Part shown: positions 1 to 64,000 of the stretch, piece by piece
Position numbering within the stretch: position 1 is the stretch's first letter
Layout: each line of letters opens with the position of its first letter
Source of the DNA: a cyanobacterium endosymbiont of Rhopalodia gibberula
GTDB lineage: Bacteria; Cyanobacteriota; Cyanobacteriia; Cyanobacteriales; Microcystaceae
DNA length: 64,000 bases
Assembly (NCBI RefSeq): GCF_003574135.1
Contig: NZ_AP018341.1
Coordinates: 248,001-312,000, forward strand
Reading direction: 5' to 3'
Notes under the pieces: model-generated
Database searches by the model: none
Told to the model about the DNA's origin: nothing
The model's input: the letters and a program-made list of their open reading frames with translations, nothing else
Translations under genes and position numbers: made by a program

Positions 1-98
1 TTTAACAAGCCCATTAATAATATTAATGTGTCTTTATATATTAAATTATTACATAATTAGTTTATCAAAACTAAGATCTGTTTAAGCTATTTGAAAAT

Positions 99-695
99 TT
101 ATTTGTCTTTAATAAAGACATTTCCTTGACGTAAGATAATCCACCCTTTTTTTGTCCATTTTGCAACAGTTGAGGGAATTCCACTTACATATTTTTCTTC
201 AGAAGTTAAGTCACTATCATCTAGGGTATAAACATCAAGAAAAGTTGCCGCAATCGCTCTCATAGTTTCTAATGGAGGATGTCCTGATAAATTAGAACTA
301 GTAGTAGCTAAACATCCTGTTTTTGCTAAGATTGCTTGGGCAATTTTATGGTTGGGAATACGAAGACCAATAGTACCTGAATTAGTAGGATTTATTGTTG
401 TTGGAACCAGGGGCGAAGCAGGTAAAACTAACGTTAATGCTCCAGGCCAATAACGTTGAGCTGTTTGTTGCCAAATATCCAATTCTTGAAGAGTTCCTTT
501 AACGTATTGCCAAAGATCTTCAGGATATGCTCCCATTAAAATTAAGGGTTTGTCGGGAGAGCGTTTTTTAAGAGAAAATATCAGGAAAGCACTTTTAGGT
601 AAGACCCCCAGAGCAGGAACAGTATCTGTAGGAAAACTTACCACTTGACCAGTTTTTGCGACTTTAATTAATTGAGATTGACAAACTTTAGGCAT
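99..695 (-). CDS. tsaC: L-threonylcarbamoyladenylate synthase (Sua5/YrdC/TsaC family)
   Basis: The 198-residue product is a single-domain YrdC-type enzyme, which makes threonylcarbamoyl-AMP from threonine, bicarbonate and ATP for the t6A modification of ANN-decoding tRNAs in the cytoplasm. Visible family motifs are SFPTDTVPALG near residue 20, KKRSPDKPL near 43, YWPGALTLVL near 82, the TTSSNLSG nucleotide-binding loop near 131 and PSTV near 175. Length matches the short TsaC form, without the extra Sua5 domain. The ATG start places the PTDT motif at the usual distance from the N-terminus. It stands alone on the minus strand; a degenerate pentapeptide ORF lies just upstream. The last codons contain a small TGTCTTT/AAAGACA inverted repeat. 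I see no damage. Confidence 0.93.
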   Translation of the reverse strand: MPKVCQSQLIKVAKTGQVVSFPTDTVPALGVLPKSAFLIFSLKKRSPDKPLILMGAYPEDLWQYVKGTLQELDIWQQTAQRYWPGALTLVLPASPLVPTTINPTNSGTIGLRIPNHKIAQAILAKTGCLATTSSNLSGHPPLETMRAIAATFLDVYTLDDSDLTSEEKYVSGIPSTVAKWTKKGWIILRQGNVFIKDK

Positions 696-735
696 TTTTT
701 TTAAAAGTAATTACTATAAATTTGTTTAAATTCTT

Positions 736-993
736 TTAAAGAACTCCCCTATTAAGTAGAATTGCTCTATGTAAAATAGTCCTTGTTAACTTTACCATAA
801 CGTAATTTTTTATTTCTGCTTTTAAACCTAGTAAATTTACTCCTAATAAATCTATCCTAATTAAATTAACTTGTTTTAAATTTACTTTACGTAAAAAAAT
901 ATCATTTAAGTCTACGTAGTTTAAATTGGCATGGATTAATTTATGTCTTAATAAATCCTTTTTTTTTATATCAACACCTTGTAAATTAACCAT
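736..993 (-). CDS. Degenerate pentapeptide-repeat protein or remnant
   Basis: This 85-residue ORF shows the five-residue periodicity of pentapeptide-repeat proteins: blocks such as HANLN, YVDLN, DIFLR, KVNLK, QVNLI, RIDLL and GVNLL put Leu at every fifth position. Intact members form right-handed beta-helices and are abundant in cyanobacteria, mostly with unknown function. The copy is short, and the usual Ala/Asp/Gly positions are replaced by Lys, Ile and Val, as expected for AT-driven decay. It starts with ATG, 41 bases upstream of tsaC on the same strand. It could be a small expressed protein or the last piece of a longer gene. Confidence 0.55.
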   Translation of the reverse strand: MVNLQGVDIKKKDLLRHKLIHANLNYVDLNDIFLRKVNLKQVNLIRIDLLGVNLLGLKAEIKNYVMVKLTRTILHRAILLNRGVL

Positions 994-2122
994 TATTAAG
1001 TCACGATAATAGAAGTATTGAAAGAACTAAAGTAAAGTACAATAATGTGCTGCTGTAATTTTCATGACTATGAACATAGGAGTTTTGTGGATAATAATTA
1101 TGGGGATGAGTATAAGGTTTTTTTTACTTTACGATAGTAAAATTAGCATGTTTAGAAAAATGTCTATCAAATTGACGAGACTTATGCTGCTTAAAAGCGT
1201 AATTAGATTCTCGGAGTCCAGCTACTGTTCTAGCCATTAACTGTTTATTATTTTTCCGAAGGAAAATACCAAATAAATGCTAAATCTTGATAAAACTGGT
1301 TAATCCTGTTAAAGGATACACTTCTTTGTAATCTCAACACTCTGTAAGAGTATTCTACTCATTTCATTAATACATAAAGAAACTAATTAAATAATAACAC
1401 CAGTTTACAGAACTATCATAGTGGATTAGGTATTGACTTAAAATAATCAATGAACTAGCTGCATCAATTAGGATAAATCCTAATTGATAGGAAATGAGAA
1501 TTAAAATACGAAAAAAAAATTAAGTCTGTATTCAGACAGTGAGGAAATGGGGATTAAAGATGAATAAATTAGTTTCTCTATGAATAACTAATCAGAAAAA
1601 CTAACTTAATTTGTTGATAATTTATCTTTGATTTCTTTTTGTTTGAAAGTTAACGTCCAATTGTTAGTGATTATAAAGAATAAAAATACCAATCGAAAGC
1701 CAGATATTAACTAAACAACCTTGATATTAAAATAGTTTATAGATAAAAAATGTAGAAGACAATATAGTATATGACCTATCGAACTATTGATAATATAACA
1801 AAGTTAATTTAGTAAGAAATAAAACTCATATGAGTATATCTAAAAAGTGGAACTATACTCAAAAAAACTGATATAAATAATTCTTACTTTATTAAAAGAG
1901 GAAAGTAGACTGACTATTAATATTGTCAAAAAAACTGAAAGTTAAAATATATTCTTTATTTCCTTCTCTTTAAAGATTCGTTTTACATGAAATATCTAAA
2001 GAGAACTATCTTTTCCTCATGACAACCTCACCTAGTTTATATTCGTAAAAACTACAAAACCGTGTACATCACCAGGTATTATCTATAACTGAATGACAGA
2101 ACAATTCAGCTAGGATGTCAAG
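994..2122. other. Gene-poor gap with a possible small broken ORF
   Basis: No intact gene is visible in this 1.1-kb AT-rich stretch. On the minus strand 1237-1124 an ATG opens a 37-codon frame beginning MARTVAGLRESNYAFKQHKS. One base away in frame, it is followed to about 1009 by coding-like sequence rich in His, Tyr and Asn and ending in a hydrophobic segment. This suggests a small frameshifted gene that I cannot name. A perfect 12-bp inverted repeat sits at 1464-1489. Confidence 0.4.
1464..1489. repeat. Perfect inverted repeat, 12-bp arms, 2-nt spacer
   Basis: ATCAATTAGGAT at 1464-1475 is followed after AA by its exact reverse complement at 1478-1489. No gene ends nearby, so a terminator role is not needed. 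It resembles the other fold-back repeats of the window. Confidence 0.8.
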
Positions 2123-3532
2123 ATGATTAACTGGACCGATCAAAATCTAGGAAAAGATTGGGTAAAAAAATTATTTTGGGTAGGAGTCGTCATTACTCTA
2201 GTAATTTTCTTATTTAATTTCACTTTAATAGGGTTTGGGGTATACGGAGACGGGATAGGGTATTATACACCTCTACGTTCCTTGATTTTTGACGGTGATC
2301 TTCAAATTTATGATGAATATGAGTATTTATCTTATTCTAAGTCTAATTTTAGTGGGGTTGCTCGCGTAGATAAAGCTATCCCACAATATAGTAAATATAC
2401 CTTGGGTTTAGGATTGATGCTATCACCCTTTTTTGCCCTCGGACATCTTGCAACCTTAATTGCAAATACTTTGGGGTTAGAAATTGAACCGAATGGACTG
2501 ACTTGGAGTTATGAATTATTCTATTGTTTGGGCAGTATTACATTAGGCATTTTGGGATTAATTGCTTGCTATAAAGCCGCTCGATTATTTTTTAGTCAGA
2601 CCGCTTCTGTCTTAGGTGTAGCAGGAATTTGGTTTGCCTCTCCTTTGAGTTTTTACCTTACTCTAGAAGTTTCTATGTCTCATGCTGTTTCTCAATTTTT
2701 AATTTCTGTCTTTCTCTATATTTGTATTTCTACAGCTTGGGTAAAACAACGCCGTCAACAAATTTTACTAGGACTAGTTTTGGGATTAGGGACATTTGTT
2801 CGTCTTCAAAATATTTTGTTTGCTATTGTTCCTATCACTATGATTATCTGGAATATAATTAATAGAGTCATTAAAGCTAACCAAATTAGTAGAAATTTTC
2901 CCTGGAAAGGGATGATTAAATTCCCAGATATTACTTCATTAGTTGTCATAGGATTGGTAACATGTTTAATGCAGCTTCCCCAAATGTTTATCTATCAATG
3001 GCAGTATAGTAGTTTTTTTAAAATCCCTTATCTAGAAGAGGGGGGAGCAGAAGGATATGAGTCCAGTTTTAACTGGATTAAACCCCAAATCAGTAATGTT
3101 TTATTTTCGGGACATCGCGGGTTATTTTTTTGGCATCCTGTATTATTGTTAAGTATCATTGGCTTGATTTTAGTTTATAAAAAATTACCAATATTAGTAA
3201 CAAGTTTTTTACTAGCTTTTGGATTACAAGTTTATTTAGTTTCTTCTTGGTGGTGTTGGTGGCAAGGCTCAAGTTTTGGAGGAAGAATGTTTATAAATTG
3301 TAGTTTAATTTTTGTTTGGGGATTAGCAGCTTTTTGGGATAATTTATCCTATAAGAGATCACGACTAATTGGAGTAGGGGTGACTTTATTTTTAATCGGA
3401 TGGAATGTCTTATTAATTTTACAATATGAATCAGGGATGATTCCTTCAGAAGACGCTGTTACCATTGGAGAAGTTTTAGGTAATCAATTGTTTGCTATTC
3501 CTCATTTTATAAATCATGTTTTTAATCGCTAG
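2123..3532 (+). CDS. Polytopic membrane protein, possible GT-C glycosyltransferase
   Basis: The 469-residue product is very hydrophobic, with about ten predicted membrane spans separated by short loops. The first loop after the N-terminal span carries an acidic, aromatic stretch (GVYGDGIGYYTPLR, then DGDLQIYDEYEY). That is where GT-C glycosyltransferases (polyprenyl-phosphate sugar donors) put their catalytic acidic residues, and the overall shape fits that class. I see no motif that fixes the donor or acceptor. The ATG at 2123 begins a hydrophilic N-terminus directly before the first span. It is followed by a short palindrome and then tyrS on the same strand, probably a separate unit. It could equally be an uncharacterised membrane protein of another family. 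Confidence 0.6.
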   Translation: MINWTDQNLGKDWVKKLFWVGVVITLVIFLFNFTLIGFGVYGDGIGYYTPLRSLIFDGDLQIYDEYEYLSYSKSNFSGVARVDKAIPQYSKYTLGLGLMLSPFFALGHLATLIANTLGLEIEPNGLTWSYELFYCLGSITLGILGLIACYKAARLFFSQTASVLGVAGIWFASPLSFYLTLEVSMSHAVSQFLISVFLYICISTAWVKQRRQQILLGLVLGLGTFVRLQNILFAIVPITMIIWNIINRVIKANQISRNFPWKGMIKFPDITSLVVIGLVTCLMQLPQMFIYQWQYSSFFKIPYLEEGGAEGYESSFNWIKPQISNVLFSGHRGLFFWHPVLLLSIIGLILVYKKLPILVTSFLLAFGLQVYLVSSWWCWWQGSSFGGRMFINCSLIFVWGLAAFWDNLSYKRSRLIGVGVTLFLIGWNVLLILQYESGMIPSEDAVTIGEVLGNQLFAIPHFINHVFNR

Positions 3533-3546
3533 TCGTTAATTAACGA
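3533..3546 (+). terminator. Short palindrome followed by T-run after the membrane-protein gene
   Basis: TCGTTAATTAACGA directly follows the stop codon and runs into TTTT. The 7-bp stem has no loop in the strict palindrome, so it is a weak candidate for a rho-independent terminator. Confidence 0.35.
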
Positions 3547-3670
3547 TTTTCTAACTTAAAAATATTCGATTATTTACTTTAAATTGTTAATTATAAAGGT
3601 AATTTTTAACCCTAGTGAATTAATGATCAGTTATCATATAGGGTGAAGTTTTAGTAACTTTTAATTGCAG

Positions 3671-4894
3671 ATGTCTCCAGTTATTCCTTCTGAAAGCTTA
3701 GCTTGGTTGTATCGAGGAACTCATGAAATCTTCCCCCATCAACCCAATTCAGATAACTTTGAAGAAAACCTTGAAAATTATCTAAGAAAATGCAATCATC
3801 CCCTCAGGGTCAAGTTAGGAATTGACCCCACAGATTCGAACATTCACCTAGGACATAGTATTCCTTTTCGAAAGTTAAGAGCGTTTCAGGATGCAGGCCA
3901 TACTGCCGTAGTCATCATAGGAGATTTCACTGCACAAATTGGTGACCCGACAGGAAGATCAGAAGTTAGAAAACAATTAACGCCCGAACAGGTTCAGGAA
4001 AATGCGAAAAACTATTTAGAACAATTGTCTCCTATCCTTGATTTCGAGACTCCAGGACGATTAGAGATTCGCTATAATTCTGAATGGTTAAAAGAATTAA
4101 ATTTAGATAAAGTTCAAGAATTATTAGCCACAATGACCGTTGGACAAATGTTAGCTAAAGAAGGATTTGCAGAAAGATTTAAACAAGAAAATCCTATTTT
4201 TCTTCATGAATTTCTGTACCCCTTAATGCAGGGTTATGATTCAGTGATGATAGATGCAGATATAGAATTGGGGGGGACGGATCAAAAATTCAATATTGCT
4301 GTAGGAAGAGACTTACAAAGACACTTTGGAAAAACTCCTCAGTTTGGTTTATTATTACCTATCTTGATTGGGACAGATGGCTATCGGAAAATGTCTAAAT
4401 CCCTCAATAATTATGTTGGGTTAAAAGAAAATGCATTGTCGATGTATTCAAAGTTAGAAAAGACTCCAGATACTTTGATTAGAAGTTATTTTGAGTTATT
4501 AACTAAATTACCCTTAGATGATTTATCGGAAAATCCGAGAGACTGTCAAAAACAATTAGGGATTGAAATTGTTTCTCAATTCCATGGAAGAGAAGCTGCT
4601 TTAACTGCAAAAAAAACCGCTGAAGAGTTAGTAAAAAAAAGGAGTGGAACCTCGAGAGATATAGTAGCCGAATATGACCTCTCTGGAATAGAATTTCCTG
4701 CCAAACTATTTTATATTTTAAATGCCAGTGGATTATGTAGCAGTAGTGGAGAAGGAAGACGACAACTTCAAGGGGGCGCAGTGCGTTTAGATGGTGAGCG
4801 TGTTACTGATGTTAACTTAAGTTTTGAAACTGTAAAAGAACTCCAAGGAAAAGTATTACAAGTGGGGAAGAAAAAATTCGTTAGGTTAGTTTGA
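3671..4894 (+). CDS. tyrS: Tyrosyl-tRNA synthetase
   Basis: This class I synthetase charges tRNA-Tyr in the cytoplasm. The HIGH-type signature appears as HLGHS near residue 57 and the KMSKS loop as [10 protein letters not shown] near 239. In between lie the tyrosine-pocket motifs ([25 protein letters not shown]). The C-terminal 60 residues form an S4-like RNA-binding domain ([17 protein letters not shown]). At 407 residues it is full length. I start at the ATG at 3671 rather than the in-frame TTG two codons upstream, since [13 protein letters not shown] is a plausible N-terminus. No operon partner: the next gene downstream is convergent. It looks fully functional. Confidence 0.96.
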
Positions 4895-5599
4895 ACGATT
4901 GACGTAAGTTCTGTCTTCATAGCTCCTTCATCCTTCTTTATTCTCAAACTCTCTCCTCTTTTACTTGTTTTTATTGTTTCTTGATACAAATAAGTTCCCA
5001 CAAATAAGTTTAGAGATCATTGAGTATTTTTTTAAAAAAAGTTAGGATATAGCCTATAAATCAAGTATACTAATAAATAGTCATACAGAAACAACATCCT
5101 AACTAAAATAACTAAGACCTTTCATATAATTTTCTATCTATTGATACTCTACTTTAACTAGAGATAAGAGATCTTAATAGTTAATTAATAAAAAGTGAAC
5201 TGAACTATACAGGTTAAGTTGCTCTTGGGCTACAGTATTTTCTACTTTAATATTTCTAGTTTAGTACCTAAAGTGGCGTCATTCAGTAAAGATTCTGTGG
5301 CAGAAGAAGTATTTAATCAAAAATTGAAAAAATATGTAAATTTAGATGATGGCAAATGAAAATCTTTTAATTGTTTCAATTCTATAAATCAATCTGTACT
5401 AATTAATATAAAATTTGATTTTATATTTACTCACACTTATCTACTTAACATACACTTTCTGCCTACAAAATTAACAATTTTGTAGTTCGCTAAAATAAGA
5501 ACTTACATAAATTGTTCGAGATGTATAACAATTTAGAAAATAACATAAATTTTGGGTAAAATTTTAGATATTCATTCTTTCTTCTAAATTTCCGTTAAG
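4895..5599. other. Intergenic gap with a short coding-like remnant
   Basis: No intact gene. The plus strand at about 5208-5360 reads without stops and includes LVPKVASFSKDSVAEEVFNQ and then KLKKYVNLDDGK before TGA. This looks protein-like but has no start codon and I do not recognise it. A 9-bp inverted repeat (AGTTAGGAT / ATCCTAACT, about 5040 to 5104) flanks roughly 50 bases of AT-rich DNA. The rest shows nothing. Confidence 0.35.
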
Positions 5600-6511
5600 T
5601 TAATTAATAACGGCTTGTTCCAAAGAAATTGGAGAAACTCCTGCTAAATTTAAAATCTTAGGAATCAAATCTTCGCGTTTAACAGCCATAACATGAACTC
5701 CTTGACATAATTCCCTGGCCAGTTGCACTTGTTCGGCAGCAATTTTAACTCCTTCTTGCAAAGCGTCATCCGCATTAGCCAACCTTTGGATAGTTGTTTC
5801 AGGAATTTTTACTCCAGGAACATTACGATTAATAAAATTAGCATTTTTAGCTGATTTCAAAAGAAAAATTCCCGCCAAAATTGGTTTACCCGTCCCTGCA
5901 GCTATTTGTTGCATAAACTTATCTAATTGCTCAAAGTCTGTAATTAATTGACTCTGAAAAAATTGCGCCCCTGCTGCTAATTTTCGTTCGAATCTTCGTT
6001 GTAAACCAGACCAACTGGGGCATTGAGGATCAACTGCTGCTCCAGCAAATAAATCTAGAGGATCATCGGGAAGAGATTGATAATTAAAATCAACCCCACG
6101 ATTAAGATTATCAATCATTTTGAGTAGCCGAACAGATTCTAATTCAAATACTGCTTTTGCTTTTTTGTGATCGCCTGCATTAACTGGATCACCAGTTAAT
6201 GCCAGAACATTGCGCAATCCTAGAGCATAAGCTCCCATTAAATCAGCTTGTAGTCCAATTACATTACGATCACGGCAAGCCATCTGACAAATAGGTTCCA
6301 CCCCATATTGTAACAACAAGGCTGAAGCTGCAATGGAAGACATTCGCAAGACAGCTCTACTCCCATCAGTTACATTAACGCCATGAACTCTCCCTTTAAG
6401 TTTTTGGGCCATCTCCACCATACGGACAGGATTTCCTCCTTTGGGAGGAGTCACTTCTGCAGTAATTAGAAATTCTTTATTTTGAACAGCTTGTCGAAAA
6501 CGACTGATCAT
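5600..6511 (-). CDS. metF: Methylenetetrahydrofolate reductase
   Basis: The 303-residue product is a MetF-type TIM-barrel flavoenzyme that reduces 5,10-methylene-THF to 5-methyl-THF for methionine synthesis. Typical features are the N-terminal FLITAEVTPPKGGNP with the catalytic Glu, HGVNVTDGSRA near 43, the ALTGDPVNAGDH loop near 105, and FQSQLITDFEQL near 188. The ATG lies 40 bases downstream of the trpS stop on the same strand, so trpS-metF may be co-transcribed. Length and motifs are normal. It could in principle belong to a MetF-like subfamily with another role, but the core motifs are canonical. Confidence 0.9.
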   Translation of the reverse strand: MISRFRQAVQNKEFLITAEVTPPKGGNPVRMVEMAQKLKGRVHGVNVTDGSRAVLRMSSIAASALLLQYGVEPICQMACRDRNVIGLQADLMGAYALGLRNVLALTGDPVNAGDHKKAKAVFELESVRLLKMIDNLNRGVDFNYQSLPDDPLDLFAGAAVDPQCPSWSGLQRRFERKLAAGAQFFQSQLITDFEQLDKFMQQIAAGTGKPILAGIFLLKSAKNANFINRNVPGVKIPETTIQRLANADDALQEGVKIAAEQVQLARELCQGVHVMAVKREDLIPKILNLAGVSPISLEQAVIN

Positions 6512-6551
6512 GAGAATAATGACGGATAGAATAAAGATTTTTAGGTAGTTT

Positions 6552-7562
6552 TTAAAAGGAGGTTAAATATCCCAAAACTACTTTAACTCGTTCTAAAGTT
6601 TGGTTTGCAACGGCTTCAGCTTTTTCTTTTCCCTTTTTTAAAACCGATTCTAAATAGTCTTTATTATCCATGATTTCTTTATATTTTACCTGAATAGGTT
6701 TGAGAGCTTCTACCGTTGTTTCACTTAGTAGAGGTTTAAAATTTCCCCACCCCATCCCTTGACATTCAAAAATTACTTGTTCTTTCGTTTTTCCTGATAA
6801 TAAACCGTATAATTTTAATAAGTTATTACATTCAGGACGTTCTAGATTATCAAATTCTAAACCTCGAATAGGGTCAGTTTTACAGCGTTTAATCTTTTTA
6901 TTGATTAATTCAGGAGAATCTAATAGATTTATTCTACTCATATCCGAGATATCAGATTTAGACATTTTGCGTGTACCATCGGTTAGACTCATAATCCTCG
7001 CACCTTCAGTTCTTATTAAAGGTTCAGGGACTTTAACCACAGGGTTTTCAGGAGTTGCAAATTGATCATTTAAACGGATAGCGATATCGCGGGTTAATTC
7101 TAAATGCTGTTTTTGATCTTCCCCTACAGGAACACAATCAGCATCGTACAGAAGAATGTCGGCAGCCATCAATACGGGATAGCCCAGTAAGCCAACACTA
7201 ACGTTCTCTCCTTGTTTAAGCGCTTTTTCCTTGAACTGTACCATCCGTTCTAGCCAATTTAGAGGAGTAATACAGTTTAGTAGCCAAGCCAGTTCACTAT
7301 GAGCTGTTACATGGGACTGAACAAAGATAGTCGCGTGCTCCAAATCAATACCACAGGCTAGGTAAAGAGCGGCAATCGTATAGGTATTCTGAGCTAAAGT
7401 TTGAGGGTCGTGGGGAATCGTAATGGCGTGTAGGTCTACTACACAGAAGAAATTATCGTAATTTTGCTGAATCTGTACCCAATTGCTAATTGCTCCTAAA
7501 TAGTTACCTAAATGTAGATTTCCTGTGGGTTGAACCCCTGATAATACTCGTTGTTTGCCCAT
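6552..7562 (-). CDS. trpS: Tryptophanyl-tRNA synthetase
   Basis: This class I synthetase charges tRNA-Trp. Starting at the ATG at 7562 gives MGKQRVLSGVQPTGNLHLGN, placing the HIGH-like HLGN motif near residue 17, as is usual; an in-frame GTG four codons upstream is less likely. The KMSKS loop reads RKMSKSD near residue 200. GEDQKQHLELTRDIA, typical of TrpS, lies before it. The 336-residue length is standard. metF follows after 40 bases on the same strand. No defect is visible. Confidence 0.96.
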   Translation of the reverse strand: MGKQRVLSGVQPTGNLHLGNYLGAISNWVQIQQNYDNFFCVVDLHAITIPHDPQTLAQNTYTIAALYLACGIDLEHATIFVQSHVTAHSELAWLLNCITPLNWLERMVQFKEKALKQGENVSVGLLGYPVLMAADILLYDADCVPVGEDQKQHLELTRDIAIRLNDQFATPENPVVKVPEPLIRTEGARIMSLTDGTRKMSKSDISDMSRINLLDSPELINKKIKRCKTDPIRGLEFDNLERPECNNLLKLYGLLSGKTKEQVIFECQGMGWGNFKPLLSETTVEALKPIQVKYKEIMDNKDYLESVLKKGKEKAEAVANQTLERVKVVLGYLTSF

Positions 7563-7732
7563 TCTTAATTGCACTGTTAACGATTATGGCTTATCTTTTA
7601 TCATAGTAATTATCGACAACTCGAAGGCATGCCTACATTCTTAAATAGAAAATCTATCCCTATCATTTAAATGCCTTAATTGTCAAAGATAAAAGGTATA
7701 CAAACCAAAGAAGATTACTTTTTGGTTAGAAG

Positions 7733-7762
7733 ATTAGGGGAAAAAATTCTCGTTCCCCTAAT
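7733..7762 (-). terminator. Hairpin downstream of petN
   Basis: ATTAGGGGAA and TTCCCCTAAT form perfect 10-bp arms around a 10-nt spacer, between petN (upstream on the minus strand) and trpS. Position and GC-rich stem base fit a transcription terminator of the petN transcript. There is no clear T-run after the stem on the minus strand. Confidence 0.5.
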
Positions 7763-7802
7763 TTAGCGATCTATCACCCTGTTTTTTATCTCGGTCTCGA
7801 CG

Positions 7803-7848
7803 GTGGCGATTATGCAACTCTACGTTAGTTAGGTAGTAGGATCGCCAC
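7803..7848. repeat. GC-rich inverted repeat downstream of petN
   Basis: GTGGCGAT at 7803-7810 is matched by ATCGCCAC at 7841-7848, with a 30-nt spacer that contains a further TACG/CTAC-type pairing. It is unusually GC-rich for this genome and lies in the petN 3' region. It may be a structured RNA element; it does not fold as a tRNA. Confidence 0.4.
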
Positions 7849-7911
7849 TTGACTAGGATCAGCAACCCTAGGACGGACAAAAAGGTATATTAAGGGTAGG
7901 CTCTACACTGT

Positions 7912-8001
7912 TTAGAACCCATTGCGACCCCATACAACCATTGCTAGAGACCAAGTAAATAAGGCTAAAGTACCAACCCAACCGAGAGCTAAAATATCCA
8001 T
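7912..8001 (-). CDS. petN: Cytochrome b6-f complex subunit PetN
   Basis: A 29-codon frame encodes a single membrane span that begins [20 protein letters not shown] and ends MVVWGRNGF. This is the signature of PetN (subunit VIII), with the WGRNG C-terminus conserved across cyanobacteria and plastids. PetN is needed for assembly and stability of the b6f dimer in the thylakoid membrane, which carries both photosynthetic and respiratory electrons. It is monocistronic here, with two hairpins downstream. Its intactness in an otherwise decaying neighbourhood indicates selection for b6f. The only doubt is the expression state. Confidence 0.93.
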
Positions 8002-9054
8002 AGTTGTTTATGTCTGTGACTAATGTACTTGTTCAAAATTATAGACTCCATAATACTTCTATTAGGTTAAGTTATGGAAGACCATGGAGTAACAAGTATC
8101 GGACTTAGAATGTCTTAAATAGCTCAAGACAGGTAGTTTAAAGTTCATCACTTTTACGGAAATTATCCGACAGCCAGGACGATTAATTACTCTTCGATCA
8201 AATTAGACCCTTAAAATTTTTAACAGTGGGATTTAGAATCGGCAATCACTTTATTAAGTGTATTTTCGTCTGTTATTACTTACTATTACATTATTTGCCT
8301 CGATAACAATTGTTATCAAGACGATTAGGAAGTTATGGCTTTTGGGTTAACTTGAAGACTGGTTATTGTAGAAATGTCTGTAAATTTAATTGATAACTCA
8401 GTCTAATTAAGTTTGTTAGCTGTCAAGAGTATTCTTTTTTTAAGATCACTTATTTTTACCTTAATTTAGCTTTTTTTTATTTATTAATTACACTTTTAAC
8501 TAAATTTTTAGCACTAATTAAATTAAAAATTATGAGCATTTTATAATTTCTATAGCCAAGAAATAAAACAGTTTAAAATTTCTGATAAATTAACTGAACT
8601 ATGTTAATAGAGTATAACGAAATCCTGGTATTTTTACTCTAATGAAGATTGATTGTCCCTACTTATATAGAAAAAAACAGTGATTATTTTTATAAAAATA
8701 ATCACTGTTTTTTTCTATATTTTCTCATAAGTTTATTCAATTTTTAATGACTCTAAATTTAGATTCCCTTTAATTTAAATATGATATCTTTACTTTTTTT
8801 CTTGTCCTGGAAAAAATTTTGGGGTTACAAGTTAAATCCTACAGTTCTTGCTCTTCTAATTATGTTAGCTAAACTTTCAGATAAGCTAATATCTAAAAAT
8901 TGCTTTTTTTGAGTATATTTCTATTTTAGCCTTATTTAAGCTTATCTAGTTAATAGTTAAAGAACTAATTTTTTCAGGTATTCGCCGTACACAAATGAGG
9001 TGCACTCATCAATTTCTCCTAAATACACGAAAAATATTGTTAACTCAGCAAGAT
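8002..9054. other. 1-kb gap with large palindrome
   Basis: No intact gene found. It holds a 16-bp palindrome GATAACAATTGTTATC at 8302-8317 and the 56-bp perfect palindrome at 8665-8720. Weak coding-like runs around 8220-8360 shift frame repeatedly and were not identifiable. Confidence 0.5.
8665..8720. repeat. Perfect 56-bp palindrome (28-bp arms, no spacer)
   Basis: The arms 8665-8692 and 8693-8720 are exact reverse complements; the left arm contains AACAGTGATTATTTTTA. It lies far from any gene end (petN starts at 8001 and the DUF4168 gene ends at 9055, both minus strand), so it is not an obvious terminator. A perfect palindrome of this size is normally unstable in bacteria that have SbcCD nuclease. 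Confidence 0.9.
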
Positions 9055-9543
9055 TTAATTACCCACCATCTGCTGTACTTTTTTTTGTAACTTACGATCT
9101 TGGGATATGATGGTCTCAATCTGCCGAAAACGCTTTATTTCTAATCCTTGAGACTGGATCACACGCTCTTTTTTTTGTTCCGTATTGACGACAATCTCTT
9201 CTACTTCACTTATGGTCTTCTGGAATTTCTCTAGTTCCTCTGATGAAGCCTGAAGTCCAGTTGCATAGTTATAGTTATTTTGACTTTGTCCAATTTCCAT
9301 AAATCGTTCGTAACTTAGTCCACCTTTTTTGATTGTCATTGCCATTTTTCGTTGGGTTCTATAGTCAATTTCTTGAAATTGTTGTAGAATCTGAGCAAAT
9401 TGTCTCAGTTCTAAGGGGCTAATTTCTGAATGATCGGCTTCAAAAAACTGGGTAGTTCTAGCTTCAATTTGACTATGGACAGGTAAGGATATAGATAAGC
9501 ACAAAACTCCTGTAATTCCTCCGGCTAGAATTAGTTTAAGCAT
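9055..9543 (-). CDS. Secreted DUF4168 protein
   Basis: The 162-residue product has an N-terminal signal sequence (LILAGGITGVLCLSISLPVHS, cleavage likely after the Ser) and a mature part that is almost entirely helical and rich in Gln, Glu and Lys. The repeated pattern of LRQFAQILQQFQEIDYRTQ and LEKFQKTISEVEEIV matches the DUF4168 family, common in cyanobacteria as periplasmic proteins without known activity. A paralogue of similar length lies at 11633-12157 on the same strand, with the broken glgP between them. The ATG gives a complete signal peptide. Function unknown. Confidence 0.75.
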   Translation of the reverse strand: MLKLILAGGITGVLCLSISLPVHSQIEARTTQFFEADHSEISPLELRQFAQILQQFQEIDYRTQRKMAMTIKKGGLSYERFMEIGQSQNNYNYATGLQASSEELEKFQKTISEVEEIVVNTEQKKERVIQSQGLEIKRFRQIETIISQDRKLQKKVQQMVGN

Positions 9544-9840
9544 TAGATAAATTCACTTTATGGATTGTTGATAAATGTATAAAAATCTCAGTTTTTCTAA
9601 AACGTTAACACAGTCATCCTAAAAATTGCAAGTCATTAGCTTGTGATTAATTGTATTGTCGACCTATAATAACTAGGTATCCAACTTTTTCGAGGTTGTG
9701 ATCTCCAATAGTATAGTTGATTTCTAGATTTAGGTCTTAATGAAACTGTATCGCTAAGATTTCTTTAATATGTCTCTAGTTCGTATTTTAGTCTATTTTA
9801 AGACACCGTTGTTTGAAAGCAATTGATAAAGATATCAGCT

Positions 9841-11365
9841 ATATTTTCTCTGCGGCTCCTTCTTAAATTTCTATATTATTACCATCCAAAATCCCAATGG
9901 TTAACGCACCATTAAAAAAAATTTCACATTACTTCTTCCTGATACGTCTTGCTCGGCGACAGTAGAAATTTGTCCGAATAAATTAGCTGCTGGGTAGACC
10001 CACTATACTAGGGTGACCTTATAGTTAGGAAAGAACACAACTTTTAGATAATCACTAACATTAAGAGCGTTATTCACCAAGCTGATACTGATATAATTAA
10101 TTTAATAATCCGCTTAGCTATGAAATATTCTGAAGTAGGTTTATCACCAAAAATAAAAATATAAGAAGCAATATTTAAATTGAAATCATGCTTTTGCTTT
10201 AGACAGTTATAAAAGGTAATGATGTGTAAGATATTTAAATGTTGGCGTTTGTATTTATAAATGCGCTTAACGACTCGCTTGAATGCACGCCATTGAAGAC
10301 GAAAAGACGGATCATCTATAAACTTTTCTGATTTTTATACTTTATCGAGATATTTGATTCAAATCTTCCAATTTTTTAAACTAACTGTGGTAGTCTAGGG
10401 TGACTTTGAACTATCTAACTATAAAGAGTGACCCCGTTAGTAACGTTGATAAATTTTTCGGTATTACCTAAAAATCCAATGTGGACATGCTCGAAAAATT
10501 GTTGATTAATTTCGCAGATAATTTCTATAAGTCCAGGAAATAACCGACTAAAAATACTTAAGGAATATTTTTCTAAGGCTTCAGGTAATAGAAAATGGTT
10601 GGCTATAACCAAAAATATTTTGGATGATCTCCTTCCTGCTTTCTATTACCGTAGGGTGTTGGCAGTGTTAACTTTGTATCCCAAAACAGGGAGTAGTAAG
10701 GAATTCCTTTAACTATATAGTCAGGAACCCGATGAACTTGGTAAGCTCCACACTTCTTAGTATAAGGTTTCGTATAACTTCTAAAATTAACGGTGACTGA
10801 AGTTTCAAGATAGACTACTTTCCAGAGATTACCATTTTGTAGTCATTTATTCAGTAATTTTAACTTCTCAACTATTATGAATTTCTTGGCTAAAAATTTC
10901 AAATTTGGAGCTAATTATATAACTAATAGCTAAAATTTATAAACTCGATAAAGAGTCTATATAACAGGCAGCTAATCTTCCCAATTTTCCATTTCCCGAT
11001 CCGAGTTTTTTCTCGGAATCCATTAACTATTGAATATTTAGTCCTGATTCTTCTGCTACTTAGTAGATTTTCAATATCTAGGTTAATTAAATTGTTACTT
11101 AAATTTGGAATAATTAAGAATTATACTGATAAGTAGCAGGCAACTTTAATATCTATTTAGATTAGTTTGTATCGTATATAAGCTAACGTTGAGAAAAATA
11201 ATCACCGAAAGTATAAGCTAATGCAATTTAGACATAATCTGTTGTAGCAATAGTCGAAAACTTTTCCTAAATGTAGAAAATATTATCGAAGATCGCTCGT
11301 CGAAGAGTTTCTATTTTTAATCCAAAAAAATTATCTTCCGTGGCAAATTCTCTCAATGAAGATAT
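9841..11365 (-). pseudogene. glgP: Glycogen phosphorylase pseudogene
   Basis: Several minus-strand segments read as pieces of glycogen/starch phosphorylase in correct order but in different frames. They are TLRRAIFDNIFYI near 11290, VHRVPDYIVKGIPYYS near 10700, ANHFLLPEALEKY near 10590, YKRQHLNILHIITF at about 10215-10258, FFPNYKVTLV then stop then WVYPAANLFGQIST at about 9965-10040, and NGALTIGILDGNNIEI at 9866-9913. The remnant covers 1.5 kb against about 2.5 kb for a full gene. The jump from the KGIPY motif straight to the ANHFLLPEALEK motif shows an internal deletion of roughly 100 codons. Stops and frameshifts exclude function. The enzyme would have released glucose-1-phosphate from glycogen. 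Another copy may exist elsewhere. Confidence 0.9.
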
Positions 11366-11632
11366 ATTCATCAGTCTTTTGTTACCTTTTTTATTAGACG
11401 ATATATGATTCTAAGTTTAAAGTGAGTCGTCCCTAAAATAGTCTTGAAGAAATCTTAAAATCTTTATTGAAGTTAAAAAGAGAGAAATTTAGGTTAGGTT
11501 ATTGAATAATTTCTTCTGAATTAATAATTGAAAATCTGCGTTATTGATAAATATACTGACATACTTTCCAGTCAAATAAAAAATAATAATGGTATAGTAT
11601 GCCAATAAAATATCGGTAAACTCAAATCAGAC

Positions 11633-12157
11633 TTAATTTTTTATCAGTTTGAGAACTTCTCGTTGTAGGGAAGGATTGTTTTGAACTTTAGTGGCAATCT
11701 CATTAAACTCCCGGATGGTAAATCCTTGAGATTTGACTAATTCCCTTTGTTTGAGTAGATCTTCTTGGGCAATTTTTTTTACTTCAGGAAAAACATTCTC
11801 AAATTTTTCAAGATCTTCATTTGAGAAGTTCTCTATAGGCACTCCTGTGTTGCTCTTTCCTTGAGCAATTTCTCGAAAACGTTGTCTGCTTAATCCTTCA
11901 CTTTCAAGTACTTTAAGCATTTTTTGTGTAGTTTCTTGGGCTAAACTCCGTTGTTTTTTGATAGTTAGAGCAAATTTTTCTAAGTCTTTTACCGTGAGAT
12001 TTTTAGAAATCTGAGCTATGGTATGTCCCTGAGTTATCTGTTTAAATGCACTTCCTAATACATAGTCCCCTGTTTGACTCCAAGTTGGCAGTCCTCTCAC
12101 TCCCAATAATAAAGGTAACACTCCGATAAACTTTCCTAAAAGCAGTTTTTGAAACAT
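11633..12157 (-). CDS. Secreted DUF4168 protein, second copy
   Basis: The 174-residue protein has a hydrophobic N-terminus (LLLGKFIGVLPLLLGVRGLP) that can serve as a signal sequence. It then carries two helical blocks typical of DUF4168 (LEKFALTIKKQRSLAQETTQ and EDLEKFENVFPEVKKIAQ), each followed by a LSRQRFREIA/FTIREFNEIA motif. The LEKF...(G)L..RF.EI arrangement also occurs in the protein at 9055-9543, so the two are diverged paralogues. Role unknown, probably periplasmic. The gene is intact; its upstream neighbour is the GH116 gene, 830 bases away on the same strand. Confidence 0.72.
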   Translation of the reverse strand: MFQKLLLGKFIGVLPLLLGVRGLPTWSQTGDYVLGSAFKQITQGHTIAQISKNLTVKDLEKFALTIKKQRSLAQETTQKMLKVLESEGLSRQRFREIAQGKSNTGVPIENFSNEDLEKFENVFPEVKKIAQEDLLKQRELVKSQGFTIREFNEIATKVQNNPSLQREVLKLIKN

Positions 12158-12986
12158 TGTATGATTTCCTTAGACATATAAATCTGTGGCTATCTGTAAA
12201 TTTTAGATAGTCCTTTTGTCCTCTATTCATTGGTAATGTAAAGAGTTCTATCAATTTTAACAACTCTTGGTTCAAAAAAAAATATATGTAGGAATGTCAA
12301 AAAAAATTTATCTTTTTTTAGCTTTATCTGAATGAATAAATCCTCTCTTACGTAAATAACTACCCCTGTTATAAATCAAATAAATTATTTATCATAACTT
12401 AGTTAAATATATGTTACCTAGATTGCATTAGTACCATACTAGAATAGTTTCATACTAAATTCATTCAAGCTAATTTAATGAATATTTTATATTTTAATAT
12501 GAGACAATGTTAGACTAATTAAACTTAATTAATATCTGTAATCCACTTATTATATAAATTTATGGTTTAGCCGTCAATTTACTTTTTCTGAAAAAGATTC
12601 TTGATTGTCTACACGAAATCAAGCATTGAGTTTAATACCTATTAAAGGTATTCTTATCGAAATAATCTCAAGTTTCTCTTAGTTTCTACAGTAACATTTT
12701 GACTAAATATTAAAAAGTATAGATTAATCTTCTATCATTTAATTAATAATATGAAATTACTTTTTTTATAAAAAAATTTATTAATGGATATATAGAAAAT
12801 TTAAGAATCTTTTAAGCTCCAATTCTAAAAAATAACTTTATTTTTTAGAATTGGAGCTTAAAAGACCTTGGTTGACAGTAATAAATATATTTCTTATCAA
12901 ACTTAAAAGTTTTGCATAACTAATAGAATTTAATTATTCTACTACCTTTTAAATAAAAGGGTAGTACTATCTATCTGAGAAAAGGA
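12158..12986. other. AT-rich gap with large inverted repeat
   Basis: No coding sequence recognised. The one structured element is the 28-bp-arm inverted repeat at 12808-12865, about 120 bases beyond the end of the GH116 gene. Confidence 0.5.
12808..12865. repeat. Perfect inverted repeat, 28-bp arms, 2-nt spacer
   Basis: Arms 12808-12835 and 12838-12865 are exact complements around CT; the outer part reads TCTTTTAAGCTCCAATTCTA. It is downstream of the minus-strand GH116 gene and could end transcription. Its length far exceeds a normal terminator stem and matches the other fold-back repeats of the window. Confidence 0.9.
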
Positions 12987-15395
12987 TTATAAAGAACTAA
13001 AATTAGTTAATACTCCATAAATTCCCCAAATAGCCATTGCCCGTAGATAATGACATACACGAAAAGTTCCAACAGCCGTTATCGCTTCAGGAGTACGAAA
13101 TTGTAAGCCATTTTCATATATTTGTTTAATCACTACTTCAGTTAACTTCAACGCCTCGTCTCTGCGTCCCATTTGTACGAGAAATGCCGCCAAACCAAAG
13201 TTAATTCCTATCCAAACTTCTTGAGGATGGGTCGAATTAGGATCTTCGGGAATTCCATCAGGCTTCATACCATTTGCTGCCCCATATTTCCCTTCTTGAA
13301 ACTTCAAAAAACAAGCATCATAAATTTTGTTTAAGGTTGACTGGATATATTGCTCTTCAACTATATCAGGCAACCCTAATAAACGGGCATAAAATTGACC
13401 ACACAATTGATCTGCCATCACCACATTAGAACCACTTTTACTATCGAGTTGATAGTATTCTCCATTCCATAAAGTCTTGTGATAAATCAACCGAGATTGT
13501 TTTAACCAGTGATTGTAACTTTTTATATGATCACTGACTAGTTTTAGTTCGAATTCTAAATTGATTGGAGGATTGTTTAGGATAATTTCGCCGATTTTAA
13601 TAGCTGCTTCCAGGGCTGCTATCCATAATCCGCCACAATAGGCACTTATTCCTTGTAATTGCCAATCATCAAAAGTTTGATCAGGTGCACCGGAATTTTC
13701 GGGTATACCATCATTATCTAAATCAAAGGTTTTCAAATAAGTTAAAGTTTCTGCAATCGCCGGCCAACATTTTCCTAAAAACTCTTTATCTTTACCTGGT
13801 GTTAATAAGTAATCTCGATACACTTGCAGAACAAAATCACTGCCTAAATCTTTCCATAAATTACAATCTTGATAGCTAGTATAATTAGTTTTTTCCCAGG
13901 GATGTTCATTGGGGGCGCCTAAGTCATGAGGGGTTGCCCCTTTGGCTTTTCTAATTGCTTTTACTTGGTTATATCCAATAGTTCTAATGGTTTCATCATA
14001 GGTTGAAATTGCTCTAGCAAATGCTTCTAAAACTGACTTTTCTATTCTTGGCCAAAGCATCATTAACCCAAAGGAACCATATAGTCGAACATCTAGACTT
14101 TCATACCAACGATAGTCTAGACATTCGAGCACGCCAAATTGTCCAATAGGATCATTTTCTGAGGCGGCTGTCCATAAAGTTCCTCCATCAGTGAGTAAAT
14201 ACAATTCATTCAATAAAGCCATTTTAAACCAGTCAGGTAAATCGTCTCTTTCAATGATAGAAGACTGCCATTCTTCTATCCTTTTATGCCAAACACCAAA
14301 ATTTTTTAAAGCTGTTTTAACTATTGCCCAACCGTTCTTACCATTACGATTAAAAAAGTCAGTGTAGCGACGATAATATTCTACTCCTTGAGCAAATTCT
14401 GTGACAGGAAAATCCCAGGCTAAAACGAAGGGAATTTTCTTAGTCTTCCCAGGACGAATAGTAAACCGAATGGTCATGGCTGCAGCAAGTTGTTCTCCAG
14501 GTTCGGCTGGAGTTTCATCTTCGGTATTTGGTAACGATCCATTTATAGCGAAATTATCCCAAACTTCTGAACCATCTCCTTTGGGATTCCATTTTCCCAG
14601 ATAAAAAACTTCGATACTGGGATTAGTCATACTAGCAATGCAAATTTGTCCTTCCCCTTCTTGTACTTGAGTCTGGAGTTGAATGTGGTTGAGAATAAAC
14701 CCAACACCAAAGTTATCTCGCACCCATTGATTAAAATTTCCCGTACTCTGTCCCCATCGGGGTTGATATTTATATTCAGGGCTACCATCGTCTCTAACGG
14801 TAATTTCAGGAGATTTAATGGCATTGGTAAACCATCCCACAATATTTTGCCACGTTACCATAATACTGAGAGTAATAGGCTTATTCGTGGGATTGTGGGC
14901 AGTCCATTCAAAGATAGCTAAGGGATAGCTTGTTTCCTGATAATTATTTGGAATAATTGGGGAAAATTGCTCACAGACTAGTTTACTTTGAAATACACCT
15001 TGGTATTCATACCAACTGCGAGGATAAAGAGCGTGATAAGTTCCTTTTTCCGTAGGATACCAATTCCAAGTTGATAAAGTTCCATTTTCAGGCGGTTGGG
15101 TACACAGAGCATAAGCTTGAGAATTTTCCCCTTCAGATTGTTCAAAGACGCTAAACTGACAGGCAGGAATACTGCCGAATGTATGTTCACCCCCATCAAA
15201 ATGCCAAAGGTTGAAGTCACCGTGGGGAGAACGTCCAATGCAACCAGCTCCGAACCCACCGAGAGGCATCCCATGATTTGGTCCATCGTCTAAATTACTA
15301 GCTCTTCGTGCCGTATAGGGATTATCCCATCCTTTACCGATGGGACGTTTCCAAGTGCAAAGAGGAATCGTGGGAAAAGAAAATGGTGTTTTCAT
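12987..15395 (-). CDS. GH116 family beta-glucosidase / glucosylceramidase-like
   Basis: The 802-residue product matches the GBA2-type family GH116. The N-terminal beta-sandwich contains GMPLGGFGAGCIGRSPHGDF. The (alpha/alpha)6 catalytic domain contains LLNELYLLTDGGTLW near residue 400, holding the Glu of the nucleophile position, and GAPDQTFDDWQLQG near 570, holding the Asp of the acid/base position, followed by SAYCGGLWIAALEAA. The C-terminal NGMKPDGIPEDPNSTHPQEVW is also family-typical. No signal peptide is seen, so it is probably cytoplasmic and acts on beta-glucosides or glucosylated lipids; the substrate is not deducible. The long frame is uninterrupted in a region where neighbours decay, which suggests selection. 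Confidence 0.85.
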   Translation of the reverse strand: MKTPFSFPTIPLCTWKRPIGKGWDNPYTARRASNLDDGPNHGMPLGGFGAGCIGRSPHGDFNLWHFDGGEHTFGSIPACQFSVFEQSEGENSQAYALCTQPPENGTLSTWNWYPTEKGTYHALYPRSWYEYQGVFQSKLVCEQFSPIIPNNYQETSYPLAIFEWTAHNPTNKPITLSIMVTWQNIVGWFTNAIKSPEITVRDDGSPEYKYQPRWGQSTGNFNQWVRDNFGVGFILNHIQLQTQVQEGEGQICIASMTNPSIEVFYLGKWNPKGDGSEVWDNFAINGSLPNTEDETPAEPGEQLAAAMTIRFTIRPGKTKKIPFVLAWDFPVTEFAQGVEYYRRYTDFFNRNGKNGWAIVKTALKNFGVWHKRIEEWQSSIIERDDLPDWFKMALLNELYLLTDGGTLWTAASENDPIGQFGVLECLDYRWYESLDVRLYGSFGLMMLWPRIEKSVLEAFARAISTYDETIRTIGYNQVKAIRKAKGATPHDLGAPNEHPWEKTNYTSYQDCNLWKDLGSDFVLQVYRDYLLTPGKDKEFLGKCWPAIAETLTYLKTFDLDNDGIPENSGAPDQTFDDWQLQGISAYCGGLWIAALEAAIKIGEIILNNPPINLEFELKLVSDHIKSYNHWLKQSRLIYHKTLWNGEYYQLDSKSGSNVVMADQLCGQFYARLLGLPDIVEEQYIQSTLNKIYDACFLKFQEGKYGAANGMKPDGIPEDPNSTHPQEVWIGINFGLAAFLVQMGRRDEALKLTEVVIKQIYENGLQFRTPEAITAVGTFRVCHYLRAMAIWGIYGVLTNFSSL

Positions 15396-16753
15396 GAAGT
15401 TTATCTTAACCTGTTACAGTTATGTTATTAATACTATTAGTCGGCTATAAATTTCAACATCTATAGTCAAAGACAAACTAGACAATAAATCCAAAGATGC
15501 TTGTTAATTAACAGGAAAAATGTGAGATAAAGGTTAGATCCTTTTGTCCAAAGTTCTAAAGGTTCCTCCTCCTAAAGCAGTTTCAACTAGTCATATAATA
15601 TGACAAACAGCTTATAGTGACTATTGTAACGTATAGATTGCTAAACTTTTATACATTATACAAAATGACTAAACTTGTCTTTAATTTTCTTATAATAAAC
15701 AATATTTTTCTAATTGCGGAAAATACTCTAATAATCAAAGATATTTTTTCTTAATAAATGGAATATTCACCAAGAGTGCGCCCATTTTGCTTTCTATTCC
15801 TTAAATATTTAGAATGATCTAAAAGCAATTCGAGCAATCAACAACGATTGAACAACTTATCTGACTATAGCAAAATGATATCAGAGGGGTAATTTTTGTA
15901 AATCCTACGTGTGGAAAATCTGGATAAAAATAATGATTTATACATCAATAATGAGATTTTTTACTATTAAATAATTTTGTAAAAAATATAATTTTATTGT
16001 TTTTTTATAAAAAAGCGAAGTATTTAAATTCTTAAAATAAATAGAAAGATACTTTGTTATTTTTGATATGAAAATTAAATCAGTTAGTCTTATCAATTTA
16101 ATAAATAGGCAATATAAAATATACAAGCAAAGATTTGGCAGTATATAAATCTATAGTTAATTCAGATTTATATAATATTTTTTGAGTTTAATAATTTATT
16201 AGGAGTAGATTACAATTACCACTCAAATATGCTGGTTATCTTATTTGAACAAAAAAATACTAAATTTTATGATTTCAATCCTTTTACTTTCTTTACAAGA
16301 ACCAATAAATAAGTAAATAATATTTTTTGTTATAGAAATAAAACTATTATAATCACAATATTTACTCAATATGAAAAATATTAAAATTTCTAAAAATCTG
16401 CAAATACAAGAATATATTTAGCATGAATATTCTATTTTTTGTAAAAAAATAGATAACCTATTAACTTTTTTAGTATAAAAGAAGTACATGATAATATATA
16501 AGTAACTAAATAATCTTAACGAAGATATCTGTCGAGAACTAAATTTTTAATATCAGCGCAAAAAACGTATAAATAAAAATAAATAGCAACTTGAATTTTT
16601 TATTTTTTATTAACTTAATAAAGTCTAAAATCAAATCTATATTACTTAATGACCTAATCATTTATTAAAGTTTGACACATTGTCTTTTGACGAATATTAG
16701 AGATTATTTGTAAGATAAATCTCGCTAATACATTTAACTATCTAACGTTACCT
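15396..16753. other. 1.36-kb AT-rich gap without recognisable gene
   Basis: Short open frames are Lys/Ile/Tyr/Asn-rich translations of AT-rich DNA. A minus-strand run near 15540-15600 (ETALGGGTFRTLDKR followed by a stop) looks coding-like and may be a remnant; I cannot name it. Confidence 0.4.
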
Positions 16754-17107
16754 ATGGATTCAACAGTCGAAGAAAAAAAGCTCGTTTCTGTTCAACCCAC
16801 AGGCTTTTGTAATCAACAAAAAACAGCCCTAATCTCCATTGGTATTACCCCGACGGGCTATATTTCGATTGGCATCGCTCCCATGGGTATTATTGCTATT
16901 GGGATTGTCCCCATGGGGGTAATTTCATTTGGGGCAGTGGCTATGGGAACCGTTGCCGCTGGAGCAGTTTCTATGGGAATAGCAGCTTTTGGAGTCGAAA
17001 CGATGTCCCTCTTAAATTTAGGACGGTCACAATTGGGGTCTGTGGAAATTAAGTTCAAACCTCACAATCACGATAATTACAAAAACCATAATCATTCGAG
17101 TCCTTAA
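16754..17107 (+). CDS. Glycine/methionine-rich short-repeat protein with His-rich tail
   Basis: The 117-residue product is built from about eight six-to-eight-residue units of the form (I/A)-G-I/A-x-P/A-M-G-x-I (for example SIGIAPMGIIAIGIVPMG). Its regular glycine spacing suggests a beta-helix-like or membrane-hugging fold. The N-terminus is polar (MDSTVEEKKLVSVQPTGF) and the C-terminus is His/Asn-rich (HNHDNYKNHNHSSP), perhaps a metal-binding tail. I know similar repeat proteins in cyanobacteria only as hypothetical. The repeat region is less AT-rich than the flanks, arguing for real coding. It precedes the coiled-coil gene by 146 bases on the same strand. Function unknown. Confidence 0.65.
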   Translation: MDSTVEEKKLVSVQPTGFCNQQKTALISIGITPTGYISIGIAPMGIIAIGIVPMGVISFGAVAMGTVAAGAVSMGIAAFGVETMSLLNLGRSQLGSVEIKFKPHNHDNYKNHNHSSP

Positions 17108-17253
17108 AGTTCAATACCAGAATATATTTGAGATGAACTATTAATTTTCTGAAAACTTTACAAGCCAAGGATTAACCAAGTGAATTAAGGAAACCAAATC
17201 TGACTCTAGACCATCTATCTATATATTCAGAGCCAGCTCATATTGTCGTTCCT

Positions 17254-18399
17254 ATGAATAACTTTAATCCTCCTCAGATACCCTTAGATAATAATTTAGA
17301 TCTAAAGCATACTTCGGACTCCCTGAATCAGACCGATACTATTAACCCCAAAGTTTGCCCGATTACAACCCCAATCGTGGTCAATGAACCTCCTCCCTCT
17401 ACATCTGCGGAAATTTCAGTCACTTCTGATAACGACCAAGCTACCAGTCGGGATTGGTTCAACCTAGCCCGAAAACTACGGGAGCAAAATCGGGAACTAC
17501 TTGAGAGCATCGTAAAATTAGAACAATCTCTAGCTGAATCTCAACAACAGTCACAAGAAAAAGGGCAACAAGCGCATCGAAACGATTTCCTTATTACCCA
17601 GAAAACTGCCCAAGTCGATGCTATAAAAGCACAATTTGAAACTGCTCAAAAACAGTTGCAACAACAACAACAGGAGTTAAACATCCTTCAAGAAAAGTTG
17701 GTAACAACTCAATCTCAATTGACTCATGTAGAACATCAATGCACCCTACTTAAACAACGTTATCGAGAAAAAGCTGATCGACTAGAGCATAGTCAAAAAC
17801 AGATTGAAGAATTACAAACTAGGTTGCAACGACAACAACGATATACCCTACAGTATAAGGCGGCTTTAGATGAATGCTTGAGTAAGTCTACTAAAAAACA
17901 AGTTCAGCCCTCGATAAACTCTTTCAGTTCAACTAACACTTTTAATCCTAAGATAAATTCCATTAAAACCTGGTCAGAACAACTCACAGCACAAAAAGCG
18001 TCAGGGTCGATTTTAGCTAACGTACAATCGAGGGCTCCTCTTAAGCCAACTGATACCTCTAAACTCCTAGAAAAGTCTGAACCCTTATCGTCTTTGGGAC
18101 ATTCGGATCTACCTCTTCAAGATTCGTTCTCCTTAGCCCCAAAAATACCTGAAGCCGTGAAACATATAAAAACTGACACGGAGGAAATACTCAATCAAAA
18201 AAGTACGGAGTTGATATCAGCTAATTTTGATCCCAAAACTGTTGCTAAGCATGATGTGCACTCTCACAAAATGGTTACTCCAACATCTCAAGAATTAGCA
18301 GTACAGCCTCCTGTTACTTTTAGTTTTGACATCGATTGTAATAAACCTCATGATAAAGCTAAGATTGACTTACCCTCTTTTTTGTCTAAACGAAATTAG
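17254..18399 (+). CDS. Coiled-coil protein of unknown function
   Basis: The 381-residue protein has a disordered Pro/Ser/Thr-rich N-terminus (1-60), a long heptad-patterned coiled coil (about 65-215) rich in Gln, Glu, Lys and Leu, and a low-complexity C-terminal tail to about 365 that ends in LDLPSFLSKRN-like sequence (KIDLPSFLSKRN). The coil starts at SRDWFNLARKLREQNRELLE, a likely conserved head. No membrane segment or enzyme motif is visible. Such proteins in cyanobacteria are generally structural or scaffold proteins. Neighbours are the repeat protein upstream and carbonic anhydrase downstream on the same strand; spacing does not prove an operon. Not recognised further. Confidence 0.65.
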   Translation: MNNFNPPQIPLDNNLDLKHTSDSLNQTDTINPKVCPITTPIVVNEPPPSTSAEISVTSDNDQATSRDWFNLARKLREQNRELLESIVKLEQSLAESQQQSQEKGQQAHRNDFLITQKTAQVDAIKAQFETAQKQLQQQQQELNILQEKLVTTQSQLTHVEHQCTLLKQRYREKADRLEHSQKQIEELQTRLQRQQRYTLQYKAALDECLSKSTKKQVQPSINSFSSTNTFNPKINSIKTWSEQLTAQKASGSILANVQSRAPLKPTDTSKLLEKSEPLSSLGHSDLPLQDSFSLAPKIPEAVKHIKTDTEEILNQKSTELISANFDPKTVAKHDVHSHKMVTPTSQELAVQPPVTFSFDIDCNKPHDKAKIDLPSFLSKRN

Positions 18400-18522
18400 T
18401 AGTAATTGTCAACTTCAACGTTGAAACCATTAATCTTTGGTTAGGAACTGTTCTGAAAATTAACTAATCAGGTGATTAACGCTATAATTGGACCCAATAG
18501 TCCCGATAGACCAACTGAAATT

Positions 18523-19293
18523 ATGGATAGACGCTCTTTTCTCAAATCAATTCCCGTGGGATTAGCAGGTACAAGCTTTAGCTTGAGTTTTCCTTCATTA
18601 TTAGCAGCTATTGGCAAAGAAAATCATAGTGAATGGGATTATCAGAATCCTGAACAATGGGGAGATATTTCCGAAGAATACCGAGTTTGTAAAACTGGAA
18701 AACAACAATCACCTATTGACTTACAATCCCCTATTAAATCTCATATTGGACATGTAGAAATTTTTTATAAAGAAATTCCCCTGCGCATTATCAACAATGG
18801 TCATACCATTCAGGTTAATAGTGTACCAGGGAATTTCATTATTGTTGATGATCAAAAATTTGAGCTTTTACAATTTCATTTCCATCATCCTAGTGAACAT
18901 ACTGTCAATGGAAAAAACTACCCGATGGAAATCCATCTGGTTCATCGAAATCAACAGGGTTCCCTTGCTGTTTTAGGAGTTTCTCTTAAACAAGGACAAG
19001 AACATCAAACTCTTCAGTTAATTTGGGATAATATTCCATCCAGAAAAAGTGCTGAAAAATTAATTTCTGATCGTTATATTTCCTTAAATAAACTGTTACC
19101 GACTAGCTTTGATAGCTACCGATATTTCGGTTCTCTGACTACTCCTCCTTGTTCTGAGATTGTTTATTGGATAGTATTTCGAGAACCGTTGGAAGTTTCT
19201 CTTAGACAAATTCAACGATTTAAACAAATTTTTTCCTCAAATGCTCGCCCAGTTCAACCGATTAATCGTCGTTTTATTCTGACCTCTCTCTAA
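18523..19293 (+). CDS. ecaA: Alpha-type carbonic anhydrase with Tat signal
   Basis: The zinc enzyme interconverts CO2 and bicarbonate. Zinc ligands are visible in LQFHFHHPSEH near residue 125 (two His) and MEIHLVHRN near 145 (third His). The family motifs QSPIDLQSP near 65 and TTPPCSE near 206 are present. Starting at the ATG at 18523 gives MDRRSFLKSIPVGLAGTSFS, a clean twin-arginine signal, so export to the periplasm or outer surface is likely; an in-frame GTG 17 codons upstream would bury that signal. The 256-residue length fits. An external enzyme could ease inorganic-carbon supply, or pH balance in an endosymbiont. The symbol follows the cyanobacterial EcaA precedent. Confidence 0.88.
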   Translation: MDRRSFLKSIPVGLAGTSFSLSFPSLLAAIGKENHSEWDYQNPEQWGDISEEYRVCKTGKQQSPIDLQSPIKSHIGHVEIFYKEIPLRIINNGHTIQVNSVPGNFIIVDDQKFELLQFHFHHPSEHTVNGKNYPMEIHLVHRNQQGSLAVLGVSLKQGQEHQTLQLIWDNIPSRKSAEKLISDRYISLNKLLPTSFDSYRYFGSLTTPPCSEIVYWIVFREPLEVSLRQIQRFKQIFSSNARPVQPINRRFILTSL

Positions 19294-19808
19294 AACCGAT
19301 TAAACAAATTCTCCAAAGTCCCCAGACGAATTATGATTGAGACTGGTAAGTTTTAGACCTAAATCATGGGTGAAGCTAAACATTGTAAGAATGGCATTAG
19401 AAGAAAATATAGTCAGGATACAATTATTTTTTCTCAACTTCCTATTCCTATTATTAAACGTCGAACTGACGTTTTCTATCAATGAACAATTCAGGGGGCT
19501 TGGATCGACGTTGGCATTGTAATCAGCATTTTATAAAAAACATTGTATCGGTCCTGCCATAGGTTGCTGGTAAATTCAATACAGTCAGCCTATAAATTAG
19601 TGAGAAACTGTCTTAAACAAAATAGTAATCAGCCTCTACATGCTTCATGAGTTCTAGAAAAAAACTAGAAGGTCTGATCCCAATTCCCCACAATGACGTT
19701 CCAGTTTTTTATTGCTCGTGTCTGAGTTTTTACTTCTTGTGATCTGCTTCGCTATGTGTCTACAAGTAGTTTGAATTACTTAGTGGATTATCATGATAAT
19801 GCGGCAAC
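19294..19808. other. Gap of about 500 bases, no gene recognised
   Basis: Short frames occur on both strands (for example 19337-19522 plus and 19300-19482 minus) but overlap each other and match nothing I know. A 14-bp palindrome ATTATCATGATAAT lies near 19787. Confidence 0.4.
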
Positions 19809-20684
19809 TCATTTATTATCGAAGCGAATTCCTAAAAAGATATCATATAAAAAACTCCAGAAATTTTTTCCTTTCAACAGACCTAGAGATTGATCACATC
19901 CCTTGGCGTCTAAAAGAAGTTTGGTGGCATTATATGCTGGCTTATACCTGTACCAGGGAATAGATGGCCATAAGTGATGAACCAAGTGATAATTCTGTCC
20001 AAAAATTATCAGGTTTAAAATTGAATTAGGGTAAACTCTTGCATTCTTCCAGCGATCACGTTCTTTGAAAGGACGATGGGGAAGGTAGTCAAAAAATAAC
20101 CCCAAAGCAATTCCCACTACCAAAGCAGGAACAAACCAAAAGTGCATTAAATAATCGATAAATCCGTAATGAATACCCAAGAAAACTCCTGTAAATAGAA
20201 ATAGTCGGCTCACAAACCATTCCAATAACTCATACTTGCGCCACAAGCGACGTTTGAAGAAAAAAACTTCGTGATAGAAAAAACGAGCAGCAATCATCCA
20301 CAGAGGTCCTCCGGTAGAGACAAAATGATCAGGATCATTGTCAGGATCGTTAACATGAGCATGATGTTGTAGATGTACCCGTGTAAACACGGGAAAGGCA
20401 AACCCCAACATTAGCGCACTACCATGTCCTAAAATGGCATTGAAAATCCGATTATTATGAGCAGCATTATGAGAGGCGTCGTGAATAACTGTTCCTGATA
20501 AATGAAGGGCGAGAACATTAGAAAAAAAACAAATCCAATTAGACCATCCCCATAACCAATAACCGCAGGTTGAAAGACTAATCAGTGAGAGTGCACTAAA
20601 AAACATCGAGACATTAGGGTTGAACCCACCTGGTGTTCTGAGATACTTTTCGGGGACTGTCAGCGGGATCTGGTCCGACTGCAT
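19809..20684 (-). CDS. crtR: Beta-carotene hydroxylase (CrtR type)
   Basis: The 291-residue membrane protein belongs to the fatty-acid-desaturase/hydroxylase superfamily. Three di-iron His clusters are present: HDASHNAAH near residue 68, HLQHHAH near 105 and HLVHHLWP near 233. Four hydrophobic spans are predicted. The sequence agrees best with cyanobacterial CrtR, which adds 3-hydroxyl groups to beta-ionone rings to make zeaxanthin and related xanthophylls in the membranes. A related ketolase (CrtW) is less likely given the SGTVIHDASHNAAHNNRIFN context. The gene is intact and isolated. Xanthophylls may be kept for membrane and photoprotective roles. Confidence 0.85.
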   Translation of the reverse strand: MQSDQIPLTVPEKYLRTPGGFNPNVSMFFSALSLISLSTCGYWLWGWSNWICFFSNVLALHLSGTVIHDASHNAAHNNRIFNAILGHGSALMLGFAFPVFTRVHLQHHAHVNDPDNDPDHFVSTGGPLWMIAARFFYHEVFFFKRRLWRKYELLEWFVSRLFLFTGVFLGIHYGFIDYLMHFWFVPALVVGIALGLFFDYLPHRPFKERDRWKNARVYPNSILNLIIFGQNYHLVHHLWPSIPWYRYKPAYNATKLLLDAKGCDQSLGLLKGKNFWSFLYDIFLGIRFDNK

Positions 20685-21135
20685 TTTGTTGCTTACTCCT
20701 TTGTTTAAAGTAACATCTGTTCTTAGATAATCCGCAAGACTACCTCATTTTAATCAAGATTTGTAATATTAGGGCATCTTTATAGAATAAGGGACGAATA
20801 ACCATCGATCATAAAACATAATTTTTGAAGGAGTACCATTTCATCATGTTTTGCTCAGATTTTTTCTCTATCGATAGAAAAAATATTTTAGATAGTTTAA
20901 CTTTCACCCTTGGAATAGACTGAGTTTTAAGTAAGTTCCGATTGAAAATCTTTCTGTATCGATGCTTCATTCATAAAAATTAAACAATAATAAATAAAAG
21001 TTATTTTCTAAAGTTGTTTAAATAAGCAGCAACTTAATTAGGTTTAAAAATTGAGCTTATACTTCGTAAGATTGTTATGATCTCTTTAAGAGACTGATAG
21101 CATAGTAGAAGTAGTGATTTAATTGTTGATCGACA
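20685..21135. other. Divergent intergenic region between crtR and the DUF2062 gene
   Basis: About 450 bases of AT-rich DNA separate the two divergent starts and must hold both promoters. I could not assign a convincing -35/-10 pair. No coding signal is visible. Confidence 0.45.
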
Positions 21136-21717
21136 ATGTCTCTAAATTTTCGTTCTAGTTACTCCCCTGAGTCGATGTTGACAGAAGAAGACAAGTCTCC
21201 GAACTGTACAGACTTTAATTTATTACCTTGTCGCTTAGGAAGGCATTGCCGTTACCTCTATTTACGGTTCCGTCGGTTACGGGGAACTCCACATTCCATA
21301 GCGCGGGGATTAGCTTGTGGAGTGTTTGCTGGGTGTTTTCCTTTATTTGGGCTTCAAACTATTATAGGGGTTTTGCTGGCAGTTATTTGTCGGGGTAATA
21401 AGTTTGCTGCAGCTATCGGAACTTGGATTAGTAATCCTCTGACTTATGTGCCTGTTTTTGCTTTTAATTATAAAGTAGGTAAATTTTTATTACTGGGATT
21501 TCAAAATACAATTTTACAAATAGATTTACAGCAAAATTGGCAATCCTGGTCAACGTTCATGGAATCAGGCTTTGATTTTATTTATACACTATTTTTGGGA
21601 TGTTTGATTGTTGGTACTTTTTGTTCTTTTATCGGTTATTTTTTAAGCTTAAAGTTGTTTTTTTTTGGCAGAAATCACGTAGATTTGCCAATCGAAAATA
21701 ATAATCAGCAAATCTGA
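21136..21717 (+). CDS. DUF2062 membrane protein
   Basis: The 193-residue protein has a basic segment (LGRHCRYLYLRFRRLRG) followed by the DUF2062 core: TPHSIARGLACGVFAGCFPLFGLQ near residue 52, then hydrophobic spans with the conserved ISNPLTYVPVF motif near 103, and a final span near 150-178. Members are two- or three-span inner-membrane proteins of unknown function, widespread in bacteria. The ATG at 21136 is accepted, though the first 30 residues look poorly conserved. Two hairpins lie about 90 bases downstream. Confidence 0.8.
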   Translation: MSLNFRSSYSPESMLTEEDKSPNCTDFNLLPCRLGRHCRYLYLRFRRLRGTPHSIARGLACGVFAGCFPLFGLQTIIGVLLAVICRGNKFAAAIGTWISNPLTYVPVFAFNYKVGKFLLLGFQNTILQIDLQQNWQSWSTFMESGFDFIYTLFLGCLIVGTFCSFIGYFLSLKLFFFGRNHVDLPIENNNQQI

Positions 21718-21804
21718 AATGGATAACCATAGATTAAGTTGACTCTAAATTGCATCTCTTAACTGAAATTACAAAGTATTTCTAAACTAACTTTTTAATG
21801 TAAA

Positions 21805-21875
21805 AATTAGCCTTGTCCAGGAGAAACCCAAAACAAGGCTAATTCTATTTTGTTGGAAATATTTTTCCAACAAAA
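21805..21875 (+). terminator. Tandem hairpins after the DUF2062 gene
   Basis: The first hairpin has 12-bp arms AATTAGCCTTGT (21805-21816) and ACAAGGCTAATT (21833-21844) with a 16-nt loop. The second has 12-bp arms TTTTGTTGGAAA (21848-21859) and TTTCCAACAAAA (21864-21875) with a 4-nt loop. They lie between the gene ending at 21717 and the CBS gene starting at 21975, so termination is plausible. The second, with a short spacer, also resembles the fold-back repeats. Confidence 0.55.
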
Positions 21876-21974
21876 AGTAAAGATATGATAGCCCCGTCGG
21901 AAGATTGAGTCAGAAATTGCCTACAATAAGGTAAAGTTAATCGTCAACTAACCAATAATCTCCCAGATAAAGGT

Positions 21975-22436
21975 ATGACAAAGACTGTTGCAGAAGTAAT
22001 GACCCCCAATCCTATAACGGTGACCCCACAAACACCGTTACAAGAAGCAATCAAATTGTTGGCTGAAAAACATATCAGTGGACTACCTGTCGTTAACGAT
22101 TCGGGTCAACTCGTTGGAGTCATTTCTGAAACCGATTTGATGTGGCGGGAATCCGGCGTTGAAGCATCTCCTTACATCATGATTTTAGACAGTATTATTT
22201 ATTTGCAAAATCCCGCTCGCTATGAAAAAGAGATCCACAAAGTATTAGGGCAAACAGTAGGAGAAGTAATGACTAGTAAACCAATATCAGTCAAATCTTA
22301 TCAATCTTTGCGTGAAGCTGCTCACATTATGCACAACAAGAAAATTGGACGTTTACCAGTAGTTGATAACGAAGGAGATAAGGTTATTGGTCTGTTAACT
22401 CAAGGGGATATTATTCGTTCAATGGTTCAACATTAA
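21975..22436 (+). CDS. Tandem CBS-domain protein
   Basis: The 153-residue product consists of two CBS domains (about residues 7-60 and 90-150). Each starts with the (V)-x-E/D-VMT-x-(K/N)P-I-(T/S)-V motif (AEVMTPNPITVTP, GEVMTSKPISVKS) and ends with GVISETDL or GLLTQGDI. Such stand-alone pairs bind adenine nucleotides and act as energy sensors or regulators of partner proteins. The partner is not evident here; the TPR gene follows after 149 bases on the same strand. Intact, with a good ATG. Confidence 0.88.
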   Translation: MTKTVAEVMTPNPITVTPQTPLQEAIKLLAEKHISGLPVVNDSGQLVGVISETDLMWRESGVEASPYIMILDSIIYLQNPARYEKEIHKVLGQTVGEVMTSKPISVKSYQSLREAAHIMHNKKIGRLPVVDNEGDKVIGLLTQGDIIRSMVQH

Positions 22437-22585
22437 TTGAATAGATTAATCCAGCTCAAAATGAGTATTTCAAATTTGTATAAAAAATACTCAGTCGACA
22501 TCGAAAGCCATTACCTATAGGTTTAACTTTTAACCTGGTGTCGGGTGACTCGATTAAACTAAAACTCTACAGAGAAAAACTTCAA

Positions 22586-23398
22586 ATGAAGACTACTTTT
22601 TCTAGAAATATTTCCAGTAGTGTTATTGAAAACTACATTCAACGAGTTACTGAATTAAGTCAATCGAGTCAGCGTATTCCCACGATGGGAGAAGTGGAAA
22701 AAATTGCGACAGAATTGGGGATTGAACCTGATGAAATTGAAGCCGCACAAAAACAATCCCACGACCACTATGTTCGTGCTCAAGGTTATATGCGCCTGAA
22801 GCATTGGGATGATGCCATATTAGAACTTCAAGAAGCAGTAGCTTTTAACCCCTCCAATTTAGAGATGTTAATTAGTCTTGCTAGTTCTCATATGGGGCGT
22901 TGGCAAGAAAAACACTATCATAAAGACGAAAATAATATTCGTTTTAGAATTCGTCAATGTCTTGTCATTAAACCCGATTGTGAAGAAGCGTTAAATTTAT
23001 TAGAACGATTTTCTAAGGCTTTTAAATGGCGTAAACAGACATCAATTGGTATTATTGTTGGATTAGGAGGATTAGTACTAGGAGTTAGTAGTTTTTTCTG
23101 GTTAAGTGATACATTACCTAATCTGCGGGAAAAAACATCAAAACTTCAACAGTTAGAAAGGGTTGTTTTCCGGGATCTGAATGAGTTGCAAAAAGAACAA
23201 GCAGTCTTTAAAGCGGAAATTTTTACCCTACGGAAACGTAATGATCGGCGTTATCAAGCTGATGTTAGTAAGCTCCACAGTCGTATGAATCAATTGGAAC
23301 GACAATTGGCCACTATGCAACGAAAAATACTTGAGATGGAAAACCCTCAACCAAGTAAAATAACTCCTAAATCCTTTCCTTATATTACAATTCCTTAG
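22586..23398 (+). CDS. TPR-containing single-span membrane protein
   Basis: From the ATG at 22586 the product has 270 residues (an in-frame GTG 16 codons earlier is possible). Residues 10-65 form a helical head (VTELSQSSQRIPTMGEVEKI). Residues 75-145 contain TPR-like helices (YMRLKHWDDAILELQEAVAF, then VIKPDCEEALNLLERF). A hydrophobic span follows at about 157-180 (GIIVGLGGLVLGVSSFFWL), then a coiled coil to the C-terminus (LERQLATMQRKILEME). This is a conserved cyanobacterial architecture, probably a membrane-anchored scaffold. No enzymatic motif is present. Confidence 0.75.
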   Translation: MKTTFSRNISSSVIENYIQRVTELSQSSQRIPTMGEVEKIATELGIEPDEIEAAQKQSHDHYVRAQGYMRLKHWDDAILELQEAVAFNPSNLEMLISLASSHMGRWQEKHYHKDENNIRFRIRQCLVIKPDCEEALNLLERFSKAFKWRKQTSIGIIVGLGGLVLGVSSFFWLSDTLPNLREKTSKLQQLERVVFRDLNELQKEQAVFKAEIFTLRKRNDRRYQADVSKLHSRMNQLERQLATMQRKILEMENPQPSKITPKSFPYITIP

Positions 23399-23431
23399 GT
23401 CTAATATTTCTTTAGCCTCTGCGTAAGAAGC

Positions 23432-23727
23432 CCAACGCCATAAACGAAAAGAAGGCATCGAACTGTAGGGAAGTAACTGTTACAATATTTTGGCGTTGGA
23501 AAGCTAAAATAAAACAAGTCTAGTTAACACCTGGAAACAGGCTACAAAATTAAAGAGCAAATTCCATTGCTCTAGTTAGGGACACGTGCCCATGAGTTTG
23601 ACTGGATAATCAGCCATGCTAAGAAGTTCGAAACAAGTAGAAATATTTTTCTGGTGGTTAAAAACCAATACATTCATAGTCAATAAATGGTTGGTAGTGC
23701 TGACTTTAGAAGTATCTAGAAGGAGGT
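23432..23727 (+). ncRNA. Candidate structured leader RNA
   Basis: This stretch is richer in GC than its surroundings and holds several self-complementary segments: CCAACGCCA (23432-23440) with TGGCGTTGG (23491-23499); CCTG-GAAA-CAGG with a GNRA-type loop (23530-23541); AGAGCAA-attcca-TTGCTCT (23554-23573); GGGACACGTGCCC (23579-23591); and TGGTT-aaa-AACCA (23655-23667). It ends in a textbook ribosome-binding site at 23720-23727. It could be the untranslated leader of the short ORF that follows, or a small RNA. No known riboswitch class was recognised. Confidence 0.35.
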
Positions 23728-23733
23728 ATATAA

Positions 23734-23808
23734 ATGGGAACATTTTCTAAGCAGATGAGCTTGAATAAGTATGACATAGAAAAAGATTTTAATAAGTTCT
23801 CCTTTTGA
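23734..23808 (+). CDS. Short ORF with strong Shine-Dalgarno
   Basis: AAGGAGGT (23720-23727) lies 6 bases before an ATG that opens a 24-codon frame, MGTFSKQMSLNKYDIEKDFN then KFSF and TGA. So perfect a ribosome-binding site is rare in this window. The peptide is polar, with no membrane span, and I do not recognise it. It may be a real small protein, a leader peptide, or the surviving 5' end of a truncated gene, since about 700 bases of non-coding DNA follow. Evidence is the start signal only. Confidence 0.35.
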   Translation: MGTFSKQMSLNKYDIEKDFNKFSF

Positions 23809-24517
23809 CAAACTTCAGTTAATTGTTAATTTCTTTGACTGTTTCTTCGCCAAAATAGACGGTTATTTTTAGATATTAAAGTACATCACTTTTTTTATCT
23901 ACAACTATGGACATATCAATAATTCCTTCTATTGTCAAGTCTTAGTTTATCTGGATACAAGTTTTTATATTTAACGATTTTTTCAGTTTTTTTCTAAATA
24001 CTTTTTATCTTAGATTACTTCTTTATTAGGATTTGTAAGTTTTTTTCTAGTCATTTCTAATTTGTGACGAGTATAACTTATATTCTGTTGAATTATCTTG
24101 CTTGCCTGCAATTAATCAATCTTTATTGTAGTTTTTACATTATTTTGCTAAAAAAACTTAAATATTTTCATTATATGATTTTACTCTGTTTATTATAAAT
24201 TGATGTATAGTCTTCCATTTCTTATTTTTTAAAATAAAAATTAAAAGTATTTCAACCAATATTGAATAAACAATATACTTAAATATTATGACATCTTTAC
24301 ACTATTTTAATTATTTTTTAGCGTAAATCATACGTATAAAATGCTGGAATAACTAATAGCGTTTACTTTACTATTTGATTACTGATTTTTTAACCACAAA
24401 ATTGTCATAACATTCTTATGTTGTATAATAGCTGTCATAAAATTATAAAAACAAGTTACATTCTCTAAATCCTTTAAATATTATCTTTGTGTGTGTTGTT
24501 TAAAAAATTGCTAAGAT
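23809..24517. other. 700-base AT-rich gap
   Basis: Long T- and A-runs; no coding sequence, hairpin of note or promoter recognised. Confidence 0.45.
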
Positions 24518-26431
24518 TTATATATCTCGCTCTGCTAATTCTAGCCATCTTCCAGTCGCCGTATCAATAGATTCAATCAATTGAGCTAATTCCTCTGTTA
24601 ACTCTTGCATTTTAATAAAGTCACTAGGAGGATTGTTATACAGTATTTGTTCAAGTTTTTCTTTTTTAACCTCTAATTCTGGAATTCTTTCTTCGAGTTT
24701 CTTATATTCGTGTTTCTCACTAAAAGACAGCTTACAAGATTGAGTAAACTTTGATTTTTTTAAAAAAACTTCTTTTTCCCTAGTTTTAACTTCTTGTTTT
24801 TTATTTTCTTTACCTTTTTCTTCCTGAGCTCTTTTATAATCTAGATAAGTAGAATAATTCCCCGGATACTGACGAATATTTCCACCAGGTTCTAAAGAAA
24901 AAATAGTCTCAATGGTACGGTCAAGAAAATAGCGATCATGAGACACCACAATCACACAACCATTAAATTCCTCTAAATATTCTTCTAAAACTGCTAACGT
25001 TTGTACATCAAGATCATTTGTGGGTTCGTCTAAAATTAGAACATTAGGCGAACTCATCAAAATTCGTAGTAAAAATAATCGTCGTCTCTCTCCCCCAGAA
25101 AGTTTATAAATGGGTGCATATTGTTGATCTGGTGGAAATAAAAATCGTTCCAACATTTGAGAAACAGTAATCACATTTCCGTCAGCAGTTCTAACTAGCT
25201 CAGCTACACCTTTAAGATAATCAATTACTCGTTGATTGTTGTTAACGATCAAATCTTCAGAGTGTTGATCAAAGTAACCAAGATGAACGGTTGATCCAAT
25301 ATCTACTGTACCTGAATCAGGAATAACCTGACCCATGATAATATTCATCAGAGTAGACTTTCCGGATCCATTAGGTCCAATAATTCCTACCCGATCCTCT
25401 GGACTAAAAATATAAGTAAAATTTTTAATTAAAGTGCGCTCACCGTAAGACTTACTAACTTCTTTTAATTCAACAACTTTTTTGCCAATTCGACGACTAA
25501 TTGTGGAAATATCTACCTTATTTTGAATTTGTTTATATTCTTTCTCCTGCATCTCTCTAATGCGATCAATTCTAGCTTTTTGTTTAGTGCTTCTAGCTTT
25601 TGGTCCTCGTTTAAGCCATTCTAATTCCCTTTGTAAGATTCCTACTTGTTTACGCTGACTACTTAATTCGGATACTTGGGACTCAATCTTTTTTTGTAGA
25701 TAATAATTGTAATTTCCAGAGTAACTATAAAGATCTCCCTGATCAATTTCTAAGATACGATTGGTTACCTGATCGAGAAAGTAACGATCATGGGTAATCA
25801 GCAATAGAGCTCCTTGATAGTGACTCAAATAACTCTGCAACCATTCTACCGAAAGAGCATCAAGGTGGTTAGTCGGTTCATCCATCAGTAGAACATCAGG
25901 GTTGGATAACAAGGCTGATGCTAGAGTGATACGCTTGCGATAACCCCCTGATAAATTAGCAATTCTGTCCTCAAAATTTTCAATTCCCAATTGACTTAAG
26001 ATGATTTTAGCATTGGTTTCTATTTCCCAAGCCTTCAATGCATCAATGCGTTGACTGACCCTTGATAACTGGGCCATTAAAGTTTCTATTTCTTCTGGTT
26101 GGTATGCTAGTTGATGTGAGAGTTGCTCATACTCTCGAACTAATTTCATTTGCTCTCCACAGTCAGTAAAGACTTGCTCTAAGACTGTGAGATTTTCATC
26201 TAGGCTAGGCTGTTGAGGCAAATAGACAATTTTGGCTCCAGCATTAATCCAAATATCTCCTCCATCAACTGACTCTAACTGAGCAATTATTTTAAGTAAA
26301 GTGGACTTGCCGGAACCATTTGTCCCAATTAACCCAACCTTATCCCCTTCATTAAGGCTAAAGCTGATATTCTTAAGTATTTCTTTAATACCAAAGTTTT
26401 TTCTAAGTGCTTGCAGGGTAAAAATAGTCAT
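24518..26431 (-). CDS. ABC-F family ATPase (Uup/EttA-like)
   Basis: The soluble protein has two ABC domains and no membrane part. It shows Walker A GTNGSGKST near residue 38 and GPNGSGKST near 360, signatures LSGGYRKR and LSGGERRR, and Walker B LLMDEPTNHLD and LILDEPTNDLD. Between the domains lies the charged linker typical of ribosome-associated ABC-F proteins, and the C-terminal 100 residues form a coiled coil as in Uup. ABC-F proteins act on ribosomal E-site complexes; Uup also affects precise transposon excision. I start at the ATG at 26431 (MTIFTLQALRKNFG) rather than 12 codons upstream, as it aligns with family N-termini; this gives 637 residues. The DUF4327-like gene ends 42 bases upstream of this start. 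Confidence 0.88.
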   Translation of the reverse strand: MTIFTLQALRKNFGIKEILKNISFSLNEGDKVGLIGTNGSGKSTLLKIIAQLESVDGGDIWINAGAKIVYLPQQPSLDENLTVLEQVFTDCGEQMKLVREYEQLSHQLAYQPEEIETLMAQLSRVSQRIDALKAWEIETNAKIILSQLGIENFEDRIANLSGGYRKRITLASALLSNPDVLLMDEPTNHLDALSVEWLQSYLSHYQGALLLITHDRYFLDQVTNRILEIDQGDLYSYSGNYNYYLQKKIESQVSELSSQRKQVGILQRELEWLKRGPKARSTKQKARIDRIREMQEKEYKQIQNKVDISTISRRIGKKVVELKEVSKSYGERTLIKNFTYIFSPEDRVGIIGPNGSGKSTLMNIIMGQVIPDSGTVDIGSTVHLGYFDQHSEDLIVNNNQRVIDYLKGVAELVRTADGNVITVSQMLERFLFPPDQQYAPIYKLSGGERRRLFLLRILMSSPNVLILDEPTNDLDVQTLAVLEEYLEEFNGCVIVVSHDRYFLDRTIETIFSLEPGGNIRQYPGNYSTYLDYKRAQEEKGKENKKQEVKTREKEVFLKKSKFTQSCKLSFSEKHEYKKLEERIPELEVKKEKLEQILYNNPPSDFIKMQELTEELAQLIESIDTATGRWLELAERDI

Positions 26432-26473
26432 GGAAATAATATTTTGGAGGGGGCAAAATACCCCCACTTATGA

Positions 26474-26692
26474 TCATTCTTCATCCCACGCCTCTACGTT
26501 TAGGACTTCGCTGACAGGGTCTTTCATGGTAAATTCAAACTCTAAAAGTTCTCCTTTCCAATAACCCCATTGATCGCCATACAGAAGGGCGAGTTTCCAC
26601 AAACTATCGTTTGGCTTAAGCACTTTGGACTCTACGAGTGAAGCGACTTTACGCTGAAACTTCACCATTGGATGGGCCACTTGTTGCGTCAT
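26474..26692 (-). CDS. Small conserved cyanobacterial protein (DUF4327-like)
   Basis: The 72-residue product (MTQQVAHPMVKFQRKVASLV at the start, LNVEAWDEE at the end) has the pattern Q-x3-V-x2-LVE ... W-x6-EL-x4-F-x3-D seen in the DUF4327 family of small cyanobacterial proteins. Assignment is from memory of that pattern, so it is tentative. It is soluble and acidic, of unknown function. The ABC-F start lies 42 bases downstream on the same strand, so the two may share a transcript. Codon use looks normal and the frame is clean. Confidence 0.65.
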   Translation of the reverse strand: MTQQVAHPMVKFQRKVASLVESKVLKPNDSLWKLALLYGDQWGYWKGELLEFEFTMKDPVSEVLNVEAWDEE

Positions 26693-26935
26693 AGACTCAA
26701 TTAACTTGCATTTACTAAATTTTACGAATACTCGTCGGGTTATGCTTCTTGTATGTGGTTATAAATTAGTGTTACTGTATAGACTTAGATAAACAGACAG
26801 ATCAATAGAGAAGCAATCCTCATGTTCTAGTTTTAGCCTATCTGTTTAATTTTTGCAAGGACTTTCGGGCTAATGTACGGGAATTACTACCACTATCAAA
26901 ACTTACTAACTCAAAACCAACCTGATTCTAGAGTT

Positions 26936-27814
26936 TTATGCAACCAACATTGAGCCAATACCCTTATCAGTAAATATTTCTAATAATAAGGCGTGGGGGA
27001 ATCGCCCGTCAATAATATGAGCAGCCCTTACCCCTTGAGCAAGCGACCGTACACAACAATTGACCTTAGGAATCATCCCACCTGCTACAACACCTTGACT
27101 AATTAATTCTCTAGCCTGTTGAATATCCAATTTAGTCAATAAGGTGGAAGAATCCTTATAATCTTGAAGAATTCCTCGAGTATCGGTGAGTAAAATTAAT
27201 TTTTCTGCTCCTAAAGATGCGGCTATCTCTCCAGCCACCGTATCGGCATTGATATTATGTACTTGTCCTTTCTGATCAGCGGCTACACTCGAAATCACTG
27301 GAATGTAACCACTATTGATCAAGGCATTAATAATTCTCGTATCGACTTGATTGACCTCGCCAACAAAACCAACACCTTCTGTGCCAACGTGACGAGCCTT
27401 AATTAAGTTGCCATCTTTGCCACATAGTCCAACCGCTTGACCACCAGCCTGGTTAATTAAGGCAACTAATTCTTTATTGACTCGGCCAACCAACACCATT
27501 TCTACCACATCCATGGTAGCTGCATCTGTCACTCGCAGTCCGTCTTTAAATTGGGGTTCAATGCCCAGTTTTCCTAGCCAAGTATTAATTTCTGGACCGC
27601 CACCATGGACAACAACAGGATGAACACCAACACAGGCTAAAAATACAATATCACGAATAATTTTATCTTTAAGGTAACTGTCCTTCATAGCAGCACCACC
27701 ATACTTGACAACGACCGTCCGTCCAGTAAATTGTTGGATGTAGGGAAGGGCTTCAATAAGAACTCGGACGCGGGTAGCTTCTACTTCTCCGATATACTCA
27801 TTTTCAATACTCAT
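26936..27814 (-). CDS. argB: Acetylglutamate kinase
   Basis: The 292-residue enzyme phosphorylates N-acetylglutamate, the controlled second step of arginine synthesis. Characteristic motifs are VVKYGGAAM near residue 37, [11 protein letters not shown] near 68, [17 protein letters not shown] near 91, [24 protein letters not shown] near 190-213 and GGMIPKV near 245. It is of the arginine-inhibited, PII-regulated cyanobacterial type by length and by the N-terminal helix ([15 protein letters not shown]). Nitrogen signalling through PII is therefore plausible but not shown. The gene is isolated and intact. Confidence 0.95.
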
Positions 27815-28340
27815 AATCGATTACTCATTTTTTAACGTAGCCAGACTAACAGTTTAGGGAAAAAAGCAGCTCACCCCAAGTGTTTTAACAGTGAATTGTA
27901 AACTTCTTCACTTAATAACAAGGTTGAATAAGGTTGATGTTTAGTGTTAGAGATTTCAGGAAAAAACTTCACCTAGCCATTCCCTAAAAAATTAAATTTT
28001 TTTAGGGAACATTATTGTCTATTTTATTCGTCTTTACCTAGTGTTTTTCTGAATAAGAACATCTTGGATAACAGATTTATTTTGAGTCTAAAATGATACA
28101 TAGTGGACTTAAAAAGTTTTACTACGATATTATTACTGGAAAAATACGGGACACAACATAAATTGTCACAAAAATCTATAGTCTTAAACTAAACTTTTGA
28201 CATGAGCCTTTATAATGAGAATATCTTGGTCTATTGTCTCGTAATAAGTTCAACTGGTATTCTAGAGTATCCTCTTTTAGACAATTAAGGACAAGAACGT
28301 AAAACCAAGTGTCTTTTCGATTGATTTTAGGTGGTGTGAG
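27815..28340. other. Divergent region between argB and a small plus-strand ORF
   Basis: It contains an inverted repeat at 27980-28009. A TATAAT with an upstream TTGACA at 28197-28217 is too closely spaced (8 nt) for a standard promoter. No coding signal is visible. Confidence 0.4.
27980..28009. repeat. Inverted repeat, 12-bp arms, 6-nt spacer
   Basis: TTCCCTAAAAAA (27980-27991) pairs with TTTTTTAGGGAA (27998-28009). It looks like a bidirectional terminator stem but lies in a divergent intergenic region where no gene ends, so it may be a leftover of a lost gene or a fold-back repeat. Confidence 0.7.
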
Positions 28341-28538
28341 ATGTTAGAGCGTTTGCTATTAGCTAGCACAGTAACGTGTCTGTTGTACTTTTCCGTTCAA
28401 GTAAGTCGATCTTCGGTGAATCCAACACAGACTAATCAGCCCTTTGGGCATGTAAAGTTTGAGAGCTCTTCCTTGCCGACCTCTCCTAGAGCGTGGGCTG
28501 ATCTTGCCGTTTCCAAGCCAGATTATGTCTTTTGTTAA
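28341..28538 (+). CDS. Small putative exported protein
   Basis: The 65-residue frame begins MLERLLLASTVTCLLYFSVQ, a good signal peptide or membrane anchor, followed by a polar Ser/Pro-rich stretch. It sits in a locally less AT-rich patch with a GGTG-type purine run before the ATG. I do not recognise it. The glpD gene that follows is convergent. It may be a real small envelope protein or the 5' end of a lost gene. Confidence 0.4.
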   Translation: MLERLLLASTVTCLLYFSVQVSRSSVNPTQTNQPFGHVKFESSSLPTSPRAWADLAVSKPDYVFC

Positions 28539-28663
28539 GTCATTAATCAGGTTATTGTTTGATTCATAATAATAGCTAGTGGGAGGAGAACTTCACCAAT
28601 CCAGTCTAGGTTTTATAGTTGGTTTTTGAGAAGCATCTCCCTTCCCCAAAATGTCAGTTTTGA

Positions 28664-30346
28664 TTACAGAGATACCTTTAAAGAGTCAAAATTAGGAAGA
28701 CAATTGTTGTCTATGTAATCAATGTATCTCTCTTTTTCTCGACTACATTTATCTTCGTCCCAACCACAATATCGACTCAGAGTCTCCGTAAGACTTGGTA
28801 TTAAATTGATTCCATAATTAGAGTGAATGGCAAGAGTGGTACGACGACGCATAATGTCTATCAAAGTGTAGGCTAGTTCATGACGAATTGCATAAACAAT
28901 TTGAGCTTTGATATCAGGAAGTTCAGGAACAATAGCTGTAGCTAAATCTGGTTCTGAGTCTGTTAACGCCAAAATATCTAATGTTTTTAACCCATACATG
29001 GAGAATAAATGATCAATGGTTTGATTAGAAACGCGATCACGATATTCCGTTAAAACTTGTTGCACACGGGGATCACCGGGTAGAATCGAACCTGGAAGAG
29101 ATTTATTTCCTGTAGGACAAGGAGGAACAGGTTTCCCTTGTCGCTTGAAGACTATGTCGACTATTTCTTCGCCCACTTGGCGATAAGTAGTTAATTTCCC
29201 TCCAATTAAAGAAATTAGATTAGTTACTCCTTCTTTGGTGTGATCAAAAAGAATGTGTTTGCGGGTAATACTTCCTGTTTTTTTACCTTCCTCATTAGGG
29301 AGAGGGCGCACTCCTGAATAAGTAAACCTGATGTCTTTACGCGAAAGTTGAGCGTTGGGAATAATGTTGTTAGTTTCCCTCAATAAATAGTCAATTTCAT
29401 CATCGTCGGCCTTAAGTTGATCGAGATTCCCTTTAAATTGTTGATCGGTAGTTCCAATCAAATACATTCCATCCCAAGGCACAATAAAGAAGGGACGACC
29501 ATCAGATTTAGCCTCTACATAAATAGAGGTATTAGGTGCTCCAACAAAAGGTTCAACTACGATATGACTACCTTTTGTCCCACCAATTTTATTGGTTTTA
29601 CCGATGGGAGCTTCTTTACTATCTTTCATTCCCAACCGACAGACATTATCAACCCAAGGACCTGTTGTGTTAATCACTATCGACTTGTCATGGACATTAA
29701 TAATGAATTCTTGGTCTGTCCAATAGTCTTTACAGGTTAGAGATGTAATTCTATTGCCTTGACGGTGTAAGTGAATCACCTTAACGTAACTAAGAACTGT
29801 CGCTCCGGCTGATTTAGCTGAGAGAATGTTTTCTAAACACAATCTTTCCGCATAAGTTACTTGACCATCATAATATTGAGCTCCTCCAGTTAACCCATTT
29901 GAATCGATAGAAGGAAAAAGTTGTTTAAATTGGGCAGGAGGTAACATTCGATGAGGAGGAAGTGTTTTGTCCGCACTGAAAATATCATAAAGTATCATTC
30001 CCGCCCAAATTTTCCAATAGGGACGAGAGCGATCACGGTAGATGGGAATGGTTAATAGTAAAGGTTTGACTAGATGAGGGGCAGTATGAAGGAGAATTTC
30101 TCGTTCTTTTAAGGATTCCCGCACTAGAGGGAATTCAAAATATTCTAAATAGCGTAACCCTCCGTGAATCAAACGGGTTGACCAGCTAGAGGTTCCAGAA
30201 GCAAAATCCCCTTTCTCAATGAGAATCGTTTTTAATCCTCGTAAGGCAGCATCTCGAGCTACGCCTGCACCATTTACACCCCCGCCGATGACGATCAGGT
30301 CGTAGGTCGTTTGTTGAATTTCATTAAAATCTCGCATGATCATCAT
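28664..30346 (-). CDS. glpD: Glycerol-3-phosphate dehydrogenase (FAD, membrane-associated)
   Basis: The 560-residue flavoprotein oxidises glycerol-3-phosphate to dihydroxyacetone phosphate, passing electrons to quinone. The FAD-binding dinucleotide fold is at the N-terminus (DLIVIGGGVNGAGVARDAAL), followed by SGTSSWSTRLIHGGLRYLE, the GlpD/GlpO signature. The second signature, GGKLTTYR, lies near residue 385. The C-terminal part has the helical extension of the family. ggpS lies 168 bases upstream on the same strand. GgpS consumes glycerol-3-phosphate for the osmolyte glucosylglycerol and GlpD drains the same pool, so the pairing is meaningful. The frame is intact. Confidence 0.93.
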   Translation of the reverse strand: MMIMRDFNEIQQTTYDLIVIGGGVNGAGVARDAALRGLKTILIEKGDFASGTSSWSTRLIHGGLRYLEYFEFPLVRESLKEREILLHTAPHLVKPLLLTIPIYRDRSRPYWKIWAGMILYDIFSADKTLPPHRMLPPAQFKQLFPSIDSNGLTGGAQYYDGQVTYAERLCLENILSAKSAGATVLSYVKVIHLHRQGNRITSLTCKDYWTDQEFIINVHDKSIVINTTGPWVDNVCRLGMKDSKEAPIGKTNKIGGTKGSHIVVEPFVGAPNTSIYVEAKSDGRPFFIVPWDGMYLIGTTDQQFKGNLDQLKADDDEIDYLLRETNNIIPNAQLSRKDIRFTYSGVRPLPNEEGKKTGSITRKHILFDHTKEGVTNLISLIGGKLTTYRQVGEEIVDIVFKRQGKPVPPCPTGNKSLPGSILPGDPRVQQVLTEYRDRVSNQTIDHLFSMYGLKTLDILALTDSEPDLATAIVPELPDIKAQIVYAIRHELAYTLIDIMRRRTTLAIHSNYGINLIPSLTETLSRYCGWDEDKCSREKERYIDYIDNNCLPNFDSLKVSL

Positions 30347-30514
30347 TCCTTGTTTCTAAATTTCTCAAGAACAATTCTTAGTCAAAATAGCAACTAACAA
30401 CTCTTTCTTTGTCTCCTTTAAGAAAGAGAAGAGAACTAAAAACGGACAAAAAACTTCCCATATAAAACCAGGTTACTTGTTATAGGGAATCTTCAACTCA
30501 ATAGATGTTATCTA

Positions 30515-32005
30515 TTAAGTTAAGGAAGTTTCGTGTTTTATGTCTTTAAATAACTTAAACAGACGATTTGCCCAATAGTCAACATCGTAGGTTGTCACAG
30601 TTTCATACATTTTAGTCATCCGTTCCTTTTGTTCTTCAGGGGACATGGCTAAAGCTTCTTCTATTGCTTGATCCATACGATCAATTGAGTATGGATTGGT
30701 CAAAATCGCTTGAGGAAGTTCAATAGCAGCTCCAACGAACTCGGAGAGAATTAAAATCCCATCTTTACCTTCATGAGCGACAATGTATTCCTTAGCTACT
30801 AGGTTCAAGCCATCTCGTAGAGGAGCTGTCCAGCAAATATCGGCGACGCGATAGTAGCAGAATAGATCTTCTAAAGGCAGAGGTTGAGTAAACAGTCGAA
30901 TGGGAGTCCAATCGAACTTGGCATATTGTCCATTGATGTTCCCTACTAGCTGCTCAATCTGTTTTTGAGCCGTTTCATAAACTCGCATTCCGGTGGCAGG
31001 TTGTACACAAGTCATGACAAGGCTGATTTTACCGTGTAAGTCAGGACGACGTTCCAACAAACGACCAAAGGCTTCTAATTTCTCACTATTTCCTTTAACA
31101 TAGTCCACCCGACCAGCAGCCACTAATAGTTTGCGTCCTTGGAGTTCTTCTCTGATTTGCTCAAGTCTAGTTTTAACTTCCGGTTTATTCAGGACTTCAA
31201 GAATATTTTTGGGGTTAGTCCCTACTGGAAAAGCATCAATATTAATAATTTTTCCTTTATGGGAGAGCTTTGTAGTTTGTTCAGGTTCAGCTAGAGCAAT
31301 TCCCACCGAAGTCATGTGTCCAGCCACTTTTTCTTTCTGGACAATTTCCACTGCTCGCAAACTGCGAACTACATTCACAAAATTCTCTGAATACCGAGGA
31401 ATATGAAATCCAACCACATCACAGCATAGTAAACTATCCACAATAGCTTCGCGCCAAGGCAGAATATTAAATATATCTACTGGTGGAAAAGGTGTATGGT
31501 GAAAGAAGGCGATGCGAACATTCGGCATTTTCTGACGAATATAATGCGGGACTAACCAAAGATTATAGTCATGAACCCAAATTAAGGCATCATCGGCTGC
31601 TTCTTTACAAGCAGCATCTGCGAAGAGACGGTTAATTTCTTTAAAATTCTCCCAATCTGATGATTCACTTGTGAAATGCGAAGGAAAAGAATGGAGAATT
31701 GGCCAGAATGCTTCTTTCGAGGTAATGTGGTAAAAATGCTTGACTTGATTGGCATCTAGGGGAATACGATAAACAGTATAACTTGCATCTTCTTCTACGG
31801 TAACCTGTTCTATAAACGTAGCTTTTTGTTCGGTACTAACCTGCTTCCATGCAATCCAAGTTCCTTGACGGACATTAGTGAAAAAGCTTTTTAGGGTTGG
31901 GACAATTCCATTAGGACTTTTCTTTGGTCGGTAGTGAATCTTTCCATTTTCCTCTACCTCATCATAGGGTTCGCGGTGGTATAAAATAACGAGAGATGAT
32001 TTCAT
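30515..32005 (-). CDS. ggpS: Glucosylglycerol-phosphate synthase
   Basis: The 496-residue GT20 enzyme joins ADP-glucose and glycerol-3-phosphate to make glucosylglycerol-phosphate, the precursor of the compatible solute of moderately salt-tolerant cyanobacteria. Recognisable are the N-terminus LVILYHREPYDEVEENGKIH, WVHDYNLWLVP near residue 143, FFHHTPFPP near 167, AAGRVDYVKGNSEKLEAF near 300 and DICWTAPLRDGLNLVAKEY near 390. The non-OtsA N-terminus separates it from trehalose-phosphate synthase. It competes with GlgA for ADP-glucose. About 550 bases of non-coding DNA lie upstream, large enough for a salt-regulated promoter, but I could not define one. Confidence 0.93.
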   Translation of the reverse strand: MKSSLVILYHREPYDEVEENGKIHYRPKKSPNGIVPTLKSFFTNVRQGTWIAWKQVSTEQKATFIEQVTVEEDASYTVYRIPLDANQVKHFYHITSKEAFWPILHSFPSHFTSESSDWENFKEINRLFADAACKEAADDALIWVHDYNLWLVPHYIRQKMPNVRIAFFHHTPFPPVDIFNILPWREAIVDSLLCCDVVGFHIPRYSENFVNVVRSLRAVEIVQKEKVAGHMTSVGIALAEPEQTTKLSHKGKIINIDAFPVGTNPKNILEVLNKPEVKTRLEQIREELQGRKLLVAAGRVDYVKGNSEKLEAFGRLLERRPDLHGKISLVMTCVQPATGMRVYETAQKQIEQLVGNINGQYAKFDWTPIRLFTQPLPLEDLFCYYRVADICWTAPLRDGLNLVAKEYIVAHEGKDGILILSEFVGAAIELPQAILTNPYSIDRMDQAIEEALAMSPEEQKERMTKMYETVTTYDVDYWANRLFKLFKDIKHETSLT

Positions 32006-32584
32006 AATCTATACTTTGTCTTTGCTGGTTAGTGTTTGTCGCGAGCTGTTAACTGTCTAGACTCCCAGCTAAATACTCTGTGAACTTTTTTTATTTATTT
32101 CTCTTGTTTAGGAGAACATGCGACCTTAGCATGAGTTCACCTGAGCGAGCATTTTGGGAGTTTATTGGTTGCTTGCATATTCGCATACATTTAGGTTAAA
32201 GCTCATCGCTTGGGCTTACTTTCGTCACCATGAAGTCCCGACGAAGAGTGTAGCTTTGATTGACTCAATTCACTTGTTTAGTTCAGGATTATTTTTGACT
32301 TTATCCTCATAATGAATCAGAAGAAGAAGCCCTCTTGACTTAACTTGTTTATTTGTTTTGTATGGATTATATGTTGATTACTTTAACATAAATTCACAGT
32401 GTTGAGTATGAAATATTTAGGTATAAATTGGGGCGTTCTTTATTCTGAGACAAAGACTAATAGTTAATAAACTCTAAAGAATTAATAAAATAATGAAAAA
32501 TACTCCTATTATCTGGGGAAATAAACCAGACTAAAACTTTTAAACAAAGTCATCTTGACGTCACTCATTATAAGGTGGGACATT
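32006..32584. other. Divergent region between ggpS and the thioredoxin gene
   Basis: About 580 bases without an intact gene. The part next to ggpS (32100-32260) is richer in GC than usual and may hold its regulatory region. A small upstream ORF like ggpR of other cyanobacteria was looked for but not convincingly found. Confidence 0.4.
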
Positions 32585-32902
32585 ATGGTAATTAAAAAGC
32601 AATTTTCTAGTTTTAAAAATCTGCTAGCTACTTCCAAAGTTCCTGTGTTGGTCGATTTTTACGCAACTTGGTGCGGTCCATGTCAAATGATGAGTCCTAT
32701 CTTAGAACAGGTCGGAACTCATCTGAGAGGTCGTTTACAGATTGTCAAAATTGATAGTGATAAATATCCGGGAATATCCTCTCAATATGGAATTCAAGCT
32801 TTACCTACCTTAGTTTTATTCAAAAAAGGAGAACCAGTCGAGCGCATTGAGGGAGTGGTTCAAGCGTCTCAACTAATTCAACACTTACAAATTCTCATCT
32901 AG
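32585..32902 (+). CDS. Thioredoxin
   Basis: This 105-residue single-domain thioredoxin has the active site DFYATWCGPCQMMSPIL near residue 28 and the cis-proline loop ALPTLVLFKKGE near 75, so it is a full redox protein for disulfide reduction in the cytoplasm. I chose the ATG at 32585 (MVIKKQFSSF) over one ten codons upstream; it gives the usual distance to the active site. The longer cyanobacterial N-terminal insertions are missing. Which Trx subtype it is (m-, x- or y-like) cannot be fixed by eye. glgA on the other strand is convergent. Confidence 0.92.
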   Translation: MVIKKQFSSFKNLLATSKVPVLVDFYATWCGPCQMMSPILEQVGTHLRGRLQIVKIDSDKYPGISSQYGIQALPTLVLFKKGEPVERIEGVVQASQLIQHLQILI

Positions 32903-32954
32903 ATTGTCTATGGTGAGTTATGACCACATAATCGCTGTTAACTTCTAATTTTGA

Positions 32955-34388
32955 TTAAGTTATGGACTCACTTGAAAAACTGAGTTTGCTGCGTTCAGCC
33001 TCACTTAATTCAGGAGACTTCCCCATGACTGACTTATATATTTTAATGTACTCGGCAGCAGATTTATCCCAGCTAAAGTTTTGAGACATACATCGTTGCT
33101 GAAGTCTTTTCCAATCTTGTTTAAAGCGAAACCCCTCCCAAGCTCGTATCATACAAGTTAAAAAATCTAAAGGTTCATAGCGGTCGAAACAGTATCCGGT
33201 TCCTGTATTATTAGCGGGGTCATAAAATGATACTGTATCCACTAGTCCACCAGTACGGCGGACAATGGGAACACAGCCATAACGCATGGCTAACAATTGA
33301 CTAATGCCACAAGGTTCGAAACGAGAGGGCATTAAGAAAACATCTGAACCAGCATAAATTCGTCGAGAAAGAGCATCATTGTAGAGAAGTTGCACCGACA
33401 TTCTACCTCGAAAACGAGAGGCTATTTGCCACAATTGAGTTTCATAATAGCGGTCTCCAGTCCCAACAATGACTAATTGAGCATCAGTGTAAGCCATGAA
33501 CCGATCCAGGATTTGCATCATGAGATCAATACCTTTTTGTTCAACTAGACGAGTCACCATTCCCATCAGTAAAACATTTTTATTTACCTCTAGACCTGTC
33601 TCTTCTTGTAACCCAATCTTATTAGCTTCTCGTATTTCTAAAGTATCTTTTGTGAAGGTTTGATATAGAAATTTATCAGTAGTTGGATTATAGTCTTCAG
33701 TATCAATGCCATTGAGAATTCCTACTATATTCTCATGAATATGAGAAAGCAAACTTTCTAACTTTTCTCCATATTCCGCTGTTTGAATTTGCTGAGCATA
33801 AGTGGGAGAAACGGTAGTGACTCGTCCAGCAAATTGCAAGGCTGAAGCCATAACATTATCCCCCTGCATATACCAAGGACACCATGTTACTTGTTCTAAA
33901 TAGCCACGCCATGGTCCTTGATAAGCCAAATTATGAATAGTAAAAACTGTATTAATATCGGGAGATTGGTTCATCCAAACAGGGATCATTCCTGTATGCC
34001 AGTCATGACAGTGAATGATGTTTGGTTTCCAGAAATTCCAAGCAAACTCAGCTGCCCCATTTGCAAAAAGAGTAAATCGCCAAAATTCATCTTCCCCACG
34101 ATAAATACGACGGGGAGTAAATGCTGGGTGGCCAAATAGATAGAGTGGAATATCACTATTGGGTAAGGTTGTCTCATAGATAACAAAACTTTGAAACATG
34201 GCAAACCCTTGCCAAATAGGAATCGGAGGAACTTCTAACTTATCAGCCAAAAAGCCATAATAGGGTATAAAAATTCGTACATCATATCCTAATCTATGTA
34301 AGATTTTTGGTAAGGCACCAACTACATCCCCCATACCTCCAGCTTTTGCGAGGGGTGCGGCTTCTGCCGCAACAAATAAAATCCGCAT
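32955..34388 (-). CDS. glgA: Glycogen synthase
   Basis: The GT5 enzyme adds glucose from ADP-glucose to alpha-1,4-glucan. From the ATG at 34388 the product is 477 residues and begins [20 protein letters not shown], with the ADP-glucose-binding KAGG motif at the expected position near residue 15. Further motifs are [13 protein letters not shown] near 135, [13 protein letters not shown] near 250 and [19 protein letters not shown] near 370. The frame extends 31 codons upstream, but those codons ([12 protein letters not shown]) look non-homologous. It is intact although the local glgP and glgB copies are broken. Cyanobacteria often carry two GlgA types; this resembles the GlgA1 type, but I cannot be sure. 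Confidence 0.94.
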
Positions 34389-34481
34389 CTTTGCTCCGTG
34401 TATCTTGGCGTTAGTTTTCTGATCGATTATACGAGAGTTGATCCCTATTGAGTTAGTTAAATTTTGAATGGAAGAAATCAA

Positions 34482-36321
34482 CTATTGACTTTTTATTCTT
34501 GAAAAGATATGAAGTTTGACTTTTAAATTGTTTTTCCCTACATTTATGAATATTTTCTGTCCATCAAATTTACTAAATAAATTAGTTAATTTTGACTTTT
34601 ATTAGGTTAGTTATGTTAAATTTTTTTACTTTATAAATTAAAATAACTAATTTTTATTTCTAATAAATTATTGTACTAATTTACACTACTAAATAACTAT
34701 ATTTACATCAAAAATACTAAATTAATTAGATTGTTCTTAATTTTATTCAGTATAATTAATACTATGTCAACTAATTCGGTATTAAAAAATATCATTTCTC
34801 TTAGAATAGTGTTGTTCAGGTCATTTGTTCTGAATTTTATAGTCTTGATAAACAATCAAATCAAAGATACCTCTATTTTGTATTCATGAATATTTTATTG
34901 TTTATGGTAATCTTAATCAAGATTAATTTTTTTAAAAAAATATAAAAATATAAAAGATAAAAATCTTCTATCTTTAAATTCTAGTAATTAAATTAGCAGT
35001 TACTTAACCTAGTTTTTTTCAAAAAAAATACTTAAAAGATCAATTATTGATTTAATAATCAACTTCGTTAAAAATATAACTAGTAAATATAACCTACTTA
35101 AATTTTATATAAGTTATGTTTTTTTATAAAAAAAGTAATAGCTTAAGATTATTTAAATATTTAAGACTAATTTTTTTATATAATTGCTAATACAAGTATT
35201 TAGTTATAAGTTTTTTGTTTACGTTATTATTAATATTTATTAATGTTTTATTTTCATTATTTTCTTTATACTATTTTTTCAAATTCTTCTCTAAATGACT
35301 ATTATTTTTATTTAGTTATTTTAGATTTTTTATCATAAATTTGCTTTCAGAAATACCAAATTTAATAGATAAATATTTGTTGCTTTAAACATTTTTAATT
35401 TTTTTAAAAAAAAATTAATTTTAAATGAGGTCAAACAATATTTTTAATTTTTACTTATCATATTCTTTTTTTATTTAATTTTTATATAACTAAATTATTT
35501 AGTTTAAAATCTATACTATTTTAATTGCCAGAGTTGATTTTTTATAAACTTTAATGGCTTATATTTTATGTTAAAAAACAAGTAAATTATGAATATAAAT
35601 AAACTTATTTTTTATAAATTAATTAAATAGATATAAAGTTGTATAGGTTTTAAAAAATTACGTTAATAACTCTATAAATTAATATTTTTGTTCGTATTAA
35701 AATTACATTTATTATTTTCTTAAAATTTATTTTGATAATAATTAACATTTGGTTTTAACAAGTAAAAATAATTCAAGCCTATACTTCTTATATATTAATA
35801 ATATAAAGATATTACAAGAAGTCATTAAATTCAATATTTTTTATATTTTTATTTTAAAATAAATATTTTATAAAGTAAGACTTACATTAGGTTTCTTAAA
35901 AGATAATTGAGGATAAGATAATACTTCTATATTTTTTTTTAGTCAAATAGTTTATGGACCAATCCGAGCTAGATTGTATCATATGTTCTAAATTAGCCTC
36001 AAAAAATTAAGCTTTTTATTTTCTGTGAATTTAATAGTTTTATTTGCTTACTTTCCATGAATAATTTTTATTTATATAGATAAGTTATTAGTATTTTTTT
36101 AAGCATCTCAAAACAGAACATAGATCTTATTTATATAGAAGATTTAATTACATAAAATTTCTTAAGAATTAATAATTACATTCCTTATTAATTTAGTTTT
36201 TAGGTAAAGTAAGCACTTTAACTACAAAATATAGTACAATGAGACCTTTGGTCCGACGAGATCTAATTTTCTCTTGGTATGGTTCAAATTTCGAGAGTAT
36301 CAGAATTACAATACTTCGAGA
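34482..36321. other. Empty AT-rich gap of 1.8 kb
   Basis: Extremely AT-rich, with dense A- and T-runs. I found no coding sequence, no remnant that reads as a known protein and no large hairpin; small AT palindromes are expected by chance here. Any gene it once held has decayed beyond recognition. Confidence 0.6.
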
Positions 36322-36350
36322 TTGACATTATAATGTTATGTACTTATGAT
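36322..36350 (+). promoter_or_regulatory. Sigma-70-type promoter of the htrA-like gene
   Basis: TTGACA at 36322-36327 and TATGAT at 36345-36350 are separated by exactly 17 bases. The -35 is perfect and the -10 has one mismatch. The start of transcription would fall near 36357, at a 14-bp palindrome ATGTAATATTACAT (36356-36369) that could be an operator. The leader to the ATG would be about 155 bases. Confidence 0.65.
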
Positions 36351-36454
36351 ATGCTATGTAATATTACATGTTAGGATCAAAATCATATTTTTGAAATGGA
36401 CACTTATTATAGTGAACTAGTAAGCGACTTTTTCTCTTCATGACTATTTCAACT

Positions 36455-36496
36455 TCAAACTGTTTTAATCTCAAACTATTTTAATCTCAAATTATT
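36455..36496 (+). repeat. 16-base tandem repeat just before htrA
   Basis: TCAAACTGTTTTAATC (36455-36470), TCAAACTATTTTAATC (36471-36486) and a partial TCAAATTATT (36487-36496) are 2.6 copies of one unit, ending next to the AAGG (36497-36500) that may serve as ribosome-binding site. Copy-number changes here could alter translation. Confidence 0.85.
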
Positions 36497-36512
36497 AAGG
36501 GTCAAATCCGTA

Positions 36513-37745
36513 ATGAAAAACAATACACTTAACCCTGATTATTCGCACTCCAATAAATCTCAACGTCCTATTCTAAGAATCTCTTTAACCTATGTTTCTC
36601 TAGTCTTGTTAGGGATCGGAATAGGAGCTGGAGGAGCTTATACTATTGGTCAGTCTAAATTTTCTGCAAAAACCAGTAACTCTTCAGAAAAATCCCAGAT
36701 TACTCAATCTTCAGAGCGATTTCTTCCTTCTCAAAATAACGGAAGTTTTGTAACTGATGTTGTTAAAAAGGTAGGGCCTGCTGTTGTTCGTATTGATGCT
36801 TCTAGAACAGTTATAAATAGGGTTCCTCCGATTTTTGACGATCCATTTTTACGCCGCTTTTTCAGTTCTGAGATTCCTGGAGTTCCTCAGGAACAAATTG
36901 AACGGGGAACAGGGTCAGGATTTATATTAAGTAAAGATGGGAAAATTCTTACTAATGCCCACGTTGTCGCCGGAACAAAAGAGGTAACTGTTACTTTAAA
37001 AGATGGCCGTACGTTTGAAGGAAAGGTGTTAGGAACTGATCCTTTAACAGATGTGGCTGTTATTAAAATTGAAGCTAATGATTTACCCAAGGTACAACAG
37101 GGGAACTCTGATGATCTTCTGGTAGGAGAATGGGCGATTGCTATTGGTAATCCTCTAGGATTAGATAACACAGTTACAACAGGAATTATTAGTGCAACAA
37201 AGAGGTTAAGTTCCCAAGTTGGAGTCGGTGATAAACGAATTGAATTTATCCAAACTGATGCAGCAATTAATCCTGGCAATTCGGGGGGTCCTTTACTCAA
37301 TTCTGATGGACAAGTTATTGGAATGAACACTGCTATCATTCAAAATGCTCAAGGGATTGGGTTTGCGATTCCTATTAATAAAGCCGAAAGAATTGCTAAT
37401 AAATTAATTAAAGATGGGAAGGTAGAACATCCATTTTTAGGAATTCAAATGGTGGAAATTACTCCTGAAATTAAAAAGAAACTACAGGAAAGCCAGGAAT
37501 TAGATTTAACAACAGATCAAGGGGTGTTAATTGCCAAAGTTATGCCAGATTCTCCTGCTGAACAAGCTGGATTAAAAACAGGAGATATTCTTCAAGGAAT
37601 TGGTGAGAAACGCTTAAATAATCCGGGGGAAGTACAAAAAGCTGTGGAAGAAACTCAAGTTGGTGAGATATTAAATTTACAGATTGAGAGAGATGGAAGC
37701 CCTATTAATTTGAGTGTTAAAGTGGGAGTGTTACCTACTAATTAG
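36513..37745 (+). CDS. HtrA/Deg-family serine protease with PDZ domain
   Basis: The 410-residue trypsin-like protease acts in the periplasm or thylakoid lumen against misfolded proteins. Residues 20-45 form a membrane anchor (LVLLGIGIGAGGAYTIG). The catalytic triad is visible: His in LTNAHVVAG near 150, Asp in DPLTDVAVIKI near 180 and Ser in NPGNSGGPLL near 257. One PDZ domain occupies about 320-405 (GVLIAKVMPDSPAEQAGLKTG). This is the cyanobacterial Deg architecture (HhoA/HhoB/HtrA); which of the three cannot be decided without alignment. A good promoter and tandem repeats precede it. Confidence 0.93.
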   Translation: MKNNTLNPDYSHSNKSQRPILRISLTYVSLVLLGIGIGAGGAYTIGQSKFSAKTSNSSEKSQITQSSERFLPSQNNGSFVTDVVKKVGPAVVRIDASRTVINRVPPIFDDPFLRRFFSSEIPGVPQEQIERGTGSGFILSKDGKILTNAHVVAGTKEVTVTLKDGRTFEGKVLGTDPLTDVAVIKIEANDLPKVQQGNSDDLLVGEWAIAIGNPLGLDNTVTTGIISATKRLSSQVGVGDKRIEFIQTDAAINPGNSGGPLLNSDGQVIGMNTAIIQNAQGIGFAIPINKAERIANKLIKDGKVEHPFLGIQMVEITPEIKKKLQESQELDLTTDQGVLIAKVMPDSPAEQAGLKTGDILQGIGEKRLNNPGEVQKAVEETQVGEILNLQIERDGSPINLSVKVGVLPTN

Positions 37746-37858
37746 TTAATTATAAGTAGTAAATTATTTTAAGATTGACTAATCTTTTATATTCTTCTGA
37801 AGTCAGAAAATATCATCAATTACTTAGTACTTTTAAAAAAACTCGCCTAGTTTTTGAC

Positions 37859-38680
37859 ATGAAAAAGAGCATTAATGGACTTAGCTTTTTTTGGGGAGCG
37901 ACTTATCCTTTTCGCATCTTAAAAATTCTTAGGACTCATCCTGATCTTTTATCTTATATCATTGTTCCTGTTCTAATTAATGTTATTTTAGGAATTGTTC
38001 TTTACTCAATATTATTATTTTTGGGTTGGCAAGTTAGTCAAACAGTAATGGTAAATTTAACAACTTATCTAGATGCAGTTTTGACTAACATTCCTAATTG
38101 GTTAAAAACCTTAGAGTATTTTATACTTGGATTAATGTTTTTAGTTAAACTTTTTTTAGGAATTATTTTATTAATTTTAACAGGATTTATTTTAGCTCAA
38201 TTTGGAGTAATTTTAGGTGCTCCTTGGTATGGAAAGCTTTCAGAAAAATTAGAAAAATTAAGAACAGGAAAAGTAGATATAATAGAAGTTGGAATAATTT
38301 TAGATATTTGGCGAGCGATTCTGTTTGAACTCAAAAAATTAGTATTAGTAATTTTTATAGCATTACCGTTATTCTTGTTTAATTTTATTCCCATTGTAGG
38401 AACTTTACTATCTACTATAGTAGGAATTGCTGTAAGCATGGTGATTATTTGTCTTGATTTTTTTGATTCAATTCTAGAAAGACGGCGGCTACAGTTTCGT
38501 CAAAAATTACAAATTATTTGGAAAAATTTACCAGGAAGTGCAGGGTTTGCTTTAGTTTGTTTTTTGTTAATTAGTATTCCTTTAGTGAATTTATTAACTA
38601 TTCCTTTTTGTATTGGTGGAGGTACTTTATTTATCTGTGATAGCGTTTTACTAACTGGAACATTACCAGATAAAAATTAA
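37859..38680 (+). CDS. CysZ/EI24-like membrane protein
   Basis: From the ATG at 37859 the 273-residue product begins MKKSINGLSFFWGATYPFRI, the typical start of cyanobacterial EI24-domain proteins, and has four to five long hydrophobic segments (first near 40-63). The upstream TTG start seen in the same frame adds 28 residues that look unrelated. Relatives include E. coli CysZ, a sulfate-uptake protein, but most cyanobacterial members are uncharacterised; sulfate transport here is only a possibility. The gene begins 114 bases after the protease on the same strand and may be co-transcribed. Confidence 0.75.
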   Translation: MKKSINGLSFFWGATYPFRILKILRTHPDLLSYIIVPVLINVILGIVLYSILLFLGWQVSQTVMVNLTTYLDAVLTNIPNWLKTLEYFILGLMFLVKLFLGIILLILTGFILAQFGVILGAPWYGKLSEKLEKLRTGKVDIIEVGIILDIWRAILFELKKLVLVIFIALPLFLFNFIPIVGTLLSTIVGIAVSMVIICLDFFDSILERRRLQFRQKLQIIWKNLPGSAGFALVCFLLISIPLVNLLTIPFCIGGGTLFICDSVLLTGTLPDKN

Positions 38681-39640
38681 CTTAATAATATCCTCTATAA
38701 GTCTTGTAATATATGAATTATTATGTTTGTAAATTATGTGCTCACTGGTATCTATATTTAGATTTTAAGCTAATCATAAACCGTAATTATATAGATAGTC
38801 ATATTCAGAAGATTTATATGTAAATTACATTTTACCAATTTGTTTATATCCGTAATTTTAAATGTTTAAACTAGTTTAATGAATGATATTTCAAAGTTTA
38901 AAAAAATTACCATTGCCCATCATATAGAATTTAGGGATAATGACAGTTTGTATTTATTGTGGATCAACTAATAAAAAATTTTATCACAACAATAGATTGA
39001 CTATTAGAAGTTTTTATTAGTCATAAAAAGCTATATATTTTTTATTAAAAATAAATAATGAATACTTAAATATTCAGATTTAAAATATCTCAAAATGTTT
39101 TAAATAGTGACATGAATAATGTAGCTTAAAAAATAGAAATAACGCTCAAAAATTTAGGTAAATAATTATGAAATAATTGAACCATAAAAAGGTTTTTAAT
39201 TCATATAATTGTTATTATTAAATAATAACAATTTTAATATTTAAATTTAGTTAATTTTTAATATATAACTATTAATTTTTTTAGAAAAAATATAGCTATC
39301 TACTTTTTAAAAAATTTGTTTTATCGTGTCAGTTTTTTACTTTTTATTTGGACGACTACTTTATATCTTTCAAGAAATTATATCTAAGCTCACGGGTAAA
39401 TACCTAACTTCTAATATTAGATTTTTATAAAGAAGCTAATTTTAATAAATAGAAAAGATTGGTTTTTTAATTTGTTGGTAAAAAGAATCAATAAAATTAT
39501 ACTAAATAATATTTAAATAAGTTACCTAGTTGTAGAAAATTTGCATGTCAATTCTCTACAACTGGTCAAAAGTTTTAACCAGTTTTTTTAGATACAATTT
39601 TTTTAAAATTGATTACAACGACTAATCAATATCATGTCAC
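38681..39640. other. Gap of about 950 bases with an orphan terminator
   Basis: No gene recognised. Near its end are a 9-bp inverted repeat (AGTTGTAGA ... TCTACAACT, about 39528-39563) and then a terminator-like hairpin with T-run at 39560-39589. This may mark the end of a transcript I cannot see, or simply the end of the CysZ-like transcript. Confidence 0.45.
39560..39589 (+). terminator. Rho-independent terminator candidate
   Basis: AACTGGT (39560-39566) and ACCAGTT (39578-39584) form a 7-bp stem with an 11-nt loop, followed by a T-run to 39589. The form is classic, but no open frame ends close upstream on the plus strand; the nearest ends 880 bases earlier. Confidence 0.65.
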
Positions 39641-40361
39641 TACCCTGTAACTTTACAATAAAGGAATATTAAAAATAACTATCAATAAAGCAATGAATAA
39701 GACTGAAAGAGCCCCAAGTAATTTGCTAAGTAGCTTTTACCTCTATTTATTTGATAAAGGAAATCATCATTAGATATTTAAAAAACTAAGAATTCACCTC
39801 ATTGAATTTCACTACATAGCGGAAGTATCTTTTACCTGATGGACTTTTAACACCTATCGTGGAGGACTTAAATCGATAGAATAACTACAGCCATTTAATA
39901 AAAAGCAATGAAATGGTAATCGGGGAACTCTTTATTGAAAAGATTAGCGTCAGGAAAAAATACAAATTTGTTGTTAAAAATACTGCAATTAAAAAATTAA
40001 CTTCTACAGTTATCAACTATAATCACATCCTAGAGTATAGCTTCTAGAGTTACTGGTTTATCTTAATATCTAGAACGACCAAACATTGATTAGATGAAAG
40101 GGCTAAGACCGATTCTTATGATATTCTTGTTCCTGTCTATGAGATCTATTTAGGGTCATGGTTGCACACCAGTTATGATCTTACTCCTAACGTCGGTTTT
40201 ACAGCACTCGTTTCCCACAAGCCCGGAGGGCGTTTTCTAACCTACCGTGAATTAGCAAATAAATTAATTCCTTATGTTAAAGAAATGGGCTGTATCTATA
40301 TTGAACTTCTTCTCGTGACCGAACATCTTTTCAATAGATTTTGGGGATATCAAATGGTGTG

Positions 40362-40416
40362 CCATGATGCTCCTATTTCCCGTCGATATAGTCGACGGGA
40401 AATAGGAGCATCATGG
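40362..40416 (+). repeat. Fold-back inverted repeat inside glgB (25-bp arms, 5-nt spacer)
   Basis: Arms 40362-40386 and 40392-40416 are perfect complements around TATAG. The left arm is ancestral glgB sequence (it encodes HDAPISRR, matching the YAPTSRF motif). The right arm is its inverted copy and stands where about 24 codons should lie before the next homologous motif (DxIPRHFSKD). Confidence 0.92.
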
Positions 40417-40703
40417 ACTAGATTCCAAGGCATTTTTCTAAAGACCTCAATGAGTTAGCCATGTTTGACGGAACTCCCTTGTACAAATTATTATGACTCT
40501 CGCAAAGGAAAACATTAAGGACGTGAACCTTAGTTTTTAACGGACGCAATGAAGTTCACAATTTATTGATTGCTAACGCCTTATATTTAAGGTTATAATT
40601 GTCAAATTAATGATGTTCAAATGGACGCAGAAAACTCAATGTTATATTTTGATTATAGTTGAGAACTCAATCAATAGATTTCTAATCAATACTAAGAAAC
40701 AAC

Positions 40704-40751
40704 AATATCAAGACCACGTTTTATTAATTAATAAAACGTGGTCTTGATATT
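40704..40751 (+). repeat. Fold-back palindrome inside glgB (24-bp arms, no spacer)
   Basis: The 48-base segment is a perfect palindrome. Its left outer part encodes QYQDH of the ancestral protein. Directly after the right arm the protein resumes with LGILFIAEKSTAW, the next residues in GlgB, so the palindrome is an insertion with little or no loss of flanking sequence. Confidence 0.92.
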
Positions 40752-41341
40752 CTCTAGGAATTTTGTTCATTGCTGAAAAATCTACTGCTTGGGATGATGT
40801 TGCACCTCACCCCACTAGCATTGACGGACTAGAAATCAATTTTGGATAGAATATAAATTAGAACAATGATAAGATATGGCATTTCCAAAATATATTCCCA
40901 AGATAGCTCGAATTATCATAAACAAATTCTCTTTAGTCTTCGGTATGCTTTCAATAAGAATTTTATGATTGCATTCTCACATGACGGAATAGTTCATAAA
41001 AAAAGCTATTTTTTAAAAAAAGTCTGGCAATTAGTGAACAGGAGTTAGCTAACTTACGCTTGTTATTCACCTATCTATTTACTCATACAGGAAAGAAAAC
41101 TTTGTTTATGGAGATGGAATCTAATGAAATCTATAAATAGAAGGTAACTGTTTGTAACTTTGACCCAACATATTATCGAAATCTGTCAATGACATTTACA
41201 TATTTGGCCTTTTACTCTAAAAGTAGAGGACTACCGCTTTAGACACCGTAGTATTTAAAATTAAACCAACAAAAAAATTAAGGTTATGATGTCGAGAATG
41301 GGTAACTAGCTCACCCTCAATAGAATATAGACAGTGTTGAA

Positions 41342-41896
41342 CTAAACAGCAAAAATAAGACTTTCAAACTTTTGTAATGCTTGGTTTAGATCCTTATTAA
41401 TAATAGTGTGGTTAAACTCTTCAATAGCCGTTAGCTCTTCTTTGGCCCGTTCTAGACGGCAAGCGATAGCTTCTTGTGAATCTTTGCCTCGTCTTCTCAG
41501 ACGACGTTCCAGTTCTTCTAGAGATGGAGGTAGAACAAAAATTCTTAGGGCATCAGGAAAAGTCTGCTTAATATTCCTTGCTCCTACTACATCAATTTCT
41601 AATAATACTTTTGTCCCCGAGTTAATTTTTTCTTCTACATCAAAACGAGGAGTTCCATAGCAATTATTGGCATATTCTGCCCATTCTAATAATTCTCCCT
41701 GGTAAATCATCTCCTCAAATTTTGAGCGTGTGACAAAATAGTAATCTTTTCCATCCACTTCGCCCCGACGAGGGGGACGAGTAGTAGCAGAGATAGACAA
41801 ATAAAGTTCATTATGGCGTGCTAGTAAGGAACGAACGAGCGTCCCTTTACCAACGCCACTAGGCCCCGTCAGTACGATGAGCTGTCCTGATGACAT
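41342..41896 (-). CDS. gmk: Guanylate kinase
   Basis: The 184-residue enzyme converts GMP to GDP with ATP. It begins MSSGQLIVLTGPSGVGKGTL with the P-loop at residues 11-18, followed by SATTRPPRRGEVDGKDYYFV near 36 and GELLEWAEYANNCYGT near 67, all standard for GMP binding. The remA-like gene lies 15 bases upstream on the same strand, the arrangement seen in many bacteria, so the two form an operon. Length and motifs are normal. Confidence 0.96.
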   Translation of the reverse strand: MSSGQLIVLTGPSGVGKGTLVRSLLARHNELYLSISATTRPPRRGEVDGKDYYFVTRSKFEEMIYQGELLEWAEYANNCYGTPRFDVEEKINSGTKVLLEIDVVGARNIKQTFPDALRIFVLPPSLEELERRLRRRGKDSQEAIACRLERAKEELTAIEEFNHTIINKDLNQALQKFESLIFAV

Positions 41897-41911
41897 GGGG
41901 GGATTTTACCT

Positions 41912-42181
41912 TTAATTACCGTTAGTATGAGTATCTTTGCTAACGACAAATCGATGGGCGACGGTTTCTGGCTGAATAGCTGAAAGTACCACATGACTCG
42001 AATCTGTCATAATTACTGCGCGGGTTCGACGTCCATAGGTGGCATCGATAAGTTGCCCACGATCACGGGCATCAGTGATAATACGTTTAATAGGTGCTGA
42101 TTCAGGGCTAACAATTGCAATCACCCGATTAGCAGAAACGATGTTTCCAAACCCAATGTTGATCAGTTGTATGTTTTCCAT
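41912..42181 (-). CDS. remA: RemA-like DUF370 regulatory protein
   Basis: The 89-residue protein begins [20 protein letters not shown] and continues with [20 protein letters not shown] and [20 protein letters not shown], the DUF370/RemA pattern. In Bacillus RemA is a DNA-binding activator of matrix and osmoprotection genes. In cyanobacteria the homologue is conserved next to gmk, but its targets are not established as far as I know. The gene precedes gmk by 15 bases on the same strand. Intact. Confidence 0.9.
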
Positions 42182-42784
42182 AGTTGTAACGGCTTTGCCG
42201 TGTGAGAAGTAATTGATAAACCACCATTACTAATGGTATCGATAAAAATTAAGACTTACAACGTAAAAATCTATCTAACCATTTATTTTTCAGTTTTTTT
42301 CACCTTTTTCTCATACTTTTTTCCATAATTGCCCTGGTTAGTCTCTGCACTTACAACAAATATGATGGTCATGATTACTAAAAAATACCATAATTCTTTG
42401 AAAATACCTATATATCGACAAATTTTTAGAATTATATGGGTTATCGTTTCGACATCAATGTTTTATGACTTTGTTTGAGGAGATTTAAATCAATATCAGC
42501 AAGGCAATTACGATTGAAGAGATTATCAATGGGGACTAATTCAGCTAGGACAATTATCTTTGTGGTCAATGAATAGACATTCTACTTTAGGATAAAACCA
42601 TAAAACTTTCGGTAGAGCCACGAGATATAACCTCAGCTTTTTATAAATATTCTTTGAATATAACATTACCTGATTCATCACAATGTACGATTACTGAGAT
42701 TATTTTTTGTAGCAAGTTAAAAGCTGAAAGAAGGATACGATACACTTGAAGAGTGTAATTTTCACAATTCGTGGCTGTTTACCA
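42182..42784. other. Divergent gap of about 600 bases between remA and rlmN
   Basis: A plus-strand run around 42500-42590 reads like coding sequence (NYDWRDYQWGLIQLGQLSLW after a stop), but stops follow and I cannot identify it; probably a remnant. No hairpin of note. Confidence 0.4.
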
Positions 42785-43816
42785 ATGATTTCAACCGAAG
42801 GAACCCTTTTAGGTAAATCTTTAGAGGAATTGACCTATTGGGTACAACAACAAGGACAACCAGCCTATCGAGGCAAACAACTCCATCAGTGGCTATATCA
42901 AAAAGGGGCACGATCACTGGAGGAGATTCATGTTTTCCCAAAAGTTTGGCGCAAAAAACTTAGTAATTATCCTGTTGGTCGTTCTACAATTAATTATCGC
43001 ATTATTTCCCCTGATGCCACTCGAAAATATTTGTTATCTCTTGATGATGGCTTAATTATTGAAGCTGTTGGCATTCCCACTACCAAACGTTTGACTGTTT
43101 GTGTTTCTTCTCAGGTAGGGTGTCCTATAGCCTGTGACTTTTGTGCCACAGGAAAAGGAGGCTATGACCGTAATCTTAAAGCTCATGAAATTGTAGATCA
43201 AGTTTTAACAGTTCAAGAAGATTTTCAAAGACGGGTCAGTCATGTTGTTTTTATGGGAATGGGAGAACCTTTACTTAACTTTGAGGCAGTAATCTCTGCT
43301 GTGAGAATTCTTAATCAAGATATGCGAATTGGTCAGCGATCACTGACTATTTCTACGGTGGGACTTCCTCAAAAAATTATTCGATTTGCTAACTATAATC
43401 TACAAGTTACTTTTGCCGTCAGTCTTCATGCTTCTAACCAAACATTGCGAGAAAAATTAATTCCTAGTGCGATTCATTATCCTATAAAACAATTGTTAGA
43501 AGACTGTCAAAAATATGTTGAAATTACTAAACGGCGAGTAACTTTTGAATATATTTTATTAGAGGGAGTCAATGATTTACCTGAGCATGCCATTGAATTA
43601 TCTAATCACTTACGGGGATTTCAAAGTCATGTTAATTTGATCCCTTATAATCCTATTAAAGAAGCGAATTACCAACGTCCTAATCAGCGAAATACTCAAA
43701 CTTTTATGAAAATTCTTCAACAACATAAAGTTACTGTTAGTGTTCGCTATTCACGAGGATTAAAAGCCAATGCAGCTTGTGGACAGTTACAGTCTTCTCG
43801 TTTATTTTTAAACTAA
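42785..43816 (+). CDS. rlmN: 23S rRNA (adenine-2503-C2)-methyltransferase / tRNA methyltransferase
   Basis: This radical-SAM enzyme methylates A2503 of 23S rRNA and A37 of some tRNAs. The cluster motif [11 protein letters not shown] (C-x3-C-x2-C) lies near residue 112. It is preceded by TVCVSSQVG and followed by [12 protein letters not shown] near 160 and the conserved Cys in NAACGQL near the C-terminus. From the ATG at 42785 ([16 protein letters not shown]) it has 344 residues; the frame is open 13 codons further up but that start is not family-like. Isolated between two long gaps, and intact. Confidence 0.94.
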
Positions 43817-44930
43817 TTTTTGTTAATTTTAAAAGTATGTGTGTTTCATGAAAATAAGTTGTTTCCGAAAGAAGTGACTTGAGCCTGAGATATTATCAAC
43901 TTTTCGGTTTGAGAACAATCGACCATTAAATAAATACAAACTGGAAAGTTAATCCCAATAACTGTAGTATGATTGCATTGACATCGTTTATCAAGATATA
44001 CAAAATTAAGACAGCAGATTTTTGGTTTTTATTCATGATTTTTTTAAATAAAGAGAAAATACTTTTTTTCTAGAATTAGTAATGATAAACTAAGTCAATT
44101 TAGTGAAAAATATATAAACCCCAGTTTTGCTAAAAAAATAAGACTTCAAATACTGTTTATCAATATTCAGTAATATTGTTTTTCTCTGTTTAGAGTACGA
44201 TAAAATGTGAACTGAATTTTACAGCTACTATCTTAAAATTAGTGCAATAATATTGCAACTTTTATTTCTGCAATTTGTCGTCATTATTCAGTATTTTAAG
44301 TCTTTAAAACATAAATTTTTAATAAAATAAAAATAAGGATATTGTTATAGAAACTATGCTTTATTTTACCAAAATTTCATAGTAAATGACTGTTCTTGAG
44401 GTCACAATAAAAAGTTAAGTAATAAATGATAAAGATGTTACCCTAGCAGTGTAATTACGAATACAAATTATTATACTACTTTTGTAGTTAAAAAAACTAA
44501 AAAATTACTTTTCTTCGAAAGAAGAAATTCACTTTATTTGAAAATTATTAATCCTGAAGAAGAGGAAACTAAGTTAAACTTAGAAAATGAATAGAAGATA
44601 GAGTCATAAAAAATTGCCTAATAAAATGTAGAGTTTTATTCAAAAATTAATAAATAATAGCTATTTTGTTCTACAAATAGACAACAGAAAAAGTCTTATT
44701 TTGCGTCTTCATAAAAAGAGAAAATTAATTATTTTAAAAATCTAAGAAGTTCTTATAACTATTTGCAATGCAATACTATTGCACCGATAAATTACATGCT
44801 TATAAACGATATTTATCTGAAGATAGACGCGAACAAAATTAGATATAAGAAAACTAAAGAGCTCGAACATAAATATATTCAACTGAATACTAGAATAAAA
44901 AAATAGAAGGAAAGACTATTTGTTTTTCTA

Positions 44931-44964
44931 ATACTAAAAACGTACAGGGTATTGTTTTTAGTAT
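44931..44964. repeat. Inverted repeat, 11-bp arms, 12-nt spacer
   Basis: ATACTAAAAAC (44931-44941) pairs perfectly with GTTTTTAGTAT (44954-44964). It sits inside a decayed region only 32 bases before another inverted repeat. Confidence 0.7.
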
Positions 44965-44995
44965 ATTTATCAATAAGTACAAATCGGGTTTAAGC

Positions 44996-45053
44996 CAAAC
45001 AACATAGATTAACAATATAATCGATAAGGTAGATTAAGAATCTATGTTGTTTG
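44996..45053. repeat. Inverted repeat, 15-bp arms, 28-nt spacer
   Basis: CAAACAACATAGATT (44996-45010) pairs perfectly with AATCTATGTTGTTTG (45039-45053). The longer spacer differs from the tight fold-backs elsewhere. Confidence 0.75.
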
Positions 45054-46030
45054 ATTGTTAACAATCATCAGGAAAATTTGTTACTAATATAAAATAGTCG
45101 AGAAAAAACTAGATGCCGTATATTAACTATCAACAATTGACTCTTAATTCATTTATTTCATAAGAACTACTCGTTGTAAACATAACTGGATAACCTTATC
45201 AACAAGCAATAGTTTATTATCTAGTTGCTAATCAAAAGATTATTTTAGAAGTTTCCAATAGACTAAAATGTGTAGGTTATCATCCAGAATATAAGTGCTA
45301 GGTTTAATTATATAAGACAGAAGCAAAAAAAATAAGATTCGAAATTTTATACAACAAAAATTGTAATAAAAAACATCCCATAGTTATAAGTTCTTTGGTT
45401 TTTTATACTAATCGAGAAATATTATTAATATTAAGCCCTTTTTAAGGAAGAATTGAAATTATTAATTTTTTTAAAAAGAATTAACTAGCAGATGAACAAA
45501 CTAGCTCAAATGTAAATTGTTAATAAATTATTTACTTTTCTTAAAAAACTCAACTTTCTATCTTCAATTTTGATAGTTTTTTTTGAATGAGATAATGTTC
45601 TTATTCGTACTGCTGCAGTTTTAAAAAAAGAGATAATGAAGGTTGAAAGTCAATATGATAATCTCGAAGAGCAAAGTGTAGCAGTAGGCAACAGATTTAT
45701 TTTTCAAAAAAGAGTTAGATAACTTTTAGATTCCCCACAATTATTCCGTTTATTCCTCCTTGGGCTAATAAGATTTTGCCTTTAATAGAAGTACTACAGT
45801 TATTAATCCTGCTTTGAGAATAAAGTATATTGAAACTTTGTAATCCTGGAATGGAAATAAATACTTTGCTATACAAAATTAAATTTAGAGGATGTTAGAA
45901 GATATTTATGATGATGAATTTAAAGAACAAGAATCAGAGGACAGTTAGTTAGATTCATATTTGAAGTGGTAAAGTACTCGAGCATTTAATTCTGAATATT
46001 TAAACTTATTAATTTACTCATCCTTAAATA

Positions 46031-47482
<1,452 letters not shown>

Positions 47483-49105
47483 CTAGAGAAAAGTATCCTG
47501 TAAATTACAAGAGACTTCCGATAAACCAAACAACGTCCTACAAGATATGTCCTGTCCTTCTGCCATTTGTCCGTAAGAAAATACCCAAGGTAAATTATCT
47601 TTCAACAGATTAGTTTCACTAAGAAACCAATCTCTAACATAAGGACTCCCGTAAATGATTAATCCTTTAACCATCTTATGCTTTATCAATTTCTTATAAA
47701 TCTTCTGTGCCCTATCGGTTAATCCTGCATTTCCTCGAAATGGATTTCCTCTAACAAATATTTGTAATAGAGTATTGCGATTTTTCTTCAAAACAAGACT
47801 GAGAGTATTTTCATCTACCAACTGTAAATTGTACCCTAGTTGTTTAGGAATAGTGATAGCAGGAGTCTGGCGATCTAAAAAGTCACAATTAAGGAGATCA
47901 TCTACCACAATTAAATTACGTCGTTTGTATTTCTTCTTTAGGGGTAAACTTCCTCCCTTCTCGCTCGAGTATTGAAGAATATGAACAACCGTTTGTTTTG
48001 CTCTAGGTTGAGATAATTGATTTAGAGAAGATAAAAGCTGATTTTCAGGGGAACAAATGGTAGTCGATACTTTTTGTTTAGCATGCCAAATTCGTGACAG
48101 AGAAGATTCAATTCTCTCACGAGTAATGCGTCCTGACTCAACCGCTTGGTAAACTGCCTCAATGGTTTTTTTGGGATCATGAGGCATCAATAAAATATCA
48201 GCCCCTGCTTCTACCGCCATCACTGCCACTTCTTCAGGTGTGGCATAATTAGTTACTCCTCCCATTACCAAAGCATCGGTAACAATTAATCCTTCAAAAC
48301 CTAGCTTTTCTCGTAATTGACCTGTTAATATCTTGTTGGAAAGGGTTGCAGGTTTTTGCTCATCCCAAGCCTGAATCAATAAGTGGGCAGTCATCACACT
48401 ATCGACACCAGCCTCTATTGCTTTTTTAAACGGGACCAATTCTACTTCAGCTAGTCGACGTGTTTTATGAGGGATAACCGGTAAATCTAAGTGAGAATCA
48501 ATGCTAGTATCTCCGTGTCCTGGAAAATGCTTAGTAGTAGTTAGGACATTATAGGTCTTAGCCCCGTTTATAAACGCCGTTGCTAAGTGACTAACAATCT
48601 CAGGATCATTACTAAAAGATCGGATATTGATTACCGGGTTTTCCGGGTTATTATTAACATCAACTATGGGGGCTAATATCCAATTAATCCCGATAGCGAG
48701 AGCTTCTTGGGCAGTAACTGCCCCCATTTGGGTTGCATATTCAATCGCTTGATCTAAATTTTGTTTAGCAATAGCTCCTAAGGCCATCGGAGGAGGAAAC
48801 CAGGTCGCCCCAGAAAATCGCTGTCCCACCCCCTCTTCAGTGTCTGCAGCCACTAACAGAGGAGTCTTTGACCACTGTTGTAGCTGTTGGGTTCTTAGGG
48901 CTAATTCAGCCCCAGTTCCTCCCAATAAGATAATACCCCCCAAATTTAAGGTTTGTAGCCAATGGCGTAATTGAACATTAGGAGCCTCCCAAGTAGGGAA
49001 ACGAATTTGCTGATCAAACAAATGGCCAGAGGCACGAACTACTACCATTTGTCCAATTTGTTGTTTGAGGGTTTCGTTAGTCCAATGGAATAATGAGTTG
49101 GTCAC
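47483..49105 (-). CDS. Glycoside hydrolase family 3 (beta-N-acetylglucosaminidase-like)
   Basis: The 540-residue product has the GH3 TIM-barrel in its first 350 residues: GGIILLGG near 55, DTEEGVGQRF near 89, and the NagZ-type KHFPGHGDTSIDSH near 200 whose His/Asp pair serves as the general acid/base in NagZ-like enzymes. GLIVTDALVMGG near 275 holds the Asp nucleophile. The following 190 residues form an extra C-terminal domain absent from E. coli NagZ. Peptidoglycan recycling, removing GlcNAc, is the best guess. rbfA lies 20 bases upstream on the same strand, a pairing that suggests an operon. Confidence 0.85.
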   Translation of the reverse strand: MTNSLFHWTNETLKQQIGQMVVVRASGHLFDQQIRFPTWEAPNVQLRHWLQTLNLGGIILLGGTGAELALRTQQLQQWSKTPLLVAADTEEGVGQRFSGATWFPPPMALGAIAKQNLDQAIEYATQMGAVTAQEALAIGINWILAPIVDVNNNPENPVINIRSFSNDPEIVSHLATAFINGAKTYNVLTTTKHFPGHGDTSIDSHLDLPVIPHKTRRLAEVELVPFKKAIEAGVDSVMTAHLLIQAWDEQKPATLSNKILTGQLREKLGFEGLIVTDALVMGGVTNYATPEEVAVMAVEAGADILLMPHDPKKTIEAVYQAVESGRITRERIESSLSRIWHAKQKVSTTICSPENQLLSSLNQLSQPRAKQTVVHILQYSSEKGGSLPLKKKYKRRNLIVVDDLLNCDFLDRQTPAITIPKQLGYNLQLVDENTLSLVLKKNRNTLLQIFVRGNPFRGNAGLTDRAQKIYKKLIKHKMVKGLIIYGSPYVRDWFLSETNLLKDNLPWVFSYGQMAEGQDISCRTLFGLSEVSCNLQDTFL

Positions 49106-49125
49106 AATGGTTAATTATTCTCTTT

Positions 49126-49503
49126 TTAGTTGAGATCATTTTCGTCGGGGAGAGTTTCTTTAATTTGATTGAGTAGATGAACCATCTTATCCCCTCTTTC
49201 TAGGGAAATATCTTGGAGAAAGACCACTTCCGGGGTACGTCGTAATCGCATTCGCTGTCCCAATTCTCGACGAACAAATCCTGCAGACGATTGGAGTCCA
49301 GCCATGGTTTCTAATTGAGCTTGTTCACTTCCATAAATACTGACAAAGATTTTGGCATGTTGTAAGTCTCCTGATACGTCAACTGATGTAACACTAACTA
49401 TTCCCGCCCCCACGCGGTCATCTTTGATATCGTGGAGTAACATTTGACTGACTTCGCGTTTTATCAATGAGGAAACACGAGAAACTCGACGACTAGTAGC
49501 CAT
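49126..49503 (-). CDS. rbfA: Ribosome-binding factor A
   Basis: The 125-residue KH-fold protein helps mature the 30S subunit at the 16S 5' end. It begins [20 protein letters not shown] and contains the hallmark [20 protein letters not shown] near residue 37 and [18 protein letters not shown] near 80. Length is standard. The GH3 gene starts 20 bases downstream on the same strand, so they are probably co-transcribed. No defect. Confidence 0.94.
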
Positions 49504-49650
49504 TTTTGCCCCCTATTGTTCCAGAATTGTGGTCTAAAATTGAGACAGAATATCTTAAGTTGACGATTCTGTTATCCATAACGATATCAATAATATTACT
49601 GTTATAAATTCAGACAAGATAATCATTATTAACTCTACTCAATTGAGTTA

Positions 49651-50424
49651 TTACCCTAAGACCGAAGATCCTAAGTCAGGGGGAATATCTTGCCAACGTC
49701 CAGGACCAACAGCCCGAAGAGCTTCTACTAGGTTTAGATCCCCTGTGTATAGAGCTTTTCCTATAATTACCCCTGTTACCCCTACAGCTTCTAAAGAAAG
49801 TAACCCTAATAAATCAGTTAAAGAACTGACTCCCCCTGATGCAATGATCGGAATATTAACATGACTTGCTAATTCTCGTAGGGCTTTCTGGTTAGGCCCG
49901 CTTAAAGTTCCATCTCGATGAATATCGGTATAAATAATGGCGGCTACTCCGGATTGTACCATTTGTTGGGCGAGGTTTGTTGCTAAGACTTCTGAGGTTT
50001 CTAACCATCCTCGTGTAGCTACTTTACCATTACGGGCATCAATGCCTACGGCAATTTTTCCAGGAAATTCTTGGCATAATTTCTGAACTAAAGCAGGATC
50101 TTCTACAGCAACTGTTCCCACAATGGCACGATCAACTCCCAGGTTGAGGAGTTGGGCAATACTAAAACTATTGCGTAACCCTCCTCCTACTTGGACAGGA
50201 ATAGCAATAGATTTCACAATGGCTTCAATGGTGGTTAAATTGATAGGTTTTCCTTGTTTAGCCCCATCGAGATCTACTAAATGAAGGTATGTTGCCCCAA
50301 GGTCTGCCCATTGACGGGCTATTTCAACTGGATTTTCGCCGTAGACTTGGGATTGTTGGTAATCACCTTGATAGAGACGGACACAACGTCCATCAAGAAG
50401 ATCGATTGCAGGGATAATATCCAT
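49651..50424 (-). CDS. hisA: Phosphoribosylformimino-5-aminoimidazole carboxamide ribotide isomerase
   Basis: The 257-residue TIM-barrel enzyme performs the Amadori isomerisation in histidine synthesis. It begins [20 protein letters not shown], with the catalytic Asp at residue 8, and continues with [12 protein letters not shown] near 47, VQVGGGLRN near 77, [15 protein letters not shown] near 165 (second catalytic Asp) and [14 protein letters not shown] near 195. Isolated gene, intact. Confidence 0.96.
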
Positions 50425-50616
50425 TTTCGATTTATATTTTAGGATTAATTTGCCTTAATTCTCATTATCTCTTAAAAATTCCACAATTAGAGATTCATAG
50501 ATAAAAAAATCTAATCATAAAACTCGTTTGATAATTTTTAGCTCTTTATTATTCTATTTCTAGAGAAGTTGTGTACAACGTTATCTAGGGGAAATTAAGC
50601 CTATTGGAATGGAAAA

Positions 50617-51696
50617 TCAATTAACTGTTCCTCGTAGGGCTTCTGCATCGATTGGTTTTAGAAAATAAATTCGTAATAAATCTCCGATAATTCCGACAAT
50701 CAACGGCAATTTACTTAGGTTTTTTATGATTTTAGGGGTGTCACTCTCTCCGATTTCTTTCATCTTTAAATTACGCTTAGAACATCGTTGTAAACGAGAA
50801 TAAAATTCAGGATTATCTACATCAAGAATACTGGGAAATGCTCGTGCCGATGTTTGATTTGTTTTACGGATTACTTCTTGATCAAATTCTGTAGCATTTA
50901 ACCCTAAAGACTCGTAAAAACTAGCTCTTTCATGAACAGTTAAAGTGTGGGTAGCAAAGACAGATAAGAGAAAGAAGCGGCTCCATAATCTAGATTGCCA
51001 AGTGTTCCAGAGTTTAGGCTGAGAACGTAATAAGGCAGTGAAAATATCTCCATGACGATTTTCGTCTTGACACCAGTTTTCAAATTTTTTGAAAATAGGA
51101 TAGAATTGTTTCTCGGGGTGTTTTTCTAAATGATGAAAAATAATGATGTAACGCCAATACCCGATTTTTTCAGAAAGATAGACGGCATAAATTACCCATT
51201 CCAATGGGAAGAATGTATAGGTACGGTTTTTGGTAATTTTTCCCAGATCTAAGGATAAGTTAAAGTCCGCCATTGCCTTATTTAAAAACCCTGCATGACG
51301 AGCTTCATCCCGCGCCATCAAGTAGAACATTTCTGACAGAATCGGGTTGCGGCCTTTTAGTTTTCGGGAAAGTTCTTTGAATAAAAGAAACCCAGAAAAT
51401 TCTGAAATACAAGACCGTTCAAGATATTCAACAAATCCTTCTTTCACAGTTTTATCTAAATTATCCCAAGAGCCTGTATTGAATTCTTCATCACGGATAA
51501 AATGGTGGCGATTGTAGTCTTTTCTCATCTCTGTCAACATCGCGTTTAATTCTATTTCTTGTTCTGTCAGAGACAGCTTAGCGGCAGCTTCAAAATCTGT
51601 CGTGTAAAAACGTGGGGTGAGAAGAGTTTCTCGGATATGGGCTTTAGTTGTTGGTTTGACTTGTGTAGAAGTGACTTCATCTAGTGTGTTGACCAT
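50617..51696 (-). CDS. acsF: Mg-protoporphyrin IX monomethyl ester (oxidative) cyclase
   Basis: The 359-residue di-iron enzyme builds the isocyclic ring of chlorophyll under oxic conditions. It begins MVNTLDEVTSTQVKP followed by LLTPRFYTTDFEA, typical of cyanobacterial AcsF. Iron ligands are visible in ISEFSGFLLFKEL near 108, RDEARHAGF near 143 and CQDENRHGD near 210. The reading frame is complete, so chlorophyll synthesis may be retained or only recently relaxed. The start codon lies inside a 19-bp perfect hairpin (51693-51736) that should hinder translation unless the RNA is opened. No alternative ATG exists within about 50 codons. Confidence 0.93.
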   Translation of the reverse strand: MVNTLDEVTSTQVKPTTKAHIRETLLTPRFYTTDFEAAAKLSLTEQEIELNAMLTEMRKDYNRHHFIRDEEFNTGSWDNLDKTVKEGFVEYLERSCISEFSGFLLFKELSRKLKGRNPILSEMFYLMARDEARHAGFLNKAMADFNLSLDLGKITKNRTYTFFPLEWVIYAVYLSEKIGYWRYIIIFHHLEKHPEKQFYPIFKKFENWCQDENRHGDIFTALLRSQPKLWNTWQSRLWSRFFLLSVFATHTLTVHERASFYESLGLNATEFDQEVIRKTNQTSARAFPSILDVDNPEFYSRLQRCSKRNLKMKEIGESDTPKIIKNLSKLPLIVGIIGDLLRIYFLKPIDAEALRGTVN

Positions 51697-51736
51697 ATAT
51701 TTTTATATAACTATTCGGTTATATAAAAATATATGG
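51693..51736 (-). repeat. Hairpin covering the acsF start codon (19-bp arms, 6-nt spacer)
   Basis: CCATATATTTTTATATAAC (51693-51711) and its exact complement (51718-51736) enclose TATTCG. In the mRNA the AUG at 51696-51694 is the end of the 3' arm, so both the start codon and the region where a ribosome-binding site would lie are paired. It may be a regulatory RNA element or a fold-back mutation. Confidence 0.9.
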
Positions 51737-52115
51737 CTAAAGATACTTCCTTGGCTAGGGGGTATTGTCAAAATGTTACGTAATGCTGATATTTAAATCT
51801 ATCTTCAATCCGGTAGGCAAATAGAATTGATTTATATTGAATTTCAACTAAAAGTCAATGACTAGTTGAATCATAAAATCATTTATATTTTTTATTAAAT
51901 CTGAAAGTATTGATATATCTATGTCGGTAGATCTTAAATAAATTTAAGAATTAGGTGTGATAAAAGTTGCAAAAATCAATTTAACGTATTGGTTGATATC
52001 ATCCGTTTAGGTGAGGTAGACATTCTGTCGTTTATTTTATCATTTTAGGGGTGGAAATGAATTATTTTTAGTGTGAAATGAGGAGAAAATAACCCCATAC
52101 ACCCCTTAAGTCATT
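51737..52115. other. Divergent gap between acsF and a small secreted protein gene
   Basis: About 380 bases. An imperfect 8-bp inverted repeat (TTCAACTA ... TAGTTGAA, near 51841-51877) is the only structure seen. No coding signal. Confidence 0.4.
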
Positions 52116-52421
52116 ATGAAAGTTGTTTTATTGTTCATTGGTCTAAGTTTTTCTCTAACAGTAACCGTAATCGCTTCTGAAACGGAGCCTTCAGCTGAAG
52201 ACCTAGCTGGAGTTGAACCAAAAACTTTTGACGACTGGAATTGGGCAGTCGGGGGTAAATATAAAAACAATATACAACCAGAATCTTACAACTCTAATGG
52301 ACTAGGTTTGGATGCTTATAAAACTAGAGTCGAGAAACTAAACAATACTTTGGAAATTAATGATCGCCAACTAGGAGATGTTCAAAGGCCGACCCGTCGT
52401 CTCCCTTTTACCGAATTTTAA
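52116..52421 (+). CDS. Small secreted protein of unknown function
   Basis: The 101-residue product has a clear signal peptide (MKVVLLFIGLSFSLTVTVIA, cleavage likely near residue 20). The polar mature part contains KTFDDWNWAVGGKYKNNIQ and ends VQRPTRRLPFTEF. Base composition is less AT-rich than the flanks, supporting real coding. The ATG is preceded by a purine-poor region, so no ribosome-binding site is obvious. I do not recognise the family. It lies divergent to acsF. Confidence 0.6.
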   Translation: MKVVLLFIGLSFSLTVTVIASETEPSAEDLAGVEPKTFDDWNWAVGGKYKNNIQPESYNSNGLGLDAYKTRVEKLNNTLEINDRQLGDVQRPTRRLPFTEF

Positions 52422-53404
52422 CCTAAATGAATTCGAACCTAAATAAATAGGATATTGTCTTTTAACTCTTTCTTAAATGGGAATCTGCCGATCCGGTTGA
52501 GTTGCCTTGATCAAGTAAGCCTAAATAATCAAAAGTGGTTTATGAAGTCTTGTTACCTTAAAGTTAACGTACAGTGGTTTGCAGCAATTGGGGGTTGTCA
52601 AGTAACTTCTAGGTTTAATAGCTAAAAAAGAACTAACCGTCATTACTTAGTAGTGAAGAGACCGAAGTGTTGAAAATTTGGGTCAAATAAAGACTGAACT
52701 TTTGTCGGAATTAATGGCTATAATCTCTTGAGGTACAGGCTCGCTGAATCTTGCCCTTTTACAGCTAGGGGTGGTTGTTTGTCCTGAAATGAACTTTTGT
52801 TTTCTAAAGCCTTGCACTGATAACTACCTTGAGTTAGATTCCAATATAAATAAGAAAAAATTTGTGGAGATGAAATGGATTTTATGTTTAAGCTAAATTA
52901 AAGAAGTATTAGTGAGCCATTAGAAGTTCTACAAAACTTTTAGTCACGGACCTCACATCAAGTTGTCTCTTAAGCTTAAGAAGGTTTGTTAATTATATAA
53001 GTTTATTTTTTTTAAAATATTTAGATTAATGTGTGTTGGCTATTTTGATTATATTTTCAAATAATTTATAGTATATTTAATCACTGATCTAATTTGAAGT
53101 AATTATATTTTATATTATTTTTTTATCTTATCATTACAACTGTAATAATTTCTATCTTAATAGTAATTTGATAAGTTGATGAGCATTATATGATCTATCA
53201 AAGTTACTAAAAACCAAAGATAATCAAACTTCTTACAATTATGCTAAATAATAAATACTCCTAATAAGGACTCGGTTAGTTTTTAATCTTTAATCTTACT
53301 TAGTTTGCAGATTTACTTTAACCAAAATTGATCAGCTGCTTAGATAAACTATAATAATATCAGGAGAAAAGACAAACAAAACTCAAAGTTATTTTTAAAA
53401 AACT
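52422..53404. other. 980-base gap with coding-like remnant
   Basis: On the plus strand at about 52690-52800 the frame reads TELLSELMAIIS, stop, GTGSLNLALLQLGVVVCPEM, which looks like a real protein fragment. Other frames show similar short pieces nearby, as in a decayed gene. Not identified. The last 350 bases before ribE are featureless. Confidence 0.4.
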
Positions 53405-54094
53405 GTGTTCACTGGATTAATTCAAGGCCTTGGCACAATACGTCCACAGGGATCTGACCGCTTTATTATTTCCTTAAAAGATGGCAAGACAACCGATATT
53501 TGGACAGATCTTGCTCTGGGAGATAGTGTAGCCATTAATGGGATTTGTTTAACTGTTGAGGAAATAACCTCTGATGGGTTTATAGCTACTGCTTCCCCAG
53601 AAACCTTACAAAGAACAACTCTAGGTCAACAAGTCCAAACCACTGGTTATGCCAACGTGGAACTTTCTTTACGGGTTGGTGGCAAACTAGGCGGACATTT
53701 TGTTACTGGGCATGTTGATGGAGTAGGTTATTTTGTGGAGGCGATTTCTACTGAGAAAGCTTGGGATATGTTCTTTTCGGCACCGCCTTCTCTTCTAGAA
53801 CAGTGGCAGGAGAACATTGAACGGTATCTTTTTCCTAAAGGCAGTGTAGCGGTTAATGGCATTAGTTTGACCATCGCTGAATATGATCCTAGGGAGCATT
53901 GGTTTAAAGTAGCAGTCATTCCCCATACTTATCATCAAACCAATCTCTCTTATCTCACAATCGGGGACTGGGTAAATATTGAAGGGGATATACTAGGCAA
54001 ACACGTTGCTAAGTTGTTAGGACAATCTTCAAATTTATATCAAGCTTCTCAAGACGTTAGTTTAGGTTTCCTTTCGGAACATGGATATATCTAG
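53405..54094 (+). CDS. ribE: Riboflavin synthase alpha chain
   Basis: The 229-residue enzyme dismutates two 6,7-dimethyl-8-ribityllumazines to riboflavin. It has two lumazine-binding repeats. The first begins MFTGLIQGLG (GTG start at 53405), with GDSVAINGICLTVEEI near 39 and GKLGGHFVTGHVDGVG near 92. The second has KGSVAVNGISLTIAEYDP near 142 and GDWVNIEGDILGKHVAKLL near 186. The N-terminal MFTG is invariant in the family, which fixes the GTG start. It stands alone. The C-terminal extension after residue 200 is usual in cyanobacteria. Confidence 0.95.
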   Translation: MFTGLIQGLGTIRPQGSDRFIISLKDGKTTDIWTDLALGDSVAINGICLTVEEITSDGFIATASPETLQRTTLGQQVQTTGYANVELSLRVGGKLGGHFVTGHVDGVGYFVEAISTEKAWDMFFSAPPSLLEQWQENIERYLFPKGSVAVNGISLTIAEYDPREHWFKVAVIPHTYHQTNLSYLTIGDWVNIEGDILGKHVAKLLGQSSNLYQASQDVSLGFLSEHGYI

Positions 54095-55330
54095 TTATCT
54101 GAACAATATTTTAAGTGTGGAGATAAAGATAGTGAGATTATAGTTAAGATTTGATAATCAGTGTGTTAGTTATGAGGCATTTATTTAATTTAAAAATATG
54201 ACAATATAGGGCTTTTGCTGTAAAAAATCGGAGCAAATCTTTCAGTTTTTATGTTGACGAACAAATAATTTACTCTAAAAAGAGAATATTTGGAAAAACA
54301 ATAACCTTGAGCTATTGTTGACTGGTAATAACCATCGCTTCACAAACTTAGTTAAAGCTTATCAGTAGTGGACTAAAAACTACAAAAAAATGTTATTATA
54401 CAGACAATAATTTACTGTAAAATAAAATTCTTAGAAAACAAAAAATTGATAACTATCCAGTACCTAATATTTTAACACTGATACCAGTCGTCAGTAAAAA
54501 CTGTATAACTAGATACTCAATTTCATAAGCCTTTAAAAATCTATACTTACATCTTCTCAAAATTAATTCACAAAAAGTCCACACAAGACAACCATTTGAG
54601 CAGCCTACTGTAAACAAAAATTCATCAGAGAATCTAGACTTTTGACAAAAGCTAGACTAAAGTTGTCTTATAAATCGGATTTAAAACAATAGTTTAAAAA
54701 TTTTCGTTAAGTTCCAGTATAAAAAGATTCAGTGACAGTTGGATTATCAGTAATAGCTTCGCCTATACAAAACTTCTCTATCCTATCAGCTGTTCAGCAG
54801 CATTTCTTCGATATATCCACCTTTGTATTCAAAATTTAAGCTACACTTTCTTTTTTTAGTTTTCTATTAATAAAGTATGATTAAAACTTTTATTCAGCTT
54901 ATATTTAGTTATCTTCTCTTTTCTTGACTCTTTAGAATTACTCTTCTCATTTTTCTATTGCTTAAGAACCACCACAATACTCCTTTATTCCTAGAAATTA
55001 TTTTCTTATAAAGTTCTCTAATAATTCTACCCAATTTATAATTTCTTTAAGTTTTAATACTCTTATATTTAAACATAATATTTTCATTACCTTAATTCTT
55101 TATATTGGCTTGATTTTTAGAAAATTCATAATTTGAAATATCACTCTCTATCTAAACTATATTTCTACTTGAGTTTTTTATACTTATTTAAAGTTTATTT
55201 ACTTAGCAAAAAATAGATTCTAATGGTGTGTCCTTAAAAAAATCCGCTTTCAGCCTAGCTCTTTTGATTATTTTTCTCAATAAAAATTTTACTAAACTGC
55301 GAAAAAAAAATAACAAATTTTAACTGAGAG
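54095..55330. other. 1.2-kb AT-rich gap
   Basis: No coding sequence or notable hairpin recognised. The composition shifts to less AT-rich only near 55360, where the leader of the next small gene begins. Confidence 0.45.
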
Positions 55331-55498
55331 TTGACATTTATGTTAAAAGTTATGTAGCTTAATAAGGGGTGAGATTCGGCACAATATCGTTCATCTCGAC
55401 ATAGCTAACAGAAAGGGTTGTGAAGGGACGGAAGTAAGTAAGGATAACTGAAGGAACGCAAGACAACCATAGACTATTAATGAGGTAGAAACACGTAG
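55331..55498 (+). promoter_or_regulatory. Candidate promoter and GC-richer leader of the small membrane protein
   Basis: TTGACA at 55331-55336 is followed 18 bases later by a poor -10 (TAGCTT, 55355-55360). The next 130 bases are markedly richer in G than the surroundings and contain GGTTGT ... ACAACC (near 55424 and 55465) and several short GGA/GAA purine blocks. This resembles a structured mRNA leader. No known riboswitch motif was recognised. Confidence 0.35.
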
Positions 55499-55729
55499 AT
55501 GCTTATGTTTTCTTTAATTACTTTAACAATTGCTTCAGTGTCTGTTTTTCTCAGCTTTAATGCTAAAGAGGATGTGTTTAAGGCAGCTATGGGATGTACC
55601 GCTACTTTGTCTACTTTCTTAACTTTAATTGTTGCACCTTGGATTCTTAAGCTCGCTATTTTAGCAATTCCTATTTTGATTATCGACAGACTCAACAACA
55701 AAACTACCGAAGAATCAACTCACGGCTAA
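55499..55729 (+). CDS. Small membrane protein
   Basis: The 76-residue product has two strongly hydrophobic segments, about 3-20 (FSLITLTIASVSVFLSF) and 36-62 (TLSTFLTLIVAPWILKLAIL). A short loop with KEDVFKAAMGC joins them, and the tail is polar (RLNNKTTEESTHG). The tight hairpin topology and less AT-rich upstream leader suggest a genuine expressed gene. I do not recognise it. The minus-strand frame over the same bases lacks any protein-like feature and is taken as its shadow. Confidence 0.6.
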   Translation: MLMFSLITLTIASVSVFLSFNAKEDVFKAAMGCTATLSTFLTLIVAPWILKLAILAIPILIIDRLNNKTTEESTHG

Positions 55730-56145
55730 AAGTATTAGCTGCAATGTTGTCTTAATTCAAGTAGGGACTAGGAATGAAATATCTGAAGGTTTATATCTCT
55801 TCTAGACTGAGTATAGTAAGTTAGTAGTTAATAACTCCCGATAGTTTCGCTCTGTCTACGTTTTATGACTCTGAAAGAATAATTTTTATGACAATTAAGC
55901 TTTCAGATTGCAAAGGGTTAGCAAGATAGAACTATCGGCTTTTGTTTATTATGATTCCGTTATATCTAGTATAAAAAAACTGAATTTATTTAACTAGATT
56001 ACTGTTTCTTTATTAGAGATCTATTACTTAAATCTAAGTTATTTTTATTACCTAGCTTTTTTCTCAAAAATTACCTAAATATCACTCAAATATCGATATA
56101 CAGCTGTATTTTAGAGATTTTCTAATAACTAAAATAACCTAATTT

Positions 56146-57250
56146 ATGAAAAACTATGATTGGATTGTTGTTGGTTGTGGAATTGCCTGGTCAGCATTAA
56201 GTTATGAATCAGTCAAAAAAGACTTAGAAGTTTGACTTATAGACAAGGAAATTAGTCAACTAAGTACTATCCACTATAGTTATAAGAGCTTAGTTTATTG
56301 ATCGGTTCCCGATCAATAAACACGTTAACTTTGTTATGAAGAAATTGAAACCAGTCGTAATTTATCAGAATAATTAGGTACAAATATACGTTTTAAAAAC
56401 TTGATTGATTGTTAGCAATTCGGGCAGAAGATAATTTCAAAGCGGTGACTCAAAATCATAATGAATTTGCGATTTGTCCTCAACGTTTAAATTTTCAAAA
56501 AGTGTGCGAATTGAAACTCCTTTTAAATTCAAGTTCTATTTCTGGGGAACTGAATCTACCTCATAGATATATTCATCTTCAGAAAACCAATCAAGTATAT
56601 TTCCAAGCTTTTGTTCAACTCGAAGAAGGGAGCCAACTTGAGTTGGTTGAACAACTATCAACACCAAAAAATTATACCGTAGGAGTGATCACAGCTACTA
56701 GAACATATCGTAGTCAACACACTATCGTTTGTGCAAATGGACTGAGCCGTTATTTACTCAATAAAACTGGTGTAAAAGTTGATGTCTATTGCACTCATAT
56801 ACAGTTAATTATGACTCTTTGTGTATATATTAAATTGCGAACCTTCGTAATGCCAGCTATCTTAAAAAGACTAACAGCAAATTCGGAAATTAATAATTAT
56901 CAGTGGTATCGTTTCAGGTCAGATATTATTACTGAGGAATACAATTTCTTAAAATTAATTTTTATTTAGGATAAATTAGCTAGATTTGCATCAACCCGAC
57001 GGTTAAAATTGATCAGATTTTAAGTTAAAAAACCTTTAAAAAAATTGGTCAAATTTTATCTGCTTTAGAGAATCTGCCAGAAATTTTATAAAATTGCTTA
57101 GTTACATTTATGCCTTATTCTAGTGCTAGAGCAGGGAAATTTGAAGTGTTTACCGAACTTTATTTATTTTCTTGATTTAGATACTTTAGTCTTTACTCTT
57201 CCTTGAGCTAGATAGTTTGCGAACTAAATAACAGAAGACAGTGAACAAAT
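56146..57250 (+). pseudogene. FAD-dependent oxidoreductase pseudogene (DadA-like)
   Basis: The plus strand starts MKNYDWIVVGCGIAWSALSY, a degraded GxGxxG FAD-binding fold, then meets in-frame stops near 56235 and 56300. The open 186-codon frame 56409-56969 is its middle part (HTIVCANGLSRYLLNKTGVK, then LRTFVMPAILKRLT). A third segment near 57060-57250 (ILSALENLPEIL, ARAGKFEVFTELYLF) matches the C-terminal part of glycine/D-amino-acid-oxidase-like enzymes. Stops and frame shifts make it non-functional. A 13-bp palindrome overlaps the second stop. The substrate of the ancestral enzyme is unknown. Confidence 0.85.
56293..56321 (+). repeat. Inverted repeat with 13-bp arms inside the FAD-oxidoreductase pseudogene
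   Basis: GTTTATTGATCGG (56293-56305) and CCGATCAATAAAC (56309-56321) surround TTC. The protein frame runs through it without length change. The left arm contains the in-frame TGA where a Trp (TGG) would be expected, and the right arm contains a TAA. Confidence 0.85.
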
Positions 57251-58998
57251 ACCAATTATTAATTAATTAGCTTTTATCTATTGAAAGTTAGTATCATTAA
57301 TATTATCTATTAGCTAACCTTTTCCCTCCTCATTAATTATCTTGGGTTTACTGTTCAACGTGCTCAAAGCTCAATTGTATCTAGAGTCAAGACAGATCAG
57401 AAAAGAATTAAATAACTTAGAATATTAATTAGCTGGCTTATATTAATAAATAAAGCAATTTATGAAGAAAAAACAGATAACGTTAAATCAATATTAATTG
57501 TATCTAATTGGTATTCTAATCTATGAGTTGAAAAGGAATAGTTCTTATTAGATCACAGAAGTTTTTAAAGGCATTGAAGAAAAGTTATACAATCAATCAA
57601 AATAAATATAATAATCAAAATAGAGGTAAAACTAGCTTAATTAAAGTGAATAAATAAACAGCTTGATTTTCAATATTTTATTAACTGTTCTTTAGCTATT
57701 GGAGCAATAGTAGCCATAATTAGTAGCGTAGCTAATTTATTTTTTCCTAAATTTAGATACATTATATAGTGATAATTCATACTAAGGTTATCAATACCTC
57801 ATAGTATCTATGGTTAAGATATAGCGACGGATAAAAAGCTAAATCTGCATATTCCCTCAGCTAATTTTATGAGCACCTCTAGCTAAATAACTAGGACTTC
57901 AATAAGTTTTTAAAAAATTGTTTTTTATATTATCTAAAAGCTAAAGTTAATACTTCATTTTTTTAAACTCTAGATATTTAGAATAATAAGTATATTTTTT
58001 GATCTCGTTTAAATTACCTTAAATTAAGGTTAAAATTTTATTTAGCTCAACTCTTAAAGGTTTTCTTTTTGAGAAGAAAAACCTTTAGCAACTATTATCT
58101 AGTGTCTAGTTTTTATATAAAAAGATTATAGTGCAAGACCTAAATTTTTGTCTAATTAATTATTTTTTGAGATTTTCTTTAATTATGAGTGTTTATCTAA
58201 TTTGAGAAACAAGTAGCATGCTCAATAACAACAATAATAAAAAAAGGAATAAATAAGGAATTAGTCGAGAATATTCCTTAAAATTAAGTACGTATATTAA
58301 CAAAACAAAATAAAGATAATCCGATAAGACTAGACAATACTTTACTCGTTAAATAGTCTGTATTTCTTGGCAATTACAGTTATAGTGTTAACTTTACGTA
58401 TAACAAATTTAAGGTAATTTAGCTAAAGCAGCACCCGCTCTTCTTCTTAGTAAAGAAGTTTCCCTATTAGAATTCTATTTTAGAAAAAATAACTTGTCTT
58501 TTCCTAATAACAATATAGACTTATCTTTATTTTGTTGTACAGTAAAGTCACTCATTAGTTTAATTCCTATATTCCTTAGCAAAAATAGAATTAACATTAT
58601 TGTTTCTAAATTTGATTACTATATTTGCTGTAAAACAGTTAATAGCAGTTATTTATATACTACAAAAAATACTTAAAATAGTTACTTTTTTATACTTATT
58701 ACGGTTAGTTGTTATAAAATAACATAACATTAATTTTCTTTTTATAAACTTAAATATTTCTTATACTACCACCAATAACACTATTATTTTCTCTTATTTT
58801 AATAACTTGTACTGTAACATAATACATTTATGTTTATTTTTTCTAAATTTACTGTAACACTTTTGTTTTTTTCTCTCAAAGTCCATAATGCCAATATGAA
58901 TTTCAAGTTTTTTTATTATAATTACTTATCTTTTTAAGATAAAATTATATTTTTTATTATTAATGATTTATCTTTCATTTTTTAGCAATATCTTGAGT
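57251..58998. other. 1.75-kb gap, probably decayed genes
   Basis: Fragments such as LLFNVLKAQLYLESRQIRKE near 57370, YFINCSLAIGAIVAIISSVA near 57685 and LAKAAPALLLSKEVSLLEFY near 58420 look coding-like but are separated by stops. None could be named. A bulged inverted repeat (AAAGGTTTT ... AAAACCTTT) is at about 58057-58087. The final 400 bases before cysS are plain AT-rich DNA. Confidence 0.45.
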
Positions 58999-60441
58999 CT
59001 AACTACGATACCAATTTGTTACACCTCCAGGTTGATCAACTAAAATAATACCTTGATCTTTTAACTGATCTCGAATACGGTCACCTTCAACATAATTTTG
59101 ACTTTTACGGGCCCTTTTTCGTTGTTCTATCAAATCTTCAATTTCTCCATCACCTAACTTATTACTTAATTTTTTTTCGCTCCCATGTTTATCAACTTCT
59201 AGTCCTAAAACTTGTGCTAATTCCAATAAAGTTTTCCATTGTTTTTCTAAGACTTTAGGTGAAGTGTCTGTATTTCCTTGGTGTACTAAAATATTGCCTG
59301 CCCTACGTAATTCTTTAGCAATTTGAAATAATATCGCTAAACCACCTGCGAAGTTAAAGTCATCATCAACTACTTCTTGAAATCTTTTTTTTAAAGTAGA
59401 GGAAGACTTAGAAACAGAAAAACCTAATTGAGATCCGTATTGATACCCAAAAAGTAACCCTTCTTGAAGAGTGTGCCAACTATTGGTTGCTGCTTTCAAT
59501 GCATCATCAGTGAAGTCTACCGGCTTACGATAATGTGTCTGAAGAATAAACAGTCGCATTGCCATTGGATGAATTTTATTTAATAAATCCCGAATAGTGA
59601 TAAAATTTCCTAAGGATTTAGACATTTTTTCGCCTTCTACTTTTACCATACCATTGTGCATCCAATAACGAGCTAAAGGTTTTCCTGTCGCTGCTTCTGA
59701 CTGGGCAATTTCATTTTCATGATGAGGAAAAATTAAGTCACTTCCCCCGACATGAAGATCGATAGTTTCCCCTAGGTGTTCTAAAACCATCGCAGAGCAT
59801 TCAATGTGCCACCCTGGGCGACCTTTTCCCCACGGAGATTCCCAAGACGGTTCTTCTGGTTTTGCACTTTTCCAAACGGCAAAATCACAGGGATCTTTTT
59901 TTTTGGCTGTTTCAAGTTCTTCTAAATCTATTCTTCCACTAGCTCCTACCTGTAAATCCTCTAATTTTCGACCTGAGAGTTTCCCATAGTCTTGAAAGTG
60001 CCGTACTGAATAATAAACATCTCCACCAGATTCATAAACATAACCTTTTCGTTCGAGTTGAGATACTAAGTTTTGAATACCATTGAGAGTATGAGTCGCA
60101 CGAGGGTAAACATCTGCCTGTTTAATATGAAGACGTTCCATGTCCTCAAAATAAGCTTCAATAAACTGTTTAGAAATTAATTCCATTGATAACCCCTCTT
60201 TACGTGCCCGACTAATAATTTTATCGTCAATATCTGTAAAATTTTGAATGTAAGTTACGTCATAACCACACCATTGTAAGTAATGCCGCACTACATCCCA
60301 CACCATACAGGTTCTAGCATGACCCAAATGGCAATAGTCATAAACAGTAATACCACAACAATACATACGGACTTTATTATCCTCAATGGTTTCAAAAGGT
60401 TCTTTTTTACGGGTTAGAGTGTTATAAATGGTTAGTGTCAT
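58999..60441 (-). CDS. cysS: Cysteinyl-tRNA synthetase
   Basis: This class I synthetase charges tRNA-Cys. It begins MTLTIYNTLTRKKEPFETIE, with YDYCHLGHARTCMVWD near residue 34 (HIGH motif and a zinc-ligand Cys earlier at 28). Further motifs are WHIECSAM near 210, LDLHVGGSDLIFPHHENEIAQ-like sequence near 230 and GEKMSKSLGNF near 273 (KMSKS). The C-terminal anticodon-binding part follows to residue 480. All catalytic and zinc motifs are present. The gene is isolated between long gaps. Confidence 0.96.
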   Translation of the reverse strand: MTLTIYNTLTRKKEPFETIEDNKVRMYCCGITVYDYCHLGHARTCMVWDVVRHYLQWCGYDVTYIQNFTDIDDKIISRARKEGLSMELISKQFIEAYFEDMERLHIKQADVYPRATHTLNGIQNLVSQLERKGYVYESGGDVYYSVRHFQDYGKLSGRKLEDLQVGASGRIDLEELETAKKKDPCDFAVWKSAKPEEPSWESPWGKGRPGWHIECSAMVLEHLGETIDLHVGGSDLIFPHHENEIAQSEAATGKPLARYWMHNGMVKVEGEKMSKSLGNFITIRDLLNKIHPMAMRLFILQTHYRKPVDFTDDALKAATNSWHTLQEGLLFGYQYGSQLGFSVSKSSSTLKKRFQEVVDDDFNFAGGLAILFQIAKELRRAGNILVHQGNTDTSPKVLEKQWKTLLELAQVLGLEVDKHGSEKKLSNKLGDGEIEDLIEQRKRARKSQNYVEGDRIRDQLKDQGIILVDQPGGVTNWYRS

Positions 60442-61650
60442 TGGTGGGTTTATACTTGACAGTTAATAGTTACAGTTAAGGATGTCTAACTATTTATAAT
60501 GCTATCATCGGACTGAGGATCTTTAAGAAGGTTAAGAGAATAATCCATTTCATAGTTATCGTAACAAAGTTTTAACAATCGATGTTTTGAAAATCGATGA
60601 AATAAAGAACATGTACTTAATTTTGTGACTTAGCGAAAGTTTAACTTATAAGTTCTAGAGATAGAATAATATAACTCTATAAAGCAACAAAAATGATCAA
60701 TTTCTATGAAACTAACTTTATAGTGACAACTTGATAAGCTGATACCTTTAATTTAAAATAAAAAATCTTGACTTAAATAACTTAAAACAAAGGTAATTAT
60801 TTAGTGAGATATTCTTATGAATTAAGAATGGCTATAATGTAAGTTATTTTAACTAGGTTAAAAATTAGTATAAAATTTACGTTAACTGACATATCTATTG
60901 ATTTTAAGTTTTACTAGAGCTTCTCAGACTAAAAAATTTTCTGATTCTCTAAGTAAATTCGGTGTTAGTTAAAAGTTCATTTACTTTTTTAAAAGTTTCT
61001 AACATAGTGTTATTTTTTAAAATAAAACTATTTATTTCTAAAATAAAGTTCTACGTAAAAATATTAGACTGTGTTACTACTCAAAAAAGAAGTCGTAACA
61101 CAGTCTAATGAGTACTATTAGTTATACTGATCATATTGCAAGTATAATCTATAATAGAAAGTTATTAAAACAGTACAAAGAAGACACGAAAAATTAAAGT
61201 CTATCGTTTATTTGGAGTTATTAGCAGCCTTTTATATTTACAGTTTAAGATAGTAGAAAATAAGAAATTATACTATATTTACTAATAAATAAAGACTTAG
61301 TACATTGTACAATCGAGAATGTATAAAAATTTAATCTTAAAAAGATAGCTCAATTATAAGAGAACAATATAAGTCAATAAAGTATGATTCATATACATCA
61401 AAAATTAGGAACATTTTTGAAAAAAATAATTTGACTAGACAAAGTCCTAAACAAGAAAGATTTTACTTCAATATTTTTGTATAGTGCTATAGCTATGGCT
61501 CTTTATATACTTATGATTGATAATCAAATTTTATCTTTACATTTTTTATATTCAAAATAATATCTTTATAACATCTTTTATAGACTAAATTATCTTTAAA
61601 ATTAATTAATAATCTAGTCAATTTAGGGTGAGCAATACCCACCCACAAGT
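60442..61650. other. 1.2-kb AT-rich gap
   Basis: No coding sequence recognised. It contains the 15-bp-arm inverted repeat at 61063-61109. Frames are short and Lys/Ile/Asn-rich. Confidence 0.5.
61063..61109. repeat. Inverted repeat, 15-bp arms, 17-nt spacer
   Basis: ATTAGACTGTGTTAC (61063-61077) pairs perfectly with GTAACACAGTCTAAT (61095-61109). After one mismatch three more bases pair inside the loop. It lies more than 500 bases from the nearest gene end. Confidence 0.8.
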
Positions 61651-63483
61651 TTAGAAATTAGTATGATTAGTGATAGCTTCAGTTAACCTTTCTATCACTT
61701 CATAAACTTCTATTTGCCCTAATTCACCTGATGTACGAGTACGAATGCTTAAACTGTTAGACTCAACTTCTTTTGAACCAATAATTGCCATTATAGGTAT
61801 TTTTTGTTTTTCCCCATTGCGAATCATTTTACCCAGTCTTTCTCCAGAGGTATCTGCTTCTGCGCGAATGCCTAATTTTTTCATCTTGTTTGCTATCTCT
61901 TTAGTGTAATTTAACTGAACATCACTGACAGGTAAAATACGCACTTGAATAGGAGATAACCACAAAGGAAAATCTCCAGCATACTCTTCTATTAGAATAC
62001 CAATTAATCTCTCTAAAGAGCCAAAAGGTGCGCGGTGAATCATTACTGGACGTTGACGAGTTCCATTTTCTGCTATATACTCTAATTCGAATCGTTGGGG
62101 TAAATTATAATCAACTTGAACTGTTCCCAATTGCCATTCTCTTTCCAAAACGTCTTGAAAAATAAAGTCTAATTTAGGACCATAAAAAGCCGCTTCTCCC
62201 GGAGCTTCAAAATAGTCCATTTCCAGAGTTTGTACAGCACGACGAATAGCATTTTGAGATTTTTTCCAAGCTTCGTCAGACCCAATATATTTGCCTGAAT
62301 CCTCATCTCTGAAACTTAATCTAGCCTTAAAATTATTTAACTGCAAACTCTTAAAGACGGTAAGAATTAAATCAACCACATTGAGGAATTCTGCGTCTAG
62401 TTGATCAGGAGTAACGAATAAATGAGAATCATCAACAGTAAACCCACGAACACGGGTTAATCCTCCTAATTCTCCTGATTGTTCATATCGGTAAACTGTA
62501 CCAAATTCTGCTAACCGAACCGGTAAGTCGCGGTAGGAACGCAACTCACTTTTATAAATTTGGATATGAAAAGGACAGTTCATTGGTTTAAGAACAAATC
62601 CCATTTCTTGCGCTGTTTCCTCAGCATTTTCTGCCATCATAGGAAACATGTCTTTTTTATAATTTTGCCAATGGCCCGAAATTTTGAAGAGATCGGTTCG
62701 ACCAATATGAGGGGTTACTACCCCAAGATAACCACGTTTGATTTGTTCGTTCTTCAGAAAATCTTCCAGGGCAAGCCGAATAATAGTTCCTTTAGGAGTC
62801 CACAAAGGTAACCCTGGTCCAACAAGGTCAGAAAAAATAAATAACCCTAGTTCTTTACCTAATTTACGGTGATCTCGTCTTAATGATTCTTCCTTTCGTC
62901 GTTTATATTCGGCCAGTTGTTCAGGAGTTTCCCAGGCAGTCCCATAAATACGTTGCAGTTGCGCTTTTGTTTCATCCCCTCTCCAATAAGCTCCAGCCAC
63001 ACTTTCGAGATCAAATGCCTGGGGGTGAATATCTCCGGTAGTTTCCATATGGGGACCCGCACAAAGATCCCACCATTGATCTCCTAAATGATAAAGAGTA
63101 ATAGGAGGTTTTAGTCCTTCAAGTATTTCGAGTTTATAGGGTTCTTTGAGGTCGGTAATACGTTTTTTCGCTTCCTCTGGAGTCACCTCTTCGCGGATAA
63201 TGGGGAGTTTACGTTTAATAATTTTAACCATTTCTTTTTTAATGGCCTTGAGGTTCTGTTCGGTAAATGGTTCAGGAATATCAAAGTCATAGTAAAACCC
63301 TGTTTCGGTCCAAGGTCCAATGGTTACTTGCGCTTTAGGGAAAAGTTTCTGAACCGCCATAGCCATAATGTGAGAGGTTGTATGGCGAATACGCTTCACA
63401 TTATCAGACTCACTGGTACGGGGAAGTTTTATGGGAGTTACTTCTTGGGATACTTTAAGGTTAGCAGTCGACTGGTTAACCAT
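61651..63483 (-). CDS. thrS: Threonyl-tRNA synthetase
   Basis: The class II synthetase charges tRNA-Thr and proofreads Ser. The product has 610 residues and lacks the N-terminal TGS domain, as in other cyanobacteria. It keeps the editing domain (HTTSHIMAMAVQ near 33; DLCAGPHMETTG near 139) and the catalytic core (KPMNCPFHIQIYK near 300 with a zinc-ligand Cys; RYEQSGELGGLTRVRGF near 331, motif 2; MIHRAPFGSLERL near 480, motif 3). The C-terminal anticodon-binding domain follows (VRILPVSDVQLNYTKEI). Intact and isolated. Confidence 0.96.
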   Translation of the reverse strand: MVNQSTANLKVSQEVTPIKLPRTSESDNVKRIRHTTSHIMAMAVQKLFPKAQVTIGPWTETGFYYDFDIPEPFTEQNLKAIKKEMVKIIKRKLPIIREEVTPEEAKKRITDLKEPYKLEILEGLKPPITLYHLGDQWWDLCAGPHMETTGDIHPQAFDLESVAGAYWRGDETKAQLQRIYGTAWETPEQLAEYKRRKEESLRRDHRKLGKELGLFIFSDLVGPGLPLWTPKGTIIRLALEDFLKNEQIKRGYLGVVTPHIGRTDLFKISGHWQNYKKDMFPMMAENAEETAQEMGFVLKPMNCPFHIQIYKSELRSYRDLPVRLAEFGTVYRYEQSGELGGLTRVRGFTVDDSHLFVTPDQLDAEFLNVVDLILTVFKSLQLNNFKARLSFRDEDSGKYIGSDEAWKKSQNAIRRAVQTLEMDYFEAPGEAAFYGPKLDFIFQDVLEREWQLGTVQVDYNLPQRFELEYIAENGTRQRPVMIHRAPFGSLERLIGILIEEYAGDFPLWLSPIQVRILPVSDVQLNYTKEIANKMKKLGIRAEADTSGERLGKMIRNGEKQKIPIMAIIGSKEVESNSLSIRTRTSGELGQIEVYEVIERLTEAITNHTNF

Positions 63484-64000
63484 TTACTTCATACTCTTTA
63501 TATAATTCTTTATCTAGTTTATTGTGTGTTAGGGAATAGAGAACGTAGGAACGGCTTTAAGTTCATTATTTTGATAGAATTATGATGATGTGAATTCAGC
63601 CGGTTAAATATCAAATTGATAAGCTTCTAAGCTAAAGATCGACAAAAGTTCTTAATCCATAAATCCTCCCTTTGATTAATTTCGATTTTATTGTTAATAC
63701 TTTCTGCTGTTACTTGAGTTGTTATCTGGTCAAAGTAGACACTTATTTTTCAGTTCGATACCTAATTTTTACATCGTCCCAATTATTACACAGTTTTTGG
63801 GCATAGTGAGTAAGCTTTTAGATACTAGTAAGTAAGTTTTAATAATACTGATATCATGTTTTAATTGTCCTTAAAGTATGATAAAGTTTTATGATAGCCG
63901 AACTGTAACAAACACAAGTTATTATAGAATCTGCCCTTTTGAATAAATCGAACTATTCCTAGAGTAGGTATAATTGAAAAATCATAAATAATAAGTTTTT
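63484..64000. other. Window end, no gene recognised
   Basis: About 500 bases upstream of thrS. The first 150 are moderately GC-rich and may hold its promoter and leader. No reading frame reaching the window edge is convincing. Confidence 0.4.

Follow-up and report, generated by a model that had tools for sequence, protein, structure and literature searches.

The long perfect hairpins of this reduced cyanobacterial genome (G000), probably that of a nitrogen-fixing diatom endosymbiont, are very probably products of short-range template-switch (quasipalindrome) mutation that accumulate in its non-functional DNA; we put the probability of this reading at roughly 0.8. The hairpins are dense and single-copy, they turn over, their outer arm is rewritten, and their loop is occasionally inverted.

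Perfect hairpins in the 64-kb window

The window, i.e. the whole stretch of DNA analysed, comprises 64,000 nt (positions 248,001–312,000 of NZ_AP018341.1). An earlier note had listed perfect inverted repeats in it, and a sequence check of the window located 11 of the 11, all of them perfect. The hairpin placed at 1464 is present, but its true start is 1463, the given coordinate lying one base inside it. This hairpin (1463..1488; 12-bp arms, 2-nt loop; as for all those below, no strand is assigned) has two mismatches in G001, a reduced relative. At the site of the palindrome 8665..8720 (28-bp arms, no loop), alignment places an unrelated 13-bp hairpin in G001. The hairpin at 12808..12865 (28-bp arms, 2-nt loop) aligns with imperfect stems in G001 and G003, and we read it as a quasipalindrome that has been made perfect. 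At 27980..28009 (12-bp arms, 6-nt loop), G000 has TTCCCT where G001 and G003 have TTCTGT; these two adjacent changes complete the pairing. The neighboring hairpins 44931..44964 (11-bp arms, 12-nt loop) and 44996..45053 (15-bp arms, 28-nt loop) follow, the latter mostly inside a gap in the G001 alignment. The hairpin 51693..51736 (19-bp arms, 6-nt loop) sits at the start codon of the minus-strand ORF 50617–51696. It is common to G000 and G001, has a related 12-bp stem in G004 and is absent in G003; between G000 and G001 its arms co-vary and its loop is reverse-complemented. The loop of 56293..56321 (13-bp arms, 3-nt loop), whose stem is imperfect in G001, may in our reading also be inverted relative to relatives. 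Finally, 61063..61109 (15-bp arms, 17-nt loop) corresponds to no hairpin in G001 or G003.

One hairpin, 40362..40416 (25-bp arms, 5-nt loop), lies in a glgB remnant: the branching-enzyme model TIGR01515 hits the remnant with E = 5e-15, while a Pfam search of it returned no match. As the earlier note had proposed, the left arm of the hairpin is ancestral, aligning with the coding sequence of a relative (GYQ...ISRYG), and the right arm is its inverted copy. The palindrome 40704..40751 (24-bp arms, no loop), 0.3 kb past this hairpin, is probably in the same remnant. The further suggestion that fold-back mutation drives gene death did not hold up: G003, although without the 40362 hairpin, has a broken glgB as well, and of the 71 noncoding cases open to testing, 69 have noncoding counterparts in every relative that could be judged.

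Two more perfect hairpins were added to the list, at 21848..21875 (12-bp arms, 4-nt loop) and 39207..39233 (13-bp arms, 1-nt loop). Further unlisted inverted repeats start at 21805 (12-bp arms, 16-nt spacer), 6177 (11-bp arms, 4-nt spacer), 16142 (11 and 11) and 35395 (11 and 2). In total, the window holds 10 hairpins with arms of at least 12 bp and a spacer of at most 10 nt. At the rate of 5/Mb found in dinucleotide shuffles, about 0.3 would be expected per 64 kb; with arms of at least 11 bp, the shuffles yield about one hairpin per 64 kb. A lone hairpin of 11–12 bp is thus a weak case, but the long hairpins are not chance.

Hairpin density across genomes

For comparisons among genomes, a long hairpin was defined as a perfect inverted repeat with arms of at least 16 bp and a spacer of at most 10 nt; arms of up to 38 bp were seen. 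The sampled 464 kb of G000 contain 47 such hairpins (101/Mb), whereas the shuffled sample contains none by this definition. With arms of at least 12 bp and the same spacer limit, the density in the 464 kb is 183/Mb, compared to 5/Mb in the dinucleotide shuffles. The three reduced relatives have 82–121 long hairpins per Mb, the counts for the four reduced genomes being 47 in 464 kb, 58 in 480 kb, 44 in 380 kb and 31 in 380 kb. Two larger relatives have none in 273 kb and 220 kb (493 kb together). At matched gap lengths of 200–1000 bp, the counts were 44 in about 196 kb vs. 0 in 67 kb (15 expected). The rows of G151, whose stretches read N, were left out of the comparison. The density is therefore not matched in larger relatives or in shuffled sequence, in keeping with the earlier note.

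The four reduced genomes are alike when hairpins are counted per base of noncoding DNA (219–253/Mb), at a level about ninefold above that of other free-living cyanobacterial sets. Gaps of more than 1 kb in the free-living sets, which likely include dead DNA, had no hairpins in 52 kb (12 expected). The unrelated lineage Richelia HH01 has 5 hairpins in 64 kb (78/Mb) and 4 in 26 kb of noncoding DNA (about 150/Mb), and UCYN-A-sized genomes have 2 in 29 kb of noncoding DNA, where 6.5 were expected (p = 0.04). We also examined 80 nif loci. Thirty-four loci picked by title gave 4 hairpins in 153 kb of noncoding DNA; because this pick omitted some hairpin-bearing cyanobacterial loci (L157 and L204), the count was repeated over all 45 cyanobacterial nif loci other than those of Richelia, giving 7 hairpins in 173 kb of noncoding DNA (40/Mb). 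All 80 loci together have 14 hairpins with arms of at least 16 bp in 1.41 Mb. A+T content alone was rejected as a cause, since the UCYN-A-sized genomes are more A+T-rich yet have fewer long perfect hairpins. An assembly artefact is unlikely given the presence of hairpins in four reduced genomes and in Richelia HH01, together with a graded series of mismatched stems: 20-bp stems in G000 with 0, 1, 2 and 3 mismatches number 25, 13, 22 and 19 (0, 0, 1 and 2 in shuffles).

Almost all of the hairpins lie in dead DNA. In G000, 46 of the 47 long hairpins are outside ORFs of at least 100 aa, and 38 of 46 are in noncoding gaps of more than 1 kb; in the aligned blocks, 89 of 92 are in dead DNA. One question concerns the cause of the excess, as distinct from the mechanism of hairpin formation: does template switching proceed at a normal rate, with hairpins piling up under weak selection against palindromes in a small, drifting endosymbiont population that carries much dead DNA? 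We give this explanation only slightly less than even odds. The near-confinement to dead DNA and the similar noncoding densities of the four reduced genomes are in its favor, as is the high noncoding density in Richelia HH01, which is unrelated and retains rnhB. It sits poorly, however, with the empty long gaps of the free-living sets and with the shortfall in the UCYN-A-sized genomes.

Single-copy nature and turnover

REP/REPIN sequences, MITEs and similar elements form families of similar palindromic copies in bacterial intergenic DNA. The present hairpins resemble them in being short intergenic palindromes, but a repeat family of this kind was rejected: there is no shared consensus, and a BLAST comparison within the 464 kb (E ≤ 1e-4) found a second similar place for only 2 of the 47 long hairpins, namely each other. 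The earlier statement that the hairpins share no sequence is thereby borne out.

Comparison with relatives shows the hairpins to be lineage-specific and single-copy, as products of template switching should be. Conservation of both arms in relatives, which the earlier note had named as contrary to its view, was seen along with a hairpin in G001 for just 1 of 37 block hairpins. With single-copy occurrence, rapid turnover and grading into imperfect stems, birth and decay of hairpins look to be ongoing. Conserved hotspots were also considered and rejected, there being at most a slight excess between G000 and G001 and none for G003. Among 33 mappable G000 hairpins, a G001 hairpin lay within 25 bp of 3 (0.091; null maximum 0.086), within 40 bp of 3 (null maximum 0.118) and within 80 bp of 6 (0.182; null maximum 0.128); G003 hairpins near G000 positions passed the null maximum at no distance.

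Could the stems instead serve as transcription terminators, or function as RNA in some other way? Some 120 nt separate hairpin 12808 from the stop of the minus-strand ORF 12987–15395, which places it shortly after a gene end, and it may have originated as a terminator; hairpin 51693 is shared, with its co-varying arms; and a T-rich 8-mer adjoins 16 of 47 hairpins (34%) vs. 20.6% of random places, a mild excess. Yet the mean G+C content of the arms is 24%, as opposed to the G+C-rich stem of intrinsic terminators, most hairpins are in the long noncoding gaps, and just one of the 37 block hairpins is kept as a hairpin in G001. Furthermore, the sole Rfam match in the window, a glutamine riboswitch at 55386–55462, is not at a hairpin. 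A functional origin for the class is accordingly very improbable.

Alignment evidence for template switching

Of 91 hairpins, 56 were usable for a region profile in which each hairpin was aligned to a relative and compared to controls. Identity was unremarkable in the flanks (0.78; control, 0.79) and in the worse arm of the inner stem (0.78 in both). It was depressed in the worse arm of the outer part (0.58 vs. 0.70, p = 7e-7) and in the loop (0.53 vs. 0.82, p = 8e-8). The better outer arm was also below its control (0.77 vs. 0.85), implying that some hairpins were altered on both sides; the best-minus-worst difference of the outer arms had, by itself, p = 0.064. Loops were nearer to the reverse complement at 9 of 36 distinct loci, compared to 2 of 160 control segments (p = 4e-6), and at 9 of 20 vs. 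2 of 22 when only changed loops were considered (p = 0.013). Strong loop inversions occurred at 3 of 36 loci and at none of 160 controls (p = 0.006). Mean reverse-complement identity of the loops did not differ from that of the controls (0.39 vs. 0.35, p = 0.94), and inversion thus affects a minority of them.

Clear single cases of template switching were found in the G001 block at 177164, 167880, 149063 and 173398. A whole-block scan for micro-inversions gave four hits (none in either control), one of which is at a long hairpin. Simply counting the hairpins in which one arm matches the relative and the other does not gave 17 of 92 and no separation from the shifted controls, where the count was 92 of 368; 60 of the 92 hairpins could not be polarised. 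Restricted to hairpins with good flanks, the same count reached p = 0.001 with a lenient cut-off, and 0.07 and 0.77 with stricter ones, where cases are few. As regards replication-strand bias, the ancestral arm in the one-arm cases was the left in 8 and the right in 9. In the alignments, the flanks and the inner stem are conserved, the outer arm is rewritten and the loop is changed, sometimes by inversion; we read this combination as the signature of short-range template switching. The region profile, the single cases and the loop inversions hence support the fold-back or template-switch origin put forward in the earlier note.

Candidate safeguards

Long palindromes are cut by SbcCD in E. coli, and the earlier note had supposed that loss or weakness of this nuclease lets palindromes persist. 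In G000, however, both genes are present and appear intact: SbcC has an open frame of 1008 aa, the first 718 aa of which match TIGR00618 at 1e-100, and SbcD is a 424-aa ORF matching TIGR00619. The sbcC check covers G000 alone; the sbcD frame is open in all nine genomes examined, hairpin-bearing or not. Judged from these frames, a missing SbcCD is ruled out as the shared cause of the excess, and the broader supposition of a lost or weak SbcCD is scarcely credible. Other repair genes were likewise set aside: xseA (Exonuclease VII) is missing from all four reduced genomes, yet G006, which has no long hairpins, lacks it too; RecJ is open in 6 of 6 genomes tested, and MutS in 9 of 9.

Has another safeguard against template switching been lost? 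The named candidate is RNase HII (rnhB), absent from G000, G001, G003 and G004, i.e. all four reduced genomes, and present in G002, G005 and G006. Section 6 of PMC12903740 describes RNase HII as absent from all of these endosymbionts, and quasipalindrome mutations accrue in RNase H2 mutants of yeast, albeit only under high transcription (PMC3820800). Near-perfect stems are in excess in two UCYN-A-sized genomes that lack rnhB. On the other hand, Richelia HH01 has its hairpins despite keeping rnhB, and loss of the gene is therefore not necessary. Nor is it clearly sufficient: three rnhB-less genomes of 3.8–5.5 Mb (G028, G052 and G158, sampled from several such found) have 1 hairpin in 40 kb of noncoding DNA, where 9 were expected (p = 0.001). 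We regard this explanation as improbable.

Proposed mechanism and implications

For the template-switch origin that we favor, we infer the following replication intermediates and neutral decay. Where a few bases already match in inverted orientation, the growing strand would fold onto itself or anneal to the nascent strand opposite; synthesis would then copy one arm into the other before returning to the proper template. The outcome would be a perfect hairpin, sometimes with an inverted loop. New hairpins would decay by ordinary point mutation, so that gain and loss balance at about 225 hairpins per Mb of noncoding sequence.

Quasipalindrome mutation is known mainly from reporters and single genes, whereas the present case is a genome-wide standing crop in dead endosymbiont DNA. 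In E. coli, phage T4 and yeast, as here, inverted repeats are extended or perfected by multi-base changes, and spacer inversion is possible (PMC8604942 and PMC3820800). Short-range template switches in great apes similarly yield nearby perfect inverted repeats from single events, with 4017 significant events over six genome comparisons (PMC7954356); by our own estimate there is about one long-stem event per 140 neutral substitutions here, with detection criteria that differ between the two studies. Template switching in RNA hairpins, too, can create stems, compensatory changes and loop inversions by one event, although PMC8794818 concerns functional RNA genes, not non-functional DNA.

Accounts of decay in endosymbiont genomes usually name point mutations, deletions and insertion sequences; in the present DNA, a templated process has added a dense record of its own. 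A more far-reaching reading, which we offer tentatively and hold to be doubtful, is that fold-back template switching counts among the major modes of mutation in young endosymbiont genomes and has so far gone uncounted. Relative to point mutation, it would have risen in rate by about tenfold in two lineages independently, that of the spheroid bodies and Richelia. The cause would be a change to DNA replication or repair that both share and that does not involve SbcCD, as opposed to mere tolerance under drift. A long perfect hairpin should last, by our own estimate, only about 2% divergence, so that the standing crop would measure the current rate of template switching. Hairpin counts over many genomes could therefore show which repair losses raise or lower template-switch mutation in nature.

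Hairpin density in reduced and larger genomes

The genome from which the window derives (G000), a single contig of 3.02 Mb at 99.89% completeness, most likely belongs to a nitrogen-fixing "spheroid body", the endosymbiont of a rhopalodiacean diatom. Its genus holds three further reduced genomes (G001, 3.07 Mb; G003, 2.79 Mb; G004, 2.48 Mb) and the larger G002 (5.2 Mb), G005 (4.6 Mb) and G006 (with a 4,679,413-bp chromosome), which we infer to be free-living. All 11 hairpins that an earlier note had named in the window were confirmed, each of them perfect. At a cut-off of perfect arms of at least 16 bp and a spacer of at most 10 nt, 464 kb sampled from G000 contained 47 hairpins (101/Mb), vs. 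none in three dinucleotide-preserving shuffles. The reduced relatives had 58 in 480 kb (G001), 44 in 380 kb (G003) and 31 in 380 kb (G004); none was present in 273 kb of G002 or 220 kb of G006.

Does a greater noncoding share explain the excess? Counts per noncoding base and in matched gaps ruled this out. Outside ORFs of at least 100 aa, our definition of noncoding, the four reduced genomes carried 224, 253, 219 and 223 hairpins per Mb. Their gaps of 200–1000 bp held 44 hairpins in ~196 kb, vs. 0 in 67 kb of G002 and G006 together (15 expected); gaps longer than 1 kb, pooled over all free-living sets, held 0 in 52 kb vs. 12 expected. The nif loci of other cyanobacteria (45 loci, including those of a lichen symbiont and Prochloron, with Richelia left out) yielded 7 in 173 kb of noncoding DNA; an earlier subset of 34 loci had given 4 in 153 kb. 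The free-living sets total 8 hairpins in ~316 kb (25/Mb, two counts added together), so density is about nine times as high in the reduced genomes.

Several nif-locus palindromes of free-living cyanobacteria (sampled loci L149, L150, L167, L215 and L216) are G+C-rich and mutually alike (GTAGAGACG or GTAGGGGCG type), and differ from the G000 hairpins. Stretch L036 has two identical 40-bp palindromes at 16942–16981 and 19319–19358, ~2.4 kb apart, with inverted flanks. At the gathering score, Rfam detected nothing in the whole window besides a glutamine riboswitch (RF01739; 55386–55462; 49 bits).

Among the matches listed from the open-licence literature, the portions available contained no report of hairpin build-up in spheroid bodies, Rhopalodia/Epithemia, Richelia or other endosymbionts, nor of such build-up of quasipalindromes or small inverted repeats with pseudogenes. 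"Palindrom" is absent from the main text of four spheroid-body papers (PMC12903740, PMC5638926, PMC11131595, PMC2246100). Excerpts of a bacterial inverted-repeat survey describe high inverted-repeat frequencies in endosymbionts such as Buchnera (PMC10434271).

Formation of the hairpins

Template switching (quasipalindrome mutation) is the proposed origin. The region was profiled against a relative for the 56 of 91 hairpins with good flanks. Identity was 0.78 in the flanks (control, 0.79) and 0.78 in the inner stem of the worse arm (control, 0.78); it fell to 0.58 in the outer part of one arm (control, 0.70) and to 0.53 in the loop (control, 0.82). Loops were nearer the reverse complement of the relative's loop at 9 of 36 distinct loci, vs. 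2 of 160 controls, and strongly inverted at three, vs. no control; their mean reverse-complement identity was not above control. The case for template switching is weakened by the arm counts, in which hairpins were no different from control when plainly counted for arm matching and differed significantly after flank filtering at a lenient cut-off only, and by the best-minus-worst outer-arm difference, which on its own gave p = 0.064.

Individual loci illustrate the changes. A methyltransferase gene (Pfam PF08241), coding in all four genomes, ends close to position 177164 of the aligned G001 block. Here G000 and G001 share the left arm and the seed GTTAATTC/GAATTAAC; the bases past the seed are rewritten in G001 alone as an inverted copy of the left arm, altering the C-terminus. 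The fold-back (177164–177214) replaced the final residues, and the remainder of the frame is still open. At 167880 of the same block, 11 bases have been inserted at a 7-bp ancestral stem, and 7 of them make the inverted copy complete. At window position 51693, an insertion matched between the two arms and an inversion of the loop set G000 and G001 apart. This hairpin (51693–51736) spans the start codon of a 359-aa ORF with a rubrerythrin domain, which we presume may be acsF; it is common to G001 and, in part, to G004, its arms co-vary, and it may represent a regulatory stem as well as a site of template switching. The G000/G001 changes bear the same marks as arm homogenisation and spacer inversion in yeast, as documented in extracts of PMC8604942, and as loop inversion in RNA genes, as described in part of PMC8794818.

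Effect on genes

The earlier note had cast fold-back mutation as a driver of gene death, a role that the alignments do not bear out. In the G000 and G001 blocks, 89 of 92 hairpins lie in noncoding DNA. Because the orthologous place is noncoding in every relative judged for 69 of the 71 judgeable noncoding cases, hairpins arise mostly in DNA that is already dead. The glgB gene, whose remnant carries the hairpin at 40362, is broken in G003 too, without that hairpin.

Probable turnover of hairpins

Stems of 20 bp with 0, 1, 2 and 3 mismatches numbered 25, 13, 22 and 19 in G000 (0, 0, 1 and 2 in shuffles), a series that steady formation and neutral decay would yield; the other reduced genomes also showed an excess in every mismatch class. 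Of 37 G000 hairpins (arms of at least 14 bp) in an aligned block of 264 kb, one had a match for both arms, and a hairpin, in G001, and three more had a different hairpin within the G001 interval; aligned noncoding DNA has diverged by 20%. Assuming neutrality and ignoring indels, 224/Mb multiplied by 32 sites gives an estimated ~0.007 formation events per substitution, i.e., one per 140. In G131 and G132, which we take to be genomes of UCYN-A size, long perfect stems are few and stems with one or two mismatches many. Stretches L125–L130 of these compact genomes held 32 such 16-bp stems in 120 kb, vs. 2 in a shuffle.

Repair genes and drift

Why are hairpins so numerous? Loss of SbcCD, suggested in the earlier note, finds no support in G000, where the SbcC and SbcD frames are both open; the 1008-aa SbcC frame matches TIGR00618, and a Walker A motif and CxxC hook were seen by eye. 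SbcD (9/9), MutS (9/9) and RecJ (6/6) were open in every genome tested. According to excerpts of PMC12903740, endosymbionts of this group lack three of 27 repair proteins, keep the others and have no RNase HII. Its gene, rnhB, occurs in G002, G005 and G006 and in none of the four reduced genomes, and passages of a yeast study report that quasipalindrome mutations rise without RNase H2 (PMC3820800); both points favor rnhB loss as a candidate cause of the excess. However, rnhB is retained in Richelia intracellularis HH01, a diatom endosymbiont from a different order, which nevertheless has 5 hairpins in 64 kb, and three larger rnhB-less genomes had 1 hairpin in 40 kb of noncoding DNA vs. 9 expected. 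Because of these genomes, rnhB loss is unnecessary and probably insufficient alone. The gene is also missing from G131 and G132, making six reduced genomes, and from some larger near-complete ones (e.g., G028, G052 and G158). The excess may stem from drift with relaxed selection or from a formation rate raised by another cause.
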